From Conexibacter sp. SYSU D00693 (GTDB lineage: Bacteria; Actinomycetota; Thermoleophilia; Solirubrobacterales; Solirubrobacteraceae), in assembly GCF_017084525.1 (NCBI RefSeq), contig NZ_CP070950.1:4278001-4342000 (forward strand): a stretch of 64,000 nucleotides of DNA. Reading direction: 5' to 3'. The first letter of the stretch is position 1, and the number at the start of each line of letters is the position of its first letter. The notes under the pieces are model-generated. The model was given only the letters and a program-made list of their open reading frames with translations, was not told the origin of the DNA and did not search any database. Below, piece by piece: positions 1 through 64,000 of this stretch. Both the position numbers and the translations under genes were made by a program.

Positions 1-995
1 CGGCGCTGCGCGCCGGCAAGCACGTCGTCACCGCCAACAAGCAGCTGCTCAGCCAGCACGGCGAGGAGCTGTGGGACTGCGCCCGCGAGCACGGGGTCCA
101 GCTGCGCTTCGAGGGCGCGGTCGCCGGCGTGGTCCCCGCGATCCGCGTCCTGCAGGAGTCGCTGGCCGGCGCCCACGTCGAGCGGGTGCACGGCATCGTC
201 AACGGCACGACGAACTTCATCCTCACGCGGATGGCGGAGACCGGCGCGTCCTACGCCGACGCGCTGGCCGAGGCCCAGCGCCTGGGCTACGCGGAGGCCG
301 ACCCGACCGACGACGTCGGCGGTGCCGACGCCGCCGCGAAGATGGCGATCCTCGCGCGGCTCGCGTTCGACACGCCGGTCCACCTCGACGACGTGCGCTT
401 CGAGGGCATCGAGCACCTCACGGCTGACGACCTCGACCACGCGCGCGAGTTCGGCCTCGGCCTCAAGCTCATCGGCACGGCCGAGCGCGTCGACGGCGGC
501 ATCAGCGTCCGCGTGCACCCGGCGTTCCTCTACGCGGCGCACCCGCTCGCGTCGGTCAACGGCCCGTTCAACGCGGTCACGATCGAGTCCGAGGCGATCA
601 CCGAGATCACGCTCTCGGGCCCGGGCGCCGGCGGCCCGCAGACGGCCAGCGCCGTCCTGGGCGACGTCGTCAGCGCCATGCGCCCGCCGGCCGAGACGCC
701 GCCGCCCGCCGAGCGCCTGGCGGTGGTCACCGACGTGACCTCGGCGTTCTACCTGCACTTCGAGGTGGCCGACGAGCCGGGCGTGCTGGCGCAGATCGCC
801 CAGGTGCTCGGGCTGCAGGGCATCTCGGTCAAGTCGGTCGTGCAGCGCGGCCTCGGGTCCGACGCGCGGCTCGTGATGGTGACCCACCCGATCCTCGAGT
901 CGAGCCTCTCGGCGGCGCTGGAGATGATCGCCGGGATGGACTTCATGCGGGCGCGGCCGCGCGCGATCCGCGTGCTCGAGGAGCAGTTCGCGTGA
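1..995 (+). CDS. hom: homoserine dehydrogenase, C-terminal part (5' end outside window)
   Basis: Catalyses NADPH-dependent reduction of aspartate semialdehyde to homoserine, the branch point to threonine and methionine. The frame is open from the window edge, so the start codon and the Rossmann nucleotide-binding part are missing. What remains opens with the strand GKHVVTANK, followed by the catalytic/dimer domain ([10 protein letters not shown], then [12 protein letters not shown], a family hallmark). The C-terminal third is an ACT domain (about 80 residues from [19 protein letters not shown]), the usual site of threonine feedback control in Gram-positive enzymes. Its TGA overlaps the GTG of thrC (GTGA), so the two are translationally coupled. 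Confidence 0.96.
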
Positions 996-2011
996 CGGGC
1001 CTCATCGAGCGCTACCGCGACCGCCTGCCCTTCGCCGACGACGACCCCGTCGTCTCGCTGCAGGAGGGCTCGACGCCGCTGGTCCACGCGCCGCGCCTCA
1101 GCGAGCGCGTCGGCGCGGAGGTCTGGCTGAAGATCGAGGGCGCCAACCCGACCGGCTCGTTCAAGGACCGCGGCATGACCTGCGCGGTCTCCGACGCGGT
1201 GCGCAACGGCGCCGAGGTCGTCGTCTGCGCCTCGACCGGCAACACCGCCGCCTCGCTGGCCGCCTACGCCGCGCGGGCCGGCATCGGCGGCGCCGTGCTC
1301 GTCCCCGAGGGCAAGATCGCCACGGGCAAGCTCGCGCAGTCGCTCATGCACGGCGCGCGCGTCATCTCGCTGCGCGGCAACTTCGACGAGGCGCTCGCCC
1401 TCGTGCGCCAGGTCTGCGACCGCCAACCCGTCGCGCTGGTCAACAGCGTCAACCCGTTCCGCCTCGAGGGCCAGAAGACCGCGGCGTTCGAGCTGGTCGA
1501 GGAGCTCGGGGAGCTCGACGCGCTCTGCATCCCCGTCGGCAACGCGGGCAACGTCACGGCGTACTGGAAGGGCTTCCAGGAGCTCGGCCACGCGCCGGCG
1601 TGCTTCGGCTTCCAGGCCGCCGGCGCCGCGCCGCTGGTCGCCGGCCACCCGATCGAGAAGCCCGAGACGGTCGCCAGCGCGATCCGCATCGGCAACCCGG
1701 CGCGCTGGGAGGAGGCGATGAACGCCTTCACCGCCTCGCGCGGCCAGGTGCGCGCCGTGACCGACGCGCAGATCCTCGACGCCTACCGCTGGCTGGCCCG
1801 CAACGAGGGCGTCTTCTGCGAGCCGGCGAGCGCCGCGTCGGTCGCCGGGCTGCTCGTCCACGGCGCGGGCGAGGCCCGGCGCATCGCCTGCGTCCTGACC
1901 GGCAACGGCATCAAGGACCCGCAGACGGCGCTCGAGCAGGCCGGCGCGGTCGTCCCGTGCGAGCCGGTGCTCGGCGCCGTCGAGGACGCGATCCTCGGCG
2001 CGGCGGCCTAG
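992..2011 (+). CDS. thrC: threonine synthase
   Basis: PLP enzyme converting O-phosphohomoserine to threonine, the last pathway step. The protein has 339 residues, typical of the short bacterial/archaeal class. The PLP lysine lies in GSFKDRGM (about Lys58), followed by the substrate loop [18 protein letters not shown] and the phosphate-binding [14 protein letters not shown]. The GTG start overlaps the hom stop by 4 nt. The 3' end converges on a transporter gene, sharing the tetranucleotide CTAG as both stop codons. Confidence 0.96.
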
Positions 2012-2922
2012 GGCAGCGACAGCAGGACGGTCCCCGCGACGGCGGCGGCCACGCCGGCGGCCTGCACCGACGCCAGCCGCTCGCGCAGCAGGACGAACGC
2101 CAGCCCGACGGTGACGACGGGGAACAGCGATCCGAGCACGGAGACGACGGAGAGGTCGCCGTGCTGCGTGGCGGCCGAGTAGGCGAGCGTGCCGCTGAAC
2201 AGCAGGAGGCCGGGGACGGCGAGCAGCGGCAGCCGGGCGGCGGGGGCGCGCAGCGCCTGGCCGAGGACGAGGCCGGTCGCCGCGACGATCGTGAGCAGGG
2301 AGACGCGCGAGGCGCAGACCGCCCACAGGACCGAGCCGTCGGCCGCGGGGGCCATGAGCGAGAGGAAGCCGCCGAAGGCGACGGCGGAGCCCAGCGCCCA
2401 GGCGACCGCGCGCGGGCGGTCCTCGGGGCGGTGGCGCACCGTGGGCCCGCCGGCCGGCGCGTGGGCGTCGGGCACCGGGGCGGTCGGGCGCCTGGCGGCC
2501 AGCCCGGCGCCGCCGAGCGCCAGCGCGACGCCCGCGAGCTTGAGCGCCGTGGCCGGCTCGCCGCTGACCAGGCCGGCGACGACCGGCACGCCGGCGCCCA
2601 GCGCGCCCAGCGGCGTGACCAGCGACAGCGGCCCGAGCTGCGCGGCGCGGTAGAAGCCGAGCAGGCCGACCGCGTTGCCGACGCCCGCGCCGAGCGCCGC
2701 CGCGAGCTGCGTGCCGTCGAGGCCGTCGGCGCCGGTGGCGAGCGCGAGCGTCCCCGAGGCGAGGAACGCGACGGCCTGCCCCGCGAGCAGGACGACGAAC
2801 AGCGGCGCGTGGCGGCTCATCGTCGGGCCGAGGAAGTTCGACACGCCGTAGAGCACCGACGCGAGCAGGGCGAGGACGGCGGCCACGGACCGCGCAGTCC
2901 ACCACACCGGCCGCAGGCCCAT
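2008..2922 (-). CDS. EamA/DMT-family transporter
   Basis: About 304 residues with ten hydrophobic segments arranged as two EamA repeats of five helices, split by a hydrophilic loop near residues 135-165 that is rich in Pro, His and Arg. This is the drug/metabolite transporter architecture; members export amino acids, metabolites or drugs, and the substrate cannot be read from sequence. The start chosen is the ATG ([13 protein letters not shown]) directly before the first helix. Longer open frame upstream would run into thrB antisense. It lies on the opposite strand between thrC and thrB, 34 bp divergent from thrB. A link to threonine or homoserine export is only a guess from position. Confidence 0.85.
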
Positions 2923-2956
2923 GCGGTCCCCCCGCCGCGGATAACGTCCTGCCGCG

Positions 2957-3814
2957 ATGACCCACCGCCGCCGCGTCGTCCGGGTGCCCGCGTCCTCCGC
3001 GAACCTCGGGCCCGGCTTCGACGCGTTCGCCGCCGCCCTGGCGCTCCACGTCGAGGTCGAGGTCGTCGAGACCGGCCGGTTCGCGGTCGTCACCGACCTC
3101 GACGTCGCGCGCGACCGGCGCAACCTCGTCGTCCGCGGCTTCGAGGCGCTGCACCCGGCCGACGCGTTCGAGTTCCGCATCACGTCGACGGTCCCGCTCA
3201 GCGGCGGGCTGGGCTCGAGCGCCGCCGCGCTCGTCGCGGGCCTCACCGCCGCCGACAGCCTCTTCGAGCTCGACGCCGACCTGCTCGCCCACGCCACCCG
3301 CCTGGAGGGCCATCCCGACAACGTCGCCGCGGCGCTCCAGGGCGGCTTCGTCGTCTGCGCGCCATCGGGCCACGTCGCGCGCTTCGACGCGCCCGCGGGG
3401 CTCGAGGCGGTGCTCGTCGTGCCCTACGAGGCGGTGCGCACGAGCCAGGCCCGGGCGGCGCTGCCGGCGGAGGTCCCGATGGCCGACGCGGTGGCCAACG
3501 TCGCCCATGCCGCGCAGCTCGTGCTCGGCCTCGTGCAGGGCGACCTCGACCTCGTGGCCCGCGGGTTGGAGGACCACCTCCACCAGCCCCACCGCGCGCA
3601 CCTGTACCCGCGCAGCGCCGAGCTGGTCCGCGAGGCGCGGTCCCTGGGAGCGCTGGGCGCGACCATCAGCGGCGCCGGCCCGACCGTGCTGGTGTGGACG
3701 CACTTCGAGCACACCGGCGGCGTCGTCGAGGCGCTGCGCCGGCGCGCCGACGGCTGGGCGGACGTCGTGCGTGCGCCGTTCGAGACGCGCGGCGCGGACG
3801 TCCGCGCGCTGTAG
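2957..3814 (+). CDS. thrB: homoserine kinase
   Basis: GHMP kinase phosphorylating homoserine to O-phosphohomoserine, the substrate of ThrC. It has 285 residues. The N-terminal motif VPASSANLGPGFDAF and the ATP-binding loop PLSGGLGSSAAALVAG are both intact, and the C-terminal GHMP motif SGAGPTVLVW is present. A TAACGT box sits 9 nt before the ATG and no ribosome-binding site is visible, so it may be transcribed leaderless from its own promoter. That would fit its separation from hom-thrC by a gene on the other strand. Confidence 0.96.
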   Translation: MTHRRRVVRVPASSANLGPGFDAFAAALALHVEVEVVETGRFAVVTDLDVARDRRNLVVRGFEALHPADAFEFRITSTVPLSGGLGSSAAALVAGLTAADSLFELDADLLAHATRLEGHPDNVAAALQGGFVVCAPSGHVARFDAPAGLEAVLVVPYEAVRTSQARAALPAEVPMADAVANVAHAAQLVLGLVQGDLDLVARGLEDHLHQPHRAHLYPRSAELVREARSLGALGATISGAGPTVLVWTHFEHTGGVVEALRRRADGWADVVRAPFETRGADVRAL

Positions 3815-3828
3815 GGTCGGGCGCCGTC

Positions 3829-4713
3829 ATGGCGCGCAAGACGCAGAAGTGGTTCACCTCCGGCGGCCACCGCATCGCGGCGTGGCACTTCCGCCCGGGG
3901 GGCGAGGACGCCACCGGCACGTGCGTGCTGATGGGCAACGGGTTCTCGCTCACCCGCCACGACGGGCTCGAGCACTACGCCCGGGTGCTCGCCGACGCCG
4001 GCGCGCACGTCGTCGCCTTCGACTTCCCGCACCTCGGCGACTCCGAGGGCGAGCCCCGCCAGCACTTCCGCGCCGCCGACCAGCGCACCGCCTACCGCGA
4101 CGCCGCGGCGTTCGCCCGCGGCCTGGACGGGGTCGACGCCGGCAAGCTCGTCCCGTGGGGCTTCTCGTTCGCCGGGGGCCACGTCGCCCACCTGCTCACG
4201 CGGCCGCACGAGTTCGCCGCGGGCCTGATGCTGTCGCCGATGCTCGACGGCCTGGCGCGGACGCTCGGGACGCTCAAGCGCGACCCGGCGCTCGTCGCGT
4301 GGATCCTGCCCCGGGCGATCGCCGACATGGCCGGCCGGCACAACGTCGTCGCGGTCACCGGCGAGCCGGGCCAGCGCGCGGCGATGACGTTCGAGGGCGA
4401 GGGGGCCGGCTTCGCGCGCGCCGTGCCCGAGGGCTCGCCGTGGCGCAACGAGATCTCGCCCGGCGTCTTCACCACCGTCGCGCTGCACCGCCCGCACGCC
4501 CGGGCGGCGCGGATCAAGGTCCCGCTCTTCGTCGCCCTGGGCGAGCAGGACGTCTCCGTGCACAACGCCGCGATCGAGCGCCTGGCCAAGCGGGCGCCCC
4601 AGGCCGAGCTGCACCGCTACCCGTACGACCACTTCGACGTCCTGCTGCCCGAGGGCGCGGGGCGGATCGCCGCCGACCAGGTGGCGTTCCTGCGCGGGCG
4701 CGGCCTGCTCTAG
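3829..4713 (+). CDS. alpha/beta hydrolase
   Basis: A 294-residue cytoplasmic serine hydrolase fold. The nucleophile elbow is GFSFAGG (Ser about 113), the acid is probably the Asp of ALGEQDVSV, and the base is the His of YPYDHFDVL. The oxyanion region is VLMGNGFSLTRHDGL. It resembles dienelactone-hydrolase/peptidase S15-like proteins of unknown substrate that are common in actinobacteria. A TAGGGT box 11 nt before the ATG overlaps the thrB stop. Its stop shares CTAG with the converging parA. Confidence 0.85.
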   Translation: MARKTQKWFTSGGHRIAAWHFRPGGEDATGTCVLMGNGFSLTRHDGLEHYARVLADAGAHVVAFDFPHLGDSEGEPRQHFRAADQRTAYRDAAAFARGLDGVDAGKLVPWGFSFAGGHVAHLLTRPHEFAAGLMLSPMLDGLARTLGTLKRDPALVAWILPRAIADMAGRHNVVAVTGEPGQRAAMTFEGEGAGFARAVPEGSPWRNEISPGVFTTVALHRPHARAARIKVPLFVALGEQDVSVHNAAIERLAKRAPQAELHRYPYDHFDVLLPEGAGRIAADQVAFLRGRGLL

Positions 4714-5528
4714 CCGGCGGGCGCCGCGGCCTTCGCCGCGCGCTCCTCGGCCTCGGCCAGCAGCGGCTTGAGCTTGCGCCGCGCGGCGTCCAGGCCCAGC
4801 CGGCGCAGGAGCTCGTCGGCGAGGCGCAGGTAGTCCACGCCCAGGTCGGGGCGGTGGTCGAGGATCGACACCGCGCGCTCGGCCGACTCGGCGTAGGCGA
4901 TCGACTGGCGCACGTAGGTCGGCAGGAGCTTCTCGCCCACGTGCTCCTTGAGCGAGTCGAACGCCTCGCGCGAGTGCTTCGTGCGCATGTCGGCGATGTT
5001 GAAGACGACGCCGAGCCACTCGAGGTCGGGGTTCAGGCCGTCGCGGGCGAGCTCGATGACCTCGAGCGCCTGCTCGACGCCCTGCAGCGCGAAGTACTGC
5101 GCCTCGGCGCTGAGCAGCGCGTGGTCGGCGGCCACGAGCGCGTTGACCGTGAGCAGGCCGAGGTTCGGCGGGCAGTCGACGAGGACGACGTCGAAGTCGC
5201 CCTCGACGGCCTTGAGCGCCTTGCGCAGCGTGAGCTCGCGGCCCATCTTGCCGGCGAGCGTCAGCTCGGCCTCGGCGAGCCCGAGGTTCGCGGGGATGAT
5301 GTCGTCGTGGACGGCGGCGGGCGCCTTGGCGCGGCCGGTCAGGACGTCGCCGATCGTCGGCTCGGCGTCCGGCGGGACGTCGAAGTAGTCGCTGAGGTTG
5401 CCCTGCGGGTCGAGGTCGACCGCCAGGACCCGCAGGCCGGCCCGCCGGAAGGCGTCCGCGAGGTGGCGGACGGTGGTCGTCTTGCCCGTGCCGCCCTTCT
5501 GGCTGAGCACCGCGATCTTCTCGGCCAT
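4710..5528 (-). CDS. ParA/Soj-family partitioning ATPase (orphan)
   Basis: A 272-residue P-loop ATPase with the deviant Walker A KGGTGKTTT (Lys11 signature lysine, Lys16 P-loop lysine), the switch VDLDPQGNLSDYF and Walker B DVVLVDCPPNLG. These are the hallmarks of ParA/MinD proteins that dimerise on ATP and bind DNA or membrane. The C-terminal 30 residues are Lys/Glu/Ala-rich and probably helical. No parB, and no parS-like site, was seen nearby, so it is probably a second ParA that positions another cargo rather than the chromosomal Soj. Only 4 nt overlap the neighbouring hydrolase gene, tail to tail. Confidence 0.9.
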   Translation of the reverse strand: MAEKIAVLSQKGGTGKTTTVRHLADAFRRAGLRVLAVDLDPQGNLSDYFDVPPDAEPTIGDVLTGRAKAPAAVHDDIIPANLGLAEAELTLAGKMGRELTLRKALKAVEGDFDVVLVDCPPNLGLLTVNALVAADHALLSAEAQYFALQGVEQALEVIELARDGLNPDLEWLGVVFNIADMRTKHSREAFDSLKEHVGEKLLPTYVRQSIAYAESAERAVSILDHRPDLGVDYLRLADELLRRLGLDAARRKLKPLLAEAEERAAKAAAPAG

Positions 5529-5680
5529 GGACGCGGGAGTCTACGGGCGAGGGGCGTCCACCACGACGTGGCCATCGACCCGCGGACGACCGCCTCCGTG
5601 CCCGTCGAGCGCCGCGCCGGGATGCGGGCGGCCCAGGGGCGGTCGTCGCGGCGCGCCGCCCGCGCTCATGACGCCCATCA

Positions 5681-5700
5681 CCAGGACGACTGGCTCCTGG
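5681..5700. repeat. small hairpin upstream of thioredoxin gene
   Basis: Arms CCAGGA and TCCTGG around an 8-nt loop, 25 nt before the thioredoxin start. The rest of 5529-5725 shows no convincing gene. It could be a leader structure, or it could be chance in such GC-rich sequence. Confidence 0.3.
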
Positions 5701-5725
5701 GCCGCCGCCGCGGGACCGTGCCGGC

Positions 5726-6064
5726 ATGGCCACCCTCCACCACGTCACCGACGACTCCTTCGACGCCGAGGTCCTCGAGGCCGACCGTCCCGTCCTCGTC
5801 GAGTTCACCGCCGCCTGGTGCCCGCCCTGCCGGGTGATGGCGCCCGTGCTCGCCGAGCTGGACGCCGATCGCGCCGACCTGGGCGTGGTCGCGCTGGACG
5901 TCGACGCCAACCAGGCGACCGCGGCGCGCTTCAGCGTGATGTCCATGCCGACGTTCGCGCTCTTCCGCCACGGCCGCGAGGTCGCCCGGCTCGTCGGCGC
6001 CCGGCCGCGGCGCAAGCTCGAGGCCGAGCTCGACGCGGCGCTCGCCGCGCAGCCCGCGGCCTAG
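5726..6064 (+). CDS. thioredoxin-like protein
   Basis: A 112-residue single thioredoxin domain. The active site is WCPPC at residues 31-35, not the classical WCGPC; Pro at this position is seen in atypical thioredoxins and changes redox potential. The cis-Pro motif is SMPTFALFRHG. There is no signal peptide, so it should act as a cytoplasmic disulfide reductase. Its stop shares CTAG with the converging LysR gene. Confidence 0.93.
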   Translation: MATLHHVTDDSFDAEVLEADRPVLVEFTAAWCPPCRVMAPVLAELDADRADLGVVALDVDANQATAARFSVMSMPTFALFRHGREVARLVGARPRRKLEAELDAALAAQPAA

Positions 6065-6957
6065 CCGCCCGTCGCCTCGTCGCCGCCCAGCGCGGCGGCG
6101 AGGCGCTCGGCCAGCCCGCGGGCGGCGGGGGCGAGGCCGTGCTGGGAGGTCAGGAGCGCGAGGCGGTGGCGCGGGTCGCCCGCCAGCCGCGCGACCGCCA
6201 CGGCCGGGCCGGCCGCGCGCGCCCACGAGGCGGGGACGACCGCGACCGCCAGACCCGCCGCCACGAGGTGGCGGACCGTCGCCGGGTCGCCCGCCTCGAA
6301 GCGCGGCAGCGGGCTGAAGCCGGCGCCCTGGCAGACCGCGAGGACCGCGTCGCGCAGCGCGCTGCCGGCCTCGGCGAGGACGAAGGGGCGCTCGCGCAGC
6401 GCCGCCGGGTCGACCTCGGTGCCGGTGCCACCGGCGGCCGGCTCGAGCACGACCAGCGGCTCGTCGGCGAGCTCGACGACGTCCACGCCGCTGACGGGCG
6501 CCAGGAGCGCCTCGCGCAGCCCGGCCAGGCCCAGGTCGGCCGCGCCGCTGCGCACGAGCGCGACGACGTCGGCCTCGGCGGCCTGGCGCAGGGCGAGCTG
6601 GACGCCGGGGTGGTCGCGGTGGAAGGCGGCGAGGACCGCCGGGACCCGCGGCGCGTCGCCCGCGGTGGCGGCGAGCCGGACCACGCCCCGGGCGGCGCCG
6701 GCGTGGGCGTCCATGCGCTCGCGCAGGCGCTCGGCCTCGTCGACGACCCGGCGGGCGTGGGCGGCGAGCTCCTCGCCGGCGGCGGTGAGCTCGACGCCTC
6801 GCGCGCCGCGGCGCAGGAGCGTCACCCCGAGCTCCTCCTCCAGCCGGCGGACCTGCTGGGACAGCGCCGACTGGGTCAGGTGCAGCTCGTCGGCCGCGCG
6901 CGTGACGTGGCCGTGGCGTGCGACCGCGAGGAAGTAGTGCAGCTGGCGGAGCTCCAC
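6061..6957 (-). CDS. LysR-family transcriptional regulator
   Basis: A 298-residue LTTR. The winged helix-turn-helix occupies residues 1-60 (LHYFLAVARHGHVTRAAD, then LTQSALSQQVRRLEEELG), with a linker helix and a substrate-binding domain of two subdomains from about residue 90. The GTG start gives the usual MELRQLHYF N-terminus. The gene next to its promoter side runs the same way (FHA protein), so no divergent target gene is obvious and the effector is unknown. Confidence 0.93.
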   Translation of the reverse strand: MELRQLHYFLAVARHGHVTRAADELHLTQSALSQQVRRLEEELGVTLLRRGARGVELTAAGEELAAHARRVVDEAERLRERMDAHAGAARGVVRLAATAGDAPRVPAVLAAFHRDHPGVQLALRQAAEADVVALVRSGAADLGLAGLREALLAPVSGVDVVELADEPLVVLEPAAGGTGTEVDPAALRERPFVLAEAGSALRDAVLAVCQGAGFSPLPRFEAGDPATVRHLVAAGLAVAVVPASWARAAGPAVAVARLAGDPRHRLALLTSQHGLAPAARGLAERLAAALGGDEATGG

Positions 6958-6975
6958 CCCGCCATGGTGCAGCCG

Positions 6976-7566
6976 CTAGCGGACGCCGTGCGCAGCGCGG
7001 TCGCCGGCGTGCTCGAGCACGTGCAGGTGGTAGCGGCCGACGACGAGCTCGTCGCCGTCGCGCAGCACCTGCCACTCGACCCGCTTGCCGTTGACGAAGA
7101 CGCCGTTGAGGCTGCGGTCGTCCACCACGCGCACGCCGTCGGCCTGGCGGACGATGAGCGCGTGGCGGCGCGAGACCGTCGGGTCGTCGAAGCGGACGTC
7201 GGCGGCCAGCGAGCGGCCGATGCGGGTCCACTCGCGCGCGAGGGCGACGACCTGGGGACGGCCGTCGGGGCCCTCGTAGGCGAGGTAGGTCCCCGGCGCG
7301 TCGAGCAGCTCCCGGGCCGCGTCGACGAGCGTCTCGCGGGCCTGCCCGGCGGGGACGTCGTCCGTCGGCGCGCGCTGGAAGCGCCCGGCGGTGAACAGCG
7401 AAGCGCGCACGAAGGCCTCGGCGCCACAGCCGGGGCAGGCGCCGAGCTCGCCCACGCCGCCGCTGGACACGACGTAGCCGCACTGCTCGCAGCGGAAGGC
7501 GCCCGAGCCCGCGAGGGTCCCGGATCCCAGTGCGGTGACGGCTGGGGTGGTCCTCGGGTCGCTCAC
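6976..7566 (-). CDS. zinc-ribbon plus FHA domain protein
   Basis: About 196 residues from a GTG start (MSDPRTTPAV). The N-terminal part has a rubredoxin/zinc-ribbon-like knuckle CEQCGYVV with a second CPGC about 18 residues on. The C-terminal 100 residues are an FHA domain (IGRSLAADVRFDD, then TVSRRHALIV and the NGVFVNGKRV turn), which binds phosphothreonine peptides. That suggests a target of a Ser/Thr kinase, but no kinase gene is in the window. An in-frame upstream ATG exists near 7602, so the start is uncertain. Confidence 0.82.
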   Translation of the reverse strand: MSDPRTTPAVTALGSGTLAGSGAFRCEQCGYVVSSGGVGELGACPGCGAEAFVRASLFTAGRFQRAPTDDVPAGQARETLVDAARELLDAPGTYLAYEGPDGRPQVVALAREWTRIGRSLAADVRFDDPTVSRRHALIVRQADGVRVVDDRSLNGVFVNGKRVEWQVLRDGDELVVGRYHLHVLEHAGDRAAHGVR

Positions 7567-7669
7567 GGCGCCTGGTGCATACCCACCTGCCGCGCGTGTG
7601 ATGCCGCTCGGCGATGGGCGCGGACATGCGGGGTGCAGGACCGACCGGCGTCCTGCCGAACAAGAGGGC

Positions 7670-7933
7670 ATGGCCCGCGTCACCGTCCTCTCCGAGCCGG
7701 ACCTCGAGCTCGCGCTGCTGCGCAAGGGCGTCGGGGCGCTCGTGGCGGGCCGGCACTGCTGCGCCGAGTGCGGCCGCACGCCGCTGGTCGGCGAGCGCGT
7801 CTACGTCTTCAAGCGGTCCAGCACCGTGTGCGCCCTGTGCCGCCCGCGGCGGCGTGGCGAGCCCGAGCGCATCGAGCTCGTGCGCCACAGCGAGCGCGGC
7901 CACGCCGTGCGCCTGCGCCGCCGGGCCGCCTGA
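7670..7933 (+). CDS. small CxxC protein
   Basis: An 87-residue basic protein with two Cys pairs, HCCAEC and CALC, about 27 residues apart, which is a likely single zinc-binding knuckle (treble-clef-like). No family is recognised. The ATG was chosen because the protein then opens with the strand ARVTVLSEPDLELALL. It is preceded by a purine run (caagagggc) that could act as a weak ribosome-binding site. Third-position GC and the short gap to the next gene support real coding. Confidence 0.65.
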   Translation: MARVTVLSEPDLELALLRKGVGALVAGRHCCAECGRTPLVGERVYVFKRSSTVCALCRPRRRGEPERIELVRHSERGHAVRLRRRAA

Positions 7934-7950
7934 CCCGGCCCGACGCGGGG

Positions 7951-7956
7951 TAGACT
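7951..7956 (+). promoter_or_regulatory. TAGACT -10 box, probable leaderless promoter
   Basis: TANNNT hexamer ending 11 nt before the GTG of the SRPBCC gene, with no AG-rich ribosome-binding site in between. The same arrangement recurs at many starts in this window. Confidence 0.45.
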
Positions 7957-7967
7957 GCCCCGCCGTC

Positions 7968-8516
7968 GTGGACCCCATCACCGTCTCGGTCTCCATCGCC
8001 AAGCCGCGCGAGGAGGTGTTCGCCTACCTGGCGGACATCGCCAACCACGCGGAGTTCACCGACCACTTCCTCGTGGACTGGCGCCTGACGCGGGAGGAGA
8101 CGGTCGGCCGCGGCGCCGGCGCGCGCTTCCGCATGAAGATGCCGCTCAACCGGTTCCCGTGGGGCGACGCGAACTTCACCGAGGTGGAGGCGCCGCGCCG
8201 GATCGTCGAGCGCGGTCGCGCGGGCAAGTACAACCGGATCCGCACGCTCGGCATCTACGAGGTCGATCCGGGTCCCTCGGGCACGACGCGCGTGACCTTC
8301 ACGTTCGAGACGCTGCCCAAGACGCCGTCGGACAAGCTGCTCGAGAAGCTCGGTGCTCGGACGTGGATGAAGCGCAAGCTGAGCAAGTCCATGCGCCGCC
8401 TCCGGGAGGTCCTCGAGGAGGACCGCGGCCGGGGTGCGCGACCCACGATCGCGGGCGGTCCGCGCAAGCCGGCCTCGCAGTTCCGCTTCGAGCCGTCCGC
8501 GCGCGCCGACGGGTAA
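7968..8516 (+). CDS. SRPBCC (START-like) lipid-binding domain protein
   Basis: A 182-residue protein with the polyketide-cyclase/SRPBCC fold: the N-terminal strand ITVSVSIAKPREEVFAYLADIANHAEF is diagnostic. It is followed by the beta-sheet core (FTEVEAPRRIVERGRAG) and the long C-terminal helix MKRKLSKSMRRLREVLEEDR. The family binds hydrophobic ligands in a cavity; the ligand is unknown. Start is GTG. It is 13 nt upstream of the lipoprotein gene, whose -10 box overlaps its stop codon. Confidence 0.85.
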   Translation: MDPITVSVSIAKPREEVFAYLADIANHAEFTDHFLVDWRLTREETVGRGAGARFRMKMPLNRFPWGDANFTEVEAPRRIVERGRAGKYNRIRTLGIYEVDPGPSGTTRVTFTFETLPKTPSDKLLEKLGARTWMKRKLSKSMRRLREVLEEDRGRGARPTIAGGPRKPASQFRFEPSARADG

Positions 8517-8529
8517 CCTGCCGCGTCCC

Positions 8530-9099
8530 ATGCTGCGCCTGCCCCGCCTCGCCGTCACCGCCGTCTGTGCCCTCTCGATCACCGGCCTCGCCGCCTGCGG
8601 CGAGGAGCACGAGGTCAAGAAGGGCGAGTCCGAGGGCATCTACGTGACGGTCGACCACCTGAAGTACCAGGTGCAGATCTCCCGCATCCTCAACCAGACC
8701 GACGCGGAGGACCGCTCGTACATCGAGGCCCTCGGCGCGACCGCCGACAAGGACCTCGGCCCGGGCGAGGAGTGGTTCGGCGTCTTCCTGCGCGTCGAGA
8801 ACGAGGGCGACGACGCCCAGGTCTCCTCGCGCGACATCCGCATCGAGGACACGACGGGCGCCGAGTTCGAGCCGCTGCCGCTGGACGGCGACTCCACGCC
8901 GCTGGCCTACTTCCCGGCCAACCTCGAGCCGACCCAGGAGATCCCGTCGGTCGGCTCCATCGCGCAGACGACGACGACCGCCGGCGCGCTGCTGCTCTTC
9001 AAGCTCCCGCGCCAGAACCTCGAGAACCGCCCGCTCGAGCTGATCATCAAGGGCGAGGGCGCCCCGGCCGACGAGGCCCGGGTCGACCTCGACGTCTAG
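8530..9099 (+). CDS. secreted lipoprotein, DUF4352-like
   Basis: A 189-residue protein with a lipoprotein signal peptide: a basic n-region (MLRLPRL), hydrophobic core and lipobox TGLAAC with the acylated Cys near residue 24. The mature part is a beta-rich Ig-like domain (EWFGVFLRVENEGDDAQ, then SRDIRIEDTTGAEFEPL) of the kind found in DUF4352 lipoproteins attached outside the membrane. Function is unknown. TAACCT lies 10 nt before the ATG, consistent with leaderless expression. Confidence 0.8.
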   Translation: MLRLPRLAVTAVCALSITGLAACGEEHEVKKGESEGIYVTVDHLKYQVQISRILNQTDAEDRSYIEALGATADKDLGPGEEWFGVFLRVENEGDDAQVSSRDIRIEDTTGAEFEPLPLDGDSTPLAYFPANLEPTQEIPSVGSIAQTTTTAGALLLFKLPRQNLENRPLELIIKGEGAPADEARVDLDV

Positions 9100-9190
9100 C
9101 CCTCCGCGGACACCGGCTTCGGGCGAGCGCCCCGGCCCGGTGGCCGGGGTGTTCGTCGTCCTGGGGGGCCGGCGCGGCCGGCGCGGTCCT

Positions 9191-9250
9191 CGGGCATCGA
9201 GTGGCGGATCCTCCGCTCCCAGGACGGAGGATCCGCCAACGGATGGCCCC
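9191..9250. repeat. type B palindromic element, copy 1
   Basis: Outer sequence CATCGAGTGGCG ... CGCCAACGGATGGCCC encloses a perfect 13-bp stem: GGCGGATCCTCCG at 9203-9215 and CGGAGGATCCGCC at 9225-9237, with a 9-nt loop. It lies between two converging genes (lipoprotein and penicillin-binding protein), so it may also stop transcription in both directions. Two further copies occur at 21231-21284 and 38752-38812. Confidence 0.8.
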
Positions 9251-9284
9251 GAACGGCTCGCGGAGCGCCGCCGACGTGTCCCGG

Positions 9285-11087
9285 CTACCCCAGCGCGGCC
9301 TGCAGCACCTGCCGCGCCGCCGGGGCCGCCGTGTCCCCGCCCGCGCCCTGGCCGACGAGCATCACGCCGACCGCGACCTCCGGGTCGTCGGCCGGGGCGT
9401 AGGCGGTGAACCAGGCGGTGGTGTCGCTCGTGTCGGTGCCGTCGCAGCCGGCGCCGGGGGCGGGGGCGATCGGGCCGGCGCCGGGGGCCTCGGGCGGGGG
9501 CTCGCAGCCTTGGGTCTGCTTGAGCTCGGCGGTGCCGGTCTTGCCGGCGACCGGGACGCCCTTGATCGCCGCGGAGGTGCCGGTGCCGCTGCGGACGACC
9601 TCGCGCATGAGGCGCTCGAGCGTCCGCGCGGTCCTGGCGCTCACCGCGCGGGTGGACTCGGCCCGCTCGCCGATGCGGCGGCCGTCGAGGGTGAGGACGG
9701 GGCGGCGGCCCTCGAGTGCGACGGTCGCGGCCACCGTCGCCATCTCGAGCGCGGTCGCCTGCAGCCGGCCCTGGCCGATGGCGCTCGAGCCGACCGCCAG
9801 GTCGTCGCCGATCTCGCCGGCCCGGGGGATCGTGCTCGTCGCCGCCCCCGGGATGGCCGGCGGCTGGTTGAAGCCGAAGGCCTCGGCGGTCTTGACGAGC
9901 CGCGCCGCGCCGACCTCGGCGCCCAGCGGCGCGAAGACGGAGTTGCAGGACTCGGCGAACGCCTCGAGGAACGTCCCGCCGCACGCCTCGCCGTTGGCGT
10001 TCTGGAGGTCGACGCCCTCGAGCGTCGCCGCCGTCTGGACCGGGAAGCGCTTGCCGAGGCTGACCTTGCCGGCCTCGAGCGCGGCGGCCGCGGTGATGAC
10101 CTTGAACGTCGACCCCGGCGGCTGGAGGCCGGAGAAGCCGATGCCCGCGGCGGCGAGGACCTCGCCCGTGCGCGGCCTGACCGCCACGACGCCGCCGAGC
10201 CGGCCGGCCAGGGCGGTGACCGCGGCGGTCTGCACGGACGGCGCGATCGTCGTGCGGACGGCGGGCGCCTTGCGCGGCCGCGCCGTCGCGATGAGGCGCG
10301 AGCCGGCCCGCAGCTCCCCGCCGGGCGTGCCGTGCAGCCGGTCGTCGAAGATCCGCTCGAGCCCGTTGATGCCGACCTGGGCGTCGGCCGGCACGCCGAG
10401 CTTGCGCAGCGCCTCCTGGCGCTCGTCGGGCGCGGGGCCCAGCGAGCCGCGGATGTCGGACGCGGCGGCCAGCGGTGAGGAGCGGTCGGGCCCGGACGCC
10501 AGCGGGCTCCCGTCACGGGCCAGGATCGATGCCCGCTCGGGCAGCGTCGTCGTGCGGCGCAGCCGCTCGCCCTTCTTCAGCCCGGGGAAGACGAGCTCGC
10601 TGGTCCACGCGATGCCCAGGGCGTCGCCGTCCTCCTCGACCGGGAGGACGACGGGCCCGCGCAGCGTCCCGAAGACCCGGGTGCGCACCGCGACGTCGAC
10701 GGTCCAGCGGCCGTCGTCGCGCTCGGTCGGCTCGCCGAAGCGCAGGACCTCGGCGGTGGCGGTCGCCAGCGCGCGCCGGTGGTCGCGTGCGAAGGCGACC
10801 GCGCTCTCGGCGTTCTTGGCGCGGTCGGTGAGCCGGTCGTGCATCGCCGCGTAGTCGCCGGCCGCCCACGCGCGCACGTAGGCGTCGACGAGCTCCTGGC
10901 GCTCGTCGCTGCCCAGCGACGAGACCGCCACGACCGTGCCGCCGCCGACCACCACGAGCAGCGCGGCGAGCGGGAGCGCCCGCCGGCGCAGCCGGTCGGC
11001 GCGCGTCGGCCGCCGCCGACGCCCCGCGCCGGGGGAGAGGGCGGAGGTCGCAGGGCGCGCCCCGGTTCGTCCTCGCGTCGGCGCCAC
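9285..11087 (-). CDS. class B penicillin-binding protein (transpeptidase) with NTF2-like domain
   Basis: About 600 residues, anchored by one N-terminal helix after a basic tail (RRRALPLAALLVVVGGGTVV). An NTF2-like (MecA_N-type) domain covers roughly residues 55-160 (ELVDAYVRAWAAGDYAAMHD), then a PBP dimerisation region, then the transpeptidase domain with STFK (Ser about 326), SCN (SCNSVFAPLG) and KTG (Lys about 516). It cross-links peptidoglycan in the periplasm; actinobacterial PbpA-type enzymes act in elongation or division. The GTG at 11087 was chosen because a TACCGT box lies 10 nt upstream; a GTG at 11099 is possible. Confidence 0.92.
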   Translation of the reverse strand: MAPTRGRTGARPATSALSPGAGRRRRPTRADRLRRRALPLAALLVVVGGGTVVAVSSLGSDERQELVDAYVRAWAAGDYAAMHDRLTDRAKNAESAVAFARDHRRALATATAEVLRFGEPTERDDGRWTVDVAVRTRVFGTLRGPVVLPVEEDGDALGIAWTSELVFPGLKKGERLRRTTTLPERASILARDGSPLASGPDRSSPLAAASDIRGSLGPAPDERQEALRKLGVPADAQVGINGLERIFDDRLHGTPGGELRAGSRLIATARPRKAPAVRTTIAPSVQTAAVTALAGRLGGVVAVRPRTGEVLAAAGIGFSGLQPPGSTFKVITAAAALEAGKVSLGKRFPVQTAATLEGVDLQNANGEACGGTFLEAFAESCNSVFAPLGAEVGAARLVKTAEAFGFNQPPAIPGAATSTIPRAGEIGDDLAVGSSAIGQGRLQATALEMATVAATVALEGRRPVLTLDGRRIGERAESTRAVSARTARTLERLMREVVRSGTGTSAAIKGVPVAGKTGTAELKQTQGCEPPPEAPGAGPIAPAPGAGCDGTDTSDTTAWFTAYAPADDPEVAVGVMLVGQGAGGDTAAPAARQVLQAALG

Positions 11088-11097
11088 GTGGGGCTGC

Positions 11098-11156
11098 ACG
11101 GTACCCGCCGCGCGGGCCCCACGATCCCGTCGATCCTCAGCGTGCACGAGTACGCT
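11098..11156. promoter_or_regulatory. divergent leaderless-type promoters
   Basis: On the minus strand TACCGT (11103-11098) precedes the penicillin-binding protein GTG by 10 nt. On the plus strand TACGCT (11151-11156) precedes the MarP-like protease ATG by 10 nt. No ribosome-binding site is visible for either gene. Confidence 0.45.
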
Positions 11157-11166
11157 CGCCCGGCGC

Positions 11167-12318
11167 ATGACCGTCGTCGACTGGAGCATCGTCGCCTTCG
11201 CGGCGATCCTGGCCGCCTTCGGGTGGCGCCAGGGCTTCGTGGTCGGCGCCCTGTCGCTCGGCGGGTTCGCCCTCGGCGCGTGGCTCGGGACCCGTCTCGC
11301 GCCCGCGGTGCTGAGCGAGGGCTCCGCGTCCCCGTACGCGCCCCTGTTCGGCCTGCTCGGCGCGCTGCTGGGCGGCGCGATCCTCGCCACCGGCCTCGAG
11401 GGCCTGGGCGCCGCGCTGCGGTCGATGATCGTCGTCCCCGGGCTGCGCGCCCTCGACGGCCTCCTCGGGGCGGGGCTCGCGGCCGCGCTCGCCCTCGCGC
11501 TCGCGTGGCTCTTCGGCGCCGTCGCGCTGCACACGCCCGGCGCGCGCGACCTGCGCCGGGAGGTCCAGCGCTCCGAGGTCCTCGCGCGCCTCAACGACCT
11601 GCTGCCGCCCAGCGGCCCGCTGCTCAACGCCCTCGCCCGCTTCGACCCGTTCCCGCGCCTGGACGGCCCGCAGGCCGACGTGGCGCCCCCGCGCGCCGCC
11701 ATCGCGCGCGACCCGGAGGTCGCCGGCGCGGCGGCATCCGTCGTCCGCGTCCTGGGCACGGCGTGCGGCCTGGGCGTCTCGGGCTCGGGCTGGGTCGCCG
11801 CGCCCGGCGTCGTCGTCACGAACGCCCACGTCGTCGCCGGCCAGGACGACACGACGGTCCAGCTGCGGGGCAGGGGCGAGCACCTCGACGCCGACGCCGT
11901 GCTCTTCGACCCGCGCAACGACATCGCCGTCCTGCGCGTGGACGGGCTCGACGCGCCCGCCCTCGAGGTGGCGCAGGACCCGCCGGTCGGCCGCGCCGCC
12001 GCGATCCTCGGCTTCCCGCGCAACGGCCCGTACGACGTGCGTGCCGGGCGCCTGGGCCGCACCACGGACGTGCTGACCGAGGACGCCTACGGCCGCGGCC
12101 CCCTGCGCCGGCGCATCACCGCGCTGCGCGGCCTGGTCCGGCCCGGCAACTCCGGGGGGCCGATGGTCGACGGCGCGGGCCGCGTGGTGACGACGATCTT
12201 CGCCGCCTCGCGCGGCTCGGACCGCACGGGCGGCTACGGCGTGCCCGACGACCTGGTGCGCGACGCGCTGCGCGAGCGCTCCTCGCAGCCGGTCGGCACG
12301 GGTCCGTGCGCGCAGTGA
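11167..12318 (+). CDS. MarP-like membrane serine protease (CvpA + trypsin-like domains)
   Basis: A 383-residue protein. The first ~130 residues contain four hydrophobic helices of the CvpA/colicin V type. The remainder is an extracytoplasmic chymotrypsin-like protease with His in TNAHVVAG, Asp in NDIAVL and Ser in RPGNSGGPM. The same layout is found in mycobacterial MarP (Rv3671c), needed for acid and oxidative stress resistance and acting on a peptidoglycan hydrolase. Being divergent from a penicillin-binding protein gene fits a cell-envelope role. Confidence 0.9.
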   Translation: MTVVDWSIVAFAAILAAFGWRQGFVVGALSLGGFALGAWLGTRLAPAVLSEGSASPYAPLFGLLGALLGGAILATGLEGLGAALRSMIVVPGLRALDGLLGAGLAAALALALAWLFGAVALHTPGARDLRREVQRSEVLARLNDLLPPSGPLLNALARFDPFPRLDGPQADVAPPRAAIARDPEVAGAAASVVRVLGTACGLGVSGSGWVAAPGVVVTNAHVVAGQDDTTVQLRGRGEHLDADAVLFDPRNDIAVLRVDGLDAPALEVAQDPPVGRAAAILGFPRNGPYDVRAGRLGRTTDVLTEDAYGRGPLRRRITALRGLVRPGNSGGPMVDGAGRVVTTIFAASRGSDRTGGYGVPDDLVRDALRERSSQPVGTGPCAQ

Positions 12319-12375
12319 CGCAGAGGCGTCGCGCACCGCGCGCGACCTGCCACAGGCCGCGCCGGGCCCGGCCGC

Positions 12376-12381
12376 TACCCT
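12376..12381 (+). promoter_or_regulatory. TACCCT -10 box before topB
   Basis: TANNNT hexamer ending 9 nt before the topB ATG with no ribosome-binding site, matching the leaderless pattern seen elsewhere in the window. Confidence 0.4.
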
Positions 12382-12390
12382 CCCCGCCCC

Positions 12391-14697
12391 ATGGGCAAGA
12401 CCCTCGTCATCGCGGAGAAGCCGTCGGTCGGGCGCGACCTCGCGCGCGTGCTGCCCGGCCCCTTCGAGAAGAAGAGCGGGGCGGGGGAGCGGACCGAGCG
12501 CTGGCTCGAGGGTCCCGAGCACGTCATCACCTGGGCCGTCGGCCACCTCGTCCAGCTCGCCGAGCCCGACGAGTACGACGCGAAGTTCAAGAAGTGGCGG
12601 ATGGCCGACCTGCCGATCGTCCCCAGCCGCTTCAAGCTCGTGGTGCGCGACGAGCGCTCCCAGAAGCAGATGACGGTCATCCGCCAGCTGCTCAAGCGCG
12701 ACGACCTCGACCGCGTCATCAACGCCTGCGACGCCGGCCGCGAGGGCGAGCTGATCTTCAAGTACGTCGTCGAGAAGGCGGGCGGGACGAAGAGCCTGCC
12801 GGTCCAGCGCCTGTGGCTGTCGTCGATGACCACCGAGGCGATCAAGGACGCCTTCGGCCGGCTGCGCCCCGACGACGAGCTCGCGCTGCTCGAGGACGCC
12901 GCGCGCTCGCGCTCGGAGGCTGACTGGATCGTCGGCATGAACGCCACGCGCGCCGCGACCATCCGCCTGCGCTCGAGCTTCGACGGCGCCGTCTCCCTCG
13001 GCCGCGTGCAGACGCCGACGCTCGCGATCCTGACCCGCCGCGAGGAGGAGATCCGGGCGTTCAAGCCCGAGCCCTACTTCCTCGTCGACGCGACGTTCGA
13101 GACCGGGGACGGCCGCCGCTACGAGGGCCGCTGGGCCAAGGGCCCCGTCGACGCCGAGAAGGCCCACCGCGGCGACATCAAGTCCCCGCGCATCGCCGAC
13201 GGCGACATCGCCACGGCGATCGTCGAGGCGGTCCGCGGCGGCGCCGGCTCGATCACGAAGCTCGAGAAGACCAAGCGCACCGAACGCGCGCCGCTCCTCT
13301 ACGACCTCACGAGCCTCCAGCGCGAGGCCAACACGCGCTTCGGCTTCAGCGCCCGGCGCACCCTCGCGGCCGCCCAGCGCTGCTACGAGGAGCACAAGGT
13401 CCTCACGTACCCGCGCACGAGCTCGCGCTTCCTGACCAGCGACATGGTCGGGGAGCTCAAGCCGATCGCCGGCCACGTCGGCGCGCGGCCCGAGTACGCC
13501 AAGGCGGCCGCCTACGTCCGCGGCCTGGACCTCCTGCCCCTCGGGCGCGTGGTCAACGACGAGAAGGTCGGCGACCACCACGCGATCATCCCGACCAACG
13601 CGCCGCACAGGCTCGACAAGCTCTCCGACGACGACCGGCGCATCTACGACATGGTCGCCCGCCGGTTCCTCGCGGTCTTCCACCCCGAGGCGGTCTTCGA
13701 GAACACGCGCGTCGAGACGACGGTGGCCGAGCACGTCTTCCGCACCCGCGGCAAGGTCCTGCTCGTCCCGGGCTGGCGCGGGGTCTACGGCGAGGGCGCC
13801 GCGCCCGGCGACGCCGCGGGGTCCGACGACGACGAGGGCCGCGACCAGCAGCTGCCGAAGCTCGAGCAGGGCGAGGGGGTGGAGACCAAGGAGGTCGTCC
13901 GCCTCGAGAAGGAGACCAAGCCGCCCCGGCGCTACAGCGACGCGTCGCTGCTGGGCGCGATGGAGACCGCCGGCAAGCTCGTCGACGACGACGAGCTGCG
14001 CGAGGCGATGAAGGAGTCGGGCATCGGCACGCCCGCCACCCGCGCGGCGATCATCGAGCGCCTCATCGACGTGGGCTACGTCGAGCGCGACGGTCGCTCG
14101 CTCGTCGCCACCGAGAAGGGCCTGAACGTCATCCGCCTGCTCGGCGGCCACCCGCTCACCTCGCCGGCGCTCACCGGCGACTGGGAGAAGCGCCTGGCGC
14201 TCATCGAGCACGGCGACGACTCCCGCAAGGCGTTCATGAGCGACATCCAGAAGTTCGCCGGCGAGACCGTCGGCGTCCTCGACGCGACGCTCAAGGACGT
14301 CCGCATCCCGCGGGCGAACCTCGGCCCGTGCCCGGTCTGCGGCCACGACATCCAGGAGAACCGCAAGGGCTACTCGTGCTGGTCGCGCGAGGACCCGGGC
14401 TGCGGCTTCGTCATCTGGAAGTCCAAGGCGGGCAAGCAGCTGCCGGCCGCCGTGGCCAAGGAGCTCATCGCGACGGGCCGGACGGCCCGGCCGGTGACCG
14501 GCTTCAAGGGCCGCAGCGGCCGCTCGTTCCGCGCGCGCCTGGCGCTGCAGCAGGGCGAAGACGCCAAGTGGCGGGTCGAGTTCGACGAGCCGTGGGCCAA
14601 GGAGGGCGCGCGGGCGCCGTCCGAGGAGCACGAGGCCGAGGCGACCGCCGGTGCGGCGGCCGCGGCGTCGGCGCCGGCCGCCTCCGAAGCGGCGTAG
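12391..14697 (+). CDS. topB: type IA DNA topoisomerase (topoisomerase III)
   Basis: A 768-residue protein. An N-terminal Toprim domain (LVIAEKPSVGRDLARVL, acidic NACDAGREGELIF) is followed by the type IA core (VSLGRVQTPTLAIL). The active-site Tyr is in VLTYPRTSSRFL, about residue 340. The C-terminus has a zinc knuckle (CPVCGHDI ... CWSREDPGCGF) and an Ala/Glu-rich tail. It relaxes and decatenates DNA through a single-strand break. The short Toprim-to-core arrangement favours TopB over the main TopA. Confidence 0.93.
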   Translation: MGKTLVIAEKPSVGRDLARVLPGPFEKKSGAGERTERWLEGPEHVITWAVGHLVQLAEPDEYDAKFKKWRMADLPIVPSRFKLVVRDERSQKQMTVIRQLLKRDDLDRVINACDAGREGELIFKYVVEKAGGTKSLPVQRLWLSSMTTEAIKDAFGRLRPDDELALLEDAARSRSEADWIVGMNATRAATIRLRSSFDGAVSLGRVQTPTLAILTRREEEIRAFKPEPYFLVDATFETGDGRRYEGRWAKGPVDAEKAHRGDIKSPRIADGDIATAIVEAVRGGAGSITKLEKTKRTERAPLLYDLTSLQREANTRFGFSARRTLAAAQRCYEEHKVLTYPRTSSRFLTSDMVGELKPIAGHVGARPEYAKAAAYVRGLDLLPLGRVVNDEKVGDHHAIIPTNAPHRLDKLSDDDRRIYDMVARRFLAVFHPEAVFENTRVETTVAEHVFRTRGKVLLVPGWRGVYGEGAAPGDAAGSDDDEGRDQQLPKLEQGEGVETKEVVRLEKETKPPRRYSDASLLGAMETAGKLVDDDELREAMKESGIGTPATRAAIIERLIDVGYVERDGRSLVATEKGLNVIRLLGGHPLTSPALTGDWEKRLALIEHGDDSRKAFMSDIQKFAGETVGVLDATLKDVRIPRANLGPCPVCGHDIQENRKGYSCWSREDPGCGFVIWKSKAGKQLPAAVAKELIATGRTARPVTGFKGRSGRSFRARLALQQGEDAKWRVEFDEPWAKEGARAPSEEHEAEATAGAAAAASAPAASEAA

Positions 14698-14765
14698 TGC
14701 CCCGGGCGAAGGGCTGACGCCTGCGGCTCCCCGGACCCGCCTGGGCACCCGTCGGGCTGGCCACC

Positions 14766-15785
14766 GTGCTCGCCGGGCTCGGCCTCGGCGCGCTGGGGAT
14801 GCCGTCGTCGTACCTGTTCGCGGCGCTCCTGGTGGGCATCGCGGTCGCGCTGACCCGTCCCGGGACCGTCGACGTCGCGCCGCAGGCGTTCACCGCGGCG
14901 CAGGCGGTCACCGGCGTGGCCATCGGCGGCTACCTGCAGTCCTCCTCGCTGTCGGCGCTCGGGGACGCCTGGCTGCCGGTGGCGCTCGTGAGCGCCGCGA
15001 CGCTCGTGGTCTCGCTCGCGGCGGGCGCGGCGCTGGCGCGGACGACGAGCCTCGACGAGCCCACCGCGGCGCTGGGCATGGTCGCCGGCGGCGCCTCGGG
15101 CATCGTCGGGATGGCGGGCGAGCTGGGCGCCGACGACCGGCTCGTCGCCTTCATGCAGTACCTGCGGGTGCTCGTCGTCGTGCTCGTCACGCCGCTGCTC
15201 GTCGCCTTCGCCTTCGGCGGCGGCGGGGGAGGCGGCGGCGTCCCCGACGACGGGCCGGTGCTCGGTGACCTCGACGGCTGGGGCTTCACGGTCGCCGGCG
15301 CGGTCGTCGGCACCGTGGTGGCCACGCGCGTGCGGCTCACCGCCGCGTCGCTCATGGGCCCGCTGATCCTCTCGGGCGCGGTGCACCTGTCGACGGGCAG
15401 CGCCCCGGACGTCCCGCCGCTGCTGCGCGAGACGGCGTTCGCGCTCATCGGCCTCCAGGTCGGCCTGCGCTTCACGGTCGCGGCCCTGCGCCAGGCCGGC
15501 CGGCTGCTCGTGCCGACGCTCGTCGCGATCGTCGTCCTGCTCGCGGCCTGCGCCCTGCTGGCGGTGGGCCTCGACGCGGCGACGTCCGTCTCGCTGCTCG
15601 ACGCGTACCTCGCCACGACGCCGGGCGGCCTGTACGCCGTGCTGGCCGCGGCGTTCGGCTCCGGTGCCGACACGACGTTCGTCGTCGCGGTCCAGGGCCT
15701 GCGGCTGCTGGTGATGATCCTGCTCGCCCCGGTTGCCGTCCGGCTCGTGGTCGGCCATGGTGCACGGCGTGGGCGACACGGGTAG
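14766..15785 (+). CDS. AbrB-family membrane protein
   Basis: About 339 residues and 9-10 hydrophobic helices arranged as two AbrB duplication units (VTGVAIGGYLQSSSLSALG and a second ALIGLQVGLRFTVAAL). A Gly-rich linker sits in the middle. The family contains former 'ammonia monooxygenase' annotations and appears to be transport-related, with no firm substrate. The GTG at 14766 falls just inside the first helix; the frame is open to a stop at 14715 and a CTG at 14721 would give a better hydrophobic N-terminus, so the true start may be non-standard. Confidence 0.82.
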   Translation: MLAGLGLGALGMPSSYLFAALLVGIAVALTRPGTVDVAPQAFTAAQAVTGVAIGGYLQSSSLSALGDAWLPVALVSAATLVVSLAAGAALARTTSLDEPTAALGMVAGGASGIVGMAGELGADDRLVAFMQYLRVLVVVLVTPLLVAFAFGGGGGGGGVPDDGPVLGDLDGWGFTVAGAVVGTVVATRVRLTAASLMGPLILSGAVHLSTGSAPDVPPLLRETAFALIGLQVGLRFTVAALRQAGRLLVPTLVAIVVLLAACALLAVGLDAATSVSLLDAYLATTPGGLYAVLAAAFGSGADTTFVVAVQGLRLLVMILLAPVAVRLVVGHGARRGRHG

Positions 15786-15795
15786 AGCGCCGGGC

Positions 15796-16521
15796 GTGCG
15801 CGTCCCTGACTCCGTCCGCGCCCTGCTGTTCGACATGGACGGCGTGCTGACCGACACCGCGCGCGTCCATGCCGGCGCGTGGCAGCAGACCTTCGACGCG
15901 GTGCTCGACGAGCTCGGCAGCGACGCGCCGCGCTTCGACACCGACGCGGACTACCGCGCCTACGTCGACGGCAAGAGCCGCCTGGACGGCGTGCGGTCCT
16001 TCCTGGAGGCGCGCGGCGTCGAGCTCCCGGAGGGCGAGGCGGACGACGGGCCGCAGGCCCTGACCGTCCGCGGCGTCGGGAGGCGCAAGAACGACCTCGT
16101 GCTCGAGCTCATCCGCTCGCGCGGGGTCGACCGCTACGAGGGCTCGCTGCGCTTCGTCGAGCAGGCGCGCGCCAAGGGGCTGCAGACCGCGGTCGTCTCC
16201 TCGAGCGCCAACGCGCGCGAGGCGCTGCGCTCGGCCGGGATGGACGAGCTCTTCGACACCTGGGTCGACGGCGTGCGCATCGACGAGGAGGGCCTGCCGG
16301 GCAAGCCCGCGCCCGACACGTTCCTCGCCGCCGCGCGGGACCTCGGCGTGTCGCCCGCGCACGCGGCGGTCCTCGAGGACGCGCTCGCCGGCGTCGCGGC
16401 AGGGCGGGCCGGGGACTTCGGCTGGGTCGTCGGCGTCGACCGCACCGGGCATCCCGACGACCTGCGCAAGCACGGCGCCGACGTCGTCGTGCGAGACCTC
16501 GAGGAGCTGGAGCTCGCGTGA
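15796..16521 (+). CDS. HAD-superfamily phosphatase, beta-phosphoglucomutase-like
   Basis: About 241 residues. HAD motif I is LLFDMDGVLTDT, motif II VVSSSAN, motif III the Lys of GKPAPDTFL, and motif IV VLEDALAGVAAGRAG. The cap domain and the VLEDA motif are typical of beta-phosphoglucomutase, which turns beta-glucose 1-phosphate into glucose 6-phosphate. Its stop overlaps the start of the GH65 phosphorylase gene by 4 nt, and such phosphorylases release beta-glucose 1-phosphate, so the pair makes a short catabolic route. Upstream in-frame ATGs at 15733 and 15757 are possible but overlap the previous gene. Confidence 0.9.
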   Translation: MRVPDSVRALLFDMDGVLTDTARVHAGAWQQTFDAVLDELGSDAPRFDTDADYRAYVDGKSRLDGVRSFLEARGVELPEGEADDGPQALTVRGVGRRKNDLVLELIRSRGVDRYEGSLRFVEQARAKGLQTAVVSSSANAREALRSAGMDELFDTWVDGVRIDEEGLPGKPAPDTFLAAARDLGVSPAHAAVLEDALAGVAAGRAGDFGWVVGVDRTGHPDDLRKHGADVVVRDLEELELA

Positions 16522-18989
16522 GCGCCACCCGCGCGCAGCCCGGGCCGCCGGAGGACGGCGCCAAGCCCTCCGGCGAGGGCGCGCGCCCGCAGCGCGGCGG
16601 GCGCGAGGAGCCCGCGGGCGGGATGGGCACGGCGGGCCGGTCGGACACCCTCGAGCCGCCCGAGCCGTGGTGCCTGCGCGAGACCGGCGTGGACCGCGCC
16701 CGCCTGGGTCGCGCCGAGTCGCTCTTCGCGCTGTCCAACGGCCATCTCGGCCTGCGCGGCAACCTCGACGAGGGCGAGCCGCGCGTCGTCAGCGGCACGT
16801 ACCTCAACGGCTTCTACGAGAGCTACCCGCTCGACTACGGCGAGCGCGGCTTCGGCTTCGCCGAGGACGGCCAGACCGTCGTCAACGCCCCCGACGGCAA
16901 GATCATCCGCCTCGTCGTCGAGAACGAGCCGGTCGACGTCGAGCGCGGGACCGTCGAGCACCACGAGCGCGAGCTGGACCTGCGCGCCGGCGTGCTGCGC
17001 CGGCAGCTGCGCTGGCGCTCGGCCTACGGCCATCGCATCGAGGTGCGCACGAAGCGCATGGTCTCGTTCCTGCAGCGCAGCGTCGCGGCGATCCAGTACG
17101 AGGTCGAGGCGCTCGACGAGCCGCTGTGGGTGACGCTGCAGTCGATCCTCGTCGCCAACCAGGACGAGCGCTCGGGCGGGGAGGACCCGCGCTCGGCGCG
17201 CGCGATCGGCGACGTGCTCGATCCGCGGCTGGCGGTCGGCGGCGACCGGCGCGCCGTGCTCTGCCACGCGACCAAGCGCACCCAGCTCTCGGTCGCCTCG
17301 GGCATGGACCACGTGCTCGACGCGCCGGGCGACTGCCGCGTGAGCCTCGACGTGGAGGACGACCTCGCCCGGGTGACCGTGTCGACGCGGATCGAGCCCG
17401 GCACGCCGCTGCGCCTGACGAAGTTCCTCGCCTACCACTGGTCCTCGCGCCAGACCGTCGAGTGGCTGCGCGACCAGGTCGACGCGAGCCTCGAGGCGGC
17501 GCTGGCCGAGGGCTGGGACGGCCTGGCCGACCGCCAGAAGCGCTTCCTCGACGACTGGTGGGAGCGCGCCGACGTCGAGCTCGACGGCGACCCCGCGGTC
17601 CAGCAGGCGCTGCGCTTCGCGCTCTTCCACCTCATCCAGGCGGGCGCGCGCATCGAGGGGCGCGCGATCGCCGCGAAGGGCCAGACGGGCACGGGCTACG
17701 ACGGGCACGCGTTCTGGGACACCGAGGCCTACGTCCTGCCGGTGCTCACCTACCTCGAGCCGCGGGCGGTGCGCGACGCGCTCGAGTGGCGCTGGTCGAC
17801 GCTGCCCCAGGCACGCGAGCGCGCCGCGCAGCTCGACCTGCCGGGCGCGTCGCTGCCGTGGCGGACGATCCACGGCGAGGAGTGCTCGGGCTACTGGCCC
17901 GCGGGCCTTGCGGCGCTGCACGTCAACGCCGACGTCGCCGACGCGGTGCGCCGCTACGTCCACGTCACCGGCGACGAGGAGTTCGAGCGCCACCAGGGCT
18001 TCGACCTGCTCGTGGAGACGGCGCGCCTGTGGGCGGGCGTGGGCTGGTTCGACCGTGTCGGCACCTTCCGCATCAACGGCGTCACCGGGCCCGACGAGTA
18101 CTCCGCGCTGGTGGACAACAACGTCTTCACGAACCTCATGGCCAAGGCGAACCTCGTCGCCGCCGCGGAGGTCGCCCGCAAGCACGCCGACCGCGCCGCC
18201 GAGCTCGGGGTGGACGAGGACGAGATCGCCACGTGGGAGCGCGCCGCGCAGGCGATGTACGTCCCCTACGACGACGCGCTGCTCGTGCATCCGCAGGACC
18301 AGGACTTCACCGTCCACGACGTCTGGGACTTCGCGGCGACGCCGGCCGAGCACTACCCGCTCCTGCTGCACTACCCCTACTTCCAGCTCTACCGCCGGCA
18401 GGTCGTCAAGCAGGCCGACCTGGTGCTGGCGCTGTGGTTCCGGGGTGAGGCGTTCACCGACGAGGAGAAGCGCCGCGACTTCGAGTACTACGAGGCGATC
18501 ACCGTGCGCGACTCGTCGCTCTCGGCGTGCGCGCAGGCGGTCGTCGCGGCCGAGGTCGGCCATCTGGACCTCGCCTGGGCGTACCTGCGCGAGGCGGCGC
18601 TGACCGACATCGACGACCTCCACCACAACGCCCAGGGCGGCCTGCACATGGCGTCGCTGGCGGGCGCGGTGCTGTCGGTCACCAACGGCCTGGGCGGGTT
18701 CCGCGACGGCGACGGCATCCCGCGCTTCCGCCCGCGGCTGCCCGATCCGGTGCGGCGCGTCGCCTTCCGGCTGACGATCCGCGGCACGCGCCTGCGCGTC
18801 GAGCTCGTCCCCGGCGAGGCGCGCTACGTCGTGGAGGACGGGGAGCCGCTGACGATCGAGCACGACGGGGAGCGCTTCGAGGTCGGCGCGGACGTCGTCG
18901 CGCGGCCGCTGCCCGAGGTGCCGGACCTCGACCCGCCGCCCTTCCCCGCGGGGCGCGGACCGGGCTGCTTGGGTCCGGCGGCCGACTAG
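16518..18989 (+). CDS. glycoside hydrolase family 65 disaccharide phosphorylase
   Basis: An 823-residue inverting phosphorylase. It has an N-terminal beta-sandwich (SNGHLGLRGNLDEG), the (alpha/alpha)6 barrel (FWDTEAYVLPVLTYL, then IHGEECSGYWPAGLAALHVNADVADA) and the general acid Glu in GVTGPDEYSALVDNN. A C-terminal jelly roll includes HHNAQGGLHMASLAG. Likely substrates are trehalose, maltose or kojibiose plus phosphate; sequence alone does not separate these. The first ~45 residues are a disordered Pro/Gly/Arg-rich tail, so an internal ATG at 16623 may be the real start. Confidence 0.9.
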   Translation: MSATRAQPGPPEDGAKPSGEGARPQRGGREEPAGGMGTAGRSDTLEPPEPWCLRETGVDRARLGRAESLFALSNGHLGLRGNLDEGEPRVVSGTYLNGFYESYPLDYGERGFGFAEDGQTVVNAPDGKIIRLVVENEPVDVERGTVEHHERELDLRAGVLRRQLRWRSAYGHRIEVRTKRMVSFLQRSVAAIQYEVEALDEPLWVTLQSILVANQDERSGGEDPRSARAIGDVLDPRLAVGGDRRAVLCHATKRTQLSVASGMDHVLDAPGDCRVSLDVEDDLARVTVSTRIEPGTPLRLTKFLAYHWSSRQTVEWLRDQVDASLEAALAEGWDGLADRQKRFLDDWWERADVELDGDPAVQQALRFALFHLIQAGARIEGRAIAAKGQTGTGYDGHAFWDTEAYVLPVLTYLEPRAVRDALEWRWSTLPQARERAAQLDLPGASLPWRTIHGEECSGYWPAGLAALHVNADVADAVRRYVHVTGDEEFERHQGFDLLVETARLWAGVGWFDRVGTFRINGVTGPDEYSALVDNNVFTNLMAKANLVAAAEVARKHADRAAELGVDEDEIATWERAAQAMYVPYDDALLVHPQDQDFTVHDVWDFAATPAEHYPLLLHYPYFQLYRRQVVKQADLVLALWFRGEAFTDEEKRRDFEYYEAITVRDSSLSACAQAVVAAEVGHLDLAWAYLREAALTDIDDLHHNAQGGLHMASLAGAVLSVTNGLGGFRDGDGIPRFRPRLPDPVRRVAFRLTIRGTRLRVELVPGEARYVVEDGEPLTIEHDGERFEVGADVVARPLPEVPDLDPPPFPAGRGPGCLGPAAD

Positions 18990-19951
18990 CCCGCGGGCTG
19001 CAGGTGGCCCTCGCGCGCGGCGACGCCGCGGGCGGCGAGCTGCTCGCGCAGGCGCAGGAGCGCGAGGTCCTTGGCCTTGGCCTCGAGCATCACGTCGAAG
19101 TCCAGGCCCTCGGCGGTCTCCGTGAGGAACTGCTCGAAGGCGATCGGGTCGATCGTGTCCGCGTGGGCGCGCAGCTGGGGCAGCACCACGCGGCGCTCGA
19201 CGCGCCGGCCCTTCTTGACCTTCTGCTCCTCGACCGCGGTCTTCGGCGTCGAGTAGTGGATCTTCGGCAGGACGCCCGCCGGCCACGTGGCGAGCGCGAG
19301 CTCGAGCGCCTCGCGGTCGGGGATCCGGTCGGGGTCGTTGCAGTGGTGGTGCAGGATGTCCCAGACGACCGGGCGTCCGACCCGCTCGCTCAGGGCGAGG
19401 ACGTCGCGCAGCGAGAAGGTGCGGTCGTCGTTCTCGATGACCAGGCGGCTGCGGGCGGCGTCGGAGAGCAGCTCGAAGCCCTGGCAGAAGCGGTCCATCG
19501 CGGCGGCCGGTCCGCCGGCGGCGCCGCCGACGTGCAGGACGACGATGGACTCCGGCCCCAGGCCCATGGCGTCCATGAGCTCGGCCTGGACCTCGAGCTC
19601 GACGGCGGCCAGGCGCTGGACCTCCGCGTCCTCGGAGTTGAGGACCGTGTACTGGCCGGGGTGCGTCGTCAGCCGGATGCCGAGCTCGCGGGCGCGGGCG
19701 CCGACCTCGGCGAGGCGATCGGCGAAGCGCGCGGGCTGGTCGCGGAACTGCGTGAGCTCCGGGTGCGAGGCGTAGGGCGCCAGCCCGGTGGCCATCCGGT
19801 AGAAGCGGATGTCGGTGTCGTCCAGGTAGCCCAGGATCGCCTCGAGGTGGTCCAGCGAGACGCCCAGCGACGGCTCGGACTGCCAGCGGCGGGTGTCGTG
19901 CGAGGGCAGCCCGCCCGCACCGAGGACCTTGACCGCGAACCCGAGGCGCAT
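18986..19951 (-). CDS. uvsE: UV DNA damage endonuclease UvsE/UVDE
   Basis: A 321-residue TIM-barrel nuclease of the UVDE family, which nicks 5' of UV photoproducts and some abasic sites. Seen: the N-terminal LGFAVKVLG, barrel motifs TTHPGQYTVLNS and VLHVGGAAGG, metal ligands in VIENDD and VVWDILHHHCND, and KIHYSTPK. Length and order match Deinococcus/Bacillus UvsE. The ATG chosen gives the family's standard N-terminus. It converges with the GH65 gene with shared CTAG stops. Confidence 0.94.
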   Translation of the reverse strand: MRLGFAVKVLGAGGLPSHDTRRWQSEPSLGVSLDHLEAILGYLDDTDIRFYRMATGLAPYASHPELTQFRDQPARFADRLAEVGARARELGIRLTTHPGQYTVLNSEDAEVQRLAAVELEVQAELMDAMGLGPESIVVLHVGGAAGGPAAAMDRFCQGFELLSDAARSRLVIENDDRTFSLRDVLALSERVGRPVVWDILHHHCNDPDRIPDREALELALATWPAGVLPKIHYSTPKTAVEEQKVKKGRRVERRVVLPQLRAHADTIDPIAFEQFLTETAEGLDFDVMLEAKAKDLALLRLREQLAARGVAAREGHLQPAG

Positions 19952-20063
19952 CGTCGGTGCGCTACCCGTGCCCCATGGCGCGCACGCGCCCGGACGGCGG
20001 GCCTGGCGCGCCGCGGCGCCCGCGGGCGATGGGCTGTCGCGCGGCGCGGGTATCCGCGGCGGC

Positions 20064-21026
20064 GTGACCGACCAGGACGTCCACCTCGTCCGCGCCCGCC
20101 AGGCCCTGCGCAACGCCGTTGCGGTCGTCCCGCACACCGACGCCGACGGCCTGGCGTCCGGGGCCATCGCGCTGCGCGAGCGCGGGGAGGGGGCCCAGGC
20201 GGCGGTGCTCCTGCGCCGTGGCGAGTCGCCGTTCGCCGACGGCGCGCCGCTGCCCGACGGGCCGCTGGCGGTCCTCGACTGGGGCGTGCGTGAGCTCGAC
20301 CGTCCCGGCGTGCTGGTGGACCACCACGTCCCCGAGGCGGCGCCCCGCGACGACCAGGTCGTGGTGTCGTCCTACGGCGAGGAGCCCGAGGTCCCGACGG
20401 CCGTGGTCATGCGCCGGCTGCTCCCCGACGCCCCCGCGTGGCTGGCGGCCGTCGGCGCGGTGGGCGACCTCGGCGACCGGGGCCTCGCGCTGCCGGAGTG
20501 CGCGGGCGCGCCGAAGACCGCGGTCAGGAAGCTCGCGGCGCTCGTCAACGCCCCGCGCCGGCTGCCCGACGGCCCCGTGCGCACCGCGCTCGCGCTGCTC
20601 GTCGAGCACCCCGACGCGGCCGGCGCGCTGCGCGACCCGCGGATCGCGGAGCTCGAGGAGGCCAAGCGGGCGTGGCGCGCCGAGCTCGACCGCGTCCTCC
20701 GCACCGCCCCGGTCGTGGGGGACCGCGCGGCCGTCCTGCGCTTCTCGAGCCCGTGCCAGGTCCACGGCCTCGTCGCGACGACCTGGGCCCGCCGCCTCGC
20801 GCCGCGGATGGTCGTCGCCGCCAACGAGGGCTACGTCCCGGGCCGCGTCCACTTCTCCGTGCGCGGCGGCGCGGGCTCGCTCCCGGCGCAGCTGCGCGCC
20901 GCGCTCCCGGGGACCGACGCGCCGGAGTTCGCCCACGGCCACGACCGCGCGACCGGCGGCGCGCTCGACCCCGACGAGTTCGAGCGGCTGCTCGAGGGGC
21001 TGGGGCTGGCGGCGGCGCGGGTGTAG
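20064..21026 (+). CDS. DHH-family phosphoesterase
   Basis: A 320-residue protein with motif I VVPHTDADGLASGAIAL, motif II LDWG and motif III VLVDHHVPEAA, the metal-binding signature of RecJ/DHH enzymes. The C-terminal part carries the GRVHFSVRGG strand of DHHA1-type substrate domains. It is shorter than RecJ, so it may act on oligonucleotides, cyclic dinucleotides or small phosphates. GTG start with TATCCG 7 nt upstream and no ribosome-binding site. Confidence 0.85.
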   Translation: MTDQDVHLVRARQALRNAVAVVPHTDADGLASGAIALRERGEGAQAAVLLRRGESPFADGAPLPDGPLAVLDWGVRELDRPGVLVDHHVPEAAPRDDQVVVSSYGEEPEVPTAVVMRRLLPDAPAWLAAVGAVGDLGDRGLALPECAGAPKTAVRKLAALVNAPRRLPDGPVRTALALLVEHPDAAGALRDPRIAELEEAKRAWRAELDRVLRTAPVVGDRAAVLRFSSPCQVHGLVATTWARRLAPRMVVAANEGYVPGRVHFSVRGGAGSLPAQLRAALPGTDAPEFAHGHDRATGGALDPDEFERLLEGLGLAAARV

Positions 21027-21081
21027 GGGCGCTGGCCGGCCGGACCGCCGCGGCGTCCCGCTCGGGCGGTCGCGGTGGTTC

Positions 21082-21134
21082 GTGGCGGTCGCTGGTCGGC
21101 CCTGAGGGAGGGGAAGCCGCCCGCGGTCACGTCC
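21082..21134. repeat. 53-base linker repeat, copy 1
   Basis: Starts GTGGCGGTCGCTGGTCGGCC and ends GCCGCCCGCGGTCACGTCC. By eye 46 of 53 positions match 38560-38612 without gaps. It precedes the type A and type B palindromes here, in the same order as at 38.6 kb. The whole stretch 21027-21288 has no gene. Confidence 0.75.
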
Positions 21135-21158
21135 CGAGGGCGGTCGTGCCGGTTCAGG

Positions 21159-21215
21159 CGATCGTGACCCTGTCATCTCCGGCGTCCCACGCCGGAGATG
21201 ACAGGGTCACGATCG
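21159..21215. repeat. type A palindromic element, copy 1 (perfect 27-bp arms)
   Basis: Left arm 21159-21185 (CGATCGTGACCC ... CCGGCGT) and right arm 21189-21215 are exact reverse complements around a 3-nt loop CCC. The core ACCCTGTCATCTCCGGCGT recurs at 38521 and 38689. There is no T-tract, so it is not a classical terminator. It sits between converging genes (DHH protein and SRPBCC protein). Confidence 0.88.
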
Positions 21216-21230
21216 TCGGCGGCCGCAGGA

Positions 21231-21284
21231 CATCGAGTGGCGTCCGACGTCGTCCCATGACGTCGACCCGCCGACGGATGGCCC
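21231..21284. repeat. type B palindromic element, copy 2
   Basis: Begins CATCGAGTGGCG and ends CGCCGACGGATGGCCC as in copies 1 and 3. The inner stem differs (CGACGTC ... GACGTCG). It ends 5 nt before the stop codon of the converging SRPBCC gene. Confidence 0.75.
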
Positions 21285-21288
21285 GGAG

Positions 21289-21759
21289 TCAGCGCGTCGC
21301 GGTCTGCTCCACGCTCCCGCGCCACTCGCCCGTCTCGCCGCCGGGGCCGCGGGCCTCGATCATCGCCTTGAAGCGCTCGAGGTCGCCCTTGACGCGGCGC
21401 TTGACCAGGCCGAGGGCGTCGCCGACCTTCTCGGCCGGGCCCTCGGGCTGGTAGTCCAGCTGGACCATGATCCGCGTGTGGCCCTCGCCCACGCGGTGGA
21501 AGGTCACGACGCCCGCGTGCTCCGCGCCCGCCTCGGACTCCCAGGCGATGCGCTGGTCGGGCGTCTGCTCGGTGATCTCGGCCTCGAACTCCTTCGCGCG
21601 GCCGGCGACCTTGGTGCGCCAGCGCAGGTGGGTCTCGTCGAGCTGCCGGATCTCCTCGACGCCCTCCATGAACTTCGGGAACTCCTCGAACTGGGTCCAC
21701 TGGTCGTAGGCGGTCCGCACGGGGACGCCCACGTCGATGCTCTGCTCGATCGTCGACAT
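21289..21759 (-). CDS. SRPBCC/cyclase-dehydrase family protein
   Basis: A 156-residue START-like domain: MSTIEQSIDVGVPVRTAYDQWTQFEEFPKFMEGVEEI is the family's N-terminal strand-helix. It continues with the sheet (RIAWESEAG, VTFHRVGEGHTRI) and the closing helix VKRRVKGDLERFKAMIEAR. Coenzyme Q-binding COQ10/cyclase-like proteins of this size are very common in actinobacteria; the ligand is unknown. The short start at 21759 was preferred since the upstream extension is Arg/Pro-rich. Confidence 0.88.
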   Translation of the reverse strand: MSTIEQSIDVGVPVRTAYDQWTQFEEFPKFMEGVEEIRQLDETHLRWRTKVAGRAKEFEAEITEQTPDQRIAWESEAGAEHAGVVTFHRVGEGHTRIMVQLDYQPEGPAEKVGDALGLVKRRVKGDLERFKAMIEARGPGGETGEWRGSVEQTATR

Positions 21760-21850
21760 GCCCCTCGGGGTCCCCGGCGACCTCGCCGCCATGCGTGGTC
21801 AGGACCCGCGTCAGGACGTCCTGGCGCCGCGCGACCATGTGCGGCCCCCG

Positions 21851-24769
21851 ATGCCACTCGAGCTCGTCACCGGCCCCGCGAACGCCGCCAAGGCGGGCGT
21901 CGTCCTGGACGCGATGCGCCGCGACCAGGACCGCGACCCGATCCTCGTCGTGCCGACGTTCGCGGACGTCGAGCGCTACCGGCGCGAGCTCGCCGAGGGC
22001 GGCGTCGTCTTCGGCGCGCAGGTCCTGCGCTTCGCCTGGCTCACCCGGGAGGTCGGGCGGCGCGCGGGGGTGCGCGAGCGCCCGCTGGGCCGCCTGGCGC
22101 GCGAGCGCGCGGCGGTGGCCGCCACGGCGGCGGCGACGCTCGACCGCCTCGCGCCCGCGGCGGCGACCGACGGCTTCCCCGCCGCGCTGCTGCGCCTGGT
22201 CGCCGAGCTCGAGCAGGGCCGCATCGACCCGCCCCGCTTGACCCGCGCGCTGCGTGACTGGGCGGGCGACGACGAGGGCCGCCGCGCCTACGGCGACGAG
22301 GTCAGCGCGCTCTACGCCGGCTACCGCCGCGTCCTCGAGCGCCTGGGGCGCAAGGACGACGACCTCGCGGCCGGCGCGGCGCTCGACGCGCTGCGCCTGG
22401 CGCCGCACACCTGGGGCTCCACGCCGGTGCTCTTCTACGGCTTCGACGACCTCGAGCCGCTGCAGCTCGACGCGATCGACACGCTCGCCAACCACGCGGG
22501 CGCCGAGGTCACCTTCGCGCTGACCTTCGAGGCGGGCCGCGAGGCGACGAAGGCGCGCGCCCGGACGCACGCCGACCTCCTCGCCCTGGGCGCCACCGAG
22601 CGCACGCTGCCGGCCCAGGACGACCACTACGCGCCGCACGCGCGCGTCGCGCTGCACCACGTCGAGCGCTCGCTGCTCGAGCCCAAGGCCAAGAAGGTCG
22701 CCGCGGGCGGCGCCGTGCGCTGCCTGGCGGGCGGCGGCGAGCGGGCCGAGGCCGAGCTCGTCGCCGGCCACGTCAAGCGCCTGATCACCCGCGAGGGGCT
22801 CGCGCCCGACGACGTGGCGATCGTCCACCGCGGCCTGCGCGACGCGGCGCCGCTGCTCGAGCAGGTGCTGCGCGCCGCGGGCGTGCCGGCCGCGATCGAG
22901 CGCCCGGTCCCCGCCGGCCACACCGCGCTCGGGCGCGCCGTCGTCGCGCTGCTGCGCTGTGCCACCGGGGAGGGGACCGCCGACGACCTCCTCGCCTGGC
23001 TGCGCGCGCCCGGCCTGCTCGAGGTGCCCGCCTTCGCCGACGAGCTCGAGGCGACCTGCCGGCGCGAGGGCGCTCGCACCGTCGCCGAGGCCCGGGCGAT
23101 CTGGGAGCAGTCCCGCTGGCCGCTCGACGCTCTGGACCGCGTCGCCGCCGCGGCACAGCGCGGGCCGAAGGAGCTGTGCGAGCGCCTGGCGGGTGAGGCA
23201 GCGGCCCTGCTCGCCGCGCCGTGGCGGCGCCAGGCGCGCGTGCTCGACGGCTCCGAGGTGGCCGACGCGCAGGTCGCGGCCCGGCTGCGCTCGGCGCTGC
23301 GCGAGCTCGGTGGGCTGCCGCCCGAGCTCGTCCCCGACGCCGCCGGCCTCGCCGGCCTGCTCGCCCGCCTCGACGTCCACCTCGGCGACCCGCCCGGCCC
23401 CGGTCGCGTCACCGTCGCCACCCCGCTGCAGCTGCGCGCCCGCCGCGTCCGCGCGCTGTTCTGCATGGGTCTCCAGGAGGGCGTCTTCCCGGCCCCCGGC
23501 CGCCCCGAGCCGTTCCTCGGCGACGAGGAGCGCCGCGAGGTGAACGCCGCCTCGGGCCTGCGGCTGCGCCTGCACGAGGACCGCCTCGCCGCCGAGCGCC
23601 ACCTGCTCTACGTCACCGTCTCGCGGCCCACCGACCTGCTCGTCCTCTCGTGGCACGACGCCGACGACGAGGGCAAGCCCCTCGCGCGCTCCCCGTTCGT
23701 GGACGACGTCTGCGACCTGCTGCGCGGCGACCTCGTCGCCAAGGCCGAGCGCCGCGAGCTCGGAGAGGCCGGGTGGGCGGCCGGCGACGCGCCGACCGAG
23801 CACGACGCCGCGCGGGCCGCCGCCGCGCAGCGCCCCGCCGTCGCCGAGGCGCCGATCCCGCCGCTGCGCCACGAGCCCGTCCTGCAGGCGCTGCGCGACC
23901 GCCCGTCGTGGTCGGCGTCCGGCCTCGAGGCCTGGGCGGCCTGCCCGGTCCGCTGGCTCGTGGAGCGCCAGCTGCGGCCCGAGACGCTCGTCCCCGACCC
24001 CGAGCCGCTCGTACGCGGCAGCCTCGCCCACCAGGTGCTCGAGGACGCGCTCAAGGCGCTGACCGAGGCCGGCCACGGGCTCACGCCGCAGGGCCTCCCG
24101 CGCGCCCGGGCGCTCCTGCGGGAGGCCCTCGACGAGCACGCCGAGCACTTCCGCATCTCGGTCAACCCCGAGCGCCTGCGCTCCGCGCTGCGCCGCCTCG
24201 AGGTCGACCTCGTCGCCTGCCTCGAGCACGCCGCGCACGCCGGCAGCACGTTCACCCCCGAGCGCTTCGAGCTGCGCTTCGGCGGCCACGACGACCCGCT
24301 GCCCGCCCTCGAGCTCCTCGACGGCGAGCTCAGGCTCCAGGGCCGGATCGACCGCCTCGACCTCGGCCCCGGCGGCACCGAGGCGATCGTCTACGACTAC
24401 AAGGGCCGCACCGCGCCCCGCCCGGCGGACTGGGGCGAGCAGGGCAAGCTGCAGGTGGGCCTCTACATGCTCGCCGTCGAGCACCTGCTCGGCCTCCGCG
24501 CCGCCGGCGGCTTCTACCAGCCGCTCAACGCGTCGGCGCCCATCGCCCGCGGCGTGCTGCGCGCGGGGAGCGACCCCGGCCTGCGCCTCACCCGCGGCGA
24601 CCGCCGCCCCGACGAGGAGGTCGACGCGGTCCTCGACGCCTGCACGCAGGCGGCCTGCACCGCGGTGCGCGAGATCCGCGCCGGCAAGCTGGAGGCACGC
24701 CCGCACAGCTGTGGCCCGCAGGGCTGCCAGTACCCGTCGATCTGCCGCGCCGAGGTCGCGTCGCAGTGA
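21851..24769 (+). CDS. AddB-like helicase-nuclease subunit (PD-(D/E)XK)
   Basis: A 972-residue protein. The N-terminus has a decayed P-loop (TGPANAAKAG), as in AddB-type subunits that no longer act as a helicase. The C-terminal RecB-like nuclease shows IDRLDLGPGG followed by AIVYDYKGRTAP (the Asp and DYK catalytic residues). One Cys (WAACPVRWLVE) plus a final cluster (CGPQGCQYPSIC) gives the four-cysteine iron-sulfur 'staple' pattern. With the next gene, overlapping by 4 nt, it should form an AddAB-type complex that resects double-strand breaks for recombination. Confidence 0.87.
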   Translation: MPLELVTGPANAAKAGVVLDAMRRDQDRDPILVVPTFADVERYRRELAEGGVVFGAQVLRFAWLTREVGRRAGVRERPLGRLARERAAVAATAAATLDRLAPAAATDGFPAALLRLVAELEQGRIDPPRLTRALRDWAGDDEGRRAYGDEVSALYAGYRRVLERLGRKDDDLAAGAALDALRLAPHTWGSTPVLFYGFDDLEPLQLDAIDTLANHAGAEVTFALTFEAGREATKARARTHADLLALGATERTLPAQDDHYAPHARVALHHVERSLLEPKAKKVAAGGAVRCLAGGGERAEAELVAGHVKRLITREGLAPDDVAIVHRGLRDAAPLLEQVLRAAGVPAAIERPVPAGHTALGRAVVALLRCATGEGTADDLLAWLRAPGLLEVPAFADELEATCRREGARTVAEARAIWEQSRWPLDALDRVAAAAQRGPKELCERLAGEAAALLAAPWRRQARVLDGSEVADAQVAARLRSALRELGGLPPELVPDAAGLAGLLARLDVHLGDPPGPGRVTVATPLQLRARRVRALFCMGLQEGVFPAPGRPEPFLGDEERREVNAASGLRLRLHEDRLAAERHLLYVTVSRPTDLLVLSWHDADDEGKPLARSPFVDDVCDLLRGDLVAKAERRELGEAGWAAGDAPTEHDAARAAAAQRPAVAEAPIPPLRHEPVLQALRDRPSWSASGLEAWAACPVRWLVERQLRPETLVPDPEPLVRGSLAHQVLEDALKALTEAGHGLTPQGLPRARALLREALDEHAEHFRISVNPERLRSALRRLEVDLVACLEHAAHAGSTFTPERFELRFGGHDDPLPALELLDGELRLQGRIDRLDLGPGGTEAIVYDYKGRTAPRPADWGEQGKLQVGLYMLAVEHLLGLRAAGGFYQPLNASAPIARGVLRAGSDPGLRLTRGDRRPDEEVDAVLDACTQAACTAVREIRAGKLEARPHSCGPQGCQYPSICRAEVASQ

Positions 24770-27700
24770 CGCCCGGCGCCACCGCCGCGCCGGCGCGGCA
24801 GCTCACCGACGAGCAGGCCGCCGCCGTCGAGCGCCGCTCCGGCCCGCTGCTGCTCGCCGCCAACGCGGGCTCGGGCAAGACGACGGTCCTCGTCGAGCGC
24901 CTCGTGCGCCTCGCCACCGAGGACGACGTCCGCCCCGGCAACGTCCTGGCGATCACCTTCACGGAGAAGGCGGCCGGCGAGCTGCGCGCCCGCGTCCGCG
25001 CGCGGTTCACCGAGCTCGGCGAGCGTGAGCTGGCCACCGAGGCCGAGGGCGCCTGGATCTCGACCGTCCACGGCTTCTGCATGCGCGTGCTCAAGGCGCA
25101 CGCCATCGCGGCAGGCCTCGACCCGGCCTTCCGCGTCCTGGACGACCGCGAGGCGCGCGGGCTGCGCGAGGACGCCTTCGAGCGCGCGCTGGCCGGCTTC
25201 CTCGACGAGGCGCAGAACGGCCACCGCGCCGAGGCGCTGGACCTCGTCGCCGCCCGGACGCCCGACCGGCTGCAGGACATGGTGGAGGCCGTGCACGGCG
25301 AGCTGCGCTCGCGCGGGCAGACCCGCCCGCGGCTGCCGGAGGTGCCGCCCGCGCCGCTGCCCGACCCGGCCACGCTCACGGGCGCGGCCCGGCGCGCGCT
25401 CGCGCACCTGGAGGGCCAGGGCGACGGCCAGCGCGTCGTGAGCGCGCGCGAGAAGGTCGAGCGCTGCCTGCGCGCCCTCGAGCGCGGCGCGCTGGACCCG
25501 GGGGCCGTCGAGGCCGCGCGCTTCAAGCCGGGCAACGTCAAGGCGCTGGGCCATGCCGACTGCGCGGCCTTCCTCGACGAGCTCGACCGCCACGGCGACG
25601 CGGTCGGCGCGCACCGCGCCCACCACGACCTCGGCCTGCTGGACGAGCTCCTGGGCCGCTACGCCGACGCCTACGCCGCGGCCAAGCGCGCCGCCGGCGC
25701 CGTCGACTTCGACGACCTCGAGCTGCTCACGCGCGACCTGCTGCGCGACGAGCCCGCCGTCGCCGCCGCCTACCGCCGGCGCTTCCAGCGGGTGATGGTC
25801 GACGAGTTCCAGGACACCAACCCGCTGCAGCTCGAGCTCCTGCGCCTGCTCGACAGCGGCCACACGTTCGTCGTGGGCGACGAGCTGCAGTCGATCTACG
25901 GCTTCCGCCACGCCGACGTCGAGGTCTTCCGGGCCGAACGCCGCCGGCTGGGGGAGCAGGGCGCGACCGCCACGCTCGCGCGCAACTTCCGCAGCGCCCC
26001 CGAGGTCCTCGGGGCGGTCAACGCCGCCTTCACCCAGGTGCACGGGCGCGGCTTCACGCCGCTGGCCGGCGGCCGGGCGCCCGAGCGCGGCCGGCCCGTC
26101 GACGGACCGCGGGTCGAGCTGCTGGTCACCGACACGGAGGGGTGGGACGAGGACCCGCAGCTCGCCGCCGCCGTCGGCGACGGCCTGAGCGCCGAGCGCA
26201 CGTGGCGCTGCGCCGAGGCGCGCCTGGTGGCCCAGCGCGTCGCCGACCTGCTCGCGGGCGGCGGCTTCGAGCCGCGCGACGTCGTCGTCCTCACCCGGGC
26301 GGCCAGCGACATGGCGACCTACGAGCAGGCGCTGCGCGACGTCGGCCTGCCGACGCTCGCGGCCGGCGCCGGCGGCTTCTGGGCCCGCCGCCAGGTCCTC
26401 GACCTCTGCGCGCACCTCGCGGCGCTGGCCAACCCGCGCGACGAGCCCGCGCTGCTGTCGCTGCTGGCCTCGCCGCTGGCGTCGATCTCCCCGGACGGCC
26501 TCGTCGCGATCGGCGCCGCGCGCCGGCCCGGCCGCCGCCACGAGGCGCTCGAGGCGCCCGACGACGTCCTCGCCGCGATGCCACCCGGCGACGCGCGCCG
26601 GCTGCAGGAGTTCGGTGCCTGGTTCTGCGCCCAGCGCGCGGCCGCGCCGCGCCTGGGGCTCGACGAGCTGCTCGAGCGCGCGGTCGTCGACCGCGGCTAC
26701 GACCTCCACGTCCTCGGCCTGCCCGACGGCCGCCGCCGGCTGGCCAACGTCCTGAAGCTCGCGCGGATGGCCGCGCAGTTCGAGCTGCGCCGCGGCCGCG
26801 ACGTCCGCGCCTTCATCGACGTCGCGACCAAGGAGGTCGAGGACCAGGCGCGCGAGGCCGAGGCGGTCGTCGAGCTGGGCGACAGCGACGCCGTGCGGCT
26901 CATGACCATGCACGCCTCGAAGGGGCTCGAGTTCCCCGTCGTCGTGTGCGCCGACCTCGGCCGCAAGCCGCAGCTGTCCTCGCCTGAGCTGGCCGTCTCG
27001 CCCGACGGCCGCGTCGGCCTGAAGCTCGTCGACGTCCGCGGCGGGCGCGCCGACGCGCTGGCCCTCGCCGAGCTGCGCGGCGCGCTGCGCGACCGCGAGC
27101 GCCGCGAGGACGAGCGCGTGCACTACGTCGCGATGACGCGCGCCGAGGAGCTGCTCGTCGTCGCGGGGGCCGTGGACCTCGCGAAGTGGCCCGAGCCGGG
27201 CGAGCACGGCACGGCGCCCATCGGCTGGCTCGCCCCGGCCCTCGTGCCGCGCGTCGACGCGCGGCTCCGCGAGGCCGCCGACCAGGAGGTCGTCTGGGAG
27301 CGCGACGGCCACCAGGCGCGCGTGCGGCTCGTGCGCAACGCGCCCGACACGGTGGGGGAGGTGCTGCGCCTGGACGCGGACTCGCCGGCCCCGCGCCAGC
27401 CCGCCGAGCAGCTCGCGCTGGGCGTCGGCGGGGCCGCCGCGCTGCCCGAGCTGCCGGCGCCGCCGCCGGCCGGCGTGGCGACGCTGAGCTACTCGTCGCT
27501 GTCGGCCTACGCCCAGTGCCCGTACCGCTGGTACCTCGAGCGCGTCCTGCGCCTGCCGCCGGAGACCGAGGTCCCGCCCGCGGTCCAGGAGATGCTCGCG
27601 ACGACGAGCACGACGCTGCCCGAGGCCGCGCCCGGTGGCCTGGACCCCCGCACCCGCGGCTCCATCGTCCACGAGCTGCTCGAGACGCTCGACCTCGCGA

Positions 27701-28320
27701 GGCCCGCCGTCCCGCACCCGGCCGCGATCAGGACGCTGGCCGAGGCCTACGAGGTCGAGCTCGACGACGCCGCGGTCGCCGACGTGCAGCGCCTGGTCCG
27801 GGCCTTCCTCGGCTCGTCGCTGCGCGCCCGCCTGGGGGCGGCGCGCTCCCTGCGCCGCGAGCACCGCTTCGCCTTCGCCCTGGAGACCGACGGCGCCGCC
27901 GGCCCGCTGGTCAACGGCGTGGTCGACGTGCTGGCCCGCGAGGAGGACGGCACCGCGCTCGTCGTCGACTACAAGACCGACGACCTCGACCCCGCCGCGG
28001 ACGTCGAGGACCACGTCGAGCGCGCCTACGGCACCCAGCGCCGGATCTACGCGCTGGCCGCGCTGCGCTCCGGGGCTCCGGCGGTCGAGGTCGCCCACCT
28101 GTACCTCGACCGCCCGGAGGCACCGGTCGTCCTGCGGGTCTCGCAGGACGACGCGCCGCGCCTGGAGCGCGAGCTCCATGCGCTGGCGGAAGGGCTCCTG
28201 GCCGGCCGGTTCCCGGTCGCGGCCGAGCCCCACGTCGGGCTCTGCCTCAGCTGTCCGGGGCGCCGGGCGCTGTGCCTCCACCCGGAGTCACGGACCCTGG
28301 CGCCGACGGCGGGGGGCTGA
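24766..28320 (+). CDS. AddA-like UvrD-family helicase-nuclease
   Basis: An 1184-residue SF1A helicase. Motif I is AANAGSGKTTVLVERL, motif Ia ITFTEKAAGELRAR, motif II VDEFQDTNPLQL and motif III/IV VVGDELQSIYGFRHAD. Motif V/VI regions are MTMHASKGLEFPVVV and HYVAMTRAEELLVV. The C-terminal nuclease has VNGVVDVLA and ALVVDYKTDDL. It also carries Cys in YAQCPYRWYLE and a terminal CLSCPGRRALC, resembling an iron-sulfur staple, which is normally described for AddB. GTG start overlapping the addB-like stop. The last 74 nt overlap the BrkB gene antisense. Confidence 0.92.
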   Translation: MTPGATAAPARQLTDEQAAAVERRSGPLLLAANAGSGKTTVLVERLVRLATEDDVRPGNVLAITFTEKAAGELRARVRARFTELGERELATEAEGAWISTVHGFCMRVLKAHAIAAGLDPAFRVLDDREARGLREDAFERALAGFLDEAQNGHRAEALDLVAARTPDRLQDMVEAVHGELRSRGQTRPRLPEVPPAPLPDPATLTGAARRALAHLEGQGDGQRVVSAREKVERCLRALERGALDPGAVEAARFKPGNVKALGHADCAAFLDELDRHGDAVGAHRAHHDLGLLDELLGRYADAYAAAKRAAGAVDFDDLELLTRDLLRDEPAVAAAYRRRFQRVMVDEFQDTNPLQLELLRLLDSGHTFVVGDELQSIYGFRHADVEVFRAERRRLGEQGATATLARNFRSAPEVLGAVNAAFTQVHGRGFTPLAGGRAPERGRPVDGPRVELLVTDTEGWDEDPQLAAAVGDGLSAERTWRCAEARLVAQRVADLLAGGGFEPRDVVVLTRAASDMATYEQALRDVGLPTLAAGAGGFWARRQVLDLCAHLAALANPRDEPALLSLLASPLASISPDGLVAIGAARRPGRRHEALEAPDDVLAAMPPGDARRLQEFGAWFCAQRAAAPRLGLDELLERAVVDRGYDLHVLGLPDGRRRLANVLKLARMAAQFELRRGRDVRAFIDVATKEVEDQAREAEAVVELGDSDAVRLMTMHASKGLEFPVVVCADLGRKPQLSSPELAVSPDGRVGLKLVDVRGGRADALALAELRGALRDRERREDERVHYVAMTRAEELLVVAGAVDLAKWPEPGEHGTAPIGWLAPALVPRVDARLREAADQEVVWERDGHQARVRLVRNAPDTVGEVLRLDADSPAPRQPAEQLALGVGGAAALPELPAPPPAGVATLSYSSLSAYAQCPYRWYLERVLRLPPETEVPPAVQEMLATTSTTLPEAAPGGLDPRTRGSIVHELLETLDLARPAVPHPAAIRTLAEAYEVELDDAAVADVQRLVRAFLGSSLRARLGAARSLRREHRFAFALETDGAAGPLVNGVVDVLAREEDGTALVVDYKTDDLDPAADVEDHVERAYGTQRRIYALAALRSGAPAVEVAHLYLDRPEAPVVLRVSQDDAPRLERELHALAEGLLAGRFPVAAEPHVGLCLSCPGRRALCLHPESRTLAPTAGG

Positions 28321-29257
28321 CGAACGGCGGGCCGCCGCGGCCCGCGCTCTCCTGGCGCTCCATCTCGGCGTTGAGCTCGGCCGCGAGGAGGAAGACGCAG
28401 CACGTCAGCCAGATGTAGAGCAGCAGCACCACCGCGGCGCCGACCGCGCCGTAGGCGGCGTACGAGCCGAAGGTCCTGACGTAGAAGCCGAAGGCCAGCG
28501 AGGCCAGCAGCCACAGGACGATGAAGCCGACCGCGCCGGGCGTGAGCCAGCGGATCTTGCGCGGCTTGATGTCGGGCGCGAAGGCCATGACGAGGGCGAC
28601 GATCACCAGGCCGAGCACGGCGGCGATGGGCCAGCGCGCGATGTTCCACACCGTCACCGCCGCCGAGCCGAGGCCGATCTCGCCGGCGAGGTCCTCGGCG
28701 ATGCCGCCGCCGAGGAAGACGGCGACCACGACGGCCAGCAGGAGCACCAGCACGGCGAGGGTGAGGCCGACGTCCTGGAGCTTGTGGCGCACGAACGAGC
28801 GGTCCTCCTCGACGTTGTAGACGTCGTTGAGGCCGCGGCCGGCGGCGCTGAACGCCCCCGAGGCGCCGTTGAGCGCGATGAGCAGCGAGATGACGAAGGT
28901 CGCTCCAGCCGCGCCGCCGGAGGACTCGATGATCTTGCTCATCATCTCGTTGACCGTGCGCTGGGTGTTCACGTCGGTCCCCTGGCGGGCCAGGAAGTCG
29001 ACGAAGTTCGTGACGGTCTGCGGGTCCGCCACCAGCCCGAACATCGAGACCGCCGCGACGAGCGTCGGTGCCAGCGCGAGCATCGCGTAGTACGTCATCG
29101 ACGCGGCGCGGTCGGTCAGCTGGTCGGCGCGGAACTGCGCGAAGGCGCGCTTGGCCGCGGGCCACAGCCGGGCGGCGGGCGGCGCGTCGACGGTGCGCGA
29201 CGACGGAAGCCGGTGCGCGTCGCCGCCGGCGACGTGGGGGGCGGGCTGGGCGGCCAT
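28247..29257 (-). CDS. YihY/BrkB-family inner-membrane protein
   Basis: A 336-residue protein with six predicted membrane helices. Family signatures are DRAASMTYYAMLALAPTLVA near the N-terminus, NGASGAFSAAGRGLNDVYNV, and the last-helix region YAAYGAVGAAVVLLLYIW. The C-terminal 40 residues are a cytoplasmic Pro/Gly-rich tail, encoded mostly antisense to the 3' end of the addA-like gene. The function of the family is unsettled (once called RNase BN). Confidence 0.9.
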   Translation of the reverse strand: MAAQPAPHVAGGDAHRLPSSRTVDAPPAARLWPAAKRAFAQFRADQLTDRAASMTYYAMLALAPTLVAAVSMFGLVADPQTVTNFVDFLARQGTDVNTQRTVNEMMSKIIESSGGAAGATFVISLLIALNGASGAFSAAGRGLNDVYNVEEDRSFVRHKLQDVGLTLAVLVLLLAVVVAVFLGGGIAEDLAGEIGLGSAAVTVWNIARWPIAAVLGLVIVALVMAFAPDIKPRKIRWLTPGAVGFIVLWLLASLAFGFYVRTFGSYAAYGAVGAAVVLLLYIWLTCCVFLLAAELNAEMERQESAGRGGPPFVSPPPSAPGSVTPGGGTAPGAPDS

Positions 29258-29332
29258 CGCGCTCCGTGGTGCCCGAGGCGAGGAACGCGCATGCGCCGCC
29301 CTGGCGCGCCGCCGCGCTCTACTGATCGCGGG

Positions 29333-29929
29333 TCAGAGCTCGAGCTCGCGCTCGGCGACCCGCTGGGCGACGTCCACCACCCGGATGGAGCCCGAGCGGG
29401 CGTGGCTGCGGATGCGCTCGAAGGCGTCGCGCTCGGCGAGCCCATGGCGCTCCATCAGGATCCCCTTGGCGCGCTCGATGACCGCCCGGCGCTCGAGCGC
29501 CGACTGCAGCTGGGCGACCTCCCCCGACAGCCGCTCGAGCTCGGCGTGGCGGCGCAGCGCGACCTCGATGGCGCTCTGCAGCGCCTCGGCGCTCGTCGGC
29601 CGGCCCCACGCGGCGATGCCCCGGTCGGCCGCGCGGGCGACGAACACCGCGTCCTCCTCCTCGAGCATGGCGATCACCGGGCCGCGGGCGAACGCCCCGA
29701 CCTCCTCGATGAGCGCGAGCGCGTGCTCGTCGTCCTCATGGACGACGACCACCGACAGGTCAGGGTCCTCCCGGGCGATGACCTCGGTCGTCTCGGCGAG
29801 GTCGACGGCGGTGGCGATCACCTCGTGGCCCAGGCTCTCGACCAGCACCCCGAAGCGCTGGAGGGCCTCGTGGTCCTCGTCGGCGGCGAGCACGCGCAGG
29901 CCGGTCGTCGATGCGGCGGGCTCGTCCAC
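29333..29929 (-). CDS. response-regulator-like protein with ANTAR RNA-binding domain
   Basis: A 198-residue protein. The N-terminal ~120 residues look like a receiver domain (LRVLAADEDHEALQRFG). At the end of strand 3, where the phosphoacceptor Asp should be, the sequence reads PDLSVVVVHEDDEH, so the site looks lost. A coiled segment (ERLSGEVAQLQSALERR) leads into the ANTAR domain (VIERAKGILMERHGLAERDAFERIRSHA), which in characterised cases binds paired RNA hairpins and prevents termination. GTG start, with TATAAG 10 nt upstream on its own strand. Divergent from the sigma factor gene. Confidence 0.88.
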   Translation of the reverse strand: MDEPAASTTGLRVLAADEDHEALQRFGVLVESLGHEVIATAVDLAETTEVIAREDPDLSVVVVHEDDEHALALIEEVGAFARGPVIAMLEEEDAVFVARAADRGIAAWGRPTSAEALQSAIEVALRRHAELERLSGEVAQLQSALERRAVIERAKGILMERHGLAERDAFERIRSHARSGSIRVVDVAQRVAERELEL

Positions 29930-29939
29930 TGGTGCTGCT

Positions 29940-29945
29940 TATACT
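29940..29945. promoter_or_regulatory. bidirectional -10 box between ANTAR gene and first sigma gene
   Basis: TATACT on the plus strand is a 5/6 match to TATAAT and could drive the sigma factor gene with a ~50-nt leader. The same bases read TATAAG on the minus strand, 10 nt before the ANTAR GTG. No clear -35 was found for either. Confidence 0.35.
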
Positions 29946-29999
29946 GGCTGACGGACCGGCCCAGACCCCGTCGGCCCGATCTTCGCAAGGAGCGAGAGG

Positions 30000-30770
30000 G
30001 TGAACGGGGCGGACATCGACCAGGGGGCTCAGGCCCGGCTGCGCGAGGACAAGGTCCTCCTGCAGCGCTTCCAGCGCACGCAGGACCCGCAGCTGCGCGA
30101 CGAGCTCGTGCGCCGCTTCCTGCCGCTCGCGCGCAAGCTCGCGCGGCGCTACGACCGCGCCGACGAGCCCTTCGAGGACCTCGTCCAGGTCGCCAGCCTC
30201 GGCCTCGTCAAGGCCATCGACCGCTTCGACGCCTCGCGTGAGGTGGCGTTCTCGAGCTACGCGGTCCCGACGATCCTCGGCGAGCTGCGCCGCCACTTCC
30301 GTGACAAGACCTGGTCGGTCCGCGTGCCGCGCGACCTCCAGGAGCTCGCCCTCAAGGTCGAGCGGGCGCTCGGCGAGCTCCAGCGCGAGCTGCACCGCGC
30401 GCCGACGGTCCCGGAGCTCGCCCAGCGCGTCGGCGCCTCGCAGGAGGACGTGCTCGAGGCCCTGGAGGCCGGCGCCGCGCACCGCGCGACGTCGCTGCAG
30501 TCCCCGCGGGGCAGCGACGACGAGCAGGGCGACACGCTCGGCGACACGATCGGCACCGCCGAGGACGGCTTCCAGCTGGCCGAGCACCGCGCCACGATCT
30601 CGGCCCTGCTCGACGTCCTCGCCCCCCGGGAGCGCGAGATCCTGCGCCTGCGCTTCGAGGAGGACCTGACCCAGGAGGAGATCGGCCGGATCGTCGGCGT
30701 CTCCCAGATGCAGGTCTCCCGGCTCATCCGCCGATCGCTCACGCGGCTGCGCGACGCGGCCGACCGCTAG
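30000..30770 (+). CDS. RNA polymerase sigma factor, SigB/SigF subfamily (first of tandem pair)
   Basis: A 256-residue group 3 sigma-70 factor. Region 2 is LARKLARRYDRADEPFEDLVQVASLGLVKAIDRFD, with the family motif SSYAVPTILGELRRHFRD; region 3 spans APTVPELAQRVG; region 4 is LDVLAPREREILRLRF with the HTH TQEEIGRIVGVSQMQVSRLI. Group 3 factors of this type direct general stress or sporulation genes and are usually held by an anti-sigma kinase. GTG start with a good ribosome-binding site (aaggagcgagag). It shares its layout and many motifs with the next gene. Confidence 0.94.
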   Translation: MNGADIDQGAQARLREDKVLLQRFQRTQDPQLRDELVRRFLPLARKLARRYDRADEPFEDLVQVASLGLVKAIDRFDASREVAFSSYAVPTILGELRRHFRDKTWSVRVPRDLQELALKVERALGELQRELHRAPTVPELAQRVGASQEDVLEALEAGAAHRATSLQSPRGSDDEQGDTLGDTIGTAEDGFQLAEHRATISALLDVLAPREREILRLRFEEDLTQEEIGRIVGVSQMQVSRLIRRSLTRLRDAADR

Positions 30771-30951
30771 CCGCCGCAGACCGGCCGTCCGACCCCGCCG
30801 ATGTCCGCGCACGGACTACCGGAAGTGTCAATCTCGCCACCGGCCAACCAGCGGCCGGCCACGGCGTTCCCCCTCTCAGAGAGACGGTCGTGCGTGACGC
30901 CAAGGGGGCCGAGCGCAGGACGGACGACCAGCCTTCGGGGAGGGCACCGAC

Positions 30952-31716
30952 GTGACCGACATCATCAGCAGCACGCCGCCGGCGGTGGACGACGACCGGG
31001 AGCTGCTCATCCGCTGGCACGTGCATCGCGACGTGCTGGCCCGCGAGGAGCTCGTGGCGCGCATGCTGCCGCTGGCGCGCAGCCTCGCCCGCCGCTACGC
31101 CGGCAAGGGGGAGCCGCTGGACGACCTCGAGCAGGTCGCCTGCGTGGGCCTGCTCAAGGCCATCGACCGCTTCGACGTCGGGCGCGAGGTGAAGTTCTCG
31201 ACGTTCGCCGTGCCGACCATCGCCGGCGAGCTCAAGCGCCACTTCCGTGACCGCGGCTGGATGCTGCGCGTCCCGCGCGACGTCCAGGAGCTCTCGGGCC
31301 GCCTCACCGGCGTGCGCGAGACCCTCACGAACGACCTCGGTCGCGCCCCCACCGTGACCGAGCTCGCCCAGGCCACCAACGCCGACGAGGAGCAGGTCCT
31401 CGAGGCGCTGTCCGCCGGCGACGCCTACCGCACGCTCTCGCTCGACGAGCCGCTCGTCGACGGCGCCGGCGCGCACGAGGCGATCGGCGGGCCGGACGAG
31501 GGCTTCGAGCAGGCCGAGCACCGGGTCGTGCTGCGCGACGGCCTCGTCGAGCTGGCCCCGCGCGAGCGGCTCATCCTGCGCCTGCGCTACGTCGAGGGCC
31601 TGACCCAGCGCGAGATCGCCGGGGAGGTCGGCATCTCGCAGATGCACGTCTCCCGCCTCCTGCGCCGCTCGGTCGACGAGCTGCGCGAGCGGCTGACGAT
31701 GCCCCAGGCCGCGTAG
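30952..31716 (+). CDS. RNA polymerase sigma factor, SigB/SigF subfamily (second of tandem pair)
   Basis: A 254-residue paralogue of the preceding gene: LARSLARRYAGKGEPLDDLEQVACVGLLKAIDRFD, FAVPTIAGELKRHFRDRGW, and the region 4 HTH TQREIAGEVGISQMHVSRLL. Identity is high in regions 2 and 4 and low at both ends, suggesting an old duplication with split target sets. GTG start with ggggaggg upstream. The 180-nt spacer between the two sigma genes holds a small inverted repeat CCGGCC/GGCCGG near 30840 but no gene. Confidence 0.94.
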   Translation: MTDIISSTPPAVDDDRELLIRWHVHRDVLAREELVARMLPLARSLARRYAGKGEPLDDLEQVACVGLLKAIDRFDVGREVKFSTFAVPTIAGELKRHFRDRGWMLRVPRDVQELSGRLTGVRETLTNDLGRAPTVTELAQATNADEEQVLEALSAGDAYRTLSLDEPLVDGAGAHEAIGGPDEGFEQAEHRVVLRDGLVELAPRERLILRLRYVEGLTQREIAGEVGISQMHVSRLLRRSVDELRERLTMPQAA

Positions 31717-31749
31717 CGCCCCCACGCGCCGGGAAGCACGTGCGTCGCC

Positions 31750-32238
31750 ATGGAGGTGACGCGCGAGCAGGCCCGGCGCGACGAGGACGAGGGCGAACGG
31801 CTGGACCGGGAGCTCCTCGAGCTGCTCAACGAGCTGCGCGTCGCGCTGCCGGGGGTCCAGGTCCTCTTCGCGTTCCTGCTGACGGTCCCGTTCCAGCAGC
31901 GCTTCGCGGACATCACGGAGTTCCAGCGGACGACGTACCTCGTGGCGCTGCTGCTCTCGGCGGGCGCCACGGCCTTCCTCATGGCGCCGGTGGCCTACCA
32001 CCGGGTCGTCTTCCGCCAGGGCGACAAGCCACGGCTCATCAGGACCGCCACGCGGCAGGCCATCGTCGGCCTCGCCCTCCTGGCCCTCGCGCTCTCCGCC
32101 GCCGTCCTGCTCGTGGTGGACGTCCTCTACGAGAGCGCGACGGTGGGCGTGGTCACCGCCGGCGTGGTGCTCGTCCTGGCCTGGTTGTGGTTCGGCGTGG
32201 GTCTCGCGCGTCGGGCGGGTAGCTCTCCCGCCTGGTGA
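31750..32238 (+). CDS. DUF6328-type small membrane protein
   Basis: A 162-residue protein with an acidic N-terminal helix (RDEDEGERLDRELLELLNELR) leading into LPGVQVLFAFLLTVPFQQRF, the recognisable family core. Three more hydrophobic helices follow, ending in a short basic tail. Such proteins are widespread near stress genes in actinobacteria; no function is known. It starts 33 nt after the second sigma gene, so co-transcription is likely. Confidence 0.75.
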   Translation: MEVTREQARRDEDEGERLDRELLELLNELRVALPGVQVLFAFLLTVPFQQRFADITEFQRTTYLVALLLSAGATAFLMAPVAYHRVVFRQGDKPRLIRTATRQAIVGLALLALALSAAVLLVVDVLYESATVGVVTAGVVLVLAWLWFGVGLARRAGSSPAW

Positions 32239-32245
32239 CCTGCCC

Positions 32246-32902
32246 TTGACCCGCCCCGCGGCCATCCTCGACATCGACGGCACGCTCGTCGACACGAACT
32301 ACCACCACGCCGTCGCGTGGTTCCGTGCCTTCCGCCAGCACGGCCACGTGATCCCCCTGCACAAGATCCACCGCAGCATCGGCATGGGCGGCGACCAGCT
32401 CGTGTCGACGCTCACCGACGCGGAGGTCGACGAGCGCGACGGCGACGACATCCGCAGCGCGGAGAAGGCGCTGTACCTCGCGATGATCGAGGAGGTCGAG
32501 CCGCTGCGCGGCGCCCGCGCGCTGCTGGAGGACCTCAAGGCACGGGGCCACACGATCGTCCTGGCGTCCTCGGCGAAGGCCGACGAGGTCGACCACTACC
32601 TCGAGCTGCTCGACGCGCGCGAGCTCGCCGACGCCTGGACCACGTCCGCCGACGTCGAGTCGACCAAGCCCGAGCCCGACCTCGTCCTCGCGGCCCTCGA
32701 GAAGGCCGGGACGAAGGAGGCGGTGATGGTCGGCGACTCGACCTGGGACTGCATCGCCGCCAAGCGCGCCGGCATCCAGACGATCGCCGTGCGCACCGGC
32801 GGCTTCAGCGACGAGGAGCTCCTCGAGGCGGGCGCCGAGCGCGTCGTCGAGTCCATCGAGGAGCTGCGCCAGACGCTGGACGACACGCCGCTGGGCGGTT
32901 GA
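32246..32902 (+). CDS. HAD-superfamily hydrolase, phosphoglycolate-phosphatase-like
   Basis: A 218-residue protein. Motif I is ILDIDGTLVDTNYHH, motif II VLASSAKADEVDHYL, motif III TKPEPDLVL and motif IV VMVGDSTWDCIAAKRAG. A four-helix cap lies between motifs I and II. It probably dephosphorylates a small sugar phosphate or phosphoglycolate. TTG start, 7 nt after the DUF6328 stop. Confidence 0.88.
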   Translation: MTRPAAILDIDGTLVDTNYHHAVAWFRAFRQHGHVIPLHKIHRSIGMGGDQLVSTLTDAEVDERDGDDIRSAEKALYLAMIEEVEPLRGARALLEDLKARGHTIVLASSAKADEVDHYLELLDARELADAWTTSADVESTKPEPDLVLAALEKAGTKEAVMVGDSTWDCIAAKRAGIQTIAVRTGGFSDEELLEAGAERVVESIEELRQTLDDTPLGG

Positions 32903-32931
32903 CGCCCGGGCCCCGCGGGGAGGTCAGCGAC

Positions 32932-33174
32932 ATGGTCACCCTCGAGGTCCCGCAGCCGGTCCAGCCGGCCCAGCCCGTCGTCCCGGAGGCGCCGACCGTC
33001 CCGACCCCGGAGCCGGCGCCGCCGCCCGGCGGTCCCGGCAACCCGCAGGGCCCGGACGTCCCGGCGCCGCAGGAGCCGGTCACGCCCGCCGTGCCCGACG
33101 AGCCGCCGCCCCCGCAGCCCGACGGCCCCGACGCGCCCCAGCCCGAGCAGCCGCCGGCGCCCGAGACGGTCTAG
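32932..33174 (+). CDS. small proline-rich acidic protein
   Basis: An 80-residue protein with 31 Pro, no Lys, Arg, His, Cys or aromatic residues, and no signal peptide. It contains PPP and PPPP runs that need EF-P for translation. Strong evidence of expression: the ribosome-binding site GGGGAGG 8 nt before the ATG, and a perfect rho-independent-type hairpin 6 nt after the stop. It should be fully disordered. Function is unknown. Confidence 0.65.
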   Translation: MVTLEVPQPVQPAQPVVPEAPTVPTPEPAPPPGGPGNPQGPDVPAPQEPVTPAVPDEPPPPQPDGPDAPQPEQPPAPETV

Positions 33175-33179
33175 GACGC

Positions 33180-33212
33180 ACGAAGGGCCCGCTGTGCAGC
33201 GGGCCCTTCGCC
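33180..33212. terminator. strong hairpin terminator after the proline-rich gene
   Basis: Perfect 13-bp arms CGAAGGGCCCGCT and AGCGGGCCCTTCG around GTGC, immediately after the gene. It can serve both this gene and the converging ferritin-like gene. Confidence 0.85.
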
Positions 33213-33264
33213 TCGACGAACCGCCCCGCCGCGCCCTTGCGCGCGGCGTGCGGACTGGACTGCG

Positions 33265-33780
33265 CTAGGCGAGACCTTCCTTCTCGTACTCGCGCAGGAA
33301 GCCCTCGAAGAGCCGGCGGTGGCCCTCCTCGTCGCGGAGGATCGCGATCACCATGTCGTTGGTCACGGGGTCGACGCCCTCGGTGACCTCGATGATGCGG
33401 TTGTAGTGCTCGATGGCGCCGGTCTCGGCCTCGATGACGCCCTTGATGACGTGGACGATGTCCGTCTGCTGCGAGGGCGGCTGGAGGTAGTTCTGCTCCG
33501 GCGTGAAGTCCATCGAGCCCGGGACCACGCCGTAGAGCTCCTTGATGCGGTTGGCGAACTGCTGCGCGTGGCCGAGCTCCTCCTGGATGTCGGTCTGGAG
33601 GGACTCGATGATCTCCTGGGCGCGCACGCCGTCCGGGTTGACCGAGTTCGTGATGTAGCTCATCACCGTCTCGATCTCCATCCAGTAGGCCTTCTTGAGC
33701 AGCTCGATGATCTGCTCGCGCTCGGCCGTCTTGTCGTCGGAGAGGATCCCCTGGGACGCACTGCGGACTGTGGCGGACAT
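33265..33780 (-). CDS. ferritin-like diiron protein (bacterioferritin type)
   Basis: A 171-residue four-helix bundle. Metal ligands come from helix A (YWMEIETVMSY), helix B (IQEELGHAQQFANRI), helix C (VIEAETGAIEHYNRII) and helix D (RDEEGHRRLFEGFL), the ExxH pattern of ferritin/bacterioferritin/rubrerythrin-like oxidases. It probably stores iron or detoxifies peroxide. The ATG has no ribosome-binding site but a GGGTAG box sits 10 nt upstream. Confidence 0.87.
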   Translation of the reverse strand: MSATVRSASQGILSDDKTAEREQIIELLKKAYWMEIETVMSYITNSVNPDGVRAQEIIESLQTDIQEELGHAQQFANRIKELYGVVPGSMDFTPEQNYLQPPSQQTDIVHVIKGVIEAETGAIEHYNRIIEVTEGVDPVTNDMVIAILRDEEGHRRLFEGFLREYEKEGLA

Positions 33781-33790
33781 GGTCTTGCGA

Positions 33791-33815
33791 CTACCCACGC
33801 CACCCCGCGTGCAAC
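33791..33815 (-). promoter_or_regulatory. candidate SigB/SigF-type promoter of ferritin-like gene
   Basis: Reading the minus strand: GTTG (33815-33812), 15-nt spacer, GGGTAG (33796-33791), then 10 nt to the ATG. This fits the actinobacterial SigB/SigF consensus GTTT-N14-16-GGGTA and would give a nearly leaderless mRNA under the control of the nearby sigma factors. Confidence 0.4.
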
Positions 33816-33844
33816 CGGCCGCCACAGCGGGAAGCCCGGCTGGC

Positions 33845-34453
33845 ATGAGCAAGCTCGAAGGCAAGAAGATCGCGATCCTCGCGACGGAGGGCGTGGAGCA
33901 GGTCGAGCTCGTCGAGCCGCGCAAGGCGCTCGAGTCCGAGGGCGCCCAGATCACCCTGGTGTCGCTCGAGGAGGGCGAGTTCCAGGGCTTCGACCACCTC
34001 GACAAGGCCGACACGTTCACCGCCGACAAGGCGGTCGCCGACTGCTCGGCCGACGACTTCGACGGCGTCCTGATCCCGGGCGGCGTGGCCAACGGCGACT
34101 TCCTGCGCGCCGACGAGGACGCGGTGCGGTTCGTCCGCGCGTTCTTCGACGCGGGCAAGCCCGTGGCGGCCATCTGCCACGCGCCGTGGATCCTCGCCGA
34201 GGCTGACGTGGTCCGCGGCCGGAGCATGACCTCGTTCCCGTCGCTGAAGACCGACCTGCGCAACGCGGGCGCCGAGTGGGTGGACGAGGAGGTCGTCGTC
34301 GACCAGGGGCTGGTCACCTCGCGCAAGCCCGACGACATCCCGGCGTTCAGCGCGAAGGCGATCGAGGAGTTCTGCGAGGGCAAGCACGGCGGCCAGCGCC
34401 CGAGCGGCCGCGACGCGCGCATCGAGCAGGACGTCGCGGCCGGGCACGCCTAG
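33845..34453 (+). CDS. DJ-1/PfpI-family protein (glyoxalase/deglycase or YhbO-like)
   Basis: A 202-residue class I glutamine-amidotransferase-like fold. The nucleophile elbow AAICHAPWILAEADVVRGR holds the conserved Cys, and the active-site Glu is in ATEGVEQVEL. Sequence and length match PfpI/YhbO/YraA stress proteins that deal with glycated or aldehyde-damaged proteins. The last ~20 residues (SGRDARIEQDVAAGHA) are a polar tail. Divergent from the ferritin-like gene. Confidence 0.9.
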   Translation: MSKLEGKKIAILATEGVEQVELVEPRKALESEGAQITLVSLEEGEFQGFDHLDKADTFTADKAVADCSADDFDGVLIPGGVANGDFLRADEDAVRFVRAFFDAGKPVAAICHAPWILAEADVVRGRSMTSFPSLKTDLRNAGAEWVDEEVVVDQGLVTSRKPDDIPAFSAKAIEEFCEGKHGGQRPSGRDARIEQDVAAGHA

Positions 34454-34462
34454 CGGACGCGA

Positions 34463-34513
34463 CGCAACGACGGTTGCGCGGAGGGTGCCCGGACCCCGGT
34501 TCGGGCATCCTCC
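34463..34513. terminator. two consecutive hairpins between the PfpI-like gene and ku
   Basis: CGCAAC-GACG-GTTGCG (34463-34478), followed by a larger imperfect stem: GGAGGGTGCCCGG (34480-34492) pairs with CGGGCATCCTCC (ending 34513). The second ends 5 nt before the ku ATG and leaves ku with no visible ribosome-binding site. It is probably a terminator for the upstream gene, possibly also a leader structure of ku. Confidence 0.5.
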
Positions 34514-34518
34514 AGCTG

Positions 34519-35442
34519 ATGCCGCGCTCGATCTGGACCGGCGCGATCAGCTTCGGGCTGGTCACGGTCCCCGTGAAGATGTACAGCGCCGTCCAGCGCA
34601 AGACGGTGCGGTTCCACCAGCTCAACAGCAAGACGGGCGTGCGCATCGCCCAGAAGCGGGTGGACCCCAGCACGGGCGACGAGGTCGCCTACGAGGACCT
34701 GGTCAAGGGCTACGAGCTCTCGCCCGACCGCTACGTCGTCATCGAGCCGGGCGAGCTCGAGGCGCTCGACCCGGTCAAGACGAAGACGATCGACATCGAG
34801 GACTTCGTCGACCTCGCGGACATCGACCCGGTCTTCTACGACCACCCGTACTACCTCGCGCCCGGCGCGGGCGGGGCCAAGCCCTACCGCCTGCTGCTCG
34901 ACGCGATGGAGGAGACGGGCAAGGTCGCGATCGCGCGGGTGGTCATCCGCTCCAAGGAGAACCTCGTCGCGCTGCGCCCGATGGGGGACGTGCTCGGGAT
35001 GGCGACGATGCTGTTCCCCGACGAGGTCGTCGACCCCGACAAGCTCGACGAGGTCCCGTCGGCTGACGAGGTCAAGACGACCAAGCGCGAGCTCGACATC
35101 GCCAAGCAGCTCGTCGACTCGCTCGCCGGCGACTGGGAGCCCGACAAGTACCACGACACCTACCGCGAGGAGGTCCTGTCGCTCATCGAGCGCAAGGCCG
35201 CCGGCGAGGAGATCGTGGTGCAGCCCGAGCGCGAGGAGGAGTCCGCGCCGGTGCCGGACCTCATGAGCGCGCTGAAGGCGTCGCTGGACGCGGTGCGCGA
35301 GCGCACGGGCGACAAGGACGAGGCCAAGCCCGCCGCGGGCGCCAAGAAGAAGGCCCCGGCCCGCAAGCCCAAGGCCACCACGGACAAGCCCAAGACGACG
35401 TCTTCGGGGTCCGGGCGCAAGAAGACCACGAAGTCCGGGTAG
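34519..35442 (+). CDS. ku: non-homologous end-joining protein Ku
   Basis: A 307-residue bacterial Ku opening with the standard MPRSIWTGAISFGLVTVPVKMY. The Ku core continues through FYDHPYYLAPG, LRPMGDVLGMATMLFPDEV and the bridge region DKYHDTYREEVLSLIERKAAGEEI. The C-terminal ~45 residues are a Lys-rich DNA-binding tail (KKKAPARKPK, SGSGRKKTTKSG). The homodimer encircles DNA ends and recruits LigD; no ligD is in the window. The next gene starts 9 nt later, so they form an operon with topoisomerase IB. Confidence 0.96.
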   Translation: MPRSIWTGAISFGLVTVPVKMYSAVQRKTVRFHQLNSKTGVRIAQKRVDPSTGDEVAYEDLVKGYELSPDRYVVIEPGELEALDPVKTKTIDIEDFVDLADIDPVFYDHPYYLAPGAGGAKPYRLLLDAMEETGKVAIARVVIRSKENLVALRPMGDVLGMATMLFPDEVVDPDKLDEVPSADEVKTTKRELDIAKQLVDSLAGDWEPDKYHDTYREEVLSLIERKAAGEEIVVQPEREEESAPVPDLMSALKASLDAVRERTGDKDEAKPAAGAKKKAPARKPKATTDKPKTTSSGSGRKKTTKSG

Positions 35443-35451
35443 TCGCCCGGC

Positions 35452-36486
35452 GTGGCAGCGATCGCCGCGCCGAGCCCCGGACGCCTGCGCCGCGTCGACT
35501 GCACCGGACCTGGACTGCGCCGACGGCGCCAGGGCCGCGGCTTCACCTACCTCGACGAGGAGGGGATGCGCATCGAGGAGCAGGAGGTCCTCACGCGCAT
35601 CCACGAGCTCGTCATCCCGCCCGCCTGGGAGGACGTGTGGATCTGCCCGTACCCGGGCGGCCACATCCAGGCCACGGGCATCGACCAGAAGGGGCGCAAG
35701 CAGTACCTCTACCACCCGCGCTGGCGCGAGCGCCGCGACCAGGCGAAGTTCGACGACATGGTCGCCTTCGCCCGCGAGCTGCCGCGGATGCGCGAGGCGG
35801 TGGCCGACGACCTGGCGCGCGGCGACCTCAGTGCCCGCCACGTCCTCGCCGCGGCCGTGCGGCTCCTGGACCGCGGCTTCTTCCGCATCGGCTCCGAGGA
35901 CTACGCCGTCAAGAACGAGACCTACGGCCTGGCGACGATGCACAAGCGCCACTGCCGGGTCGACGGCGACGTCCTGCGCTTCGACTACCCCGCCAAGCAC
36001 GGCAAGCGCCGCATCCAGGCGGTCATCGACCCGCAGGTCGCGGAGCTCCTGGCGACGCTCAAGCGCCGCCGTGGCGGCTCGCCCGAGCTGCTGGCCTACA
36101 AGGACGGCGGTCGCTGGCGCGACGTCAAGAGCGCGGACATCAACGCGTACCTCAGGGACATCACCCACGTCGACGTGACGGCCAAGGACTTCCGCACCTG
36201 GGGCGCGACGGTCGTGTGCGCGGTCGCCCTGGCGGTCGCCGAGGAGCCGACGTCGAAGACCGCGCGCAAGCGGACGGTCACGCGCGCGGTCAAGGAGGTC
36301 GCCTACTACCTGGGCAACACGCCGGCCGTCGCGCGGGCGTCGTACATCGACCCGCGCGTCATCGACCGCTTCCACGACGGCGAGACGATCCGCCACGCGC
36401 TGCCGGCCCTGGGCGCCGACGGCGACGGGACGGCGATCCAGGGACCGGTCGAGGCGGCGGTGCTGGACCTGCTCGAGTCGGCCTAG
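35452..36486 (+). CDS. DNA topoisomerase IB (eukaryotic/poxvirus type)
   Basis: A 344-residue protein. The N-terminal beta domain is FTYLDEEGMRIEEQEVLTRIHELVIPPAWEDVWICP, then GHIQATGIDQKGRKQYLYHPRWR. The catalytic domain has FFRIGSEDYAVKNETYGLATMHKRH, KDFRTWGATVV, and the nucleophile Tyr in ARASYIDPRVID. It relaxes supercoils through a 3'-phosphotyrosine. GTG start. Pairing with ku suggests repair under desiccation or radiation stress, an inference from operon context. Confidence 0.94.
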   Translation: MAAIAAPSPGRLRRVDCTGPGLRRRRQGRGFTYLDEEGMRIEEQEVLTRIHELVIPPAWEDVWICPYPGGHIQATGIDQKGRKQYLYHPRWRERRDQAKFDDMVAFARELPRMREAVADDLARGDLSARHVLAAAVRLLDRGFFRIGSEDYAVKNETYGLATMHKRHCRVDGDVLRFDYPAKHGKRRIQAVIDPQVAELLATLKRRRGGSPELLAYKDGGRWRDVKSADINAYLRDITHVDVTAKDFRTWGATVVCAVALAVAEEPTSKTARKRTVTRAVKEVAYYLGNTPAVARASYIDPRVIDRFHDGETIRHALPALGADGDGTAIQGPVEAAVLDLLESA

Positions 36487-36508
36487 GGCCGACCCGGAGG
36501 GACGGCTA

Positions 36509-36877
36509 GGCGGCGGAGGACTCGGCCTCGTCGAGCGCGGCGAGCGCCTCGTCGCGCGTGCCGCGGATCGTGAAGATCTGGTCGAGGCCGGTGATCTCGA
36601 AGGTCTTGGCGATCGACGCGTCGGTGTTGACGATCGTCAGGCGACCGTCGCGCGAGCGCAGGCGCTTGACCGTGCCGATCAGGACGCCGAGCGCGGTCGA
36701 GTCGAGGAACGTCGTCTCGGACAGGTCGACGACGATCTTCGTGCGCCCGGCCTCGATCGCGTCGCCGAGGGCGGACTTCATCTCGGGCGCGGTGAACAGG
36801 TCGATCTCGCCGCGCACGGCGACGACGTGGCGGTCGCCGTCGGCGGGCTCGCTGGATAGGCCGAACTCGGGTGCCAT
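36509..36877 (-). CDS. STAS-domain anti-sigma factor antagonist
   Basis: A 122-residue single STAS domain (VVAVRGEIDLFTAPEMKSAL). The regulatory site is in FLDSTALGVLIG; the Ser of DSTALG is the residue phosphorylated by RsbW-type kinases in this family. Unphosphorylated, it should bind the anti-sigma factor and free a SigB-type sigma. Last gene of a four-gene minus-strand operon. A good ribosome-binding site (ctaggagc) precedes the ATG. Confidence 0.92.
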
Positions 36878-36894
36878 GGGGTGCTCCTAGTCTT

Positions 36895-37311
36895 TCACGA
36901 TGCGAGGGCGTCGACGTCGCGCCCGCGCCCGAAGATGTCCCAGACCTCGACGACGTTGCCCTCGGGGTCCTCGAAGTAGATCGAGCGGTCGCCGCCGTCG
37001 TGCTCGACGGGCCCGCGATGGTCGACGGCCTGCTCCTGCAGACGGCGCACGAGCGCGTCGAGCTGCTCGGGCGTCGCGGAGAACGCGTAGTGCACGTGGG
37101 CGCCGCCCTCGTCGCCGAACTCCTTCTCGCCCGGCAGCCACAGCCCCAGGCGCGCGTCCTCGCCGGCCGCCAGCCACGTGCGGTCGTCCTCGCGGGCGAG
37201 GCGCTCGAGGCCGACGACCTGCTCGTAGAAGCGCTCCATCGCCGGGCGGTCACGGACCTGGAGCGTCAGCTCGCCGAAGCCGCCGACGGTTGCCGGTGCC
37301 TTGCGGGTCAC
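36895..37311 (-). CDS. VOC-superfamily (glyoxalase/bleomycin-resistance fold) protein
   Basis: A 138-residue protein with two beta-alpha-beta-beta-beta units: FGELTLQVRDRPAMERFYEQVVGLERL and later DRSIYFEDPEGNVVEVWD. His in AHVHYAFS and Glu in NVVEVWD are likely metal ligands. The substrate is unknown. Its stop is 17 nt before the STAS gene and its start overlaps the previous gene by 4 nt, so an enzyme is embedded in a sigma-control operon. Confidence 0.88.
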   Translation of the reverse strand: MTRKAPATVGGFGELTLQVRDRPAMERFYEQVVGLERLAREDDRTWLAAGEDARLGLWLPGEKEFGDEGGAHVHYAFSATPEQLDALVRRLQEQAVDHRGPVEHDGGDRSIYFEDPEGNVVEVWDIFGRGRDVDALAS

Positions 37312-37703
37312 CGGGCCGCGACGTGGATGACGAGGTGCTCGTCGTCGGCCGTGACGTCGTCGGCCAGGCGCTCGAAGACGTTGCCCACGGACGGCAGCAC
37401 GGCCGCCTGCAGCATCGCGCTGGGGCCGCCGTCGCGCAGCGGCCCGACCCGGAGGCGCAGGGCGCCGTCCTCGGTCGTGACGGTCACGCCGAGGTCGTCG
37501 TCGCCGGCGTTCTCGGGGCCGTGGGCGGCGATCGCGTCGGTCACCAGGAGGGCGTCGTCGAGGCGGTCGACCGGGAAGTTCGCGCGGGCGGCGAGCATGC
37601 CGACGACGCGGCCGAGGACCGGGCCGAGCAGGCGCTCGTCGCGGACGCGGATCGTCGCCTCGTTGTCGGGCCCGGGGAGCGCGTGGCCGCTCTGCTCGCT
37701 CAC
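37308..37703 (-). CDS. RsbW-like partner protein, divergent
   Basis: A 131-residue protein from a GTG that overlaps the upstream anti-sigma gene by 4 nt. It contains a helix-rich N-half (LLGPVLGRVVGMLAARANFPVDRLDDALLVTDAIAAHG) like the start of GHKL anti-sigma ATPases, then a sheet (LGVTVTTEDGALRLRVGPL) and a C-terminal helix-strand. The ATP-binding G boxes are not evident. It looks like a degenerate HATPase paired with the intact one, as seen in actinobacterial partner-switching loci. Assignment is tentative. Confidence 0.65.
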   Translation of the reverse strand: MSEQSGHALPGPDNEATIRVRDERLLGPVLGRVVGMLAARANFPVDRLDDALLVTDAIAAHGPENAGDDDLGVTVTTEDGALRLRVGPLRDGGPSAMLQAAVLPSVGNVFERLADDVTADDEHLVIHVAAR

Positions 37704-38134
37704 GCGGCCTCTCCGGCGGTCTCGCGGGTGGCGTCGAGGTCGAAGGTCATGCGCACCTCCGAGCCGGCGCCGGCGCTGCCGAGCTCGAGGGAGGCGGCCA
37801 GCGTGGCGATCAGCGGGAGGCCGAGGCCCAGACCGGGGGAGTCGGGGCGCGGGACCATGCCCTGGCCTTCGTCGGCGACGACGAGCGTCAACCGCCGGTC
37901 GGCGAGCGCGCCGGACACGATCATCGGCCCGTCGCCCTCGGGGTAGGCGTGCACCACGACGTTCGTGCACGCCTCGGTGACGGCGAGCTTGATGTCGGCG
38001 AGGACTCCGTCGGGGACGTCCAGCGCGTCACCCAGACCACCCACGGCGTGGCGGACCACGGCGACGTTCTCCGCGCGCGCGGGAACCCGGAGCTCGAAGT
38101 CCGGCGTGTGCTGGTCTGGTCCGTCGTCGTGCAT
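37700..38134 (-). CDS. anti-sigma factor / serine kinase, RsbW-SpoIIAB-like
   Basis: A 144-residue GHKL ATPase. The N-box is LADIKLAVTEACTNVVVHAY, the G1 box LVVADEGQGM and the G2 region PGLGLGLPLIATLA. It should bind a SigB-type sigma factor and phosphorylate the STAS antagonist encoded downstream in the same operon; the tandem sigma genes 6 kb away are natural partners. First gene of the operon. Confidence 0.92.
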   Translation of the reverse strand: MHDDGPDQHTPDFELRVPARAENVAVVRHAVGGLGDALDVPDGVLADIKLAVTEACTNVVVHAYPEGDGPMIVSGALADRRLTLVVADEGQGMVPRPDSPGLGLGLPLIATLAASLELGSAGAGSEVRMTFDLDATRETAGEAA

Positions 38135-38163
38135 GCGGCGCCCTGCCCCCCTGGTGGTGACCC

Positions 38164-38200
38164 GGTGGTTCCTGCCCGCTGGGAGGGCAGTTCAACCACC
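38164..38200. promoter_or_regulatory. inverted repeat upstream of the anti-sigma operon
   Basis: Arms GGTGGTT-c-CTGCCC and GGGCAG-ttc-AACCACC around an 8-nt loop, 30-66 nt before the anti-sigma start on the minus strand. It could be an operator or a 5' leader hairpin. Confidence 0.4.
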
Positions 38201-38520
38201 CGTGTCAGCGGGGGCGGCGCAGCATATGCAAGCGCTGCCGCGGCACGCCGCCCGACACCACCGGCGCAACGCTGGTTTCAACGCGCGTGCCCGGGGGGAT
38301 GAGGCGCTCGAGGTCGGCAGACCCCCGACCTCGAGACCGTCGCGTCGATGACACGCCGACCCCCTTCGGCGGATGCGATGACCTCCCCCACACATGCGCG
38401 TCAGGCCGCCACGATGGCGGCCTGTCGTGCGTCTGGGGGCGGGTCGCGGTTCGTGGGCGGTCGTGGAGGAGTCCCGCGTGGGCGGTCGTCGTGGGGGCCG
38501 TGGGCGGGTCGGGCGCGGTG

Positions 38521-38561
38521 ACCCTGTCATCTCCGGCGTGGGACGCCGGAATCGACAGGGT
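38521..38561. repeat. type A palindromic element, copy 2
   Basis: Left arm ACCCTGTCATCTCCGGCGT (38521-38539), loop GGG, right arm 38543-38561 with three mismatches. Its 5' flank GGGCGGGTCGGGCGCG is also found before copy 3. Confidence 0.82.
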
Positions 38562-38654
38562 GGCGATCGCTGTTCGGCAGTGAGGGAAGGGGAGCCGCCC
38601 GCGGTCGCGTCCTCCGTGGGCGGTGCGGGGAGCCGCCCGCGGTCGCGTCCTCCG
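38560..38654. repeat. linker repeat copy 2 with an exact 28-base tandem duplication
   Basis: 38560-38612 matches 21082-21134 at 46 of 53 positions. Inside it, the 28 bases from GGGGAGCCGCCCGCGG to TCCTCCG (38589-38616) are repeated exactly at 38627-38654, with a 10-nt spacer. Confidence 0.8.
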
Positions 38655-38688
38655 CCGTCGTGGAGGTTGCGGGCGGGTCGGGCGCGCT

Positions 38689-38731
38689 GACCCTGTCATC
38701 TCCGGCGTGGCACGCCGGGAATGACAGGGTC
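38689..38731. repeat. type A palindromic element, copy 3
   Basis: Left arm GACCCTGTCATCTCCGGCGT (38689-38708), loop GGC, right arm 38712-38731 with two mismatches. Confidence 0.83.
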
Positions 38732-38751
38732 GCGGTGGCCCAGGGAGTCCG

Positions 38752-38812
38752 GGCCATCGATTGGCGGATCGACCCCGGGACGGCGGGGCGATCCGCCGAC
38801 GGATGGGTCCGC
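38752..38812. repeat. type B palindromic element, copy 3
   Basis: CATCGATTGGCGGATCG ... CGATCCGCCGACGGATGG with an inner CCCCG/CGGGG extension. The stem sequence differs from copy 1 but pairing is kept. It follows type A by 20 nt, as at 21.2 kb. The gene-free stretch 38135-39069 otherwise holds GC-rich filler, the hairpin at 38164 and the palindrome at 38964. Confidence 0.8.
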
Positions 38813-38963
38813 GCACATCCCGCGGCGCCCCGCCTCGCACATCGCTCGTGCGTGTCCGGTTCGCGCGCCCATGCGCGTCTTGCGTCCCACCACCCCGTCC
38901 ACGACCCTCCGACGACCCTCGATCGACCCCTCGGACCACCGGTCCAGCCACCCCGGCCCAGCT

Positions 38964-38979
38964 GTACGTGATCACGTAC
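38964..38979. promoter_or_regulatory. perfect 16-bp palindrome, candidate operator of gltBD
   Basis: GTACGTGATCACGTAC lies 90 nt before the gltB ATG. A possible -10 TACACT is at 39020-39025, so the palindrome would be near -65 to -50, a position suited to an activator or repressor. The protein that binds is not known. Confidence 0.6.
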
Positions 38980-39069
38980 GCGCGTGTAGGGCTGGGGCGC
39001 GAGCGGGACCCTGGCCCGGTACACTCGGCGGCTCCGCTCACGTGCCCCAGGGCCGCCACGGGACACCAC

Positions 39070-42000
39070 ATGAAGAACTTCGGACTGCCGCAGGCCGACG
39101 GCCTGTACGACCCCACCTACGAGCACGACGCCTGCGGCGTCGCGATGATCGCGAAGCTGGACAACCAGCCCTCGCACGCGGTCATCGTCAACGCCCTGAC
39201 GGCGCTCGACAACCTCGAGCACCGCGGTGCCGAGGGCGCCGACGTCCGCACGGGCGACGGTGCCGGCATCCTCACCCAGCTCCCGCACGAGTTCTTCCGC
39301 TCGGTCGTGGACTTCGAGCTGCCCGAGCAGGGTCGCTACGGCGTCTGCATGTGCTTCATGCCGCACGACCCCGACCTCCGCCGCAAGGTCGAGGAGCTCG
39401 TCGAGACCAACGTCCGCGTCGAGGGCCAGCGCATCCTCGGCTGGCGCGACGTGCCGGTCGACGAGCAGTTCGTGGGGGAGACGGCCAACCGCTCGCGCCC
39501 GTACGTCAAGCAGCTCTTCATCGAGGCCGGCCCCGGCTTCGAGGGCGACCAGCAGGCCTTCGAGCGCAAGCTCTACGTCATCCGGCGCATCGTCGAGCTC
39601 GCCGCCGGGCCGGACTTCTACGCCCCGTCGTGCTCGTCGCGCACGATCGTCTACAAGGGCATGCTCATCTCCCACCAGGTCCGCGGGTTCTACCCCGACC
39701 TGCAGGACGAGCGGTTCAAGAGCGCGCTGGCCCTCGTGCACTCGCGCTTCAGCACGAACACGTTCCCCAGCTGGGACCTCGCCCACCCGTTCCGCGTGAT
39801 CGCCCACAACGGCGAGATCAACACGCTCATGGGCAACATCAACTGGATGCGGGCCCGCGAGTCGGAGCTCGCCTCCGAGCTCTTCGGCCTCGACCTCCAG
39901 AAGGTGCTGCCGGTCGTGCGCCCCGGCGGGTCGGACTCGGCGACCTTCGACAACGTCCTCGAGCTGCTCATGCTCGGCGGCCGGTCGCTGCCGCACGCGG
40001 CGATGATGATGATCCCGGAGGCCTACCGGGACCGCGACGACCTGCCCGACCACCTCAAGGGCTTCTACGCGTTCCACTCGTGCCTCATGGAGCCCTGGGA
40101 CGGCCCCGCCTCGGTCTGCTTCACCGACGGCACCGTCGTCGGCGCCACCCTGGACCGCAACGGCCTGCGCCCCGGCCGCTGGTGCGAGACCAAGGACGGC
40201 TTCGTCATGCTCGGCTCGGAGACCGGCATGCTGCCGGTCGAGCCCGACAACGTCGTGCGCCTCGGCCGCCTCGCGCCGGGCAAGCTGTTCCTCGTCGACC
40301 TCGAGCAGGGCCGGATCGTCGAGGACGACGAGGTCAAGAAGGCCGTCGCGACCCAGCGCCCCTACGGCCAGTGGTACGAGGACAACGTCGTCCACTTCGC
40401 CGACCTCGAGGCCAAGGAGGCCGCCCCGCTCGAGCAGCCGCTGCGCCGCCTCCAGCTCGCCTTCGGCTACTCGCAGGAGGACGAGCGCGTCCTGCTCGCC
40501 CCGATGGCCAAGGCCGGCGAGGAGCCCATCGGCTCCATGGGCAACGACAACGCCCTCGCGGTGCTCTCCGACCAGCGCCCGCCGCTGTTCTCGTACTTCA
40601 AGCAGCTCTTCGCGCAGGTCACCAACCCGCCGATCGACCCGATCCGCGAGGCCGTGGTCATGTCGCTGGGCACCGGCGTCGGCGCCGAGCACAACCTGCT
40701 GGCCGAGACGCCCGAGCACGCCCGCCAGCTGGTCATGGACCAGCCGATCCTGCGCAACGCCGAGCTCGAGACGCTGCGCCAGGTCGACCACCCGTACTTC
40801 CGCACGCACACGATCGACATCACCTGGCCGGTGAGCGAGGGCCCGCAGGGCATGCTCGCCCGCCTGGCCAACGTGTGCGACGAGGCCCACGACGGCATCG
40901 GGGTCGGCGCCAACGTCCTCATCCTCAGCGACCGCGCCGTCTCCGAGGACCGCTGCGCGATCCCGTCCCTGCTGGCCGTCGCCGCGGTGCACCACCACCT
41001 CGTGCGCCTGGGCACGCGCCTGCGCGCGGGCCTGGTCCTCGAGTCCGGCGAGCCGCGCGAGGTCCACCACTTCGCGACGCTCCTGGGGTTCGGCGCCAGC
41101 GCCATCAACCCGTACGTGATGTTCGAGTCGGTCGACGAGCTCGTCGACGCCGGCCGCGTCGCGGGCTGCGACGACGTCGAGACCGCCGAGAAGAACGTCG
41201 TCAAGGCGATCGGCAAGGGCCTGCTCAAGACGATCTCCAAGATGGGGATCTCGACCATCCAGTCCTACAACGGCGCCCAGATCTTCGAGGCCGTCGGCCT
41301 CGAGAAGGACCTGATCGACCGCCACTTCCAGGGCACCGCCTCGCGCATCGGCGGCGTCGGCCTGCCGGTCCTCGCCCAGGAGGCGCTGGACCGCCACGCG
41401 CGTGGGTATGCGGTCCCCGACGAGGAGCTGCTGCCCGTCGGCGGCGTCTACGCCTGGCGCCGCGACGGCGAGCACCACCAGTGGAACCCGGAGACGATCG
41501 CCGCGCTCCAGCACGCCGTCCGCGTCACCGACGCCGACGAGGCCCAGCGCAAGTACGACGAGTACGCGAAGCTCATCAACGAGCACGCCGCCCGCAAGGC
41601 CACGCTGCGCGGCCTCCTGCAGATCCGCACCGACCAGCAGGCCGTGCCGCTCGAGGAGGTCGAGCCGGCCCAGGAGATCGTCAAGCGCTTCGCGACCGGC
41701 GCGATGTCGCTGGGCTCCATCTCGACCGAGTCCCACGAGACGCTGGCCGTCGCCATGAACCGCCTCGGCGGGCGCTCGAACACGGGCGAGGGCGGGGAGG
41801 ACCCGCGGCGCTTCCAGCCCGACGCCAACGGCGACCTGCGCCGCTCGGCGATCAAGCAGGTGGCCTCCGGGCGCTTCGGCGTGACCGCCCACTACCTGGT
41901 CAACGCCGACCAGCTGCAGATCAAGATGGCCCAGGGCGCCAAGCCCGGCGAGGGCGGCCAGCTGCCCGGCCACAAGGTCGACAAGTACATCGGCTCGGTG

Positions 42001-43659
42001 CGTCACACGACGCCCGGCGTGGGCCTCATCTCCCCGCCGCCGCACCACGACATCTACTCGATCGAGGACCTCAAGCAGCTCATCTACGACCTGCGCTGCG
42101 CCAACCCGCGCGCGTCGGTCTCGGTGAAGCTCGTGGCCGAGGTCGGCGTGGGCACGGTCGCGGCCGGCGTGGCCAAGGCCAACGCCGACCATGTCGTGAT
42201 CGCCGGCCACGACGGCGGCACCGGCGCCTCGCCGCTGTCGTCGATCGTCTCGGCGGGCGTCCCCTGGGAGATCGGCCTGGCCGAGACCCAGCAGACGCTG
42301 CTCAAGAACGACCTGCGCCAGCGCATCTGGGTGCAGACCGACGGCCAGCTCAAGACGGGCCGCGACGTCGCGATCGCCGCGATGCTCGGCGCCGACGAGT
42401 TCGGCTTCTCCACCGCGCCGCTGATCGCGACGGGCTGCATCATGATGCGCGCCTGCCACCTCAACACGTGTCCGGTGGGCATCGCGACGCAGGACCCGGA
42501 GCTGCGCAAGCGCTTCCAGGGCGTCCCGGAGCACGTCGTCAACTTCTTCTTCTTCGTGGCGGAGGAGGTGCGCGGCATCATGGCCTCGCTCGGCATCCGC
42601 CGGTTCGAGGACCTCGTCGGCCGCGTCGAGCTCCTGCAGGCCGACGCGGCGATCGAGCACTGGAAGGCCCGGGGCGTCGACCTCGGCCACCTGCTGCACT
42701 TCCCCGAGGGCGTCGACCCCGAGGCTCCGCGCCGCCGGCTCCAGCCGCCGCCCCCGGTCCTCGACGACCACCTCGACCACACGCTCATCGAGCAGGCCGG
42801 CCCGGCGCTCGACGAGGGCCGCTCGGTCGAGATCACCTCGCCGGTGCGCAACGTCAACCGCTGCGTCGGCGGCATGCTGAGCTCGCGCATCGCCGCCCAG
42901 CACGGCGCCGAGGGCCTGGCGGAGGACTCGATCAAGGTCGCCTTCACCGGCTCGGCCGGCCAGTCCTTCGGCGGCTGGCTCGCGCCCGGCGTGACGTTCA
43001 GCCTCGTCGGCGACGCCAACGACTACACGGGCAAGGGCCTGTCCGGCGGCATCCTGTCGGTCACCCCGCCCGACGGCGTCTCCTTCAAGCCGGAGGAGAA
43101 CGTCATCGTCGGCAACACGCTGCTGTACGGCGCGACGGCCGGACGCGCGTTCTTCCGCGGCCTCGCGGGCGAGCGCTTCGCGGTGCGCAACTCGGGCGCC
43201 AGCGCCGTCGTCGAGGGCGTCGGCGACCACGGCTGCGAGTACATGACCGGCGGGCGCGTCGTCGTCCTCGGCGACACCGGCCGCAACTTCGCCGCCGGCA
43301 TGAGCGGCGGCATCGCCTACGTCCTGGACGAGCACGACCGGTTCCGCACGCGCGTGAACCCGGCGATGCTCGACCAGCTCGAGGAGCTCGACGAGGCCGA
43401 CGCGATCGAGTGCCGCACGCTGGTCGAGGAGCACGTGCGCCGCACGGGCTCCACCGTCGGCCAGCGCGTGCTCGACGAGTGGGAGGCGCTGCGCGGGAAG
43501 TTCGTCAAGGTCTTCCCGGCCGACTACAAGCGCGTGCTGGCCGAGCTGGCCGCGCAGGAGGAGCAGGCGTCGGCCCAGCCGCCGCGTGCTGACGAGTTCG
43601 AGGAGGAGCGCGTCGACGTCGTCGGCGCTCCGAGCGTCCGCCAGGGAGACGGTGAGTAG
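39070..43659 (+). CDS. gltB: glutamate synthase large (alpha) subunit
   Basis: A 1529-residue protein. The class II glutaminase domain starts at Cys22 ([12 protein letters not shown]) after a 21-residue propeptide that is normally removed. A central domain is followed by the FMN-binding synthase barrel ([27 protein letters not shown]). The 3Fe-4S cysteines are in [17 protein letters not shown], and the C-terminal GXGXG beta-helix domain covers [11 protein letters not shown] to [12 protein letters not shown]. With GltD it makes two glutamates from glutamine and 2-oxoglutarate. Length is normal and no frame break is visible. Confidence 0.97.
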
Positions 43660-43661
43660 AC

Positions 43662-45179
43662 ATGGGTGAGCTCGGAGGCTTCCTCAAGATCGAGCGCTCG
43701 GGCGTCCCGTACCGGGACCCCGCCGAGCGCGTCGGCGACTTCAAGGAGTTCGTCGTCCACCGCTCGGACGACGAGCTGGCCGCGCAGGGCGCGCGCTGCA
43801 TGGAGTGCGGCGTGCCCTTCTGCCACAACGGCTGCCCGCTCGGGAACCTCATCCCGGACTGGAACGACCTCGTCTACCGCGGCCGCTGGCAGGACGCGAT
43901 CCGCCAGCTGCACGCCACGAACAACTTCCCGGAGTTCACGGGCCGCCTGTGCCCCGCGCCGTGCGAGGCCTCGTGCGTGCTCGAGATCCGCGAGGGCGAC
44001 GCGGTCACCATCAAGCAGATCGAGAACTCGATCATCGACCACGCCTGGGACAACGACTGGGTCGTCGCGCAGCCGCCCAGGAGCGAGACGGGCCGCACCG
44101 TCGCGGTCGTCGGCGCGGGCCCGGCCGGCATGGCCGCCGCCCAGCAGCTGCGCCGCGCCGGCCACACGGTCACGCTGTTCGAGCGCGACGAGGCCGCGGG
44201 CGGGCTGATCCGCTTCGGCGTGCCGGACTTCAAGATCGAGAAGTGGGTCATCGAGCGCCGCGTGCAGCAGCTCGTCGACGAGGGCGTCGACCTGCGGCTG
44301 AACACCGACGTGGGCGCCGGCGACCTCGAGGGCTTCGACGCCGTCGTGCTCGCCACGGGCTCGCGCGTGCCGCGCGACCTGCCGGTCGACGGCCGCGAGC
44401 TCTCGGGCATCCACCCGGCGATGGACTACCTCTACGTCCGCAACCGCCAGGTGGCCTCCGCCGACGGCGCCCCCGGCGAGATCACCGCCAAGGGCAAGCA
44501 CGTCGTCGTCATCGGCGGTGGCGACACCGGTGCGGACTGCGTGGGCAACTCGATCCGCGAGGGCGCGATCGACGTCGTCCAGCTCGAGGTCCTGCCCAAG
44601 CCGCCCGCGCACCGTCCCGACGACAAGACCCCGTGGCCGCTGTGGCCGATGAAGTACCGCAAGAGCTACGCCATGGAGGAGGCCGAGGCCACCCACAAGG
44701 GCGAGCAGGACTACGCGGTCACGACGCAGCGCTTCGTCGGCGAGGACGGGCAGGTCAGCGCCCTCATGGTCGCCGACGCCGACCCGGCCAACCCGTTCGG
44801 TCCGCCGCTGCCCGGCACCGAGCGTGCGCTGAAGGCCGACCTCGTGCTCCTGGCCATGGGCTTCCTGCACCCCGAGCAGGAGCTCATCGACGGCCTCGGC
44901 CTGGCCAAGGACCAGCGCGGCAACGTCAAGGCCTCGACCTACGAGACCTCCGAGCAGGGCGTCTTCGCCGCCGGCGACTGTCGCCGCGGCCAGTCGCTCA
45001 TCGTGTGGGCGATCAACGAGGGTCGCCAGGCGGCCCGGATGGCCGACCGCTACCTGCGCGGCCTCGACGAGGACCTGCGCCCGGCCACCGGCAACCTGAC
45101 GCAGGGCGACGAGGGCGGTCCCGAGGCGGCCCCGCCGCGCCACGCCGACGGCGCGATGCCGTCGCCGCAGGCCGTCTAG
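43662..45179 (+). CDS. gltD: glutamate synthase small (beta) subunit
   Basis: A 505-residue protein. The N-terminal cysteine clusters ([27 protein letters not shown]) bind two 4Fe-4S centres. The FAD Rossmann motif is [17 protein letters not shown] and the NADPH motif [17 protein letters not shown]; the closing FAD contact is [19 protein letters not shown]. It passes electrons from NADPH to GltB. It starts 2 nt after gltB, so the two are one operon. Confidence 0.97.
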
Positions 45180-45191
45180 CGCGAGAGCCTC

Positions 45192-45220
45192 CGGCCCCAC
45201 CCCGGGATAGGGTGGGGCCG
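45192..45220. terminator. hairpin terminator after gltBD
   Basis: Arms GGCCCCACCC (45193-45202) and GGGTGGGGCC (45210-45219) with a 7-nt loop, 13 nt after the gltD stop. TAGGGT inside it could also be the -10 of the next gene. Confidence 0.7.
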
Positions 45221-45225
45221 TGGCC

Positions 45226-45879
45226 ATGGAGGGGTCGTCGGAGCCGGAGCTCGGCAAGCGCGAGCGGACGAAGCACGCCAACCGCCGGGCGATCCTCGAC
45301 GCGGCCCGCGAGGTGTTCGCGGAGATGGGCTTCGGCGCCGCGTCGGTGCGCGACGTCGTGCGCCGCACCGACCTCGCGTCCGGGACCTTCTACAACTACT
45401 TCCCCGACAAGGAGGCGGTCCTCGGGGCACTGGTCGACGAGGCCGCCACGGAGGCGCGCGAGCGCATCGTCGCGGCGCGGCGCTCCGCCGAGTCGCTCGA
45501 CGACTTCGTCCGGGCCGGCTTCCGCGCCTACTACGCGTTCCTGGTCGAGGACCCGCGGACCTTCGAGCTGCTGCGCCGCAACGCGGGGACGATCCGCGCG
45601 ATGTTCGACCAGCCGGTGCTGGGCGGCGGCATCGACGAGCTCGAGCAGGACCTCCGGGCCGGCATCGCCGCCGGGCTCCTGCCCGAGCACGACGTCGAGC
45701 TGATGGCCTCGGCCATGGTCGGGGCGGGCTTCGAGGTCGGCGTGCGGCTGCTCGAGCGCGCCGGAGGCGACGACCTCGAGGCGGCGGTCGAGCTGCTGGC
45801 CGACGTCTTCGTCGCGGGCTTCGAGCACCTCGCGCGACCCGAGGGCTCAAGGCCCTCGGCCGGTCTGTCGAGAACTTGA
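45226..45879 (+). CDS. TetR-family transcriptional regulator
   Basis: A 217-residue protein. The N-terminal HTH is RRAILDAAREVFAEMGFGAASVRDVVRRTDLASGTFYNYFPDKEAVL, followed by an all-helical ligand-binding domain. ATG 45226 was preferred over GTG 45220, which sits on the gltD terminator stem; TAGGGT at 45208-45213 is 12 nt upstream. The C-terminal domain resembles fatty-acid/antibiotic responsive TetRs but no ligand can be named. Confidence 0.9.
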   Translation: MEGSSEPELGKRERTKHANRRAILDAAREVFAEMGFGAASVRDVVRRTDLASGTFYNYFPDKEAVLGALVDEAATEARERIVAARRSAESLDDFVRAGFRAYYAFLVEDPRTFELLRRNAGTIRAMFDQPVLGGGIDELEQDLRAGIAAGLLPEHDVELMASAMVGAGFEVGVRLLERAGGDDLEAAVELLADVFVAGFEHLARPEGSRPSAGLSRT

Positions 45880-45944
45880 GGGTCGGCCCCGCAGGGGCCC
45901 ACGCCGTCTCTCCGCACGCTCACCACCAGAGGGGATCCCACACC

Positions 45945-46838
45945 TTGCTGCGTCGCACTGCCCTGCCCGCCGCGGTCCTCGCCGCGCTCGCCGTCGCTCC
46001 CGCCCAGTCCCAGGCCGCCACCTACGGCTTCTCGGAGCAGCAGGCGAGCATGTTCTCCAACCCGCTCTACCAGGCGCTCAAGAAGGTCAAGGTCGCCCGG
46101 TACATCGCGCCCTACGACGTCGCCACCGACGCCCGCGACCGCGCGACGTTCCAGCGCTGGTACGACGCGGCGCAGGCGTCGGGCGACAAGATGCTCGTCT
46201 CCTTCTACTACGACCGCGACCGCGTCATGCACATGCCGTCCTCGTCGGAGTTCAAGAAGCAGATGAAGCTCTTCAAGGCGGCCTTCCCGGCCGTCGAGTC
46301 CATCTCGCCGTGGAACGAGGCCAACAAGAAGGCCCCGGGCCGCTTCGCCAACCCGTCGGCCAAGCAGGCCGCGGGCTTCTACAACGTCGCGCGCTCGGTG
46401 TTCAAGGGCAAGGAGATCGTCGCGCTCGACGTGCTCGACCAGAACAACGTCAAGCCGACCCTGACGTACATCAAGCAGTTCAAGAAGCACGCCAACGGGT
46501 CGCCGCGCCTCTGGGGCCTGCACAACTACAGCGACACCAACCGCTTCGGCTCCAAGCGCACGAAGGCCGTCCTCGACGCGGTCAAGGGCGACGTCTGGCT
46601 GACGGAGACCGGCGGCCTCGTGCGCTTCGGCGGGTCCTTCCCGTACAACGAGCAGCGGGCGGCCAAGGCGCTGAAGTTCATGTTCAAGCTCGCCAAGAGC
46701 AACAAGCGCCTGAAGCGCCTCTACATCTACCAGTGGCACGGCGACAAGCCGGACGCCGTCTTCGACGCCGGCCTGGTCAACGCGCTGGGCACCGCCCCCC
46801 GCCCCGGCTACACGGTCGTCAAGCGCGAGCTCGGCTAG
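45945..46838 (+). CDS. secreted glycosidase-like (beta/alpha) barrel protein
   Basis: A 297-residue protein from a TTG with the ribosome-binding site agagggga. A signal peptide (LLRRTALPAAVLAALAVAP, cleavage after QSQA-A) exports it. The mature part looks like a clan GH-A barrel: SISPWNEANKK gives the Asn-Glu pair of the acid/base and VWLTETGGLV the nucleophile Glu, with RLWGLHNYSD between. No close family is recognised; many such 'hypothetical' proteins occur in Thermoleophilia. It is followed by a strong terminator, suggesting a single-gene unit. Confidence 0.75.
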   Translation: MLRRTALPAAVLAALAVAPAQSQAATYGFSEQQASMFSNPLYQALKKVKVARYIAPYDVATDARDRATFQRWYDAAQASGDKMLVSFYYDRDRVMHMPSSSEFKKQMKLFKAAFPAVESISPWNEANKKAPGRFANPSAKQAAGFYNVARSVFKGKEIVALDVLDQNNVKPTLTYIKQFKKHANGSPRLWGLHNYSDTNRFGSKRTKAVLDAVKGDVWLTETGGLVRFGGSFPYNEQRAAKALKFMFKLAKSNKRLKRLYIYQWHGDKPDAVFDAGLVNALGTAPRPGYTVVKRELG

Positions 46839-46883
46839 CACCGCTCGTCGCGCCGCTCGTCCAGCGGCGTCCATCCTGCAGGG

Positions 46884-46916
46884 CGAAGGTCCTCCCCAGA
46901 ACCGGGGAGGACCTTC
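46884..46916. terminator. perfect hairpin terminator
   Basis: CGAAGGTCCTCCCC and GGGGAGGACCTTCG (14 bp, no mismatch) around 5 nt, 46 nt after the glycosidase-like gene. Confidence 0.85.
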
Positions 46917-46979
46917 GTCGTAGTGGGGGCCACACGGGGTCTCGCGAAGGGGGCGTCGCGCCGACCTCCCAGGGAGACG

Positions 46980-47600
46980 ATGGACGTCGGCGGCCCCACC
47001 CACCCGCAGGTCTCGCTGGAGGACCTCTTCGCGCAGGCCGAGCCGGTGCTGCTCGCGCCGGCGGTGGAGCGCGACGAGCGCGTGGCGGTCGAGCGCGTGG
47101 ACCAGGCACCTGCGTCCTTCGACGACCTCGAGCTCGTGCCCGTGCGCGACCTGCTGCCGCCGCCGGCGGCCGTGCGCCCTCCGGTGCCGATCGAGGAGCT
47201 GTTCCGTGCGGCCGAGGCGACCCCGCACACGCCGCGCTTCGCCGGGGTGCGCCGTTGGGTCCACGTCGGGCTGCTCGCGGCGGGCCTCGTCGTCGGGCTG
47301 CTGCTCGCGCTGCCGCTGCGCGACGTCGCCGAGCTCTGCCCGCCCTCCGGCGAGGGCCGCGGCTACTGCGCGATGCAGAAGCAGTGGGCGCCCGCCGTCA
47401 TCACGACCTTGGCGCCGATGCTGGCGGCCCACCTGGTGGCCGTCCTGGCGCTCGAGACGCTTCCGGGGCTGCGCCGCCGCCGCAAGGCCGGCGAGCGGCC
47501 GGTGCGTCGCACGCGCGCACAGCGTGCGGCGCCCTACGAGGAGGATCCCGTCCTCCTCGCAGCTTCCTGGGGGGTGCGCGCCGGCCACGAAGGCCGGTAG
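46980..47600 (+). CDS. hypothetical membrane protein with long acidic N-terminal region
   Basis: A 206-residue protein. Residues 1-90 are hydrophilic and contain a repeated short motif, VSLEDLFAQAEP and VPIEELFRAAEA, each preceded by Pro-rich sequence. Two membrane helices follow (VHVGLLAAGLVVGLLLAL and ITTLAPMLAAHLVAVLAL) with a short loop bearing two Cys (LCPPSGEGRGYC). The C-terminus is Arg-rich. Good ribosome-binding site (cagggagac). No family recognised. Confidence 0.7.
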   Translation: MDVGGPTHPQVSLEDLFAQAEPVLLAPAVERDERVAVERVDQAPASFDDLELVPVRDLLPPPAAVRPPVPIEELFRAAEATPHTPRFAGVRRWVHVGLLAAGLVVGLLLALPLRDVAELCPPSGEGRGYCAMQKQWAPAVITTLAPMLAAHLVAVLALETLPGLRRRRKAGERPVRRTRAQRAAPYEEDPVLLAASWGVRAGHEGR

Positions 47601-47610
47601 CGCCGCAGCG

Positions 47611-47672
47611 ACGACGGCCCGCCCACCCGAGCTTCCAGGGCCGGGGCTCGGGAGGGGCGGGCCGTCCGTCGT
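47611..47672. terminator. bidirectional terminator between converging genes
   Basis: Long stem: ACGGCCCGCCC and ACCCGAGC pair with GCTCGGG and GGGCGGGCCGT with one bulge, flanked by GACGA/TCGTC. It fills the gap between the membrane protein gene and the DUF3618 gene. Confidence 0.75.
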
Positions 47673-47675
47673 CGT

Positions 47676-48245
47676 CTAGCTCTGGGAGCCGACCTGCTCG
47701 CGCACCTGCTGCGCGGACTCCTGCGCGGAGCTCTTGAGCTCCTCGGCGTGCTCCTGCCCGGACTCGCGGGCGGTGTCCATCGCGCTCTGGGCCGCCTCCT
47801 GGGCGACCTCCTTGCCGTGTTCGAGGGCCTCCTGGCCCGTCTCGCGCACGCGGTCCTTGACCTGGTCGGCCACCGGGCCGAGGCGCTCCTGCTCGGTCCT
47901 CGAGCTCGGCAGCAGCAGGCCGGCGAGGAAGCCGACGGCCAGCGAGCCGACCGCGAGGCCCAGCGGGTTGTCCTGCGCCATGCCGCCGGCGCGCTTGGCC
48001 CCGGCCTTGAGGTCGCCGGTGCTCGGCGTCGCCTCGGCCACGGAGCTCGTCGCGTCGCCGGCGCTCCCGGCGATGCTCTCGCGCACGCCGCCGACCTTGT
48101 CCTTGATGGTGCTCATCCTGTCGCTCACTGCCTCCTGCGTCCGTGCCTTCACGTCCGCCTTGTAGCCCAGCGCATCGACCGTCTCGCCCATGCGGTCACG
48201 GGTCTGCTCGATGTCGCGCCTGATCACGTCCGGGTCTTGGCCCAC
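47676..48245 (-). CDS. DUF3618-domain envelope protein (YqjD/ElaB-like)
   Basis: A 189-residue protein. The N-terminal DUF3618 signature is DPDVIRRDIEQTRDRMGETVDALGYKADVKART. One membrane segment (NPLGLAVGSLAVGFLAGLLLP) sits in the middle, flanked by long amphipathic Glu/Gln/Ala helices. Third gene of a minus-strand operon; its GTG start overlaps the previous gene by 22 nt. It may sit at the inner membrane and interact with other stress or ribosome-associated factors, as proposed for YqjD, which is only loosely related. Confidence 0.82.
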   Translation of the reverse strand: MGQDPDVIRRDIEQTRDRMGETVDALGYKADVKARTQEAVSDRMSTIKDKVGGVRESIAGSAGDATSSVAEATPSTGDLKAGAKRAGGMAQDNPLGLAVGSLAVGFLAGLLLPSSRTEQERLGPVADQVKDRVRETGQEALEHGKEVAQEAAQSAMDTARESGQEHAEELKSSAQESAQQVREQVGSQS

Positions 48246-48625
48246 TGCACGTCCTCCTTCACCGTCTCCATGGTCTGCGGGGCCGGCGGCCCCGCCTCCT
48301 TCACGCGGTTGCGGCCCTGGAGGGCCAGCAGGCCGGCCACGGCCGCCCAGACGACGGTCACGACGAGCGCCGCGAGCCACCCGTCCATCGCCTTGTCGAG
48401 CAGGAGCACGAGGCAGGCGGTCAGGGTGCCGAAGGCCCCCAGGCCGAAGAGCCCCGCGCCACCCAGCATCCCGGCGCCCTTGCCGGCCTTCTTGCCCTGC
48501 TCGGAGAGCTCCGCGCGGGCGAGGGCCATCTCCTGGCGGACCAGCGTCGACGTCTCGTCGGAGAGCTGCTTGAGCAGGTCGCCGATCGAGCGATCACGCA
48601 GCTCCGGGTGGTCCGTCGCGGCCAT
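48224..48625 (-). CDS. DUF1469/YqjE-type membrane protein (phage-holin superfamily III)
   Basis: A 133-residue protein. The N-terminal helix ELRDRSIGDLLKQLSDETSTLVRQEMALARAEL is diagnostic, followed by two membrane helices (LGGAGLFGLGAFGTLTACLVLL and WLAALVVTVVWAAVAGLLAL). Start and stop overlap its neighbours (TGATG upstream, 22 nt downstream), so all three genes of the operon are co-translated. The holin name is historical; no lysis role is implied. Confidence 0.85.
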   Translation of the reverse strand: MAATDHPELRDRSIGDLLKQLSDETSTLVRQEMALARAELSEQGKKAGKGAGMLGGAGLFGLGAFGTLTACLVLLLDKAMDGWLAALVVTVVWAAVAGLLALQGRNRVKEAGPPAPQTMETVKEDVQWAKTRT

Positions 48626-49290
48626 CAGGCCCCCACGGGACGTCCGGGCACCGAGGTCGTGCCGATGCCGCTGCCGGTGCCGACGTCGTCGCTGCCGACG
48701 GTGTCGGTCGGTCCGGCGCCCGAGACCGTGCCGCTGCCGCCGGGCCCGGAGACCTCGCCGCCGGGGTGGGCCGTCGGGGGCGGGGACGACGGGACGCCGC
48801 CGCTGGGCAGCTGGCGCGAGGCGCCGTTGCCGCTCGACGTGCCCGAGCCGCCGCCGGCCTGCACGCGCTGCGTGCTGGACGCCTTGAGGAACCGGGAGGC
48901 CAGGAAGCCGGCGGCCAGGCCGCCCGCCACGACGGTCCAGGGGTTGTCGCGGGCGTAGCGCTCGACGTCGGAGAGGATCGTGTCCGCGTCGCTGCGCTCG
49001 AGGTAGCCGCCGAGCTGCTCGGCGCGGTCGGCCGCCTGGTCGGCGAGCTTGGCCGGACCCTCCTTGCCCTGCTCGCGCAGCTGCTCGGCCACCTGCCGCG
49101 CGTCGCCGGCCTGGCTCGAGATCTGCTGTCCGGCGGTGGTCGAGCGCTGCTCGACCTGGGTGCGCAGCGCGCCCTTGGCCTTCTCGGCGCCCTGCTGGGC
49201 CGCTTGCTGGGCCTGCTGCTGTGCCTGCTCGGCGGTGGACTCGCCACCGTCGTCCCGGCTGAACCTCGCCTGGGTGTCTGTCTGCGCCAT
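48625..49290 (-). CDS. YqjD-like amphipathic helical protein with membrane anchor
   Basis: A 221-residue protein. Residues 20-110 are Gln/Ala/Glu-rich helix (AEQAQQQAQQAAQQGAEKAK), then a DUF883-like segment with RDNPWTVVAGGLAAGFLASRFL, then a Gly/Ser/Thr/Pro disordered tail. Strong ribosome-binding site caaggagg before the ATG. First gene of the operon; probably a small membrane-anchored stress protein. Confidence 0.72.
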   Translation of the reverse strand: MAQTDTQARFSRDDGGESTAEQAQQQAQQAAQQGAEKAKGALRTQVEQRSTTAGQQISSQAGDARQVAEQLREQGKEGPAKLADQAADRAEQLGGYLERSDADTILSDVERYARDNPWTVVAGGLAAGFLASRFLKASSTQRVQAGGGSGTSSGNGASRQLPSGGVPSSPPPTAHPGGEVSGPGGSGTVSGAGPTDTVGSDDVGTGSGIGTTSVPGRPVGA

Positions 49291-49389
49291 CGCGCCTCCT
49301 TGCGTGGGAGAGGAATCGGTGATGCAGCGCCGGTGCCCGGCCCGGGGGTGCGGAAGCGGCACTGGTCCGCCGAAGGTGTCAGCGCTTCC

Positions 49390-49395
49390 TAGACT
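49390..49395 (+). promoter_or_regulatory. TAGACT -10 box
   Basis: Ends 8 nt before the GTG of the next gene, with no ribosome-binding site; another instance of the leaderless pattern. Confidence 0.4.
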
Positions 49396-49403
49396 GCGGC
49401 GCG

Positions 49404-50423
49404 GTGCCGACCTTCTGCCGTCACAACCGCTTCGCCGAGAACTGCCCCATCTGCTCGAAGAAGCCACGGACGGCGAGCTCGGCGCCGGCGAGCACCCGGC
49501 GGGCGGCTGCGGGGACGGCCGCGCCGAAGCGGCGCACGGCGCGCAGCGGCGGCGCGGGCGGCATGACGGTCCGGCGTCTGGCGCGCGCGCCCGACGACGG
49601 CTTCGACCACCCGCTGGTCCCCGGCCTGCGCTCGAGCGTCGACGCCCGGCGGATCGCCGAGGAGGTCGCCTTCGCGGCGGCGCGCCTCGACGAGCTGCGC
49701 CACGACCCGCCGGGCCTGCTCGGCGAGATCGCGGTGCTGGACGACCGCGAGGAGGCGGCGTGGCAGTGCTTCCTGGTCGCCTGGCTCTCGCCGGTCGAGG
49801 CCGAGGATCCGTGGGAGGGCATCCGCGCCGCCCACGTCCCGTGGTCCTCCGGCGAGCTGCCGCGCGTCGACGGCGTCGCCCTCGGTGAGCGCACGGCGTG
49901 CGACCCGGGACGCGCCGACGCGACGGTCACCGCCTACCGGGCGTGGGCGGCCAAGTCCGGCGGGCAGGTCGCGGCCCTCGCCGGCGAGGAGGCCTGGGAT
50001 CCGCCCCGGCGCTTCGACCGCGCCTTCGAGCGCCTGTCGCTGCCGGCGTTCAACCGCGCGGCGCGCTTCGAGTTCCTCCTGCTCGCGTCCGGGCTCGGGC
50101 TCGTCGACGCCGAGGCGTGGAACCTGCACCTGCGCGCGGAGCCGATGGACCCCGTCGTCCTGGCGTGCAAGCGGGCGTTCGGCATCGGCGACCCGGCGCT
50201 GCTGGCCCAGCGACTGCGCGCGCTCGCCGACGCGGGCGAGGCGCCCGTCGCCGCCTTCGACCTCGGGCTGCTCAACTGGTCGCGCGGCGGCGCGCAGGAC
50301 CGCATCCGTGCCGGCTCGCGCGCCGAGCCCGACGCCGGCGTGCGCGAGCGCCTCGAGCGGGCGATGGGCCTCGAGCCCGCGGCGGCCGAGGGCGGCGACG
50401 ACCAGCCGCCCGGGGCCGCCTGA
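49404..50423 (+). CDS. uncharacterised protein with N-terminal Cys/His zinc knuckle
   Basis: A 339-residue protein opening MPTFCRHNRFAENCPIC, a short CxH-x7-CxxC zinc-binding motif, then an Arg/Ala-rich linker. From about residue 60 comes an all-helical domain (VDARRIAEEVAFAAARLDELRHDP ... AFERLSLPAFNRAARFEFLLLASGLGLVDAEAW). The helical part vaguely resembles the 'alpha-glutamyl/putrescinyl thymine pyrophosphorylase' clades linked to modified DNA bases; that is a memory-based suggestion, not demonstrated here. Its stop is 3 nt from the converging enoyl-CoA hydratase stop. Confidence 0.6.
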   Translation: MPTFCRHNRFAENCPICSKKPRTASSAPASTRRAAAGTAAPKRRTARSGGAGGMTVRRLARAPDDGFDHPLVPGLRSSVDARRIAEEVAFAAARLDELRHDPPGLLGEIAVLDDREEAAWQCFLVAWLSPVEAEDPWEGIRAAHVPWSSGELPRVDGVALGERTACDPGRADATVTAYRAWAAKSGGQVAALAGEEAWDPPRRFDRAFERLSLPAFNRAARFEFLLLASGLGLVDAEAWNLHLRAEPMDPVVLACKRAFGIGDPALLAQRLRALADAGEAPVAAFDLGLLNWSRGGAQDRIRAGSRAEPDAGVRERLERAMGLEPAAAEGGDDQPPGAA

Positions 50424-50426
50424 GCG

Positions 50427-51101
50427 CTACTCGAGCGGGTTGGACTCGCGGTCCTCGAGCAGCGCGAGGGCGGTGGCGTACATCCGCCGCTTGATGGTCG
50501 CCTGCGTCAGGCCGTCCTTGCCGGCCAGCGCCGCGGCCCGCGCGATGGCGGTGCTGCGGACCTCCGCCTCGGCCGCCGTCGCCTCGACGATCCCGGCGCC
50601 GAGCGCCTCGGGGCCGGTGTAGCGCCGGGCGGTCAGCATCGCCTCGGCCTGGGCGGCCGGGTCGAGCTTGGCCTGGATGAGCGCCGTCATGCCGCGGCTG
50701 AACGGGATGTTGATGTCGGCCTCGGGCAGGCAGAACCAGCCGCGGTCCTCGCGCATGACGCGCAGGTCGTGGGCCAGCGCGAGCATCCCGCCGCCCGCGA
50801 AGGCGTGGCCCTGGATGGCGGCGACCGTCGGGGCCGGGAACGCGAGGACCTGCGCGAACACGCCGTGGATCTCGTGCACGTAGCCGGCCAGCTTGTCCCC
50901 GTTGGCCCCGAGCCAGTCGAGGTCCAGGCCGTTGGAGAAGAACTTGCCCGAGCCGGTCGTGACCAGCGCCTTGGGTCCTTCGGTGCTCGCGGCCTCGTCG
51001 AGCCGGGTGCGCAGCTCGGCGAGCCAGTCGGGGTGGAAGCGGTTCTCGTCGGCGCCGAGGTCCAGGACGAAGACGTCCCCCTCGCGCTCCAGCGTCGGCA
51101 T
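50427..51101 (-). CDS. enoyl-CoA hydratase/isomerase family protein
   Basis: A 224-residue crotonase fold. The oxyanion-hole segments are GSGKFFSNGLDLDWLG and AIQGHAFAGGGMLALAHDLRVM, followed by FCLPEADINIPFSRGM. The usual catalytic Glu positions appear replaced (Gly/Met-rich loop, then Pro-Glu-Ala), closer to Delta3,Delta2-enoyl-CoA isomerases than to classical hydratases. The C-terminal NPLE resembles no clear targeting signal. It is 3 nt downstream of a TetR gene in the same operon, which probably controls it. Confidence 0.87.
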   Translation of the reverse strand: MPTLEREGDVFVLDLGADENRFHPDWLAELRTRLDEAASTEGPKALVTTGSGKFFSNGLDLDWLGANGDKLAGYVHEIHGVFAQVLAFPAPTVAAIQGHAFAGGGMLALAHDLRVMREDRGWFCLPEADINIPFSRGMTALIQAKLDPAAQAEAMLTARRYTGPEALGAGIVEATAAEAEVRSTAIARAAALAGKDGLTQATIKRRMYATALALLEDRESNPLE

Positions 51102-51104
51102 GGC

Positions 51105-51734
51105 CTAGGTGTCCTTCCGGGTTCGGGTTCGTGGTGGTGGAAGTGGGAGGTCGAGCACCGCGCGCACCGCGGCGTCGAGGCGGGCGGCCGCGGCGGGGGA
51201 GAGGCGGCCGTCGCGCTGCAGCGGGCGCAGCACCAGCGCGGTGGGGAGGTCGACGACGCAGACGGTCACGGCCTCGAGCGCCGGGGCGTCGCGCCGGCCG
51301 AAGACGCCCTCGGCCAGCCGCCGCAGGAGCGCCACCAGCCGCCGGTGCGCCTCGTGCAGCTCGGCGACGAGCGCCGCGGGGAGCTCGCCGGCCGGCAGGT
51401 CCTCGCGGCGCAGGGCCAGCAGGACCCGTGCGCTCTGCGGCGCCTCGTCCAGCATCGCCAGCGGCGCCGTCGCCGCCGCGACCACGGCGCCCACCGGGTC
51501 GCCGGCCCCTGCGACGCGCTCGCCCTGCACCGCGCCGAAGCGCTCGGCGGCCCGCAGCCACACCCGCGCCAGCACCGCGTCGCGCGACCCGAACGCGTGG
51601 TAGATCGTCCCGCTCGGCGCACCGGCCGCCTGCGCCAGCGCGCGCACCGTCAGCGCCGCCGCGCCGTCCCGCGCAACGATCGCCTCCGCCTGGTCGAGGA
51701 GGGCGTCGACGTCGTGCAGGCGCGGGCGCGGCAC
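51105..51734 (-). CDS. TetR-family transcriptional regulator
   Basis: A 209-residue protein with HTH LLDQAEAIVARDGAAALTVRALAQAAGAPSGTIYHAFGSRDAVLARV and a C-terminal helical domain. GTG start. A perfect GTTCTAGAAC palindrome 25 nt upstream is a likely autoregulatory operator for this TetR/enoyl-CoA hydratase operon. Confidence 0.9.
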   Translation of the reverse strand: MPRPRLHDVDALLDQAEAIVARDGAAALTVRALAQAAGAPSGTIYHAFGSRDAVLARVWLRAAERFGAVQGERVAGAGDPVGAVVAAATAPLAMLDEAPQSARVLLALRREDLPAGELPAALVAELHEAHRRLVALLRRLAEGVFGRRDAPALEAVTVCVVDLPTALVLRPLQRDGRLSPAAAARLDAAVRAVLDLPLPPPRTRTRKDT

Positions 51735-51758
51735 GGCGATGACTGTAGCGGAACCGCT

Positions 51759-51768
51759 GTTCTAGAAC
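51759..51768. promoter_or_regulatory. palindromic operator candidate for TetR
   Basis: GTTCTAGAAC, perfect 10-bp palindrome, with weaker outer symmetry (CCGC ... GTGG). It lies between the TetR start and the frameshifted gene upstream. CTAG-centred palindromes are rare in this GC-rich DNA, which supports selection. Confidence 0.6.
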
Positions 51769-51775
51769 GGTGGAG

Positions 51776-52104
51776 CTAGTATCCGTCGCGACCGATGTCG
51801 CCCAGGTCCGGTCCCGCGGTCACGATCCGGCCGAGCTCGGTCTGGGCGAGGCGGCGCAGGGCCAGGAGGACCGCGAGGCCGGCGCACCCTGCCGCGACCC
51901 GTGAGCCCGAGGCCTCGTACGCCGCCACGGCGCCCCGGCGAGGACCACCGCCGCGACCCCGACGAGCGACAGTCGCCAGATCGCCTCCCCGAGCAACCAC
52001 GCCGCACGTCCGAGCACCGGGACCCTCCGCGCGGCCAGCACCTCGAGCACGACGCCGAACGCGAGCGGGGCACCGACGACCAGCAGGAGCTCCCAGCCCT
52101 CCAC
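51776..52104 (-). pseudogene. small membrane protein gene broken by a -1 frameshift
   Basis: From GTG at 52104 one frame reads VEGWELLLVVGAPLAFGVVL ... SLVGVAAVVLAG, two good membrane helices. At a GGGG run near 51935 the sensible reading moves to another frame: GAVAAYEASGSRVAAGCAG, then LAVLLALRRLAQTELGRIV to a stop at 51776. Adding one G to the run joins them into a single ~109-residue membrane protein. It is either a real pseudogene or a homopolymer error. Confidence 0.6.
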
Positions 52105-52244
52105 GTCAGGCCGCCCGGACCGCGACGACGACCGTGACCGTCCATGCCGTCCGCCGAGCCGCAAGGAGTCGAGCCACCGCCTCCGACTTCACCGACCCGG
52201 CGGCCGACGCGCAACGCTCGTGCGCTGAGCGGCCCTCGGCGTGC

Positions 52245-52269
52245 GAAGAAAGGGACAGTCCCCTTCTTC
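52245..52269. repeat. GGGTC-type hairpin, copy 1
   Basis: GAAGAAAGGGAC ... GTCCCCTTCTTC with one mismatch in a 12-bp stem. It is related to two more copies about 100 nt downstream. The stretch 52105-52484 has no gene. Confidence 0.7.
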
Positions 52270-52350
52270 TCACCGCCACACCACACCGACGATGTCCCTG
52301 CATCTGAGGGGTTCGCGCCCCGTGTCGGCAGCGGGCTCACGCGCGGGTGC

Positions 52351-52383
52351 GTGAGAAGAAGGGGTCAGGCCCCTTTTTCTCAC
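52351..52383. repeat. GGGTC-type hairpin, copy 2
   Basis: GTGAGAAGAAGGGG, loop TCAGG, CCCCTTTTTCTCAC; 14-bp stem with one mismatch. The core AAGGGGTCAG...CCCCTT resembles REP-like GGGGTCAGACCCC hairpins found dispersed in many bacteria. Confidence 0.78.
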
Positions 52384-52384
52384 C

Positions 52385-52412
52385 AAGAAGGGGTCAGACC
52401 CCTCCTTCTCAC
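52385..52412. repeat. GGGTC-type hairpin, copy 3
   Basis: AAGAAGGGGTCAGACCCCTCCTT followed by CTCAC; begins 1 nt after copy 2, giving a head-to-tail pair. Confidence 0.75.
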
Positions 52413-52484
52413 GACGGCGACCCGCCCGCCTGCGCGACGACGTGGCTTTCCGGTGCGTTGGGCCGCCGTAGTAGAACGCCGCCC

Positions 52485-53507
52485 GTGCGCTTCGTGGGCC
52501 TCGTCGTGGCGACCACCGCCGTGCTCGCCGCCGCGACGAGCGCGACCGCCCACGCCGCGACCGGGTCCGCGCCGACGCCAGCGGCAGCGGCGGCCGAGGG
52601 GCGTGCGGAGGGCGATGCGCAGGTCCGAGCCGCGCTGCGCCCGACGCTGCGCCGCGGCGCGCCGGCCGCGGCACGGACGGTCGCCGGCGCCGCCGAGTCG
52701 CCCGCCCCCTGCACGACCGCCTACCCCGACGCCTCACCGACGTTCGAGGTCGGCCTGCCGTGCGGGGCCGCCGCCGGCACCGCGCCGAAGGGCGTCGTGC
52801 TGCTCCTCCACGGTGGCGGGTGGTACTCCTCCGAGGAGTTCTGCGAGGCGATCGGCCTGCGGAACGACTGCCTCATGGCGGGGATGCGGCCGACGGCGGC
52901 GCGGTGGCAGAGCCGGGGCTACGCGACCCTGAACCTCGACGTCCGCACCGGGCCCGAGGGCCTGACGGACCTCGTCGCCCGCTTCACCGAGGCCCGGCAG
53001 CTCGCGGATGCGGTCTCGCCCGACTTCCCCGTCTGTGCCGAGGGCGAGTCGGCCGGCGGGCACCTCGTCCTGCTGCTCGCGCTCGTCGCGCCGGGGCTCA
53101 CGTGCGCGATCAGCAACAGCGGGCCGACGAACCTCGCCGAGCGCAGTGAGGAGAACCAGGTCATCCGGTCGATCGCGGCGCTGCACTTCTGCGCCCCGTG
53201 GATGGCGGCCGAGCAGTGCAACCAGCTGCTCGCGCTGTGGAGCCCGCTGACGTGGGCCAGCTCCTACGCCGGGCGGGCGATCCAGCTGGTCGCCGCTGAG
53301 GGCGACCAGCTCGTCCCGCCCGCCGTCCACGTGGCGCCGTGGCGGGCCGTGCGCCCGGAGACCCAGCTGCACCTGCTCGGACCGGACGTGCCCTGCACGG
53401 CGACCGGTGCGACGTTGCTCGTCCACAGCTGCGTGCCGGCAAGCGCGATCACGACCTGGCAGGAGCAGGCCGAGGCGCCCTTCGTGCCGGCGTGGCCGGC
53501 CGGCTAG
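52485..53507 (+). CDS. secreted alpha/beta-hydrolase (esterase/lipase-like)
   Basis: A 340-residue protein from GTG with a signal peptide (VRFVGLVVATTAVLAAATSATAHA). The oxyanion motif HGGGWYSS and nucleophile GESAGGH mark a hormone-sensitive-lipase/BD-FAE-type esterase; the acid is probably in AAEGDQLVPP and the base in VHSC-proximal sequence. Many Cys (at least eight in the mature part) suggest disulfides outside the cell. TAGAAC is 8-9 nt upstream of the start. Converges with the next gene through a shared CTAG. Confidence 0.82.
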   Translation: MRFVGLVVATTAVLAAATSATAHAATGSAPTPAAAAAEGRAEGDAQVRAALRPTLRRGAPAAARTVAGAAESPAPCTTAYPDASPTFEVGLPCGAAAGTAPKGVVLLLHGGGWYSSEEFCEAIGLRNDCLMAGMRPTAARWQSRGYATLNLDVRTGPEGLTDLVARFTEARQLADAVSPDFPVCAEGESAGGHLVLLLALVAPGLTCAISNSGPTNLAERSEENQVIRSIAALHFCAPWMAAEQCNQLLALWSPLTWASSYAGRAIQLVAAEGDQLVPPAVHVAPWRAVRPETQLHLLGPDVPCTATGATLLVHSCVPASAITTWQEQAEAPFVPAWPAG

Positions 53508-54055
53508 GCGACCGCGGCCGGCACGCGCGCACGTCGCCGCGCGGCGGTCGGCACGACCTCCGGGACCACGACAGGCTCCGGCTCGGCGACCAGCGAGCGC
53601 ACGAACGCCTCGACCTCGGCGTGGAGCTCGGGACGCCGCCGCGCCGCGATGGCGCAGTGCGCCCCGGCGATCTCCGCGTTGTGGCGGACGGACTCGAAGC
53701 GGAAGGCCGGTCCCCAGGGACAGCGCAGGCGGCGCGTGGCGTGCAGGCGGCGGGCGAAGGCCATGCACCGCTCGGCCCGCCCGACCTCGTCGCGCCAGCC
53801 GACGCGAGAGTCCAGGACGTCCGCCGCCAGCCCGTACAGCCGCGGGCGCAGGCCGTCGTCGACGTTGTCGTTGTACCCGCGCAGGAACGCCGCCACGACG
53901 GGACAGACGCACGTCGGCCGGTCGGTGAACGACTCGCCAGCGAGCATCGAGCACAGCTCCATGACGCACGCGCCGTCCTCGGGTTCGCGGTGCCGCCCGC
54001 GCGCGAGGCTGACGGTCTGGGGAGTGGGACGAGGAGCGGCGCCAGGCGGCTGCAT
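53504..54055 (-). CDS. conserved hypothetical Cys-containing protein
   Basis: A 183-residue protein whose core ACVMELCSMLAGESFTDRP, TCVCPVVAAFLRGYNDNVDD recurs in actinobacterial proteins of unknown function. Cysteines at ACVMELC and TCVC may bind metal. The C-terminal 35 residues are Pro/Val/Arg-rich. No signal peptide. Confidence 0.72.
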   Translation of the reverse strand: MQPPGAAPRPTPQTVSLARGRHREPEDGACVMELCSMLAGESFTDRPTCVCPVVAAFLRGYNDNVDDGLRPRLYGLAADVLDSRVGWRDEVGRAERCMAFARRLHATRRLRCPWGPAFRFESVRHNAEIAGAHCAIAARRRPELHAEVEAFVRSLVAEPEPVVVPEVVPTAARRRARVPAAVA

Positions 54056-54222
54056 GGCGCCGCGGGTACCCCCTCACCCTGGCGGCGCGCGACCCTCGCG
54101 GGGAGAGGGTCGCCCGTCGGACCAGCCGCAGCTCATCCGCTCGCGGCTCGGCCTGCCAGCGGCCGTGAGGCCCGGCTCCGGGCGCACCGCGCGCCGCTCG
54201 TCGGGACGACCCAGTACATACC

Positions 54223-54300
54223 TTTCAATCGAATGACAAGTTTGTTAGCTTCGCCGCCGTCCGCCGTCCGCCGTCCGCTGGGCGAGCAGAGGAGAAGGAG
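54223..54300 (+). promoter_or_regulatory. AT-rich promoter and leader of the thiolase gene
   Basis: A distinctly AT-rich patch (TTTCAA, 17 nt, TAGCTT) carries a dyad ACAA-GT-TTGT at 54236-54245 between the weak -35 and -10, a likely binding site for the TetR encoded in the cluster. It is followed by three tandem GCCGTCC heptamers and a strong ribosome-binding site AGGAGAAGGAG directly before the ATG. The rest of 54056-54300 has no gene. Confidence 0.5.
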
Positions 54301-55506
54301 ATGGCGAGCAAGGGCAACCGGGTCTTCGTGATCGGCGTCGGCATGACGAAGTTCGACAAGCCGGGCACGAAGGAGGGCGACTACCCCGACTGGGCCAAGG
54401 AGGCCGGCGCCAAGGCGCTGCAGGACGCCGGCGTGGGCTACGACGCGGTCGAGCAGGTCTTCGCGGGCTACTGCTACGGCGACTCGACCTACGGCCAGCG
54501 CGCCGTCTACCAGCTGGGCCTCACGGGCGTGCCCGTGGTCAACGTCCACAACAACTGCTCGACGGGCTCGAGCGCGCTGTGGCTGGCCCGCCAGTCGATC
54601 AAGGGCGGCCTCGTCGAGTGCGCGCTGGCGATCGGATTCGAGAAGATGGAGAAGGGCTCGCTGGGCGCGAAGTACACCGACCGCACCCCCGCGATGGACA
54701 AGCACCTCGAGGCGATGGTCGCCGGCCGGGGCGGCTGGGAGGACAGCCCCGCCGCCCCGCAGATGTTCGGCAACGCCGGGCGCGAGCACATGGAGCGCTA
54801 CGGCTCCGAGCCCGACCACTTCGCGTGGATCGGCTTCAAGAACCACCGCCACTCCGTCAACAACCCCTACGCCCAGTTCCAGGACGCGTACTCGCTCCAG
54901 GACATCAAGGACGCCCAAATGGTCCACGAGCCGCTGACCAAGCTGCAGTGCTCGCCCACCTCTGACGGCAGCGGGGCCGCGATCCTCGCGTCGGAGCGCT
55001 TCGTCGACGAGCATGACCTCTGGGACCGCGCCGTCGAGATGGCCGGCCAGGCGATGGTCACCGACCTGCCGAGCACCTTCGACGGCTCCAACAGCTCGAT
55101 CACGCTCGTCGGGTTCGACATGAGCCGGGAGGCCGGGCGCCGGGCGATGGAGGAGGCGCAGGTCGGCATCGAGGACGTCGACGTCATCGAGCTGCACGAC
55201 TGCTTCAGCGCCAACGAGCTCATCACCTACGAGGCGCTGGGCCTCGCGCCGGTCGGCGAGGGCCATGAGCTCGTCGAGACCGAGGACACGACCTACGGCG
55301 GGCGCTGGGTCGTCAACCCCAGCGGCGGCCTGATCTCCAAGGGCCACCCGCTCGGCGCGACCGGCCTGGCCCAGTGCGCCGAGCTGACCTGGCAGCTGCG
55401 CGGCGCGGCCGACAGGCGCCAGGTCGACGGCGCCGAGGTCGCCCTCCAGCACAACATCGGCCTCGGCGGTGCGGCGGTCGTGACGGTCTACAAGCAGGCC
55501 GGCTGA
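54301..55506 (+). CDS. SCP-x-type thiolase / lipid-transfer protein
   Basis: A 401-residue protein. The catalytic Cys is about residue 86 in [13 protein letters not shown]. The SCP-x subgroup is shown by [21 protein letters not shown] and [17 protein letters not shown], ending [16 protein letters not shown]. It cleaves or forms beta-ketoacyl-CoA, in actinobacteria often in steroid side-chain or branched-acid catabolism. There is no C-terminal sterol-carrier domain. Clustered with a TetR and a P450, which supports a catabolic unit for a hydrophobic substrate. Confidence 0.92.
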
Positions 55507-55508
55507 GC

Positions 55509-56168
55509 GTGCCGGCGGCCAAGCGCCCCCGCTCCGGCGCGTCGGCCGTCGCGCGTCCCCGCCGCACCCAGGCCGAGCGCCGCGCGGCCACGCGCGGCGC
55601 CGTCCTGGACGCCGCGCTCGACGAGCTCGTCGAGCACGGCTACGGCGCCATGACGACCCGGCGCGTCGGCGAGCGCGCCAGCGTCTCGCAGGGCACCGTC
55701 ATGCACTACTTCCGCTCGCGGCCCGAGCTGGTCGGCGAGGTCGTCCGCCACGCCTCCTCGCGGTTCACCGAGGAGATCACGACCGTCGGGCGCACCCGCG
55801 CGCGCACGCCGCGCACGCGCTTCGTCGCGATGCTCGACGCGCTGTGGGAGGTCCAGAACGGGCCGATCGCCCAGGCCGTCACCGAGCTGTGGGTCGTCGG
55901 CCGGCGCGAGCCCGCCGTCGCCGACGCGGTCCGCGAGGCCCAGCACGACGTCGTGCGCCAGGTGAGCGCCGCGGTCGTGGAGCTCTTCCCCGGCATCGCC
56001 ACCACGCCGCAGGGCGTGCGCCTGCTCGACGAGGTCCTCGCGATCTCGCGCGGCATGTCCTTCGACAGCCTCATCGGCGACCGCGCCGACGCCGACCGCC
56101 GCTGGGACGGCGTCCGCGCCGGGCTCGTCGCGCGCTTCGAGGCGCTCGTCGCCGAGCTCGGCGCCTAG
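55509..56168 (+). CDS. TetR-family transcriptional regulator
   Basis: A 219-residue protein, GTG start 2 nt after the thiolase stop. The basic N-terminal tail is followed by HTH TRGAVLDAALDELVEHGYGAMTTRRVGERASVSQGTVMHYFRSRPELV. The C-terminal domain includes VTELWVVGRREPAVADAV. Being in the thiolase-P450 operon it is the likely regulator of the cluster. Confidence 0.92.
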   Translation: MPAAKRPRSGASAVARPRRTQAERRAATRGAVLDAALDELVEHGYGAMTTRRVGERASVSQGTVMHYFRSRPELVGEVVRHASSRFTEEITTVGRTRARTPRTRFVAMLDALWEVQNGPIAQAVTELWVVGRREPAVADAVREAQHDVVRQVSAAVVELFPGIATTPQGVRLLDEVLAISRGMSFDSLIGDRADADRRWDGVRAGLVARFEALVAELGA

Positions 56169-56211
56169 CTCCACCGACCACCACGAGACACCCCGCAGGA
56201 GACCGGAACCC

Positions 56212-57486
56212 ATGGCCACCACCAGCACGCCCGTCGAGGACGTCATCGAGATCAACACGCTGGACTTCTGGAGCCAGCCCGCGGAGGTGCGCGACGAGAC
56301 CTTCGCGCAGCTGCGCCGCGACAAGCCGCTCTCCCGCCACCTGCCCTTCGAGGACCCGCTGGAGATGGACGAGATGTTCCGCGACGACCGCCCCTTCTGG
56401 GCCGTCGTGCGCCACGAGGACGTCCGCACGATCTCGCGCGACCCCAGGACGTTCTGCAGCGGCAAGGGCGTCCTGTTCGGCGACGCGCCGCCCGAGATGC
56501 TCGAGGCGTCGCTGTCGTTCCTGGCCACGGACGCGCCGCGCCACACGAAGCTGCGCGGCCTCGTCTCCTCGGCCTTCACCCCGCGCCAGATCGCGCGCAT
56601 CGAGGACGGCATCCGCGTCGCCGCGCGCGAGATCGTCGAGGAGGCGGCGACGACGGGCGGCGGCGACTTCGTCTCGCTCATCGCCAAGCGCCTGCCGCTG
56701 CGGACGATCAGCGACATGATCGGCGTGCCCGAGGCCGACCGCGAGCGCGTGATGCAGGCCGCCGACACGCTCGTCACCGCGATCGACCCCGAGGTCCTCG
56801 CCGGCCGCTCGCCGCTGGAGGTCCTCGGCACCGCGCTGTGGACGCTGACCGAGTTCGCCACCGGCCTGGCCGCCGAGCGCGAGCGCTCGCCCCAGGACGA
56901 CCTCATGACCGCGCTCGTCCAGGCCGAGGTCGACGGCGAGAAGCTCACGCACGCCGAGATCGCCGCGTTCTTCGTCCTGCTCTCCGTGGCGGGCAACGAC
57001 ACGAGCCGCCACACGACCTCGCATGCCATGCGCGCGCTGACGGTCTTCGGCGACCAGAAGCGCAAGCTCATCGAGGACCCCGAGGGCCGCATGCCCACGG
57101 CGGTCGAGGAGTTCGTGCGCTGGGCGACGCCGGTGCAGGCCTTCCGCCGCACGACGACGCGCGACGTCGAGCTGCACGGCCATCTCATCCCCGAGGGCGA
57201 GAAGGTCGTGCTCTTCTACCACTCGGCCAACCGCGACGAGACCGTCTTCGAGGACCCGTGGACCTTCGACGTGCAGCGCGCGCCCAACCGCCACGCGGGC
57301 TTCGGCGGCGGCGGGCCCCACTACTGCCTGGGTGCCTCGCTGGCGCGCACGCAGCTCAACGCGATCTTCACCGAGATGCTCCGGCAGATCCCCGACATCG
57401 AGGCGGGTGAGCCGGAGCTCTTCCGCAGCGGCGCGTTCATCCACGCCGTCAAGCGGATGGACTGCTCGTTCACCCCGCGCGCTTGA
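56212..57486 (+). CDS. cytochrome P450
   Basis: A 424-residue soluble P450. The I-helix is LLSVAGNDTSRHTTSHAM (Asn in place of the usual Glu/Asp-Thr pair is seen in CYP124/125/142-like enzymes), the K-helix ExxR is EEFVRWATPV, and the heme ligand Cys is about 372 in FGGGGPHYCLGASLAR. It resembles mycobacterial steroid/branched-lipid hydroxylases. The redox partners are not in the window. 43 nt after the TetR gene, with caggag upstream. Confidence 0.93.
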   Translation: MATTSTPVEDVIEINTLDFWSQPAEVRDETFAQLRRDKPLSRHLPFEDPLEMDEMFRDDRPFWAVVRHEDVRTISRDPRTFCSGKGVLFGDAPPEMLEASLSFLATDAPRHTKLRGLVSSAFTPRQIARIEDGIRVAAREIVEEAATTGGGDFVSLIAKRLPLRTISDMIGVPEADRERVMQAADTLVTAIDPEVLAGRSPLEVLGTALWTLTEFATGLAAERERSPQDDLMTALVQAEVDGEKLTHAEIAAFFVLLSVAGNDTSRHTTSHAMRALTVFGDQKRKLIEDPEGRMPTAVEEFVRWATPVQAFRRTTTRDVELHGHLIPEGEKVVLFYHSANRDETVFEDPWTFDVQRAPNRHAGFGGGGPHYCLGASLARTQLNAIFTEMLRQIPDIEAGEPELFRSGAFIHAVKRMDCSFTPRA

Positions 57487-57525
57487 GCCGCAGGGAGGAC
57501 GCTGTCTCGCCCGAGGCCCGCCGCC

Positions 57526-57672
57526 GTGCTGCTCGGCGCCTCGCGCCGGCGCGGCCAGACGCTGCGGCGCGCCCTCGGGCGCCAGCGCCTCCAGCTGGCC
57601 GTCGGCCGCACGCGCCTGGACGATGCGAACGCCGGCGACCGCCTCACGGCGCGCTGGACGGCCGGTCGCTGA
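57526..57672 (+). CDS. possible small basic protein
   Basis: A 48-residue frame (VLLGASRRRGQTLRRALG ...) with nearly every third codon position G or C and a sensible mix of residues. It has no good start context apart from gggagg further upstream at a CTG. It may be real, or may be chance in GC-rich DNA between the P450 gene and the next small gene. Confidence 0.3.
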   Translation: MLLGASRRRGQTLRRALGRQRLQLAVGRTRLDDANAGDRLTARWTAGR

Positions 57673-57690
57673 ACGACGAACCGCCGGCCG

Positions 57691-57858
57691 TCAGCCCGTC
57701 GCCGAGCGCTGGGACTGCTCCGCCGCCTCCTCCTGCTGGGCGGCCCCGGCGGTGTCCTCGCTGTCGTCGGTGGGGCGGTCCGGGGCCATCTCGCCCTCGT
57801 TGACGCCGGCGCTGTCGCCGGGCCCGGGCTCAGGGTCGGTGCGGGGGCTCTCGTCCAT
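57691..57858 (-). CDS. small acidic hydrophilic protein
   Basis: A 55-residue protein (MDESPRTDPEPGPGDSAGVN ...), rich in Asp, Glu, Gln and Ala, predicted disordered, with no signal or membrane segment. Divergent from the secreted protein gene. Similar short acidic proteins are often left unannotated; function unknown. Confidence 0.45.
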   Translation of the reverse strand: MDESPRTDPEPGPGDSAGVNEGEMAPDRPTDDSEDTAGAAQQEEAAEQSQRSATG

Positions 57859-57928
57859 GGCCGCCGCGTACCCGGTGCGGCGGGGCGCTTGCGCGCCGGG
57901 CCGCGACTCGCGGGTACCCTCGCGCGCC

Positions 57929-59167
57929 ATGGTCCCCGGCCCCCGCGCTGTCTCGCTCGTGGTCGTCATCTTCGCGACGCTGCTCGCCCTGGCCCCGCCC
58001 GCCGGGGCGCAGACCACGAGCGCCAAGGAGCTGCGGCTCTCGCGCGTGGACGTCGACCGCAGCGGTGAGCTGCAGCAGCCGGGGTCGAGCTGGACGGTCG
58101 CCGAGGCGTCGGCCGCCTTCGACGCGCCGGACCGCTTCCGCAGCGAGTACGCCTGGAGGGTCCCGGCGACGGTCCCCGCGGAGGGCGCCCGGGCGTCGCT
58201 CGACGTGACGGCCATCGGGCGGGCCGAGGCCAGCGCGGCGTCGGCGCAGCTGTCGGGCACGGCGATCGTCGAGCCCAGCCGCGGCGAGGGGCGCCTGGCG
58301 ATCTCGGCCGACGAGGGCCAGACGACCACCGACCACCTCGACGCCCGGCTGACGCCCAGCGCGCAGGAGGGCGAGCAGACGATCGTCATCCGCATCCTCG
58401 ACGGCCCGACGATCACCTTCGTCTACCGCGTCGTGGCGTCCACCGCGCCCGCGGTCGACCCCGCCGCCGCGGCCGCCTGCCCGGCCCGGCTGTTCCCGCG
58501 CCCGCCGCGGGGGTGCGCAGCGCTCATCGAGATCGTCTCGCGCCAGCGCGAGCCGATCGCGGGCAAGACGGTCGCCTACGTCGCGCCGTCACCGGGGGCG
58601 ATGGCGCGCTACCCCGGGCCGAAGCTCGGCAAGGAGGCGCGCGAGGCGACGGTCGAGCTGACCTTCGTCAACGCGACCTCGATCGTCCAGGAGCCGCCGC
58701 CCGTCATGGCGGTCCAGCCGCGCCTGCGCGTGCAGCCGGAGGTCTGCGAGGTGGGCCTTGCCGGCCCCGCCGGGTGGCTGCTGGACGACCTCCAGACGCT
58801 GCGCACCGAGCTCGACGCGTTCACGACCTGCACCGACGCGCTGACGAACACCGTGCGCATCGGCGACGAGCTGCGCGCCCTGCGCGAGGGCGTCGAGCCC
58901 GACCCTGCGCGCTCGCTGCAGCCCGCGTGCATCGGCGTGACGATGCGCGTCGGCGGCGTGCGCTCGCGCCTGCAGATCGCCTGCACGCCGACCGCGACCG
59001 GCGTGCGCCTGCGCGTCCGCGCCCGCCCGCCGATCCGCACGCTGCGCGGCGCCCTGCGCGACCGGCCGCTCGAGCTGCTGCTCGGCCGTTCGGCGCTGCG
59101 CACGACGCCCGCCTCGGGCGATCGCGTCAACACCTTCTGGCAGCTGCGCCGGACGCTCAGCGACTAG
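57929..59167 (+). CDS. secreted protein of unknown function
   Basis: A 412-residue protein with a signal peptide (MVPGPRAVSLVVVIFATLLALAPPAGA-Q). The first half is beta-rich with a probable Ig-like domain (AEGARASLDVTAIGRAEASAASAQL). The second half has six Cys and paired strands (PRLRVQPEVCEVGLAGPAGWLL, MRVGGVRSRLQIACTPTATG). TACCCT lies 8 nt before the ATG. Its last 11 nt overlap the stop of the RES toxin gene. No family recognised. Confidence 0.68.
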   Translation: MVPGPRAVSLVVVIFATLLALAPPAGAQTTSAKELRLSRVDVDRSGELQQPGSSWTVAEASAAFDAPDRFRSEYAWRVPATVPAEGARASLDVTAIGRAEASAASAQLSGTAIVEPSRGEGRLAISADEGQTTTDHLDARLTPSAQEGEQTIVIRILDGPTITFVYRVVASTAPAVDPAAAAACPARLFPRPPRGCAALIEIVSRQREPIAGKTVAYVAPSPGAMARYPGPKLGKEAREATVELTFVNATSIVQEPPPVMAVQPRLRVQPEVCEVGLAGPAGWLLDDLQTLRTELDAFTTCTDALTNTVRIGDELRALREGVEPDPARSLQPACIGVTMRVGGVRSRLQIACTPTATGVRLRVRARPPIRTLRGALRDRPLELLLGRSALRTTPASGDRVNTFWQLRRTLSD

Positions 59168-59804
59168 CCCGCCACGCCGCGAAGGTCGCGTGGCGCGTGC
59201 CCGGGTGGCACGTGTGCTCCATCGCGTAGCGGGTGGGCGAGCCGGCGTCGGCGACGAGCACGGCGGGGACGAAGACGTCCGGCCGCCGGTTGGCCTGCGG
59301 CGGCGGCATCGCGCCGTGCTCGCGGACCTCGACGCGCTCGCCGAAGAGCGTGAGGTTCACCGCGCCGGGCTGGTCGAAGGCCGCGGCGGGGGAGAGCACG
59401 CCGCGAAAGCCCTCGGCGCGCAGCGCGTCGGCCAGCGCCTGGCAGGCCGCGTGGGGCCCGACGGCGATCGCCGGATCCAGGCCGCAGGCGACGTAGGCGT
59501 CGAAGGTCGACAGGTCGGCGACGTCGTGCTCCTGGACCTGCAGCTCCCAGAGCCCGCGGCGCTCCTCGAGCCGGCGGGCGTCGTCGTGGATGGCGGCGTA
59601 GCGACAGCGCTCGGCCCACGCGCCGTTGGCCGACAGCGAGAGGTACTGCGCGACGCCCTCGCCCTCGCGGTGCCAGCGGCCGGACTCCTGGCGCAGGGAG
59701 ACCGCGCCGCCGCCGTACCAGAGCGGCTGGACCTCGCGGGCGGCGTGGCGGAAGGCCTGCCAGACGCCGGCCGCGCGCTCAGGCGGCGCGGTCCAGGGCG
59801 CCAT
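59157..59804 (-). CDS. RES-domain toxin (NAD+-degrading type)
   Basis: A 215-residue protein. RES-family features include the Arg-containing strand PLWYGGGAVSLRQESGRWHREGEG, the YLSLSANGAWAE helix, VACGLDPAIAVGPHAACQALADALRAEGFRGVLSPAAA, and the closing NLTLFGERVEV. RES toxins (named for Arg-Glu-Ser) break down NAD+ by phosphorolysis or hydrolysis and stop growth. It overlaps the antitoxin gene by 26 nt, antitoxin first, the usual order of the RES-Xre type II module. Confidence 0.8.
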   Translation of the reverse strand: MAPWTAPPERAAGVWQAFRHAAREVQPLWYGGGAVSLRQESGRWHREGEGVAQYLSLSANGAWAERCRYAAIHDDARRLEERRGLWELQVQEHDVADLSTFDAYVACGLDPAIAVGPHAACQALADALRAEGFRGVLSPAAAFDQPGAVNLTLFGERVEVREHGAMPPPQANRRPDVFVPAVLVADAGSPTRYAMEHTCHPGTRHATFAAWRASR

Positions 59805-60537
59805 GCGCGGCGGGCTCGGCGGCGTCCAGCTGCGCCCGGCCGCCGCGGGCCAGCGCCATCAGCGCGCGACGGTGGGCGGCGGGGTCCTCGTCGAGCAGCT
59901 CGCGCGGCGTGCGCCCGCCGAGCTGGGGCATCGGCGCGTCGAACCACAGCAGGACGCCGCGCGGGGTCATCTGCCACTGCAGCTCGTAGACCAGCTGCGC
60001 GACCAGCGTGATGCGGTTGGGGTTCTTGCGGACCTGCCCGACGTCGCCCCGGCGGTAGGTCGACACCATCCGCGGCGTCGTCGCGAGCAGCCGGGCGACC
60101 TCGCCGACCTCGACGTCGGCCAGGCGCTGGGCGACGAAGCGCGCTGCCTCCTCGGGGCGGTCGAACGCGTCGTGGCTGAGCTGGCGCACCATCGCGCGCA
60201 GGACGACGAGCATCCGCTGCAGCGCCTCGCGCTGGCGCCACTCGGGGTCCGTGGCGTCGGGGTCGTCGTCGATCGCGTCGCGGAAGTCCTCGAGCAGGAC
60301 GAGCAGCTCGCGCGCGAGGTCGTGGGCCCGCCACTCCGGCGTGCGGGCGACGGCGAGGATCGCCCGGCGCACCGCGTCGAAGAACGCCTGGCGCTGCGTC
60401 ACGCGCGCCGCGCGCTCGAGCTCGTCCTTGCTCGGCTCGGGCTGGGCGGCCAGGTGGCGCTCGAGCTCGCGGGCGAGCTCGTCGGCGCGCTCGCGCAGGA
60501 CCTCGTCCGTGATCGGCGGGTCGAGGGTCTCGGGCAT
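59779..60537 (-). CDS. Xre/MbcA-like antitoxin of RES toxin
   Basis: A 252-residue protein. The C-terminal half has an HTH (VGEVARLLATTPRMVSTYRRGD) followed by the toxin-binding DUF2384-type domain (GVLLWFDAPMPQLGGRTPRELLDEDPA), typical of COG5642 antitoxins. The N-terminal ~125 residues are an extra helical domain, longer than usual for the family. It follows the GlxA-like gene by only 10 nt, with an inverted repeat just upstream. Confidence 0.78.
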   Translation of the reverse strand: MPETLDPPITDEVLRERADELARELERHLAAQPEPSKDELERAARVTQRQAFFDAVRRAILAVARTPEWRAHDLARELLVLLEDFRDAIDDDPDATDPEWRQREALQRMLVVLRAMVRQLSHDAFDRPEEAARFVAQRLADVEVGEVARLLATTPRMVSTYRRGDVGQVRKNPNRITLVAQLVYELQWQMTPRGVLLWFDAPMPQLGGRTPRELLDEDPAAHRRALMALARGGRAQLDAAEPAAHGALDRAA

Positions 60538-60547
60538 GCCCTACATC

Positions 60548-61531
60548 CTACGAGCTTCCTGCGACAGGAAGTACAGGGGACCCGCGGAAGGCGCGCCGGT
60601 AGGCCGTCGGCGTGGTCCCGAGCTCGGCCGCGAAGCGGGCGCGCAGCGCCGCGGCGGTGGGGAAGCCGGCGCGTGCCGCGACGCGCTCGATCGCGTCGTC
60701 GGTCGTCTCGAGCAGCTCGCGCGCGCGGGCCAGGCGCGCGGTGAGCAGCCACTGCTTGGGCGTCGTCCCCGTCTCGGCGTGGAAGCGGCGGGTGAGCGTC
60801 CGCTCGGTGCAGCAGGCGTGCGCGGCGAGGTCCGCGAGCGCCAGCGGCTGGTCGAGGCGCTCGAGCGCCCAGGCCCGGGTCGCGCCCAGCCCGCCGTCGG
60901 GCGCGCTCGCCACGGGCGCCGGCGTGAACTGCGCCTGGCCGCCGTCGCGGTGGGGCGCCACGACGTTCCACCGGGCGAGCTCCGCGGCCGCCGCGGCGCC
61001 GTGGTCGCGGCGCACGACGTGCAGCGCGAGGTCCAGGCCCGCCGCGAGGCCGGCCGAGGTCAGCACGTCTCCCTCGTCGACGTAGAGGACGTCCGCGACG
61101 ACCTCGACCGCCGGGAACTGCTCGGCCAGCGCGCCGGCCGCCGCCCAGTGCGTCGTCGCGCGGCGCCCGTCGAGCAGCCCGGCGTGGGCGAGGGCGAAGG
61201 CGCCGATGCAGATCGACATGACGCGGGCGCCGCGCTCGTGGGCGGCGCGCAGGGCGCGCAGGACAGCCGGGCTCGGCGCGGTCTCGGGTGCCTGCAGGTA
61301 GCCCGGCACGACGACCGTCTCGGCGCGCGCGAGGGCGGTGAGGTCGTGCTCGAGCGTGAGGGCGAAGCCGTCGCTCGTCACCACACGCCGCCCGCCGGGG
61401 CCGCAGACCGCGAAGTCGTACGGGCCCGCGTCGCGGTCGGCCCCCGGCGCGTAGGCGAAGGCCTGCAGCGCGCAGCCGAGGTCGAAGGTGACGAGCCCGG
61501 GCAGGGCCAGAGCGACGACGACGTGCGCCAT
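60548..61531 (-). CDS. GlxA-like AraC-family regulator with DJ-1/PfpI domain
   Basis: A 327-residue protein. The N-terminal class I amidotransferase-like domain has VMSICIGAFALAHAGLLDGRRATTHW (Cys elbow); the C-terminal AraC HTH is LADLAAHACCTERTLTRRFHAETGTTPKQWLLTARL. GlxA-type regulators sense small metabolites and usually act on a neighbour. The divergent HD gene is a plausible target. TAAGGT lies 9 nt before the ATG. Confidence 0.92.
   Translation of the reverse strand: MAHVVVALALPGLVTFDLGCALQAFAYAPGADRDAGPYDFAVCGPGGRRVVTSDGFALTLEHDLTALARAETVVVPGYLQAPETAPSPAVLRALRAAHERGARVMSICIGAFALAHAGLLDGRRATTHWAAAGALAEQFPAVEVVADVLYVDEGDVLTSAGLAAGLDLALHVVRRDHGAAAAAELARWNVVAPHRDGGQAQFTPAPVASAPDGGLGATRAWALERLDQPLALADLAAHACCTERTLTRRFHAETGTTPKQWLLTARLARARELLETTDDAIERVAARAGFPTAAALRARFAAELGTTPTAYRRAFRGSPVLPVAGSS
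60555..60571. promoter_or_regulatory. inverted repeat, candidate antitoxin operator
   Basis: CTTCCTG-cga-CAGGAAG, 7-bp arms, within the 3' end of the GlxA-like gene and 18 nt before the antitoxin ATG. On the antitoxin strand TAGGAT lies between it and the start, a possible -10. Confidence 0.5.
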
Positions 61532-61540
61532 GACGTGCCG

Positions 61541-61613
61541 ACCTTACCTGTCTGGAAAGCGACGAACATCGTCTGAAGGACACCTCGTCGGCCCGCCCTC
61601 CCGACCGTACGGT
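61541..61613. promoter_or_regulatory. divergent leaderless-type promoters between GlxA-like and HD genes
   Basis: TAAGGT on the minus strand (61546-61541) precedes the regulator ATG by 9 nt. TACGGT on the plus strand (61608-61613) precedes the HD gene ATG by 6 nt. Confidence 0.4.
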
Positions 61614-61619
61614 CGCCCC

Positions 61620-62246
61620 ATGGAGACCGTCCACGGAGTCCGCATCCCCGACAGCGCCTTCGCGCGCGAGGCCGAGGCGTTCATGGAGGAGCACTGCCCG
61701 GAGTTCCTCGGCCGCCACTGCCGGCGCACCTACGCCTTCGGCGCCCTGGCGGCCGACCGGCTCGGCGTGGCCTTCCGCGAGGAGCTCGCCTACGCCGCGG
61801 CGCTCCTGCACGACCTCGGCCTCGTCGAGCACCACGTCGACGGCCGGCGCTTCGAGGTCGCCGGCGCCGACGTCGCCCGCGCCTGGGCGCGCGGCCAGGG
61901 CCTCTCGGCCGACGAGGCACAGGTCATCTGGAACGCGATCGCGCTCCACACCTCGCTCGGCATCGCCGACGCGCAGGCGCCCGAGTCCGCGGTCGTCTTC
62001 TGGGGCGCGGCGATCGACGTCGCCGGCATGGGTCCCGAGCTGCCCGACGGCGCGGCCGACGCCGTCCACCGCGTCCTGCCTCGCGACGGCTTCGCCGGCG
62101 ACTTCGCGGAGCTCATCGAGCGGCGCGCGACGCGCGAGCCGCAGGCCTACGCGCAGACGTGGCTCGCCGCGACGGCCGAGCGTTGCTGCGGCACGTCGCT
62201 GCCCACGTCGGAGCACGTCCTGCGCGTCGACCCGTTCCTCGCGTGA
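61620..62246 (+). CDS. HD-domain metal-dependent hydrolase
   Basis: A 208-residue protein. Metal ligands: His in RHCRRTYAFGALAADRLG, HD in AALLHDLGLVEHH, His in AIALHTSLGIAD, and Asp in GAAIDVAGM. This resembles cyanamide-hydratase-like and other small-molecule HD proteins rather than (p)ppGpp synthetases. Divergent from the GlxA-type regulator, which may control it. Confidence 0.82.
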   Translation: METVHGVRIPDSAFAREAEAFMEEHCPEFLGRHCRRTYAFGALAADRLGVAFREELAYAAALLHDLGLVEHHVDGRRFEVAGADVARAWARGQGLSADEAQVIWNAIALHTSLGIADAQAPESAVVFWGAAIDVAGMGPELPDGAADAVHRVLPRDGFAGDFAELIERRATREPQAYAQTWLAATAERCCGTSLPTSEHVLRVDPFLA

Positions 62247-62284
62247 AGCGCGCTCGCGCACTTGGGCGCGAGGCGTTCCGTCCC

Positions 62285-62370
62285 CGCTCAACAGGCGAGG
62301 CCGGTACTACTTCGCGTTCGTCATGCAGAACCCGTCGATCCTCACACCGAAGACGGAGAGACGTCGCTGA
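62285..62370 (+). pseudogene. possible remnant of a truncated upstream gene
   Basis: In one frame the sequence reads RYYFAFVMQNPSILTPKTERRR to a TGA that overlaps the ATG of the next gene (TGATG). That looks like the C-terminal end of an operon partner whose 5' part has been lost. Base composition here is already less GC-rich than the neighbours. Confidence 0.4.
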
Positions 62371-63203
62371 TGGTCGATCAGCGGCAGCCGGGCCCACTAA
62401 TCGAGCTCCCGTACGGGACGCGCCAGCGGGTCGTCGTCGTCCCGGACGACGTGCTGGACGCCGAGCAGGTGCGCGTGATGGCAGGCGACCAGGAGCGACC
62501 CTGGCGCCCATGGGACGTCCTACGCGGCGACCCGCAGCATCCGACCTTGAGAACGCTCAAGGAAGCCGACGAAGAAGGTCTGCGGCTCCTTCCCGTCCGC
62601 CAGTCGCAGGTGGACCAACTCGACATGCCGGTCGGGCACCCGCTTCCGAACGTCGTCTACATCGGGAGCCCCGCCGTCGCGCGGCGGTACTACCCGATGG
62701 CCGACTTCCACGTGCGCGTGTTCGAAGAACGCTTCGGCGAGGCCATGCGCCTGCTCATGGCGCTCGGTGCCGAGCGGGTGACGGTGCGCTCAGAACGCGG
62801 CTGGAAGCGCGACGTGGGCACCGACATCGAGGCGCCGATCAAGCGCGTTCTCAAGAACCAGGCGGAGCTGCGCTTCGGGAGTCGGCGCGACCGCTCGCTG
62901 GTGTTCGAAGCCGAGCTGGTGCCAACTGGCGTCCCGGAGGTCCCGGAGGGTCTCGTCTGGTTCGACTACGAGCCGACGTGGAAGGCGGTCGTGGAAGCGA
63001 GGGAGCGGTACGGGCTGCGCGAGTTCCAGCTCCATGTCACCTCGCGGGAGAACTTCGGGATCGACGCCGACGTCGCGAGCAAGATCGGCCGGCGCAAAGT
63101 GCTCAGTCTCGGCGGGCGCTTCACGCAGCAGGTCGACACTTCCTGGGTGCTCGAGGGCACGTTCGGCGACGCTCCCAAGCGGGGTTGGAGACGCGGCCCA
63201 TGA
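62370..63203 (+). CDS. hypothetical protein on lower-GC island
   Basis: A 277-residue protein with no signal peptide or membrane helix. Notable segments: VVYIGSPAVARRYYPMADF, FEERFGEAMRLLMALGAERVTV, then a C-terminal sheet with REFQLHVTSRENFGID. No family is recognised. Its codon use differs from its neighbours (GAA, AAG and CTT codons, fewer third-position C), pointing to horizontal gain. It follows a TGATG junction with what looks like a broken gene, and its 3' end overlaps the glycosyltransferase frame antisense by 83 nt. Confidence 0.62.
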   Translation: MVDQRQPGPLIELPYGTRQRVVVVPDDVLDAEQVRVMAGDQERPWRPWDVLRGDPQHPTLRTLKEADEEGLRLLPVRQSQVDQLDMPVGHPLPNVVYIGSPAVARRYYPMADFHVRVFEERFGEAMRLLMALGAERVTVRSERGWKRDVGTDIEAPIKRVLKNQAELRFGSRRDRSLVFEAELVPTGVPEVPEGLVWFDYEPTWKAVVEARERYGLREFQLHVTSRENFGIDADVASKIGRRKVLSLGGRFTQQVDTSWVLEGTFGDAPKRGWRRGP

Positions 63204-64000
63204 CCACCGAGGTCAGCCGTTCCCATGACGTCAGCGGCTGACGGGCTGCGCGCGCGGCGAACTCCTCGAGCAGCGCGACGGCGTCGCGCAAGTGCGCGTG
63301 GCCGGCCACCTCGCCAGCGACGCGCCGCGCGGCCTTCCCGTAGGAGGGCTCGGCGAGCAGCCGCTCCACCGCCGCGCGGACCGGCGCGGGCTCGTGCCCG
63401 GTCACGGCGATGCCCGCGCCCGCCGCCGCGACGCGCGCCGCGTTCTGCGGCTGGTCGGCGAACATCGGCATGACGACCAGCGGCACGCCGGCGGCCAGCG
63501 CGCCCGTCGTCGAGCCCGAGCCGCCGTGGCAGACCACCGCGTCGGCCCACGGCAGGACGTCCTCCTGGGGCAGCCAGCGCAGGACCTCGACGTTGGCCGG
63601 CGCGTCGGCGAAGCGCTCCAGCTCCGGACCCGGGCCGACGGTCATCAGGACCGAGACCGGGAGGCCGGCGACCGCCTCGAGCACGATGTCGTAGGCGTGC
63701 TGGGCGGCGTCGAGCATGCCCGTCACGGTGCCGAGGGTCAGGTACACCAACGGCCGGCCGTCCTCGCCCCACGGCCGAGGCCCGTCGGGACGCGGGCGCG
63801 TGCAGCGCTCGTCGCGGAAGCGCAGCGTGTTCGGGATCGGCGCGGGCTCGAAGCTCGCGGGGAACGTCGTCAGGTACGGCGCCTCGCGCAGCCATGTGCC
63901 GTCCGGGTCGCTCGCCAGCCCCATCGCGCGGCGCACGTCGTCCAGCGGGCCGGCCGCCAGCTGCCGTCCGAGCGCCTCCACCTCGGCCAGGCCGATGCCG
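63121..64000 (-). CDS. GT1-family glycosyltransferase, partial (N-terminus outside window)
   Basis: About 293 residues are visible; the frame is open to the window edge, so the N-terminal acceptor domain is missing. The donor-binding part has VLRWLPQEDVLPWADAVVCHGGSGSTTGALAAGVPLVVMPMFADQPQNAARV, the GT1/MGT signature that binds a UDP- or dTDP-sugar. It ends with about 35 residues (TSWERLTSVVMGRVSNPAWE ...) that are read through antisense sequence of the unknown gene and probably are not part of the original enzyme. Confidence 0.88.
   Translation of the reverse strand, partial: GIGLAEVEALGRQLAAGPLDDVRRAMGLASDPDGTWLREAPYLTTFPASFEPAPIPNTLRFRDERCTRPRPDGPRPWGEDGRPLVYLTLGTVTGMLDAAQHAYDIVLEAVAGLPVSVLMTVGPGPELERFADAPANVEVLRWLPQEDVLPWADAVVCHGGSGSTTGALAAGVPLVVMPMFADQPQNAARVAAAGAGIAVTGHEPAPVRAAVERLLAEPSYGKAARRVAGEVAGHAHLRDAVALLEEFAARAARQPLTSWERLTSVVMGRVSNPAWERRRTCPRAPRKCRPAA

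What the first reader, a model, noticed from the sequence alone, without database searches (positions are those of the whole stretch)
21082..38812. Composite non-coding repeat: linker, type A palindrome, type B palindrome
At 21.08-21.28 kb and 38.56-38.81 kb the same three parts occur in the same order: a 53-base linker (46/53 identical by eye), a type A palindrome with the core ACCCTGTCATCTCCGGCGT, then 15-20 nt later a type B palindrome (CATCGAkTGGCG ... CGCCrACGGATGG). The second locus has an extra type A copy and a tandem linker. I recognise no named family with this build; it may be a MITE, a REP/BIME-like element or a structured RNA.
Basis: seen in the sequence. Interest (0 to 1): 0.68.

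Follow-up and report, generated by a model that had tools for sequence, protein, structure and literature searches.

The report
Modular palindrome repeats at gene ends
This bacterium carries its own family of small mosaic DNA repeats, built from interchangeable hairpin-forming pieces and placed mostly between the ends of facing genes, of the same general kind as the BIME and BOX repeats of other bacteria but with its own sequences and a varied set of parts.

Summary
In detail: linker, palindrome A and palindrome B recur in the same order at both loci. The 4.43-Mb genome has at least 67 A, 33 B and 68 linker sites. Models of all three were run on 145 other genomes of the family, six of the same genus; 16 (B), 10 (A) and 2 (linker) of them had weak matches only.

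The linker is an end motif (T) that also occurs inverted on the far side. A typical unit is T, one to three palindromes, inverted T. A is usually 47 bp and B 51 bp; 10 of 12 B copies with a near A have it 20-22 bp away on the same side. Three more palindrome families (C, D, E) fill the same frame. Of 67 gaps with A or B, 44 are convergent, 21 co-directional and 2 divergent.

Best reading: a lineage-specific, untagged REP/BIME/BOX-like composite repeat. No target duplication at A or B and no transposase with these motifs was found. REP/BIME is supported, MITE is not, structured RNA stays open. New variant of a known kind; function unproven.

The parts
9195..9245 (+). Palindrome B alone, in the convergent gap between predicted genes 8530-9099 (+) and 9285-10955 (-)
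   Evidence: (76.6 bits)
21053..21113 (+).
   Evidence: (40 bits)
21164..21210 (.). Palindrome A, 47 bp; highest-scoring A copy of the genome
   Evidence: 75.1 bits
21231..21280 (+). Palindrome B (50 bp, diverged upper stem), 20 bp after A
   Evidence: (52.7 bits)
38518..38564 (.). Palindrome A, extra copy outside the frame
   Evidence: 61.8 bits
38531..38591 (+). T motif; its outer half overlaps the preceding A copy
   Evidence: (37.4 bits)
38589..38664 (+). Inner linker present twice in tandem (two 38-bp units, 32 of 38 identical)
38687..38733 (.). Palindrome A
   Evidence: 65.6 bits
38755..38805 (+). Palindrome B, 21 bp after A
   Evidence: (63.9 bits)

Best explanation
A lineage-specific family of composite small interspersed repeats of the REP/BIME/BOX kind. 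The unit is an end motif of about 60 bp (T), one to three palindromes from at least five families (A to E), then an inverted T; A and B also occur without T. Shown here: the anatomy, the copy numbers, no comparable copy in the other genomes searched, the placement at gene 3' ends, the regular A-B spacing, presence and absence of A in one tandem pair, and pairing kept through changes on both sides. Inferred: the modules spread by copying within this lineage by a route that leaves no target duplication (hairpin-processing HUH/Y1-type action, or template switching and recombination between copies). They persist where they do least harm, between convergent 3' ends, where the transcribed hairpins would act as transcript-end structures (3'-end protection or processing sites, or a weak two-way roadblock).
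For: At least 67 A, 33 B and 68 T places; 62 of 67 A and 32 of 33 B score above the best match in any other genome (30.9 and 43.4 bits). Of 67 gaps with A or B, 44 are convergent, 21 co-directional and 2 divergent; convergent and divergent gaps are equal in number on a circular chromosome. A lies 20-22 bp away on B's CATCGA side in 10 of 12 B copies with an A within 160 bp (10 of 13 A/B rows). 47 of 51 T-bearing clusters hold at least one of A to E. Covariation score 0.305 against a shuffled mean of 0.151 for A, 0.144 against 0.070 for B; 0 of 500 shuffles as high in both. One of two tandem copies lacks the A module. B is oriented: 5' arm CATCGAGTGG or CATCGATTGG in 31 of 33, 3' arm (reverse complement) CATCCGTTGG or CATCCGTCGG in 22 of 33. 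The same placement is published for REPs (PMC3733652) and for BOX, RUP and SPRITE (PMC3049150, passages).
Against: No mobilising enzyme was identified: three Y1_Tnp genes exist, the nearest listed A, B or T place is more than 27 kb from each, and one has its own, different palindrome array. No empty site in a relative could be read: the one neighbouring gene tested has no match in the six same-genus genomes. No RNA data. The G-U against A-C counts give no sign of RNA selection on one strand. A and B lack the GTAG or CGTC tag of the two large REP super-families. Five A places score no better than the best foreign match, so a few may be chance. The searches of other genomes scored only 39-40 candidates per genome with strict filters, and many of those genomes are incomplete.
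Confidence: 0.66

Rival explanations
1. Host-made two-way transcription terminators for convergent genes: the hairpins are there because they terminate, and they resemble each other through shared descent or gene conversion.
For: Strong placement between convergent genes. B alone sits in ten convergent gaps of 87-138 bp. The A/B module nearest to a stop codon is at a median of 54 bp over 65 gaps with a stop side.
Against: 13 of 67 A/B gaps also hold another short palindrome (36 bp or less) at the strict census cut-off, for example beside B at 3796967 and A at 2089896; two or three of the 13 are of another repeat type, and the other 54 gaps show none at that cut-off. At least 4 T in the 10 nt beyond the hairpin is seen on 2 of 134 A sides and 1 of 66 B sides. 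A terminator by itself needs no conserved 47- or 51-bp sequence, no T motif and no regular A-B spacing.
Confidence: 0.23
2. MITE: T is the terminal inverted repeat of a non-autonomous transposon moved by a cut-and-paste (DDE) transposase, and A and B are internal structure.
For: T occurs as inward-facing inverted pairs, 15 pairs 177-318 bp apart among 34 forward T.
Against: 33 of 84 clusters have A or B without T. No excess of flank duplications at A or B. No forward T has its first inverted T between 450 and 6000 bp away. 19 of 34 forward T have no inverted T within 450 bp. T arms of one element are hardly more alike than arms of different elements, 0.581 against 0.551 over 20 elements, p = 0.014. 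Duplication at the outer edge of T was not tested because conservation fades there.
Confidence: 0.07
3. A structured non-coding RNA or RNA-processing element (for example an RNase III site like that proposed for NEMIS), kept by selection on the RNA.
For: Two full elements fold better than all 100 shuffles each, z = -7.4 and -4.9. Pairs covary. Most A and all 12 C copies are 47 bp long, about 22 bp of stem on each side.
Against: B has 19 G-U and 31 A-C cells; A oriented by B in 10 composites has 15 and 12, so neither shows RNA-type wobble pairs in clear excess. Palindromes can also be kept by template switching. No Rfam match in the window. No expression data.
Confidence: 0.15

Closest known systems
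BOX elements (Streptococcus; boxA-boxB(n)-boxC, and in S. suis boxE/boxF ends with boxB and boxD modules); passages of PMC3049150 seen
   Same: Composite; variable number and kind of inner modules between end modules; predicted to fold; over-represented between convergent genes
   Different: Here both ends are one motif in inverted orientation, the inner modules are several unrelated palindromes, and A and B also live alone; sequence relation to BOX was not tested
REP / BIME (palindromic units); abstract, sections 6 and 15 and passages of PMC3733652 seen
   Same: Many dispersed imperfect palindromes with orientation, regular pairs, placement at 3' ends and between convergent genes, termini that can supply stop codons
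   Different: 47 and 51 bp instead of 20-40 bp; no GTAG or CGTC tag; no RAYT gene beside them; [quoted passage not shown] tuberculosis, D. radiodurans, Bordetellae, Brucellae and Cyanobacteria
Correia/NEMIS elements (Neisseria); passages of PMC2229807 seen
   Same: Inverted-repeat ends round a variable inside, stem-loops, proposed RNase III link
   Different: NEMIS have 24-bp TIRs and target duplications; no duplication at A or B here, and T is longer and looser

Membership tests
REP/BIME in the broad, untagged sense | Imperfect palindrome in many dispersed, mostly intergenic copies | tested here: met
   67 A and 33 B sites; 4 A and 0 B inside predicted genes
REP/BIME in the broad, untagged sense | Placement between convergent or co-directional genes | tested here: met
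   65 of 67 gaps; 2 divergent
REP/BIME in the broad, untagged sense | Composite arrays with regular spacing | tested here: met
   A-B spacing 20-22 bp in 10 of 13 A/B rows; three A in a row at 3815516, 3815577, 3815639
Tagged REP (GTAG or CGTC super-families) | Unpaired GTAG or CGTC at one end, 20-40 bp unit | tested here: not met
   B ends CATC/GATG and A ends GTGAC/GTCAC pair with each other in most copies; 47 and 51 bp. Flanks were looked at by eye only
Tagged REP (GTAG or CGTC super-families) | RAYT gene flanked by the same repeat | tested here: not met
   3 Y1_Tnp genes over the Pfam cut-off; no listed A, B or T place within 27 kb of any; a pattern scan of the three loci found only short partial matches
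MITE | Terminal inverted repeats | tested here: inconclusive
   15 of 34 forward T have an inverted T within 450 bp, but the outer edge is blurred and A and B occur without T
MITE | Target-site duplication | tested here: inconclusive
   Not met at A or B: 1 of 67 and 0 of 33 flanks share 3 bp or more, not above shuffled; not tested at the outer edge of T
MITE | Autonomous partner with the same ends | tested here: not met
   No forward T with its first inverted T 450-6000 bp away in the genome; in 145 other family genomes only two T matches, at 21.2 and 21.3 bits, not read
BOX element | Distinct 5' and 3' end modules round inner modules | tested here: not met
   Both ends are one motif, inverted; sequence relation to BOX was not tested
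Any Rfam family | Match at the curated score | tested here: not met
   0 matches in the window; other loci were not scanned
Intrinsic terminator | GC-rich hairpin followed by a T-run | tested here: not met
   4 or more T in the next 10 nt on 2 of 134 A sides and 1 of 66 B sides; TTT on 0 and 1

The most novel reading that the evidence does not exclude
The T element is an exchange platform: a conserved inverted-end frame whose slot accepts unrelated palindromes (A, B, C, D, E) because the moving machinery recognises a hairpin of a set length (47 bp, about 22 bp of stem, in most A and all C copies) and not a sequence. That would be a cassette system for hairpins, with the single A and B copies as cassettes outside the frame.
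Probability: 0.15. Interest if true: 0.75.

Novelty: new variant of a known kind. Interest (0 to 1): 0.45.

Why it matters
Small composite repeats are, as far as I recall, best described in Proteobacteria and streptococci. This is a well-bounded case in a high-GC lineage, probably Solirubrobacteraceae, with five exchangeable palindrome families in one frame and no comparable copy seen in six same-genus genomes. It offers a test of how such repeats arise and spread without a visible transposase, and of whether repeats at convergent gene ends are tolerated passengers or working transcript ends. In practice these copies can confuse terminator, ncRNA and gene-end annotation in this genome.

Tried and rejected
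DNA-uptake word (A's 9-bp end as a scattered word): GTGACCCTG occurs 3 times in the window, both strands, against 0.7 expected from base composition; all three are arms of A copies. Only the window was counted. Dropped.

REP of the resident RAYT genes: three Y1_Tnp genes, none near a listed A, B or T place; the one at 286145 has its own GGGGTCTGACCCC arrays. Dropped as direct partner.

Phage or plasmid origin: one B and one A pattern have 0 exact matches in viral contigs; the second locus has no blastn match in plasmids. The phage record collection was not searched.

Homologues in the family: B matches at E <= 0.01 in 16 of 145 other genomes (up to 43.4 bits), A at E <= 0.001 in 10 (up to 30.9 bits), T at E <= 0.001 in 2 (21.2 and 21.3 bits). 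Only the best B match (G123) was read; it is an unrelated palindrome built on GATCGACTGTCGGGTT. The others are judged by score alone. Own T places range from 43.3 down to 21.5 bits, so the two foreign T matches are not excluded by score. One same-genus genome (G010) has an A match at 26.2 bits.

De novo palindromes in two same-genus genomes: 200 kb each of G005 and G006 gave 2 and 0. The scan was strict, finding 1 of the 3 A copies of the window and none of its 3 B, so it says little.

T arms as a covarying stem: one search was mis-anchored for minus-strand copies and is discarded; one search replaces it and shows a small effect.

Empty-site comparison: the neighbour protein chosen had no match in six same-genus genomes. 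In the one named relative (AddB-like protein, 54% identity) neither neighbour of the first locus is found, no match better than E = 0.4. Not pursued.

Rows dropped or added before counts: B counts leave out a weak place at 3145887 (26.6 bits, 59 nt) and a partial duplicate row at 2292660. In one search, 13 E and 4 D pattern matches were set aside by eye as chance, coding, or double hits on C. Twelve weaker T sites from the weight matrix were added to the 68 for the cluster map (80 T). At most 150 candidates are scored per own-genome model search, so counts are lower bounds. C, D and E were counted only in the 391 kb read, except strict C (9 places). The palindrome census used a single shuffle of 2-base blocks as control. 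Letters C, D and E in my notebook entry were given before the census and are not those of this report.

Full report
The window is bases 4278001-4342000 of a single-contig genome of 4,429,419 bases.

The described parts are there. At 21.08-21.28 kb a linker is followed by A (21164-21210) and B (21231-21280). At 38.5-38.8 kb there is an extra A (38518-38564), the linker with its inner part twice in tandem, A (38687-38733) and B (38755-38805). The linkers match at 45 of 53 bases; the next best place for that 53-mer in the window scores 33.

Genome-wide, the A core has 37 matches at up to 3 mismatches and the reversed control none; the strict B pattern has 15 and the control none. Covariance models R1 (B, from 21 copies) and R2 (A, from 32 copies) raise this to 33 B places and 67 A places. 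One weak B place was dropped, and the counts are lower bounds because 150 candidates are scored per search. 54 of 67 A places span exactly 47 bp in every row listed for them and 30 of 33 B places 51 bp; the rest differ by one or two bases. Five A places score no better than the best A match in another genome.

The linker is part of a conserved motif, T, about 60 bp, with a core near GCGGTCGCTGTTCGGCACTGAGGGAGGGG. It is found 68 times. In 15 of 34 cases a forward T is followed 177-318 bp later by an inverted T, with the palindromes between. A weight matrix built from T gave 73 hits, 70 of them intergenic, in 355 kb of fetched sequence and none in the reversed sequence.

Reading T elements without A or B showed other palindromes in the same place. 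A census of the intergenic stretches fetched (52 kb) found 116 palindromes against 3 in one block-shuffled control; 58 were A or B. Three further families stand out. C, GTGAGTGGGGA...TCCCCACTCAC: 10 copies in the sequence read and 9 strict ones genome-wide, 12 places in all, each 47 bp. D, TGACGCCTCGTGCATG...CATGCACGAGGCGTCA: 7 copies. E, GACCGGCGACTTGG...CAAGTCGCCGCTC: 4 copies, of which the census measured one at 47 and two at 63 bp. Of 51 T-bearing clusters 47 hold at least one of A to E in many combinations; of 43 forward T with a palindrome after it, most have it 50-80 bp away, with a range of 40-152. Of 84 clusters 33 have no T: 13 single B, 18 single A, one AA and one AB.

Spacing is regular. 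One search lists 13 A/B rows for 12 B copies with an A within 160 bp. Ten B copies have A on the CATCGA side 20-22 bp away; the other two (at 1762097, with two A, and at 2292651) have A on the other side.

Pairing is kept through changes on both sides. For A the covariation score is 0.305 against a shuffled mean of 0.151, for B 0.144 against 0.070; none of 500 shuffles reached either, and slid controls are lower. The copies are related, so the shuffles overstate the strength, and template switching can also perfect a palindrome. Two complete elements fold at z = -7.4 and -4.9. Against an RNA reading: B on its oriented strand has 19 G-U and 31 A-C cells, and A oriented by B (10 composites) has 15 and 12.

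Gene context comes from a codon-usage caller written here. 67 gaps hold A or B: 44 convergent, 21 co-directional, 2 divergent; 4 A copies fall in predicted genes. With T added there are 79 gaps: 47, 30 and 2, and 7 modules in predicted genes. On a circular chromosome convergent and divergent gaps are equal in number (circularity is assumed), so 44 to 2 is a strong bias. In the window itself the caller gives 14 convergent and 13 divergent of 60 gaps. The Fisher test (46:2 against 6:32) uses a background drawn from stretches chosen for elements and is only indicative. B alone sits in ten convergent gaps of 87-138 bp. 13 of the 67 gaps also hold another short palindrome at the census cut-off, so A and B are not always the only hairpin; in the other 54 a terminator role is not argued against by this.

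The modules behave as separate pieces. In the tandem pair at 3294862/3295187 the first copy has A and the second lacks it, with aligned sequence on both sides; in the pair at 3316659/3316990 the second A is cut short. A and B are poorer in G+C (0.67 and 0.644) than the rest of the intergenic sequence read (0.758). Flank duplications of 3 bp or more: 0 of 33 B and 1 of 67 A, not above shuffled.

Distribution: 146 genomes of the family were searched, own included. Weak matches came from 16 (B), 10 (A) and 2 (T) of the 145 others; 32 of 33 own B and 62 of 67 own A places score above all of them, own T places only just. The six same-genus genomes had no B or T match and one A match at 26.2 bits. 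Many genomes are incomplete, and 39-40 candidates were scored per genome. Viral contigs and plasmids gave nothing.

Known kinds: REPs lie between convergent and co-directional genes near 3' ends, and untagged REP-like families are on record (PMC3733652: abstract, sections 6 and 15, passages). BOX elements are composite with variable inner modules, are over-represented between convergent genes, and in S. suis have alternative end and inner modules (PMC3049150, passages). NEMIS have TIRs and target duplications (PMC2229807, passages). Five paper searches, of which I saw the listings only apart from these three papers, listed no report of such repeats in Solirubrobacter or Thermoleophilia; the longer result sets were listed in part.

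Membership in tagged REPs is not met, MITE is unsupported, and function and mode of spread are inferred.

Noticed in passing
window 52241-52413 (genome 4330241-4330413): Two other palindromes, with cores GGGGTCAGACCCC and GGGACAGTCCC, in a divergent gap; the first has the core of the array beside the Y1_Tnp gene at 286145.
   Followed up: no
L208 1340-1430 and 2251-2361 (genome about 285984-287005): A Y1_Tnp (RAYT-like) gene flanked by short arrays of GACGGGGTCTGACCCCGAG and its complement, period 29 bp on one side: a separate REP-RAYT-like system in the same genome.
   Followed up: partly
window 30096-30347 and 31042-31293: Two neighbouring stretches 77% identical over 252 nt, 946 bp apart, in predicted genes: a likely tandem gene duplication.
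   Followed up: no
genome 4209639-4209685 and 4210582-4210628 (L260, L261): Two C palindromes 943 bp apart; their surroundings were not read.
   Followed up: no
genome 839103-839149 and 514658-514704: A copies overlap the predicted end of a neighbouring gene; at 839103 the gene's stop is the TGA of GTGACCC read on the minus strand, like REPs that supply stop codons.
   Followed up: partly
L089 1480-1600 (G123): A different palindrome (GATCGACTGTCGGGTT and its complement) in another genus of the family; may be that genome's own REP-like family.
   Followed up: no
genome 821471-821495 and 3232008-3232032: Short palindromes GTGGAAGGTGCC/GGCACCTTCCAC and GTGAAAGGTGCC/GGCACCTTTCAC in gaps that also hold A; another small repeat type.
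   Followed up: no
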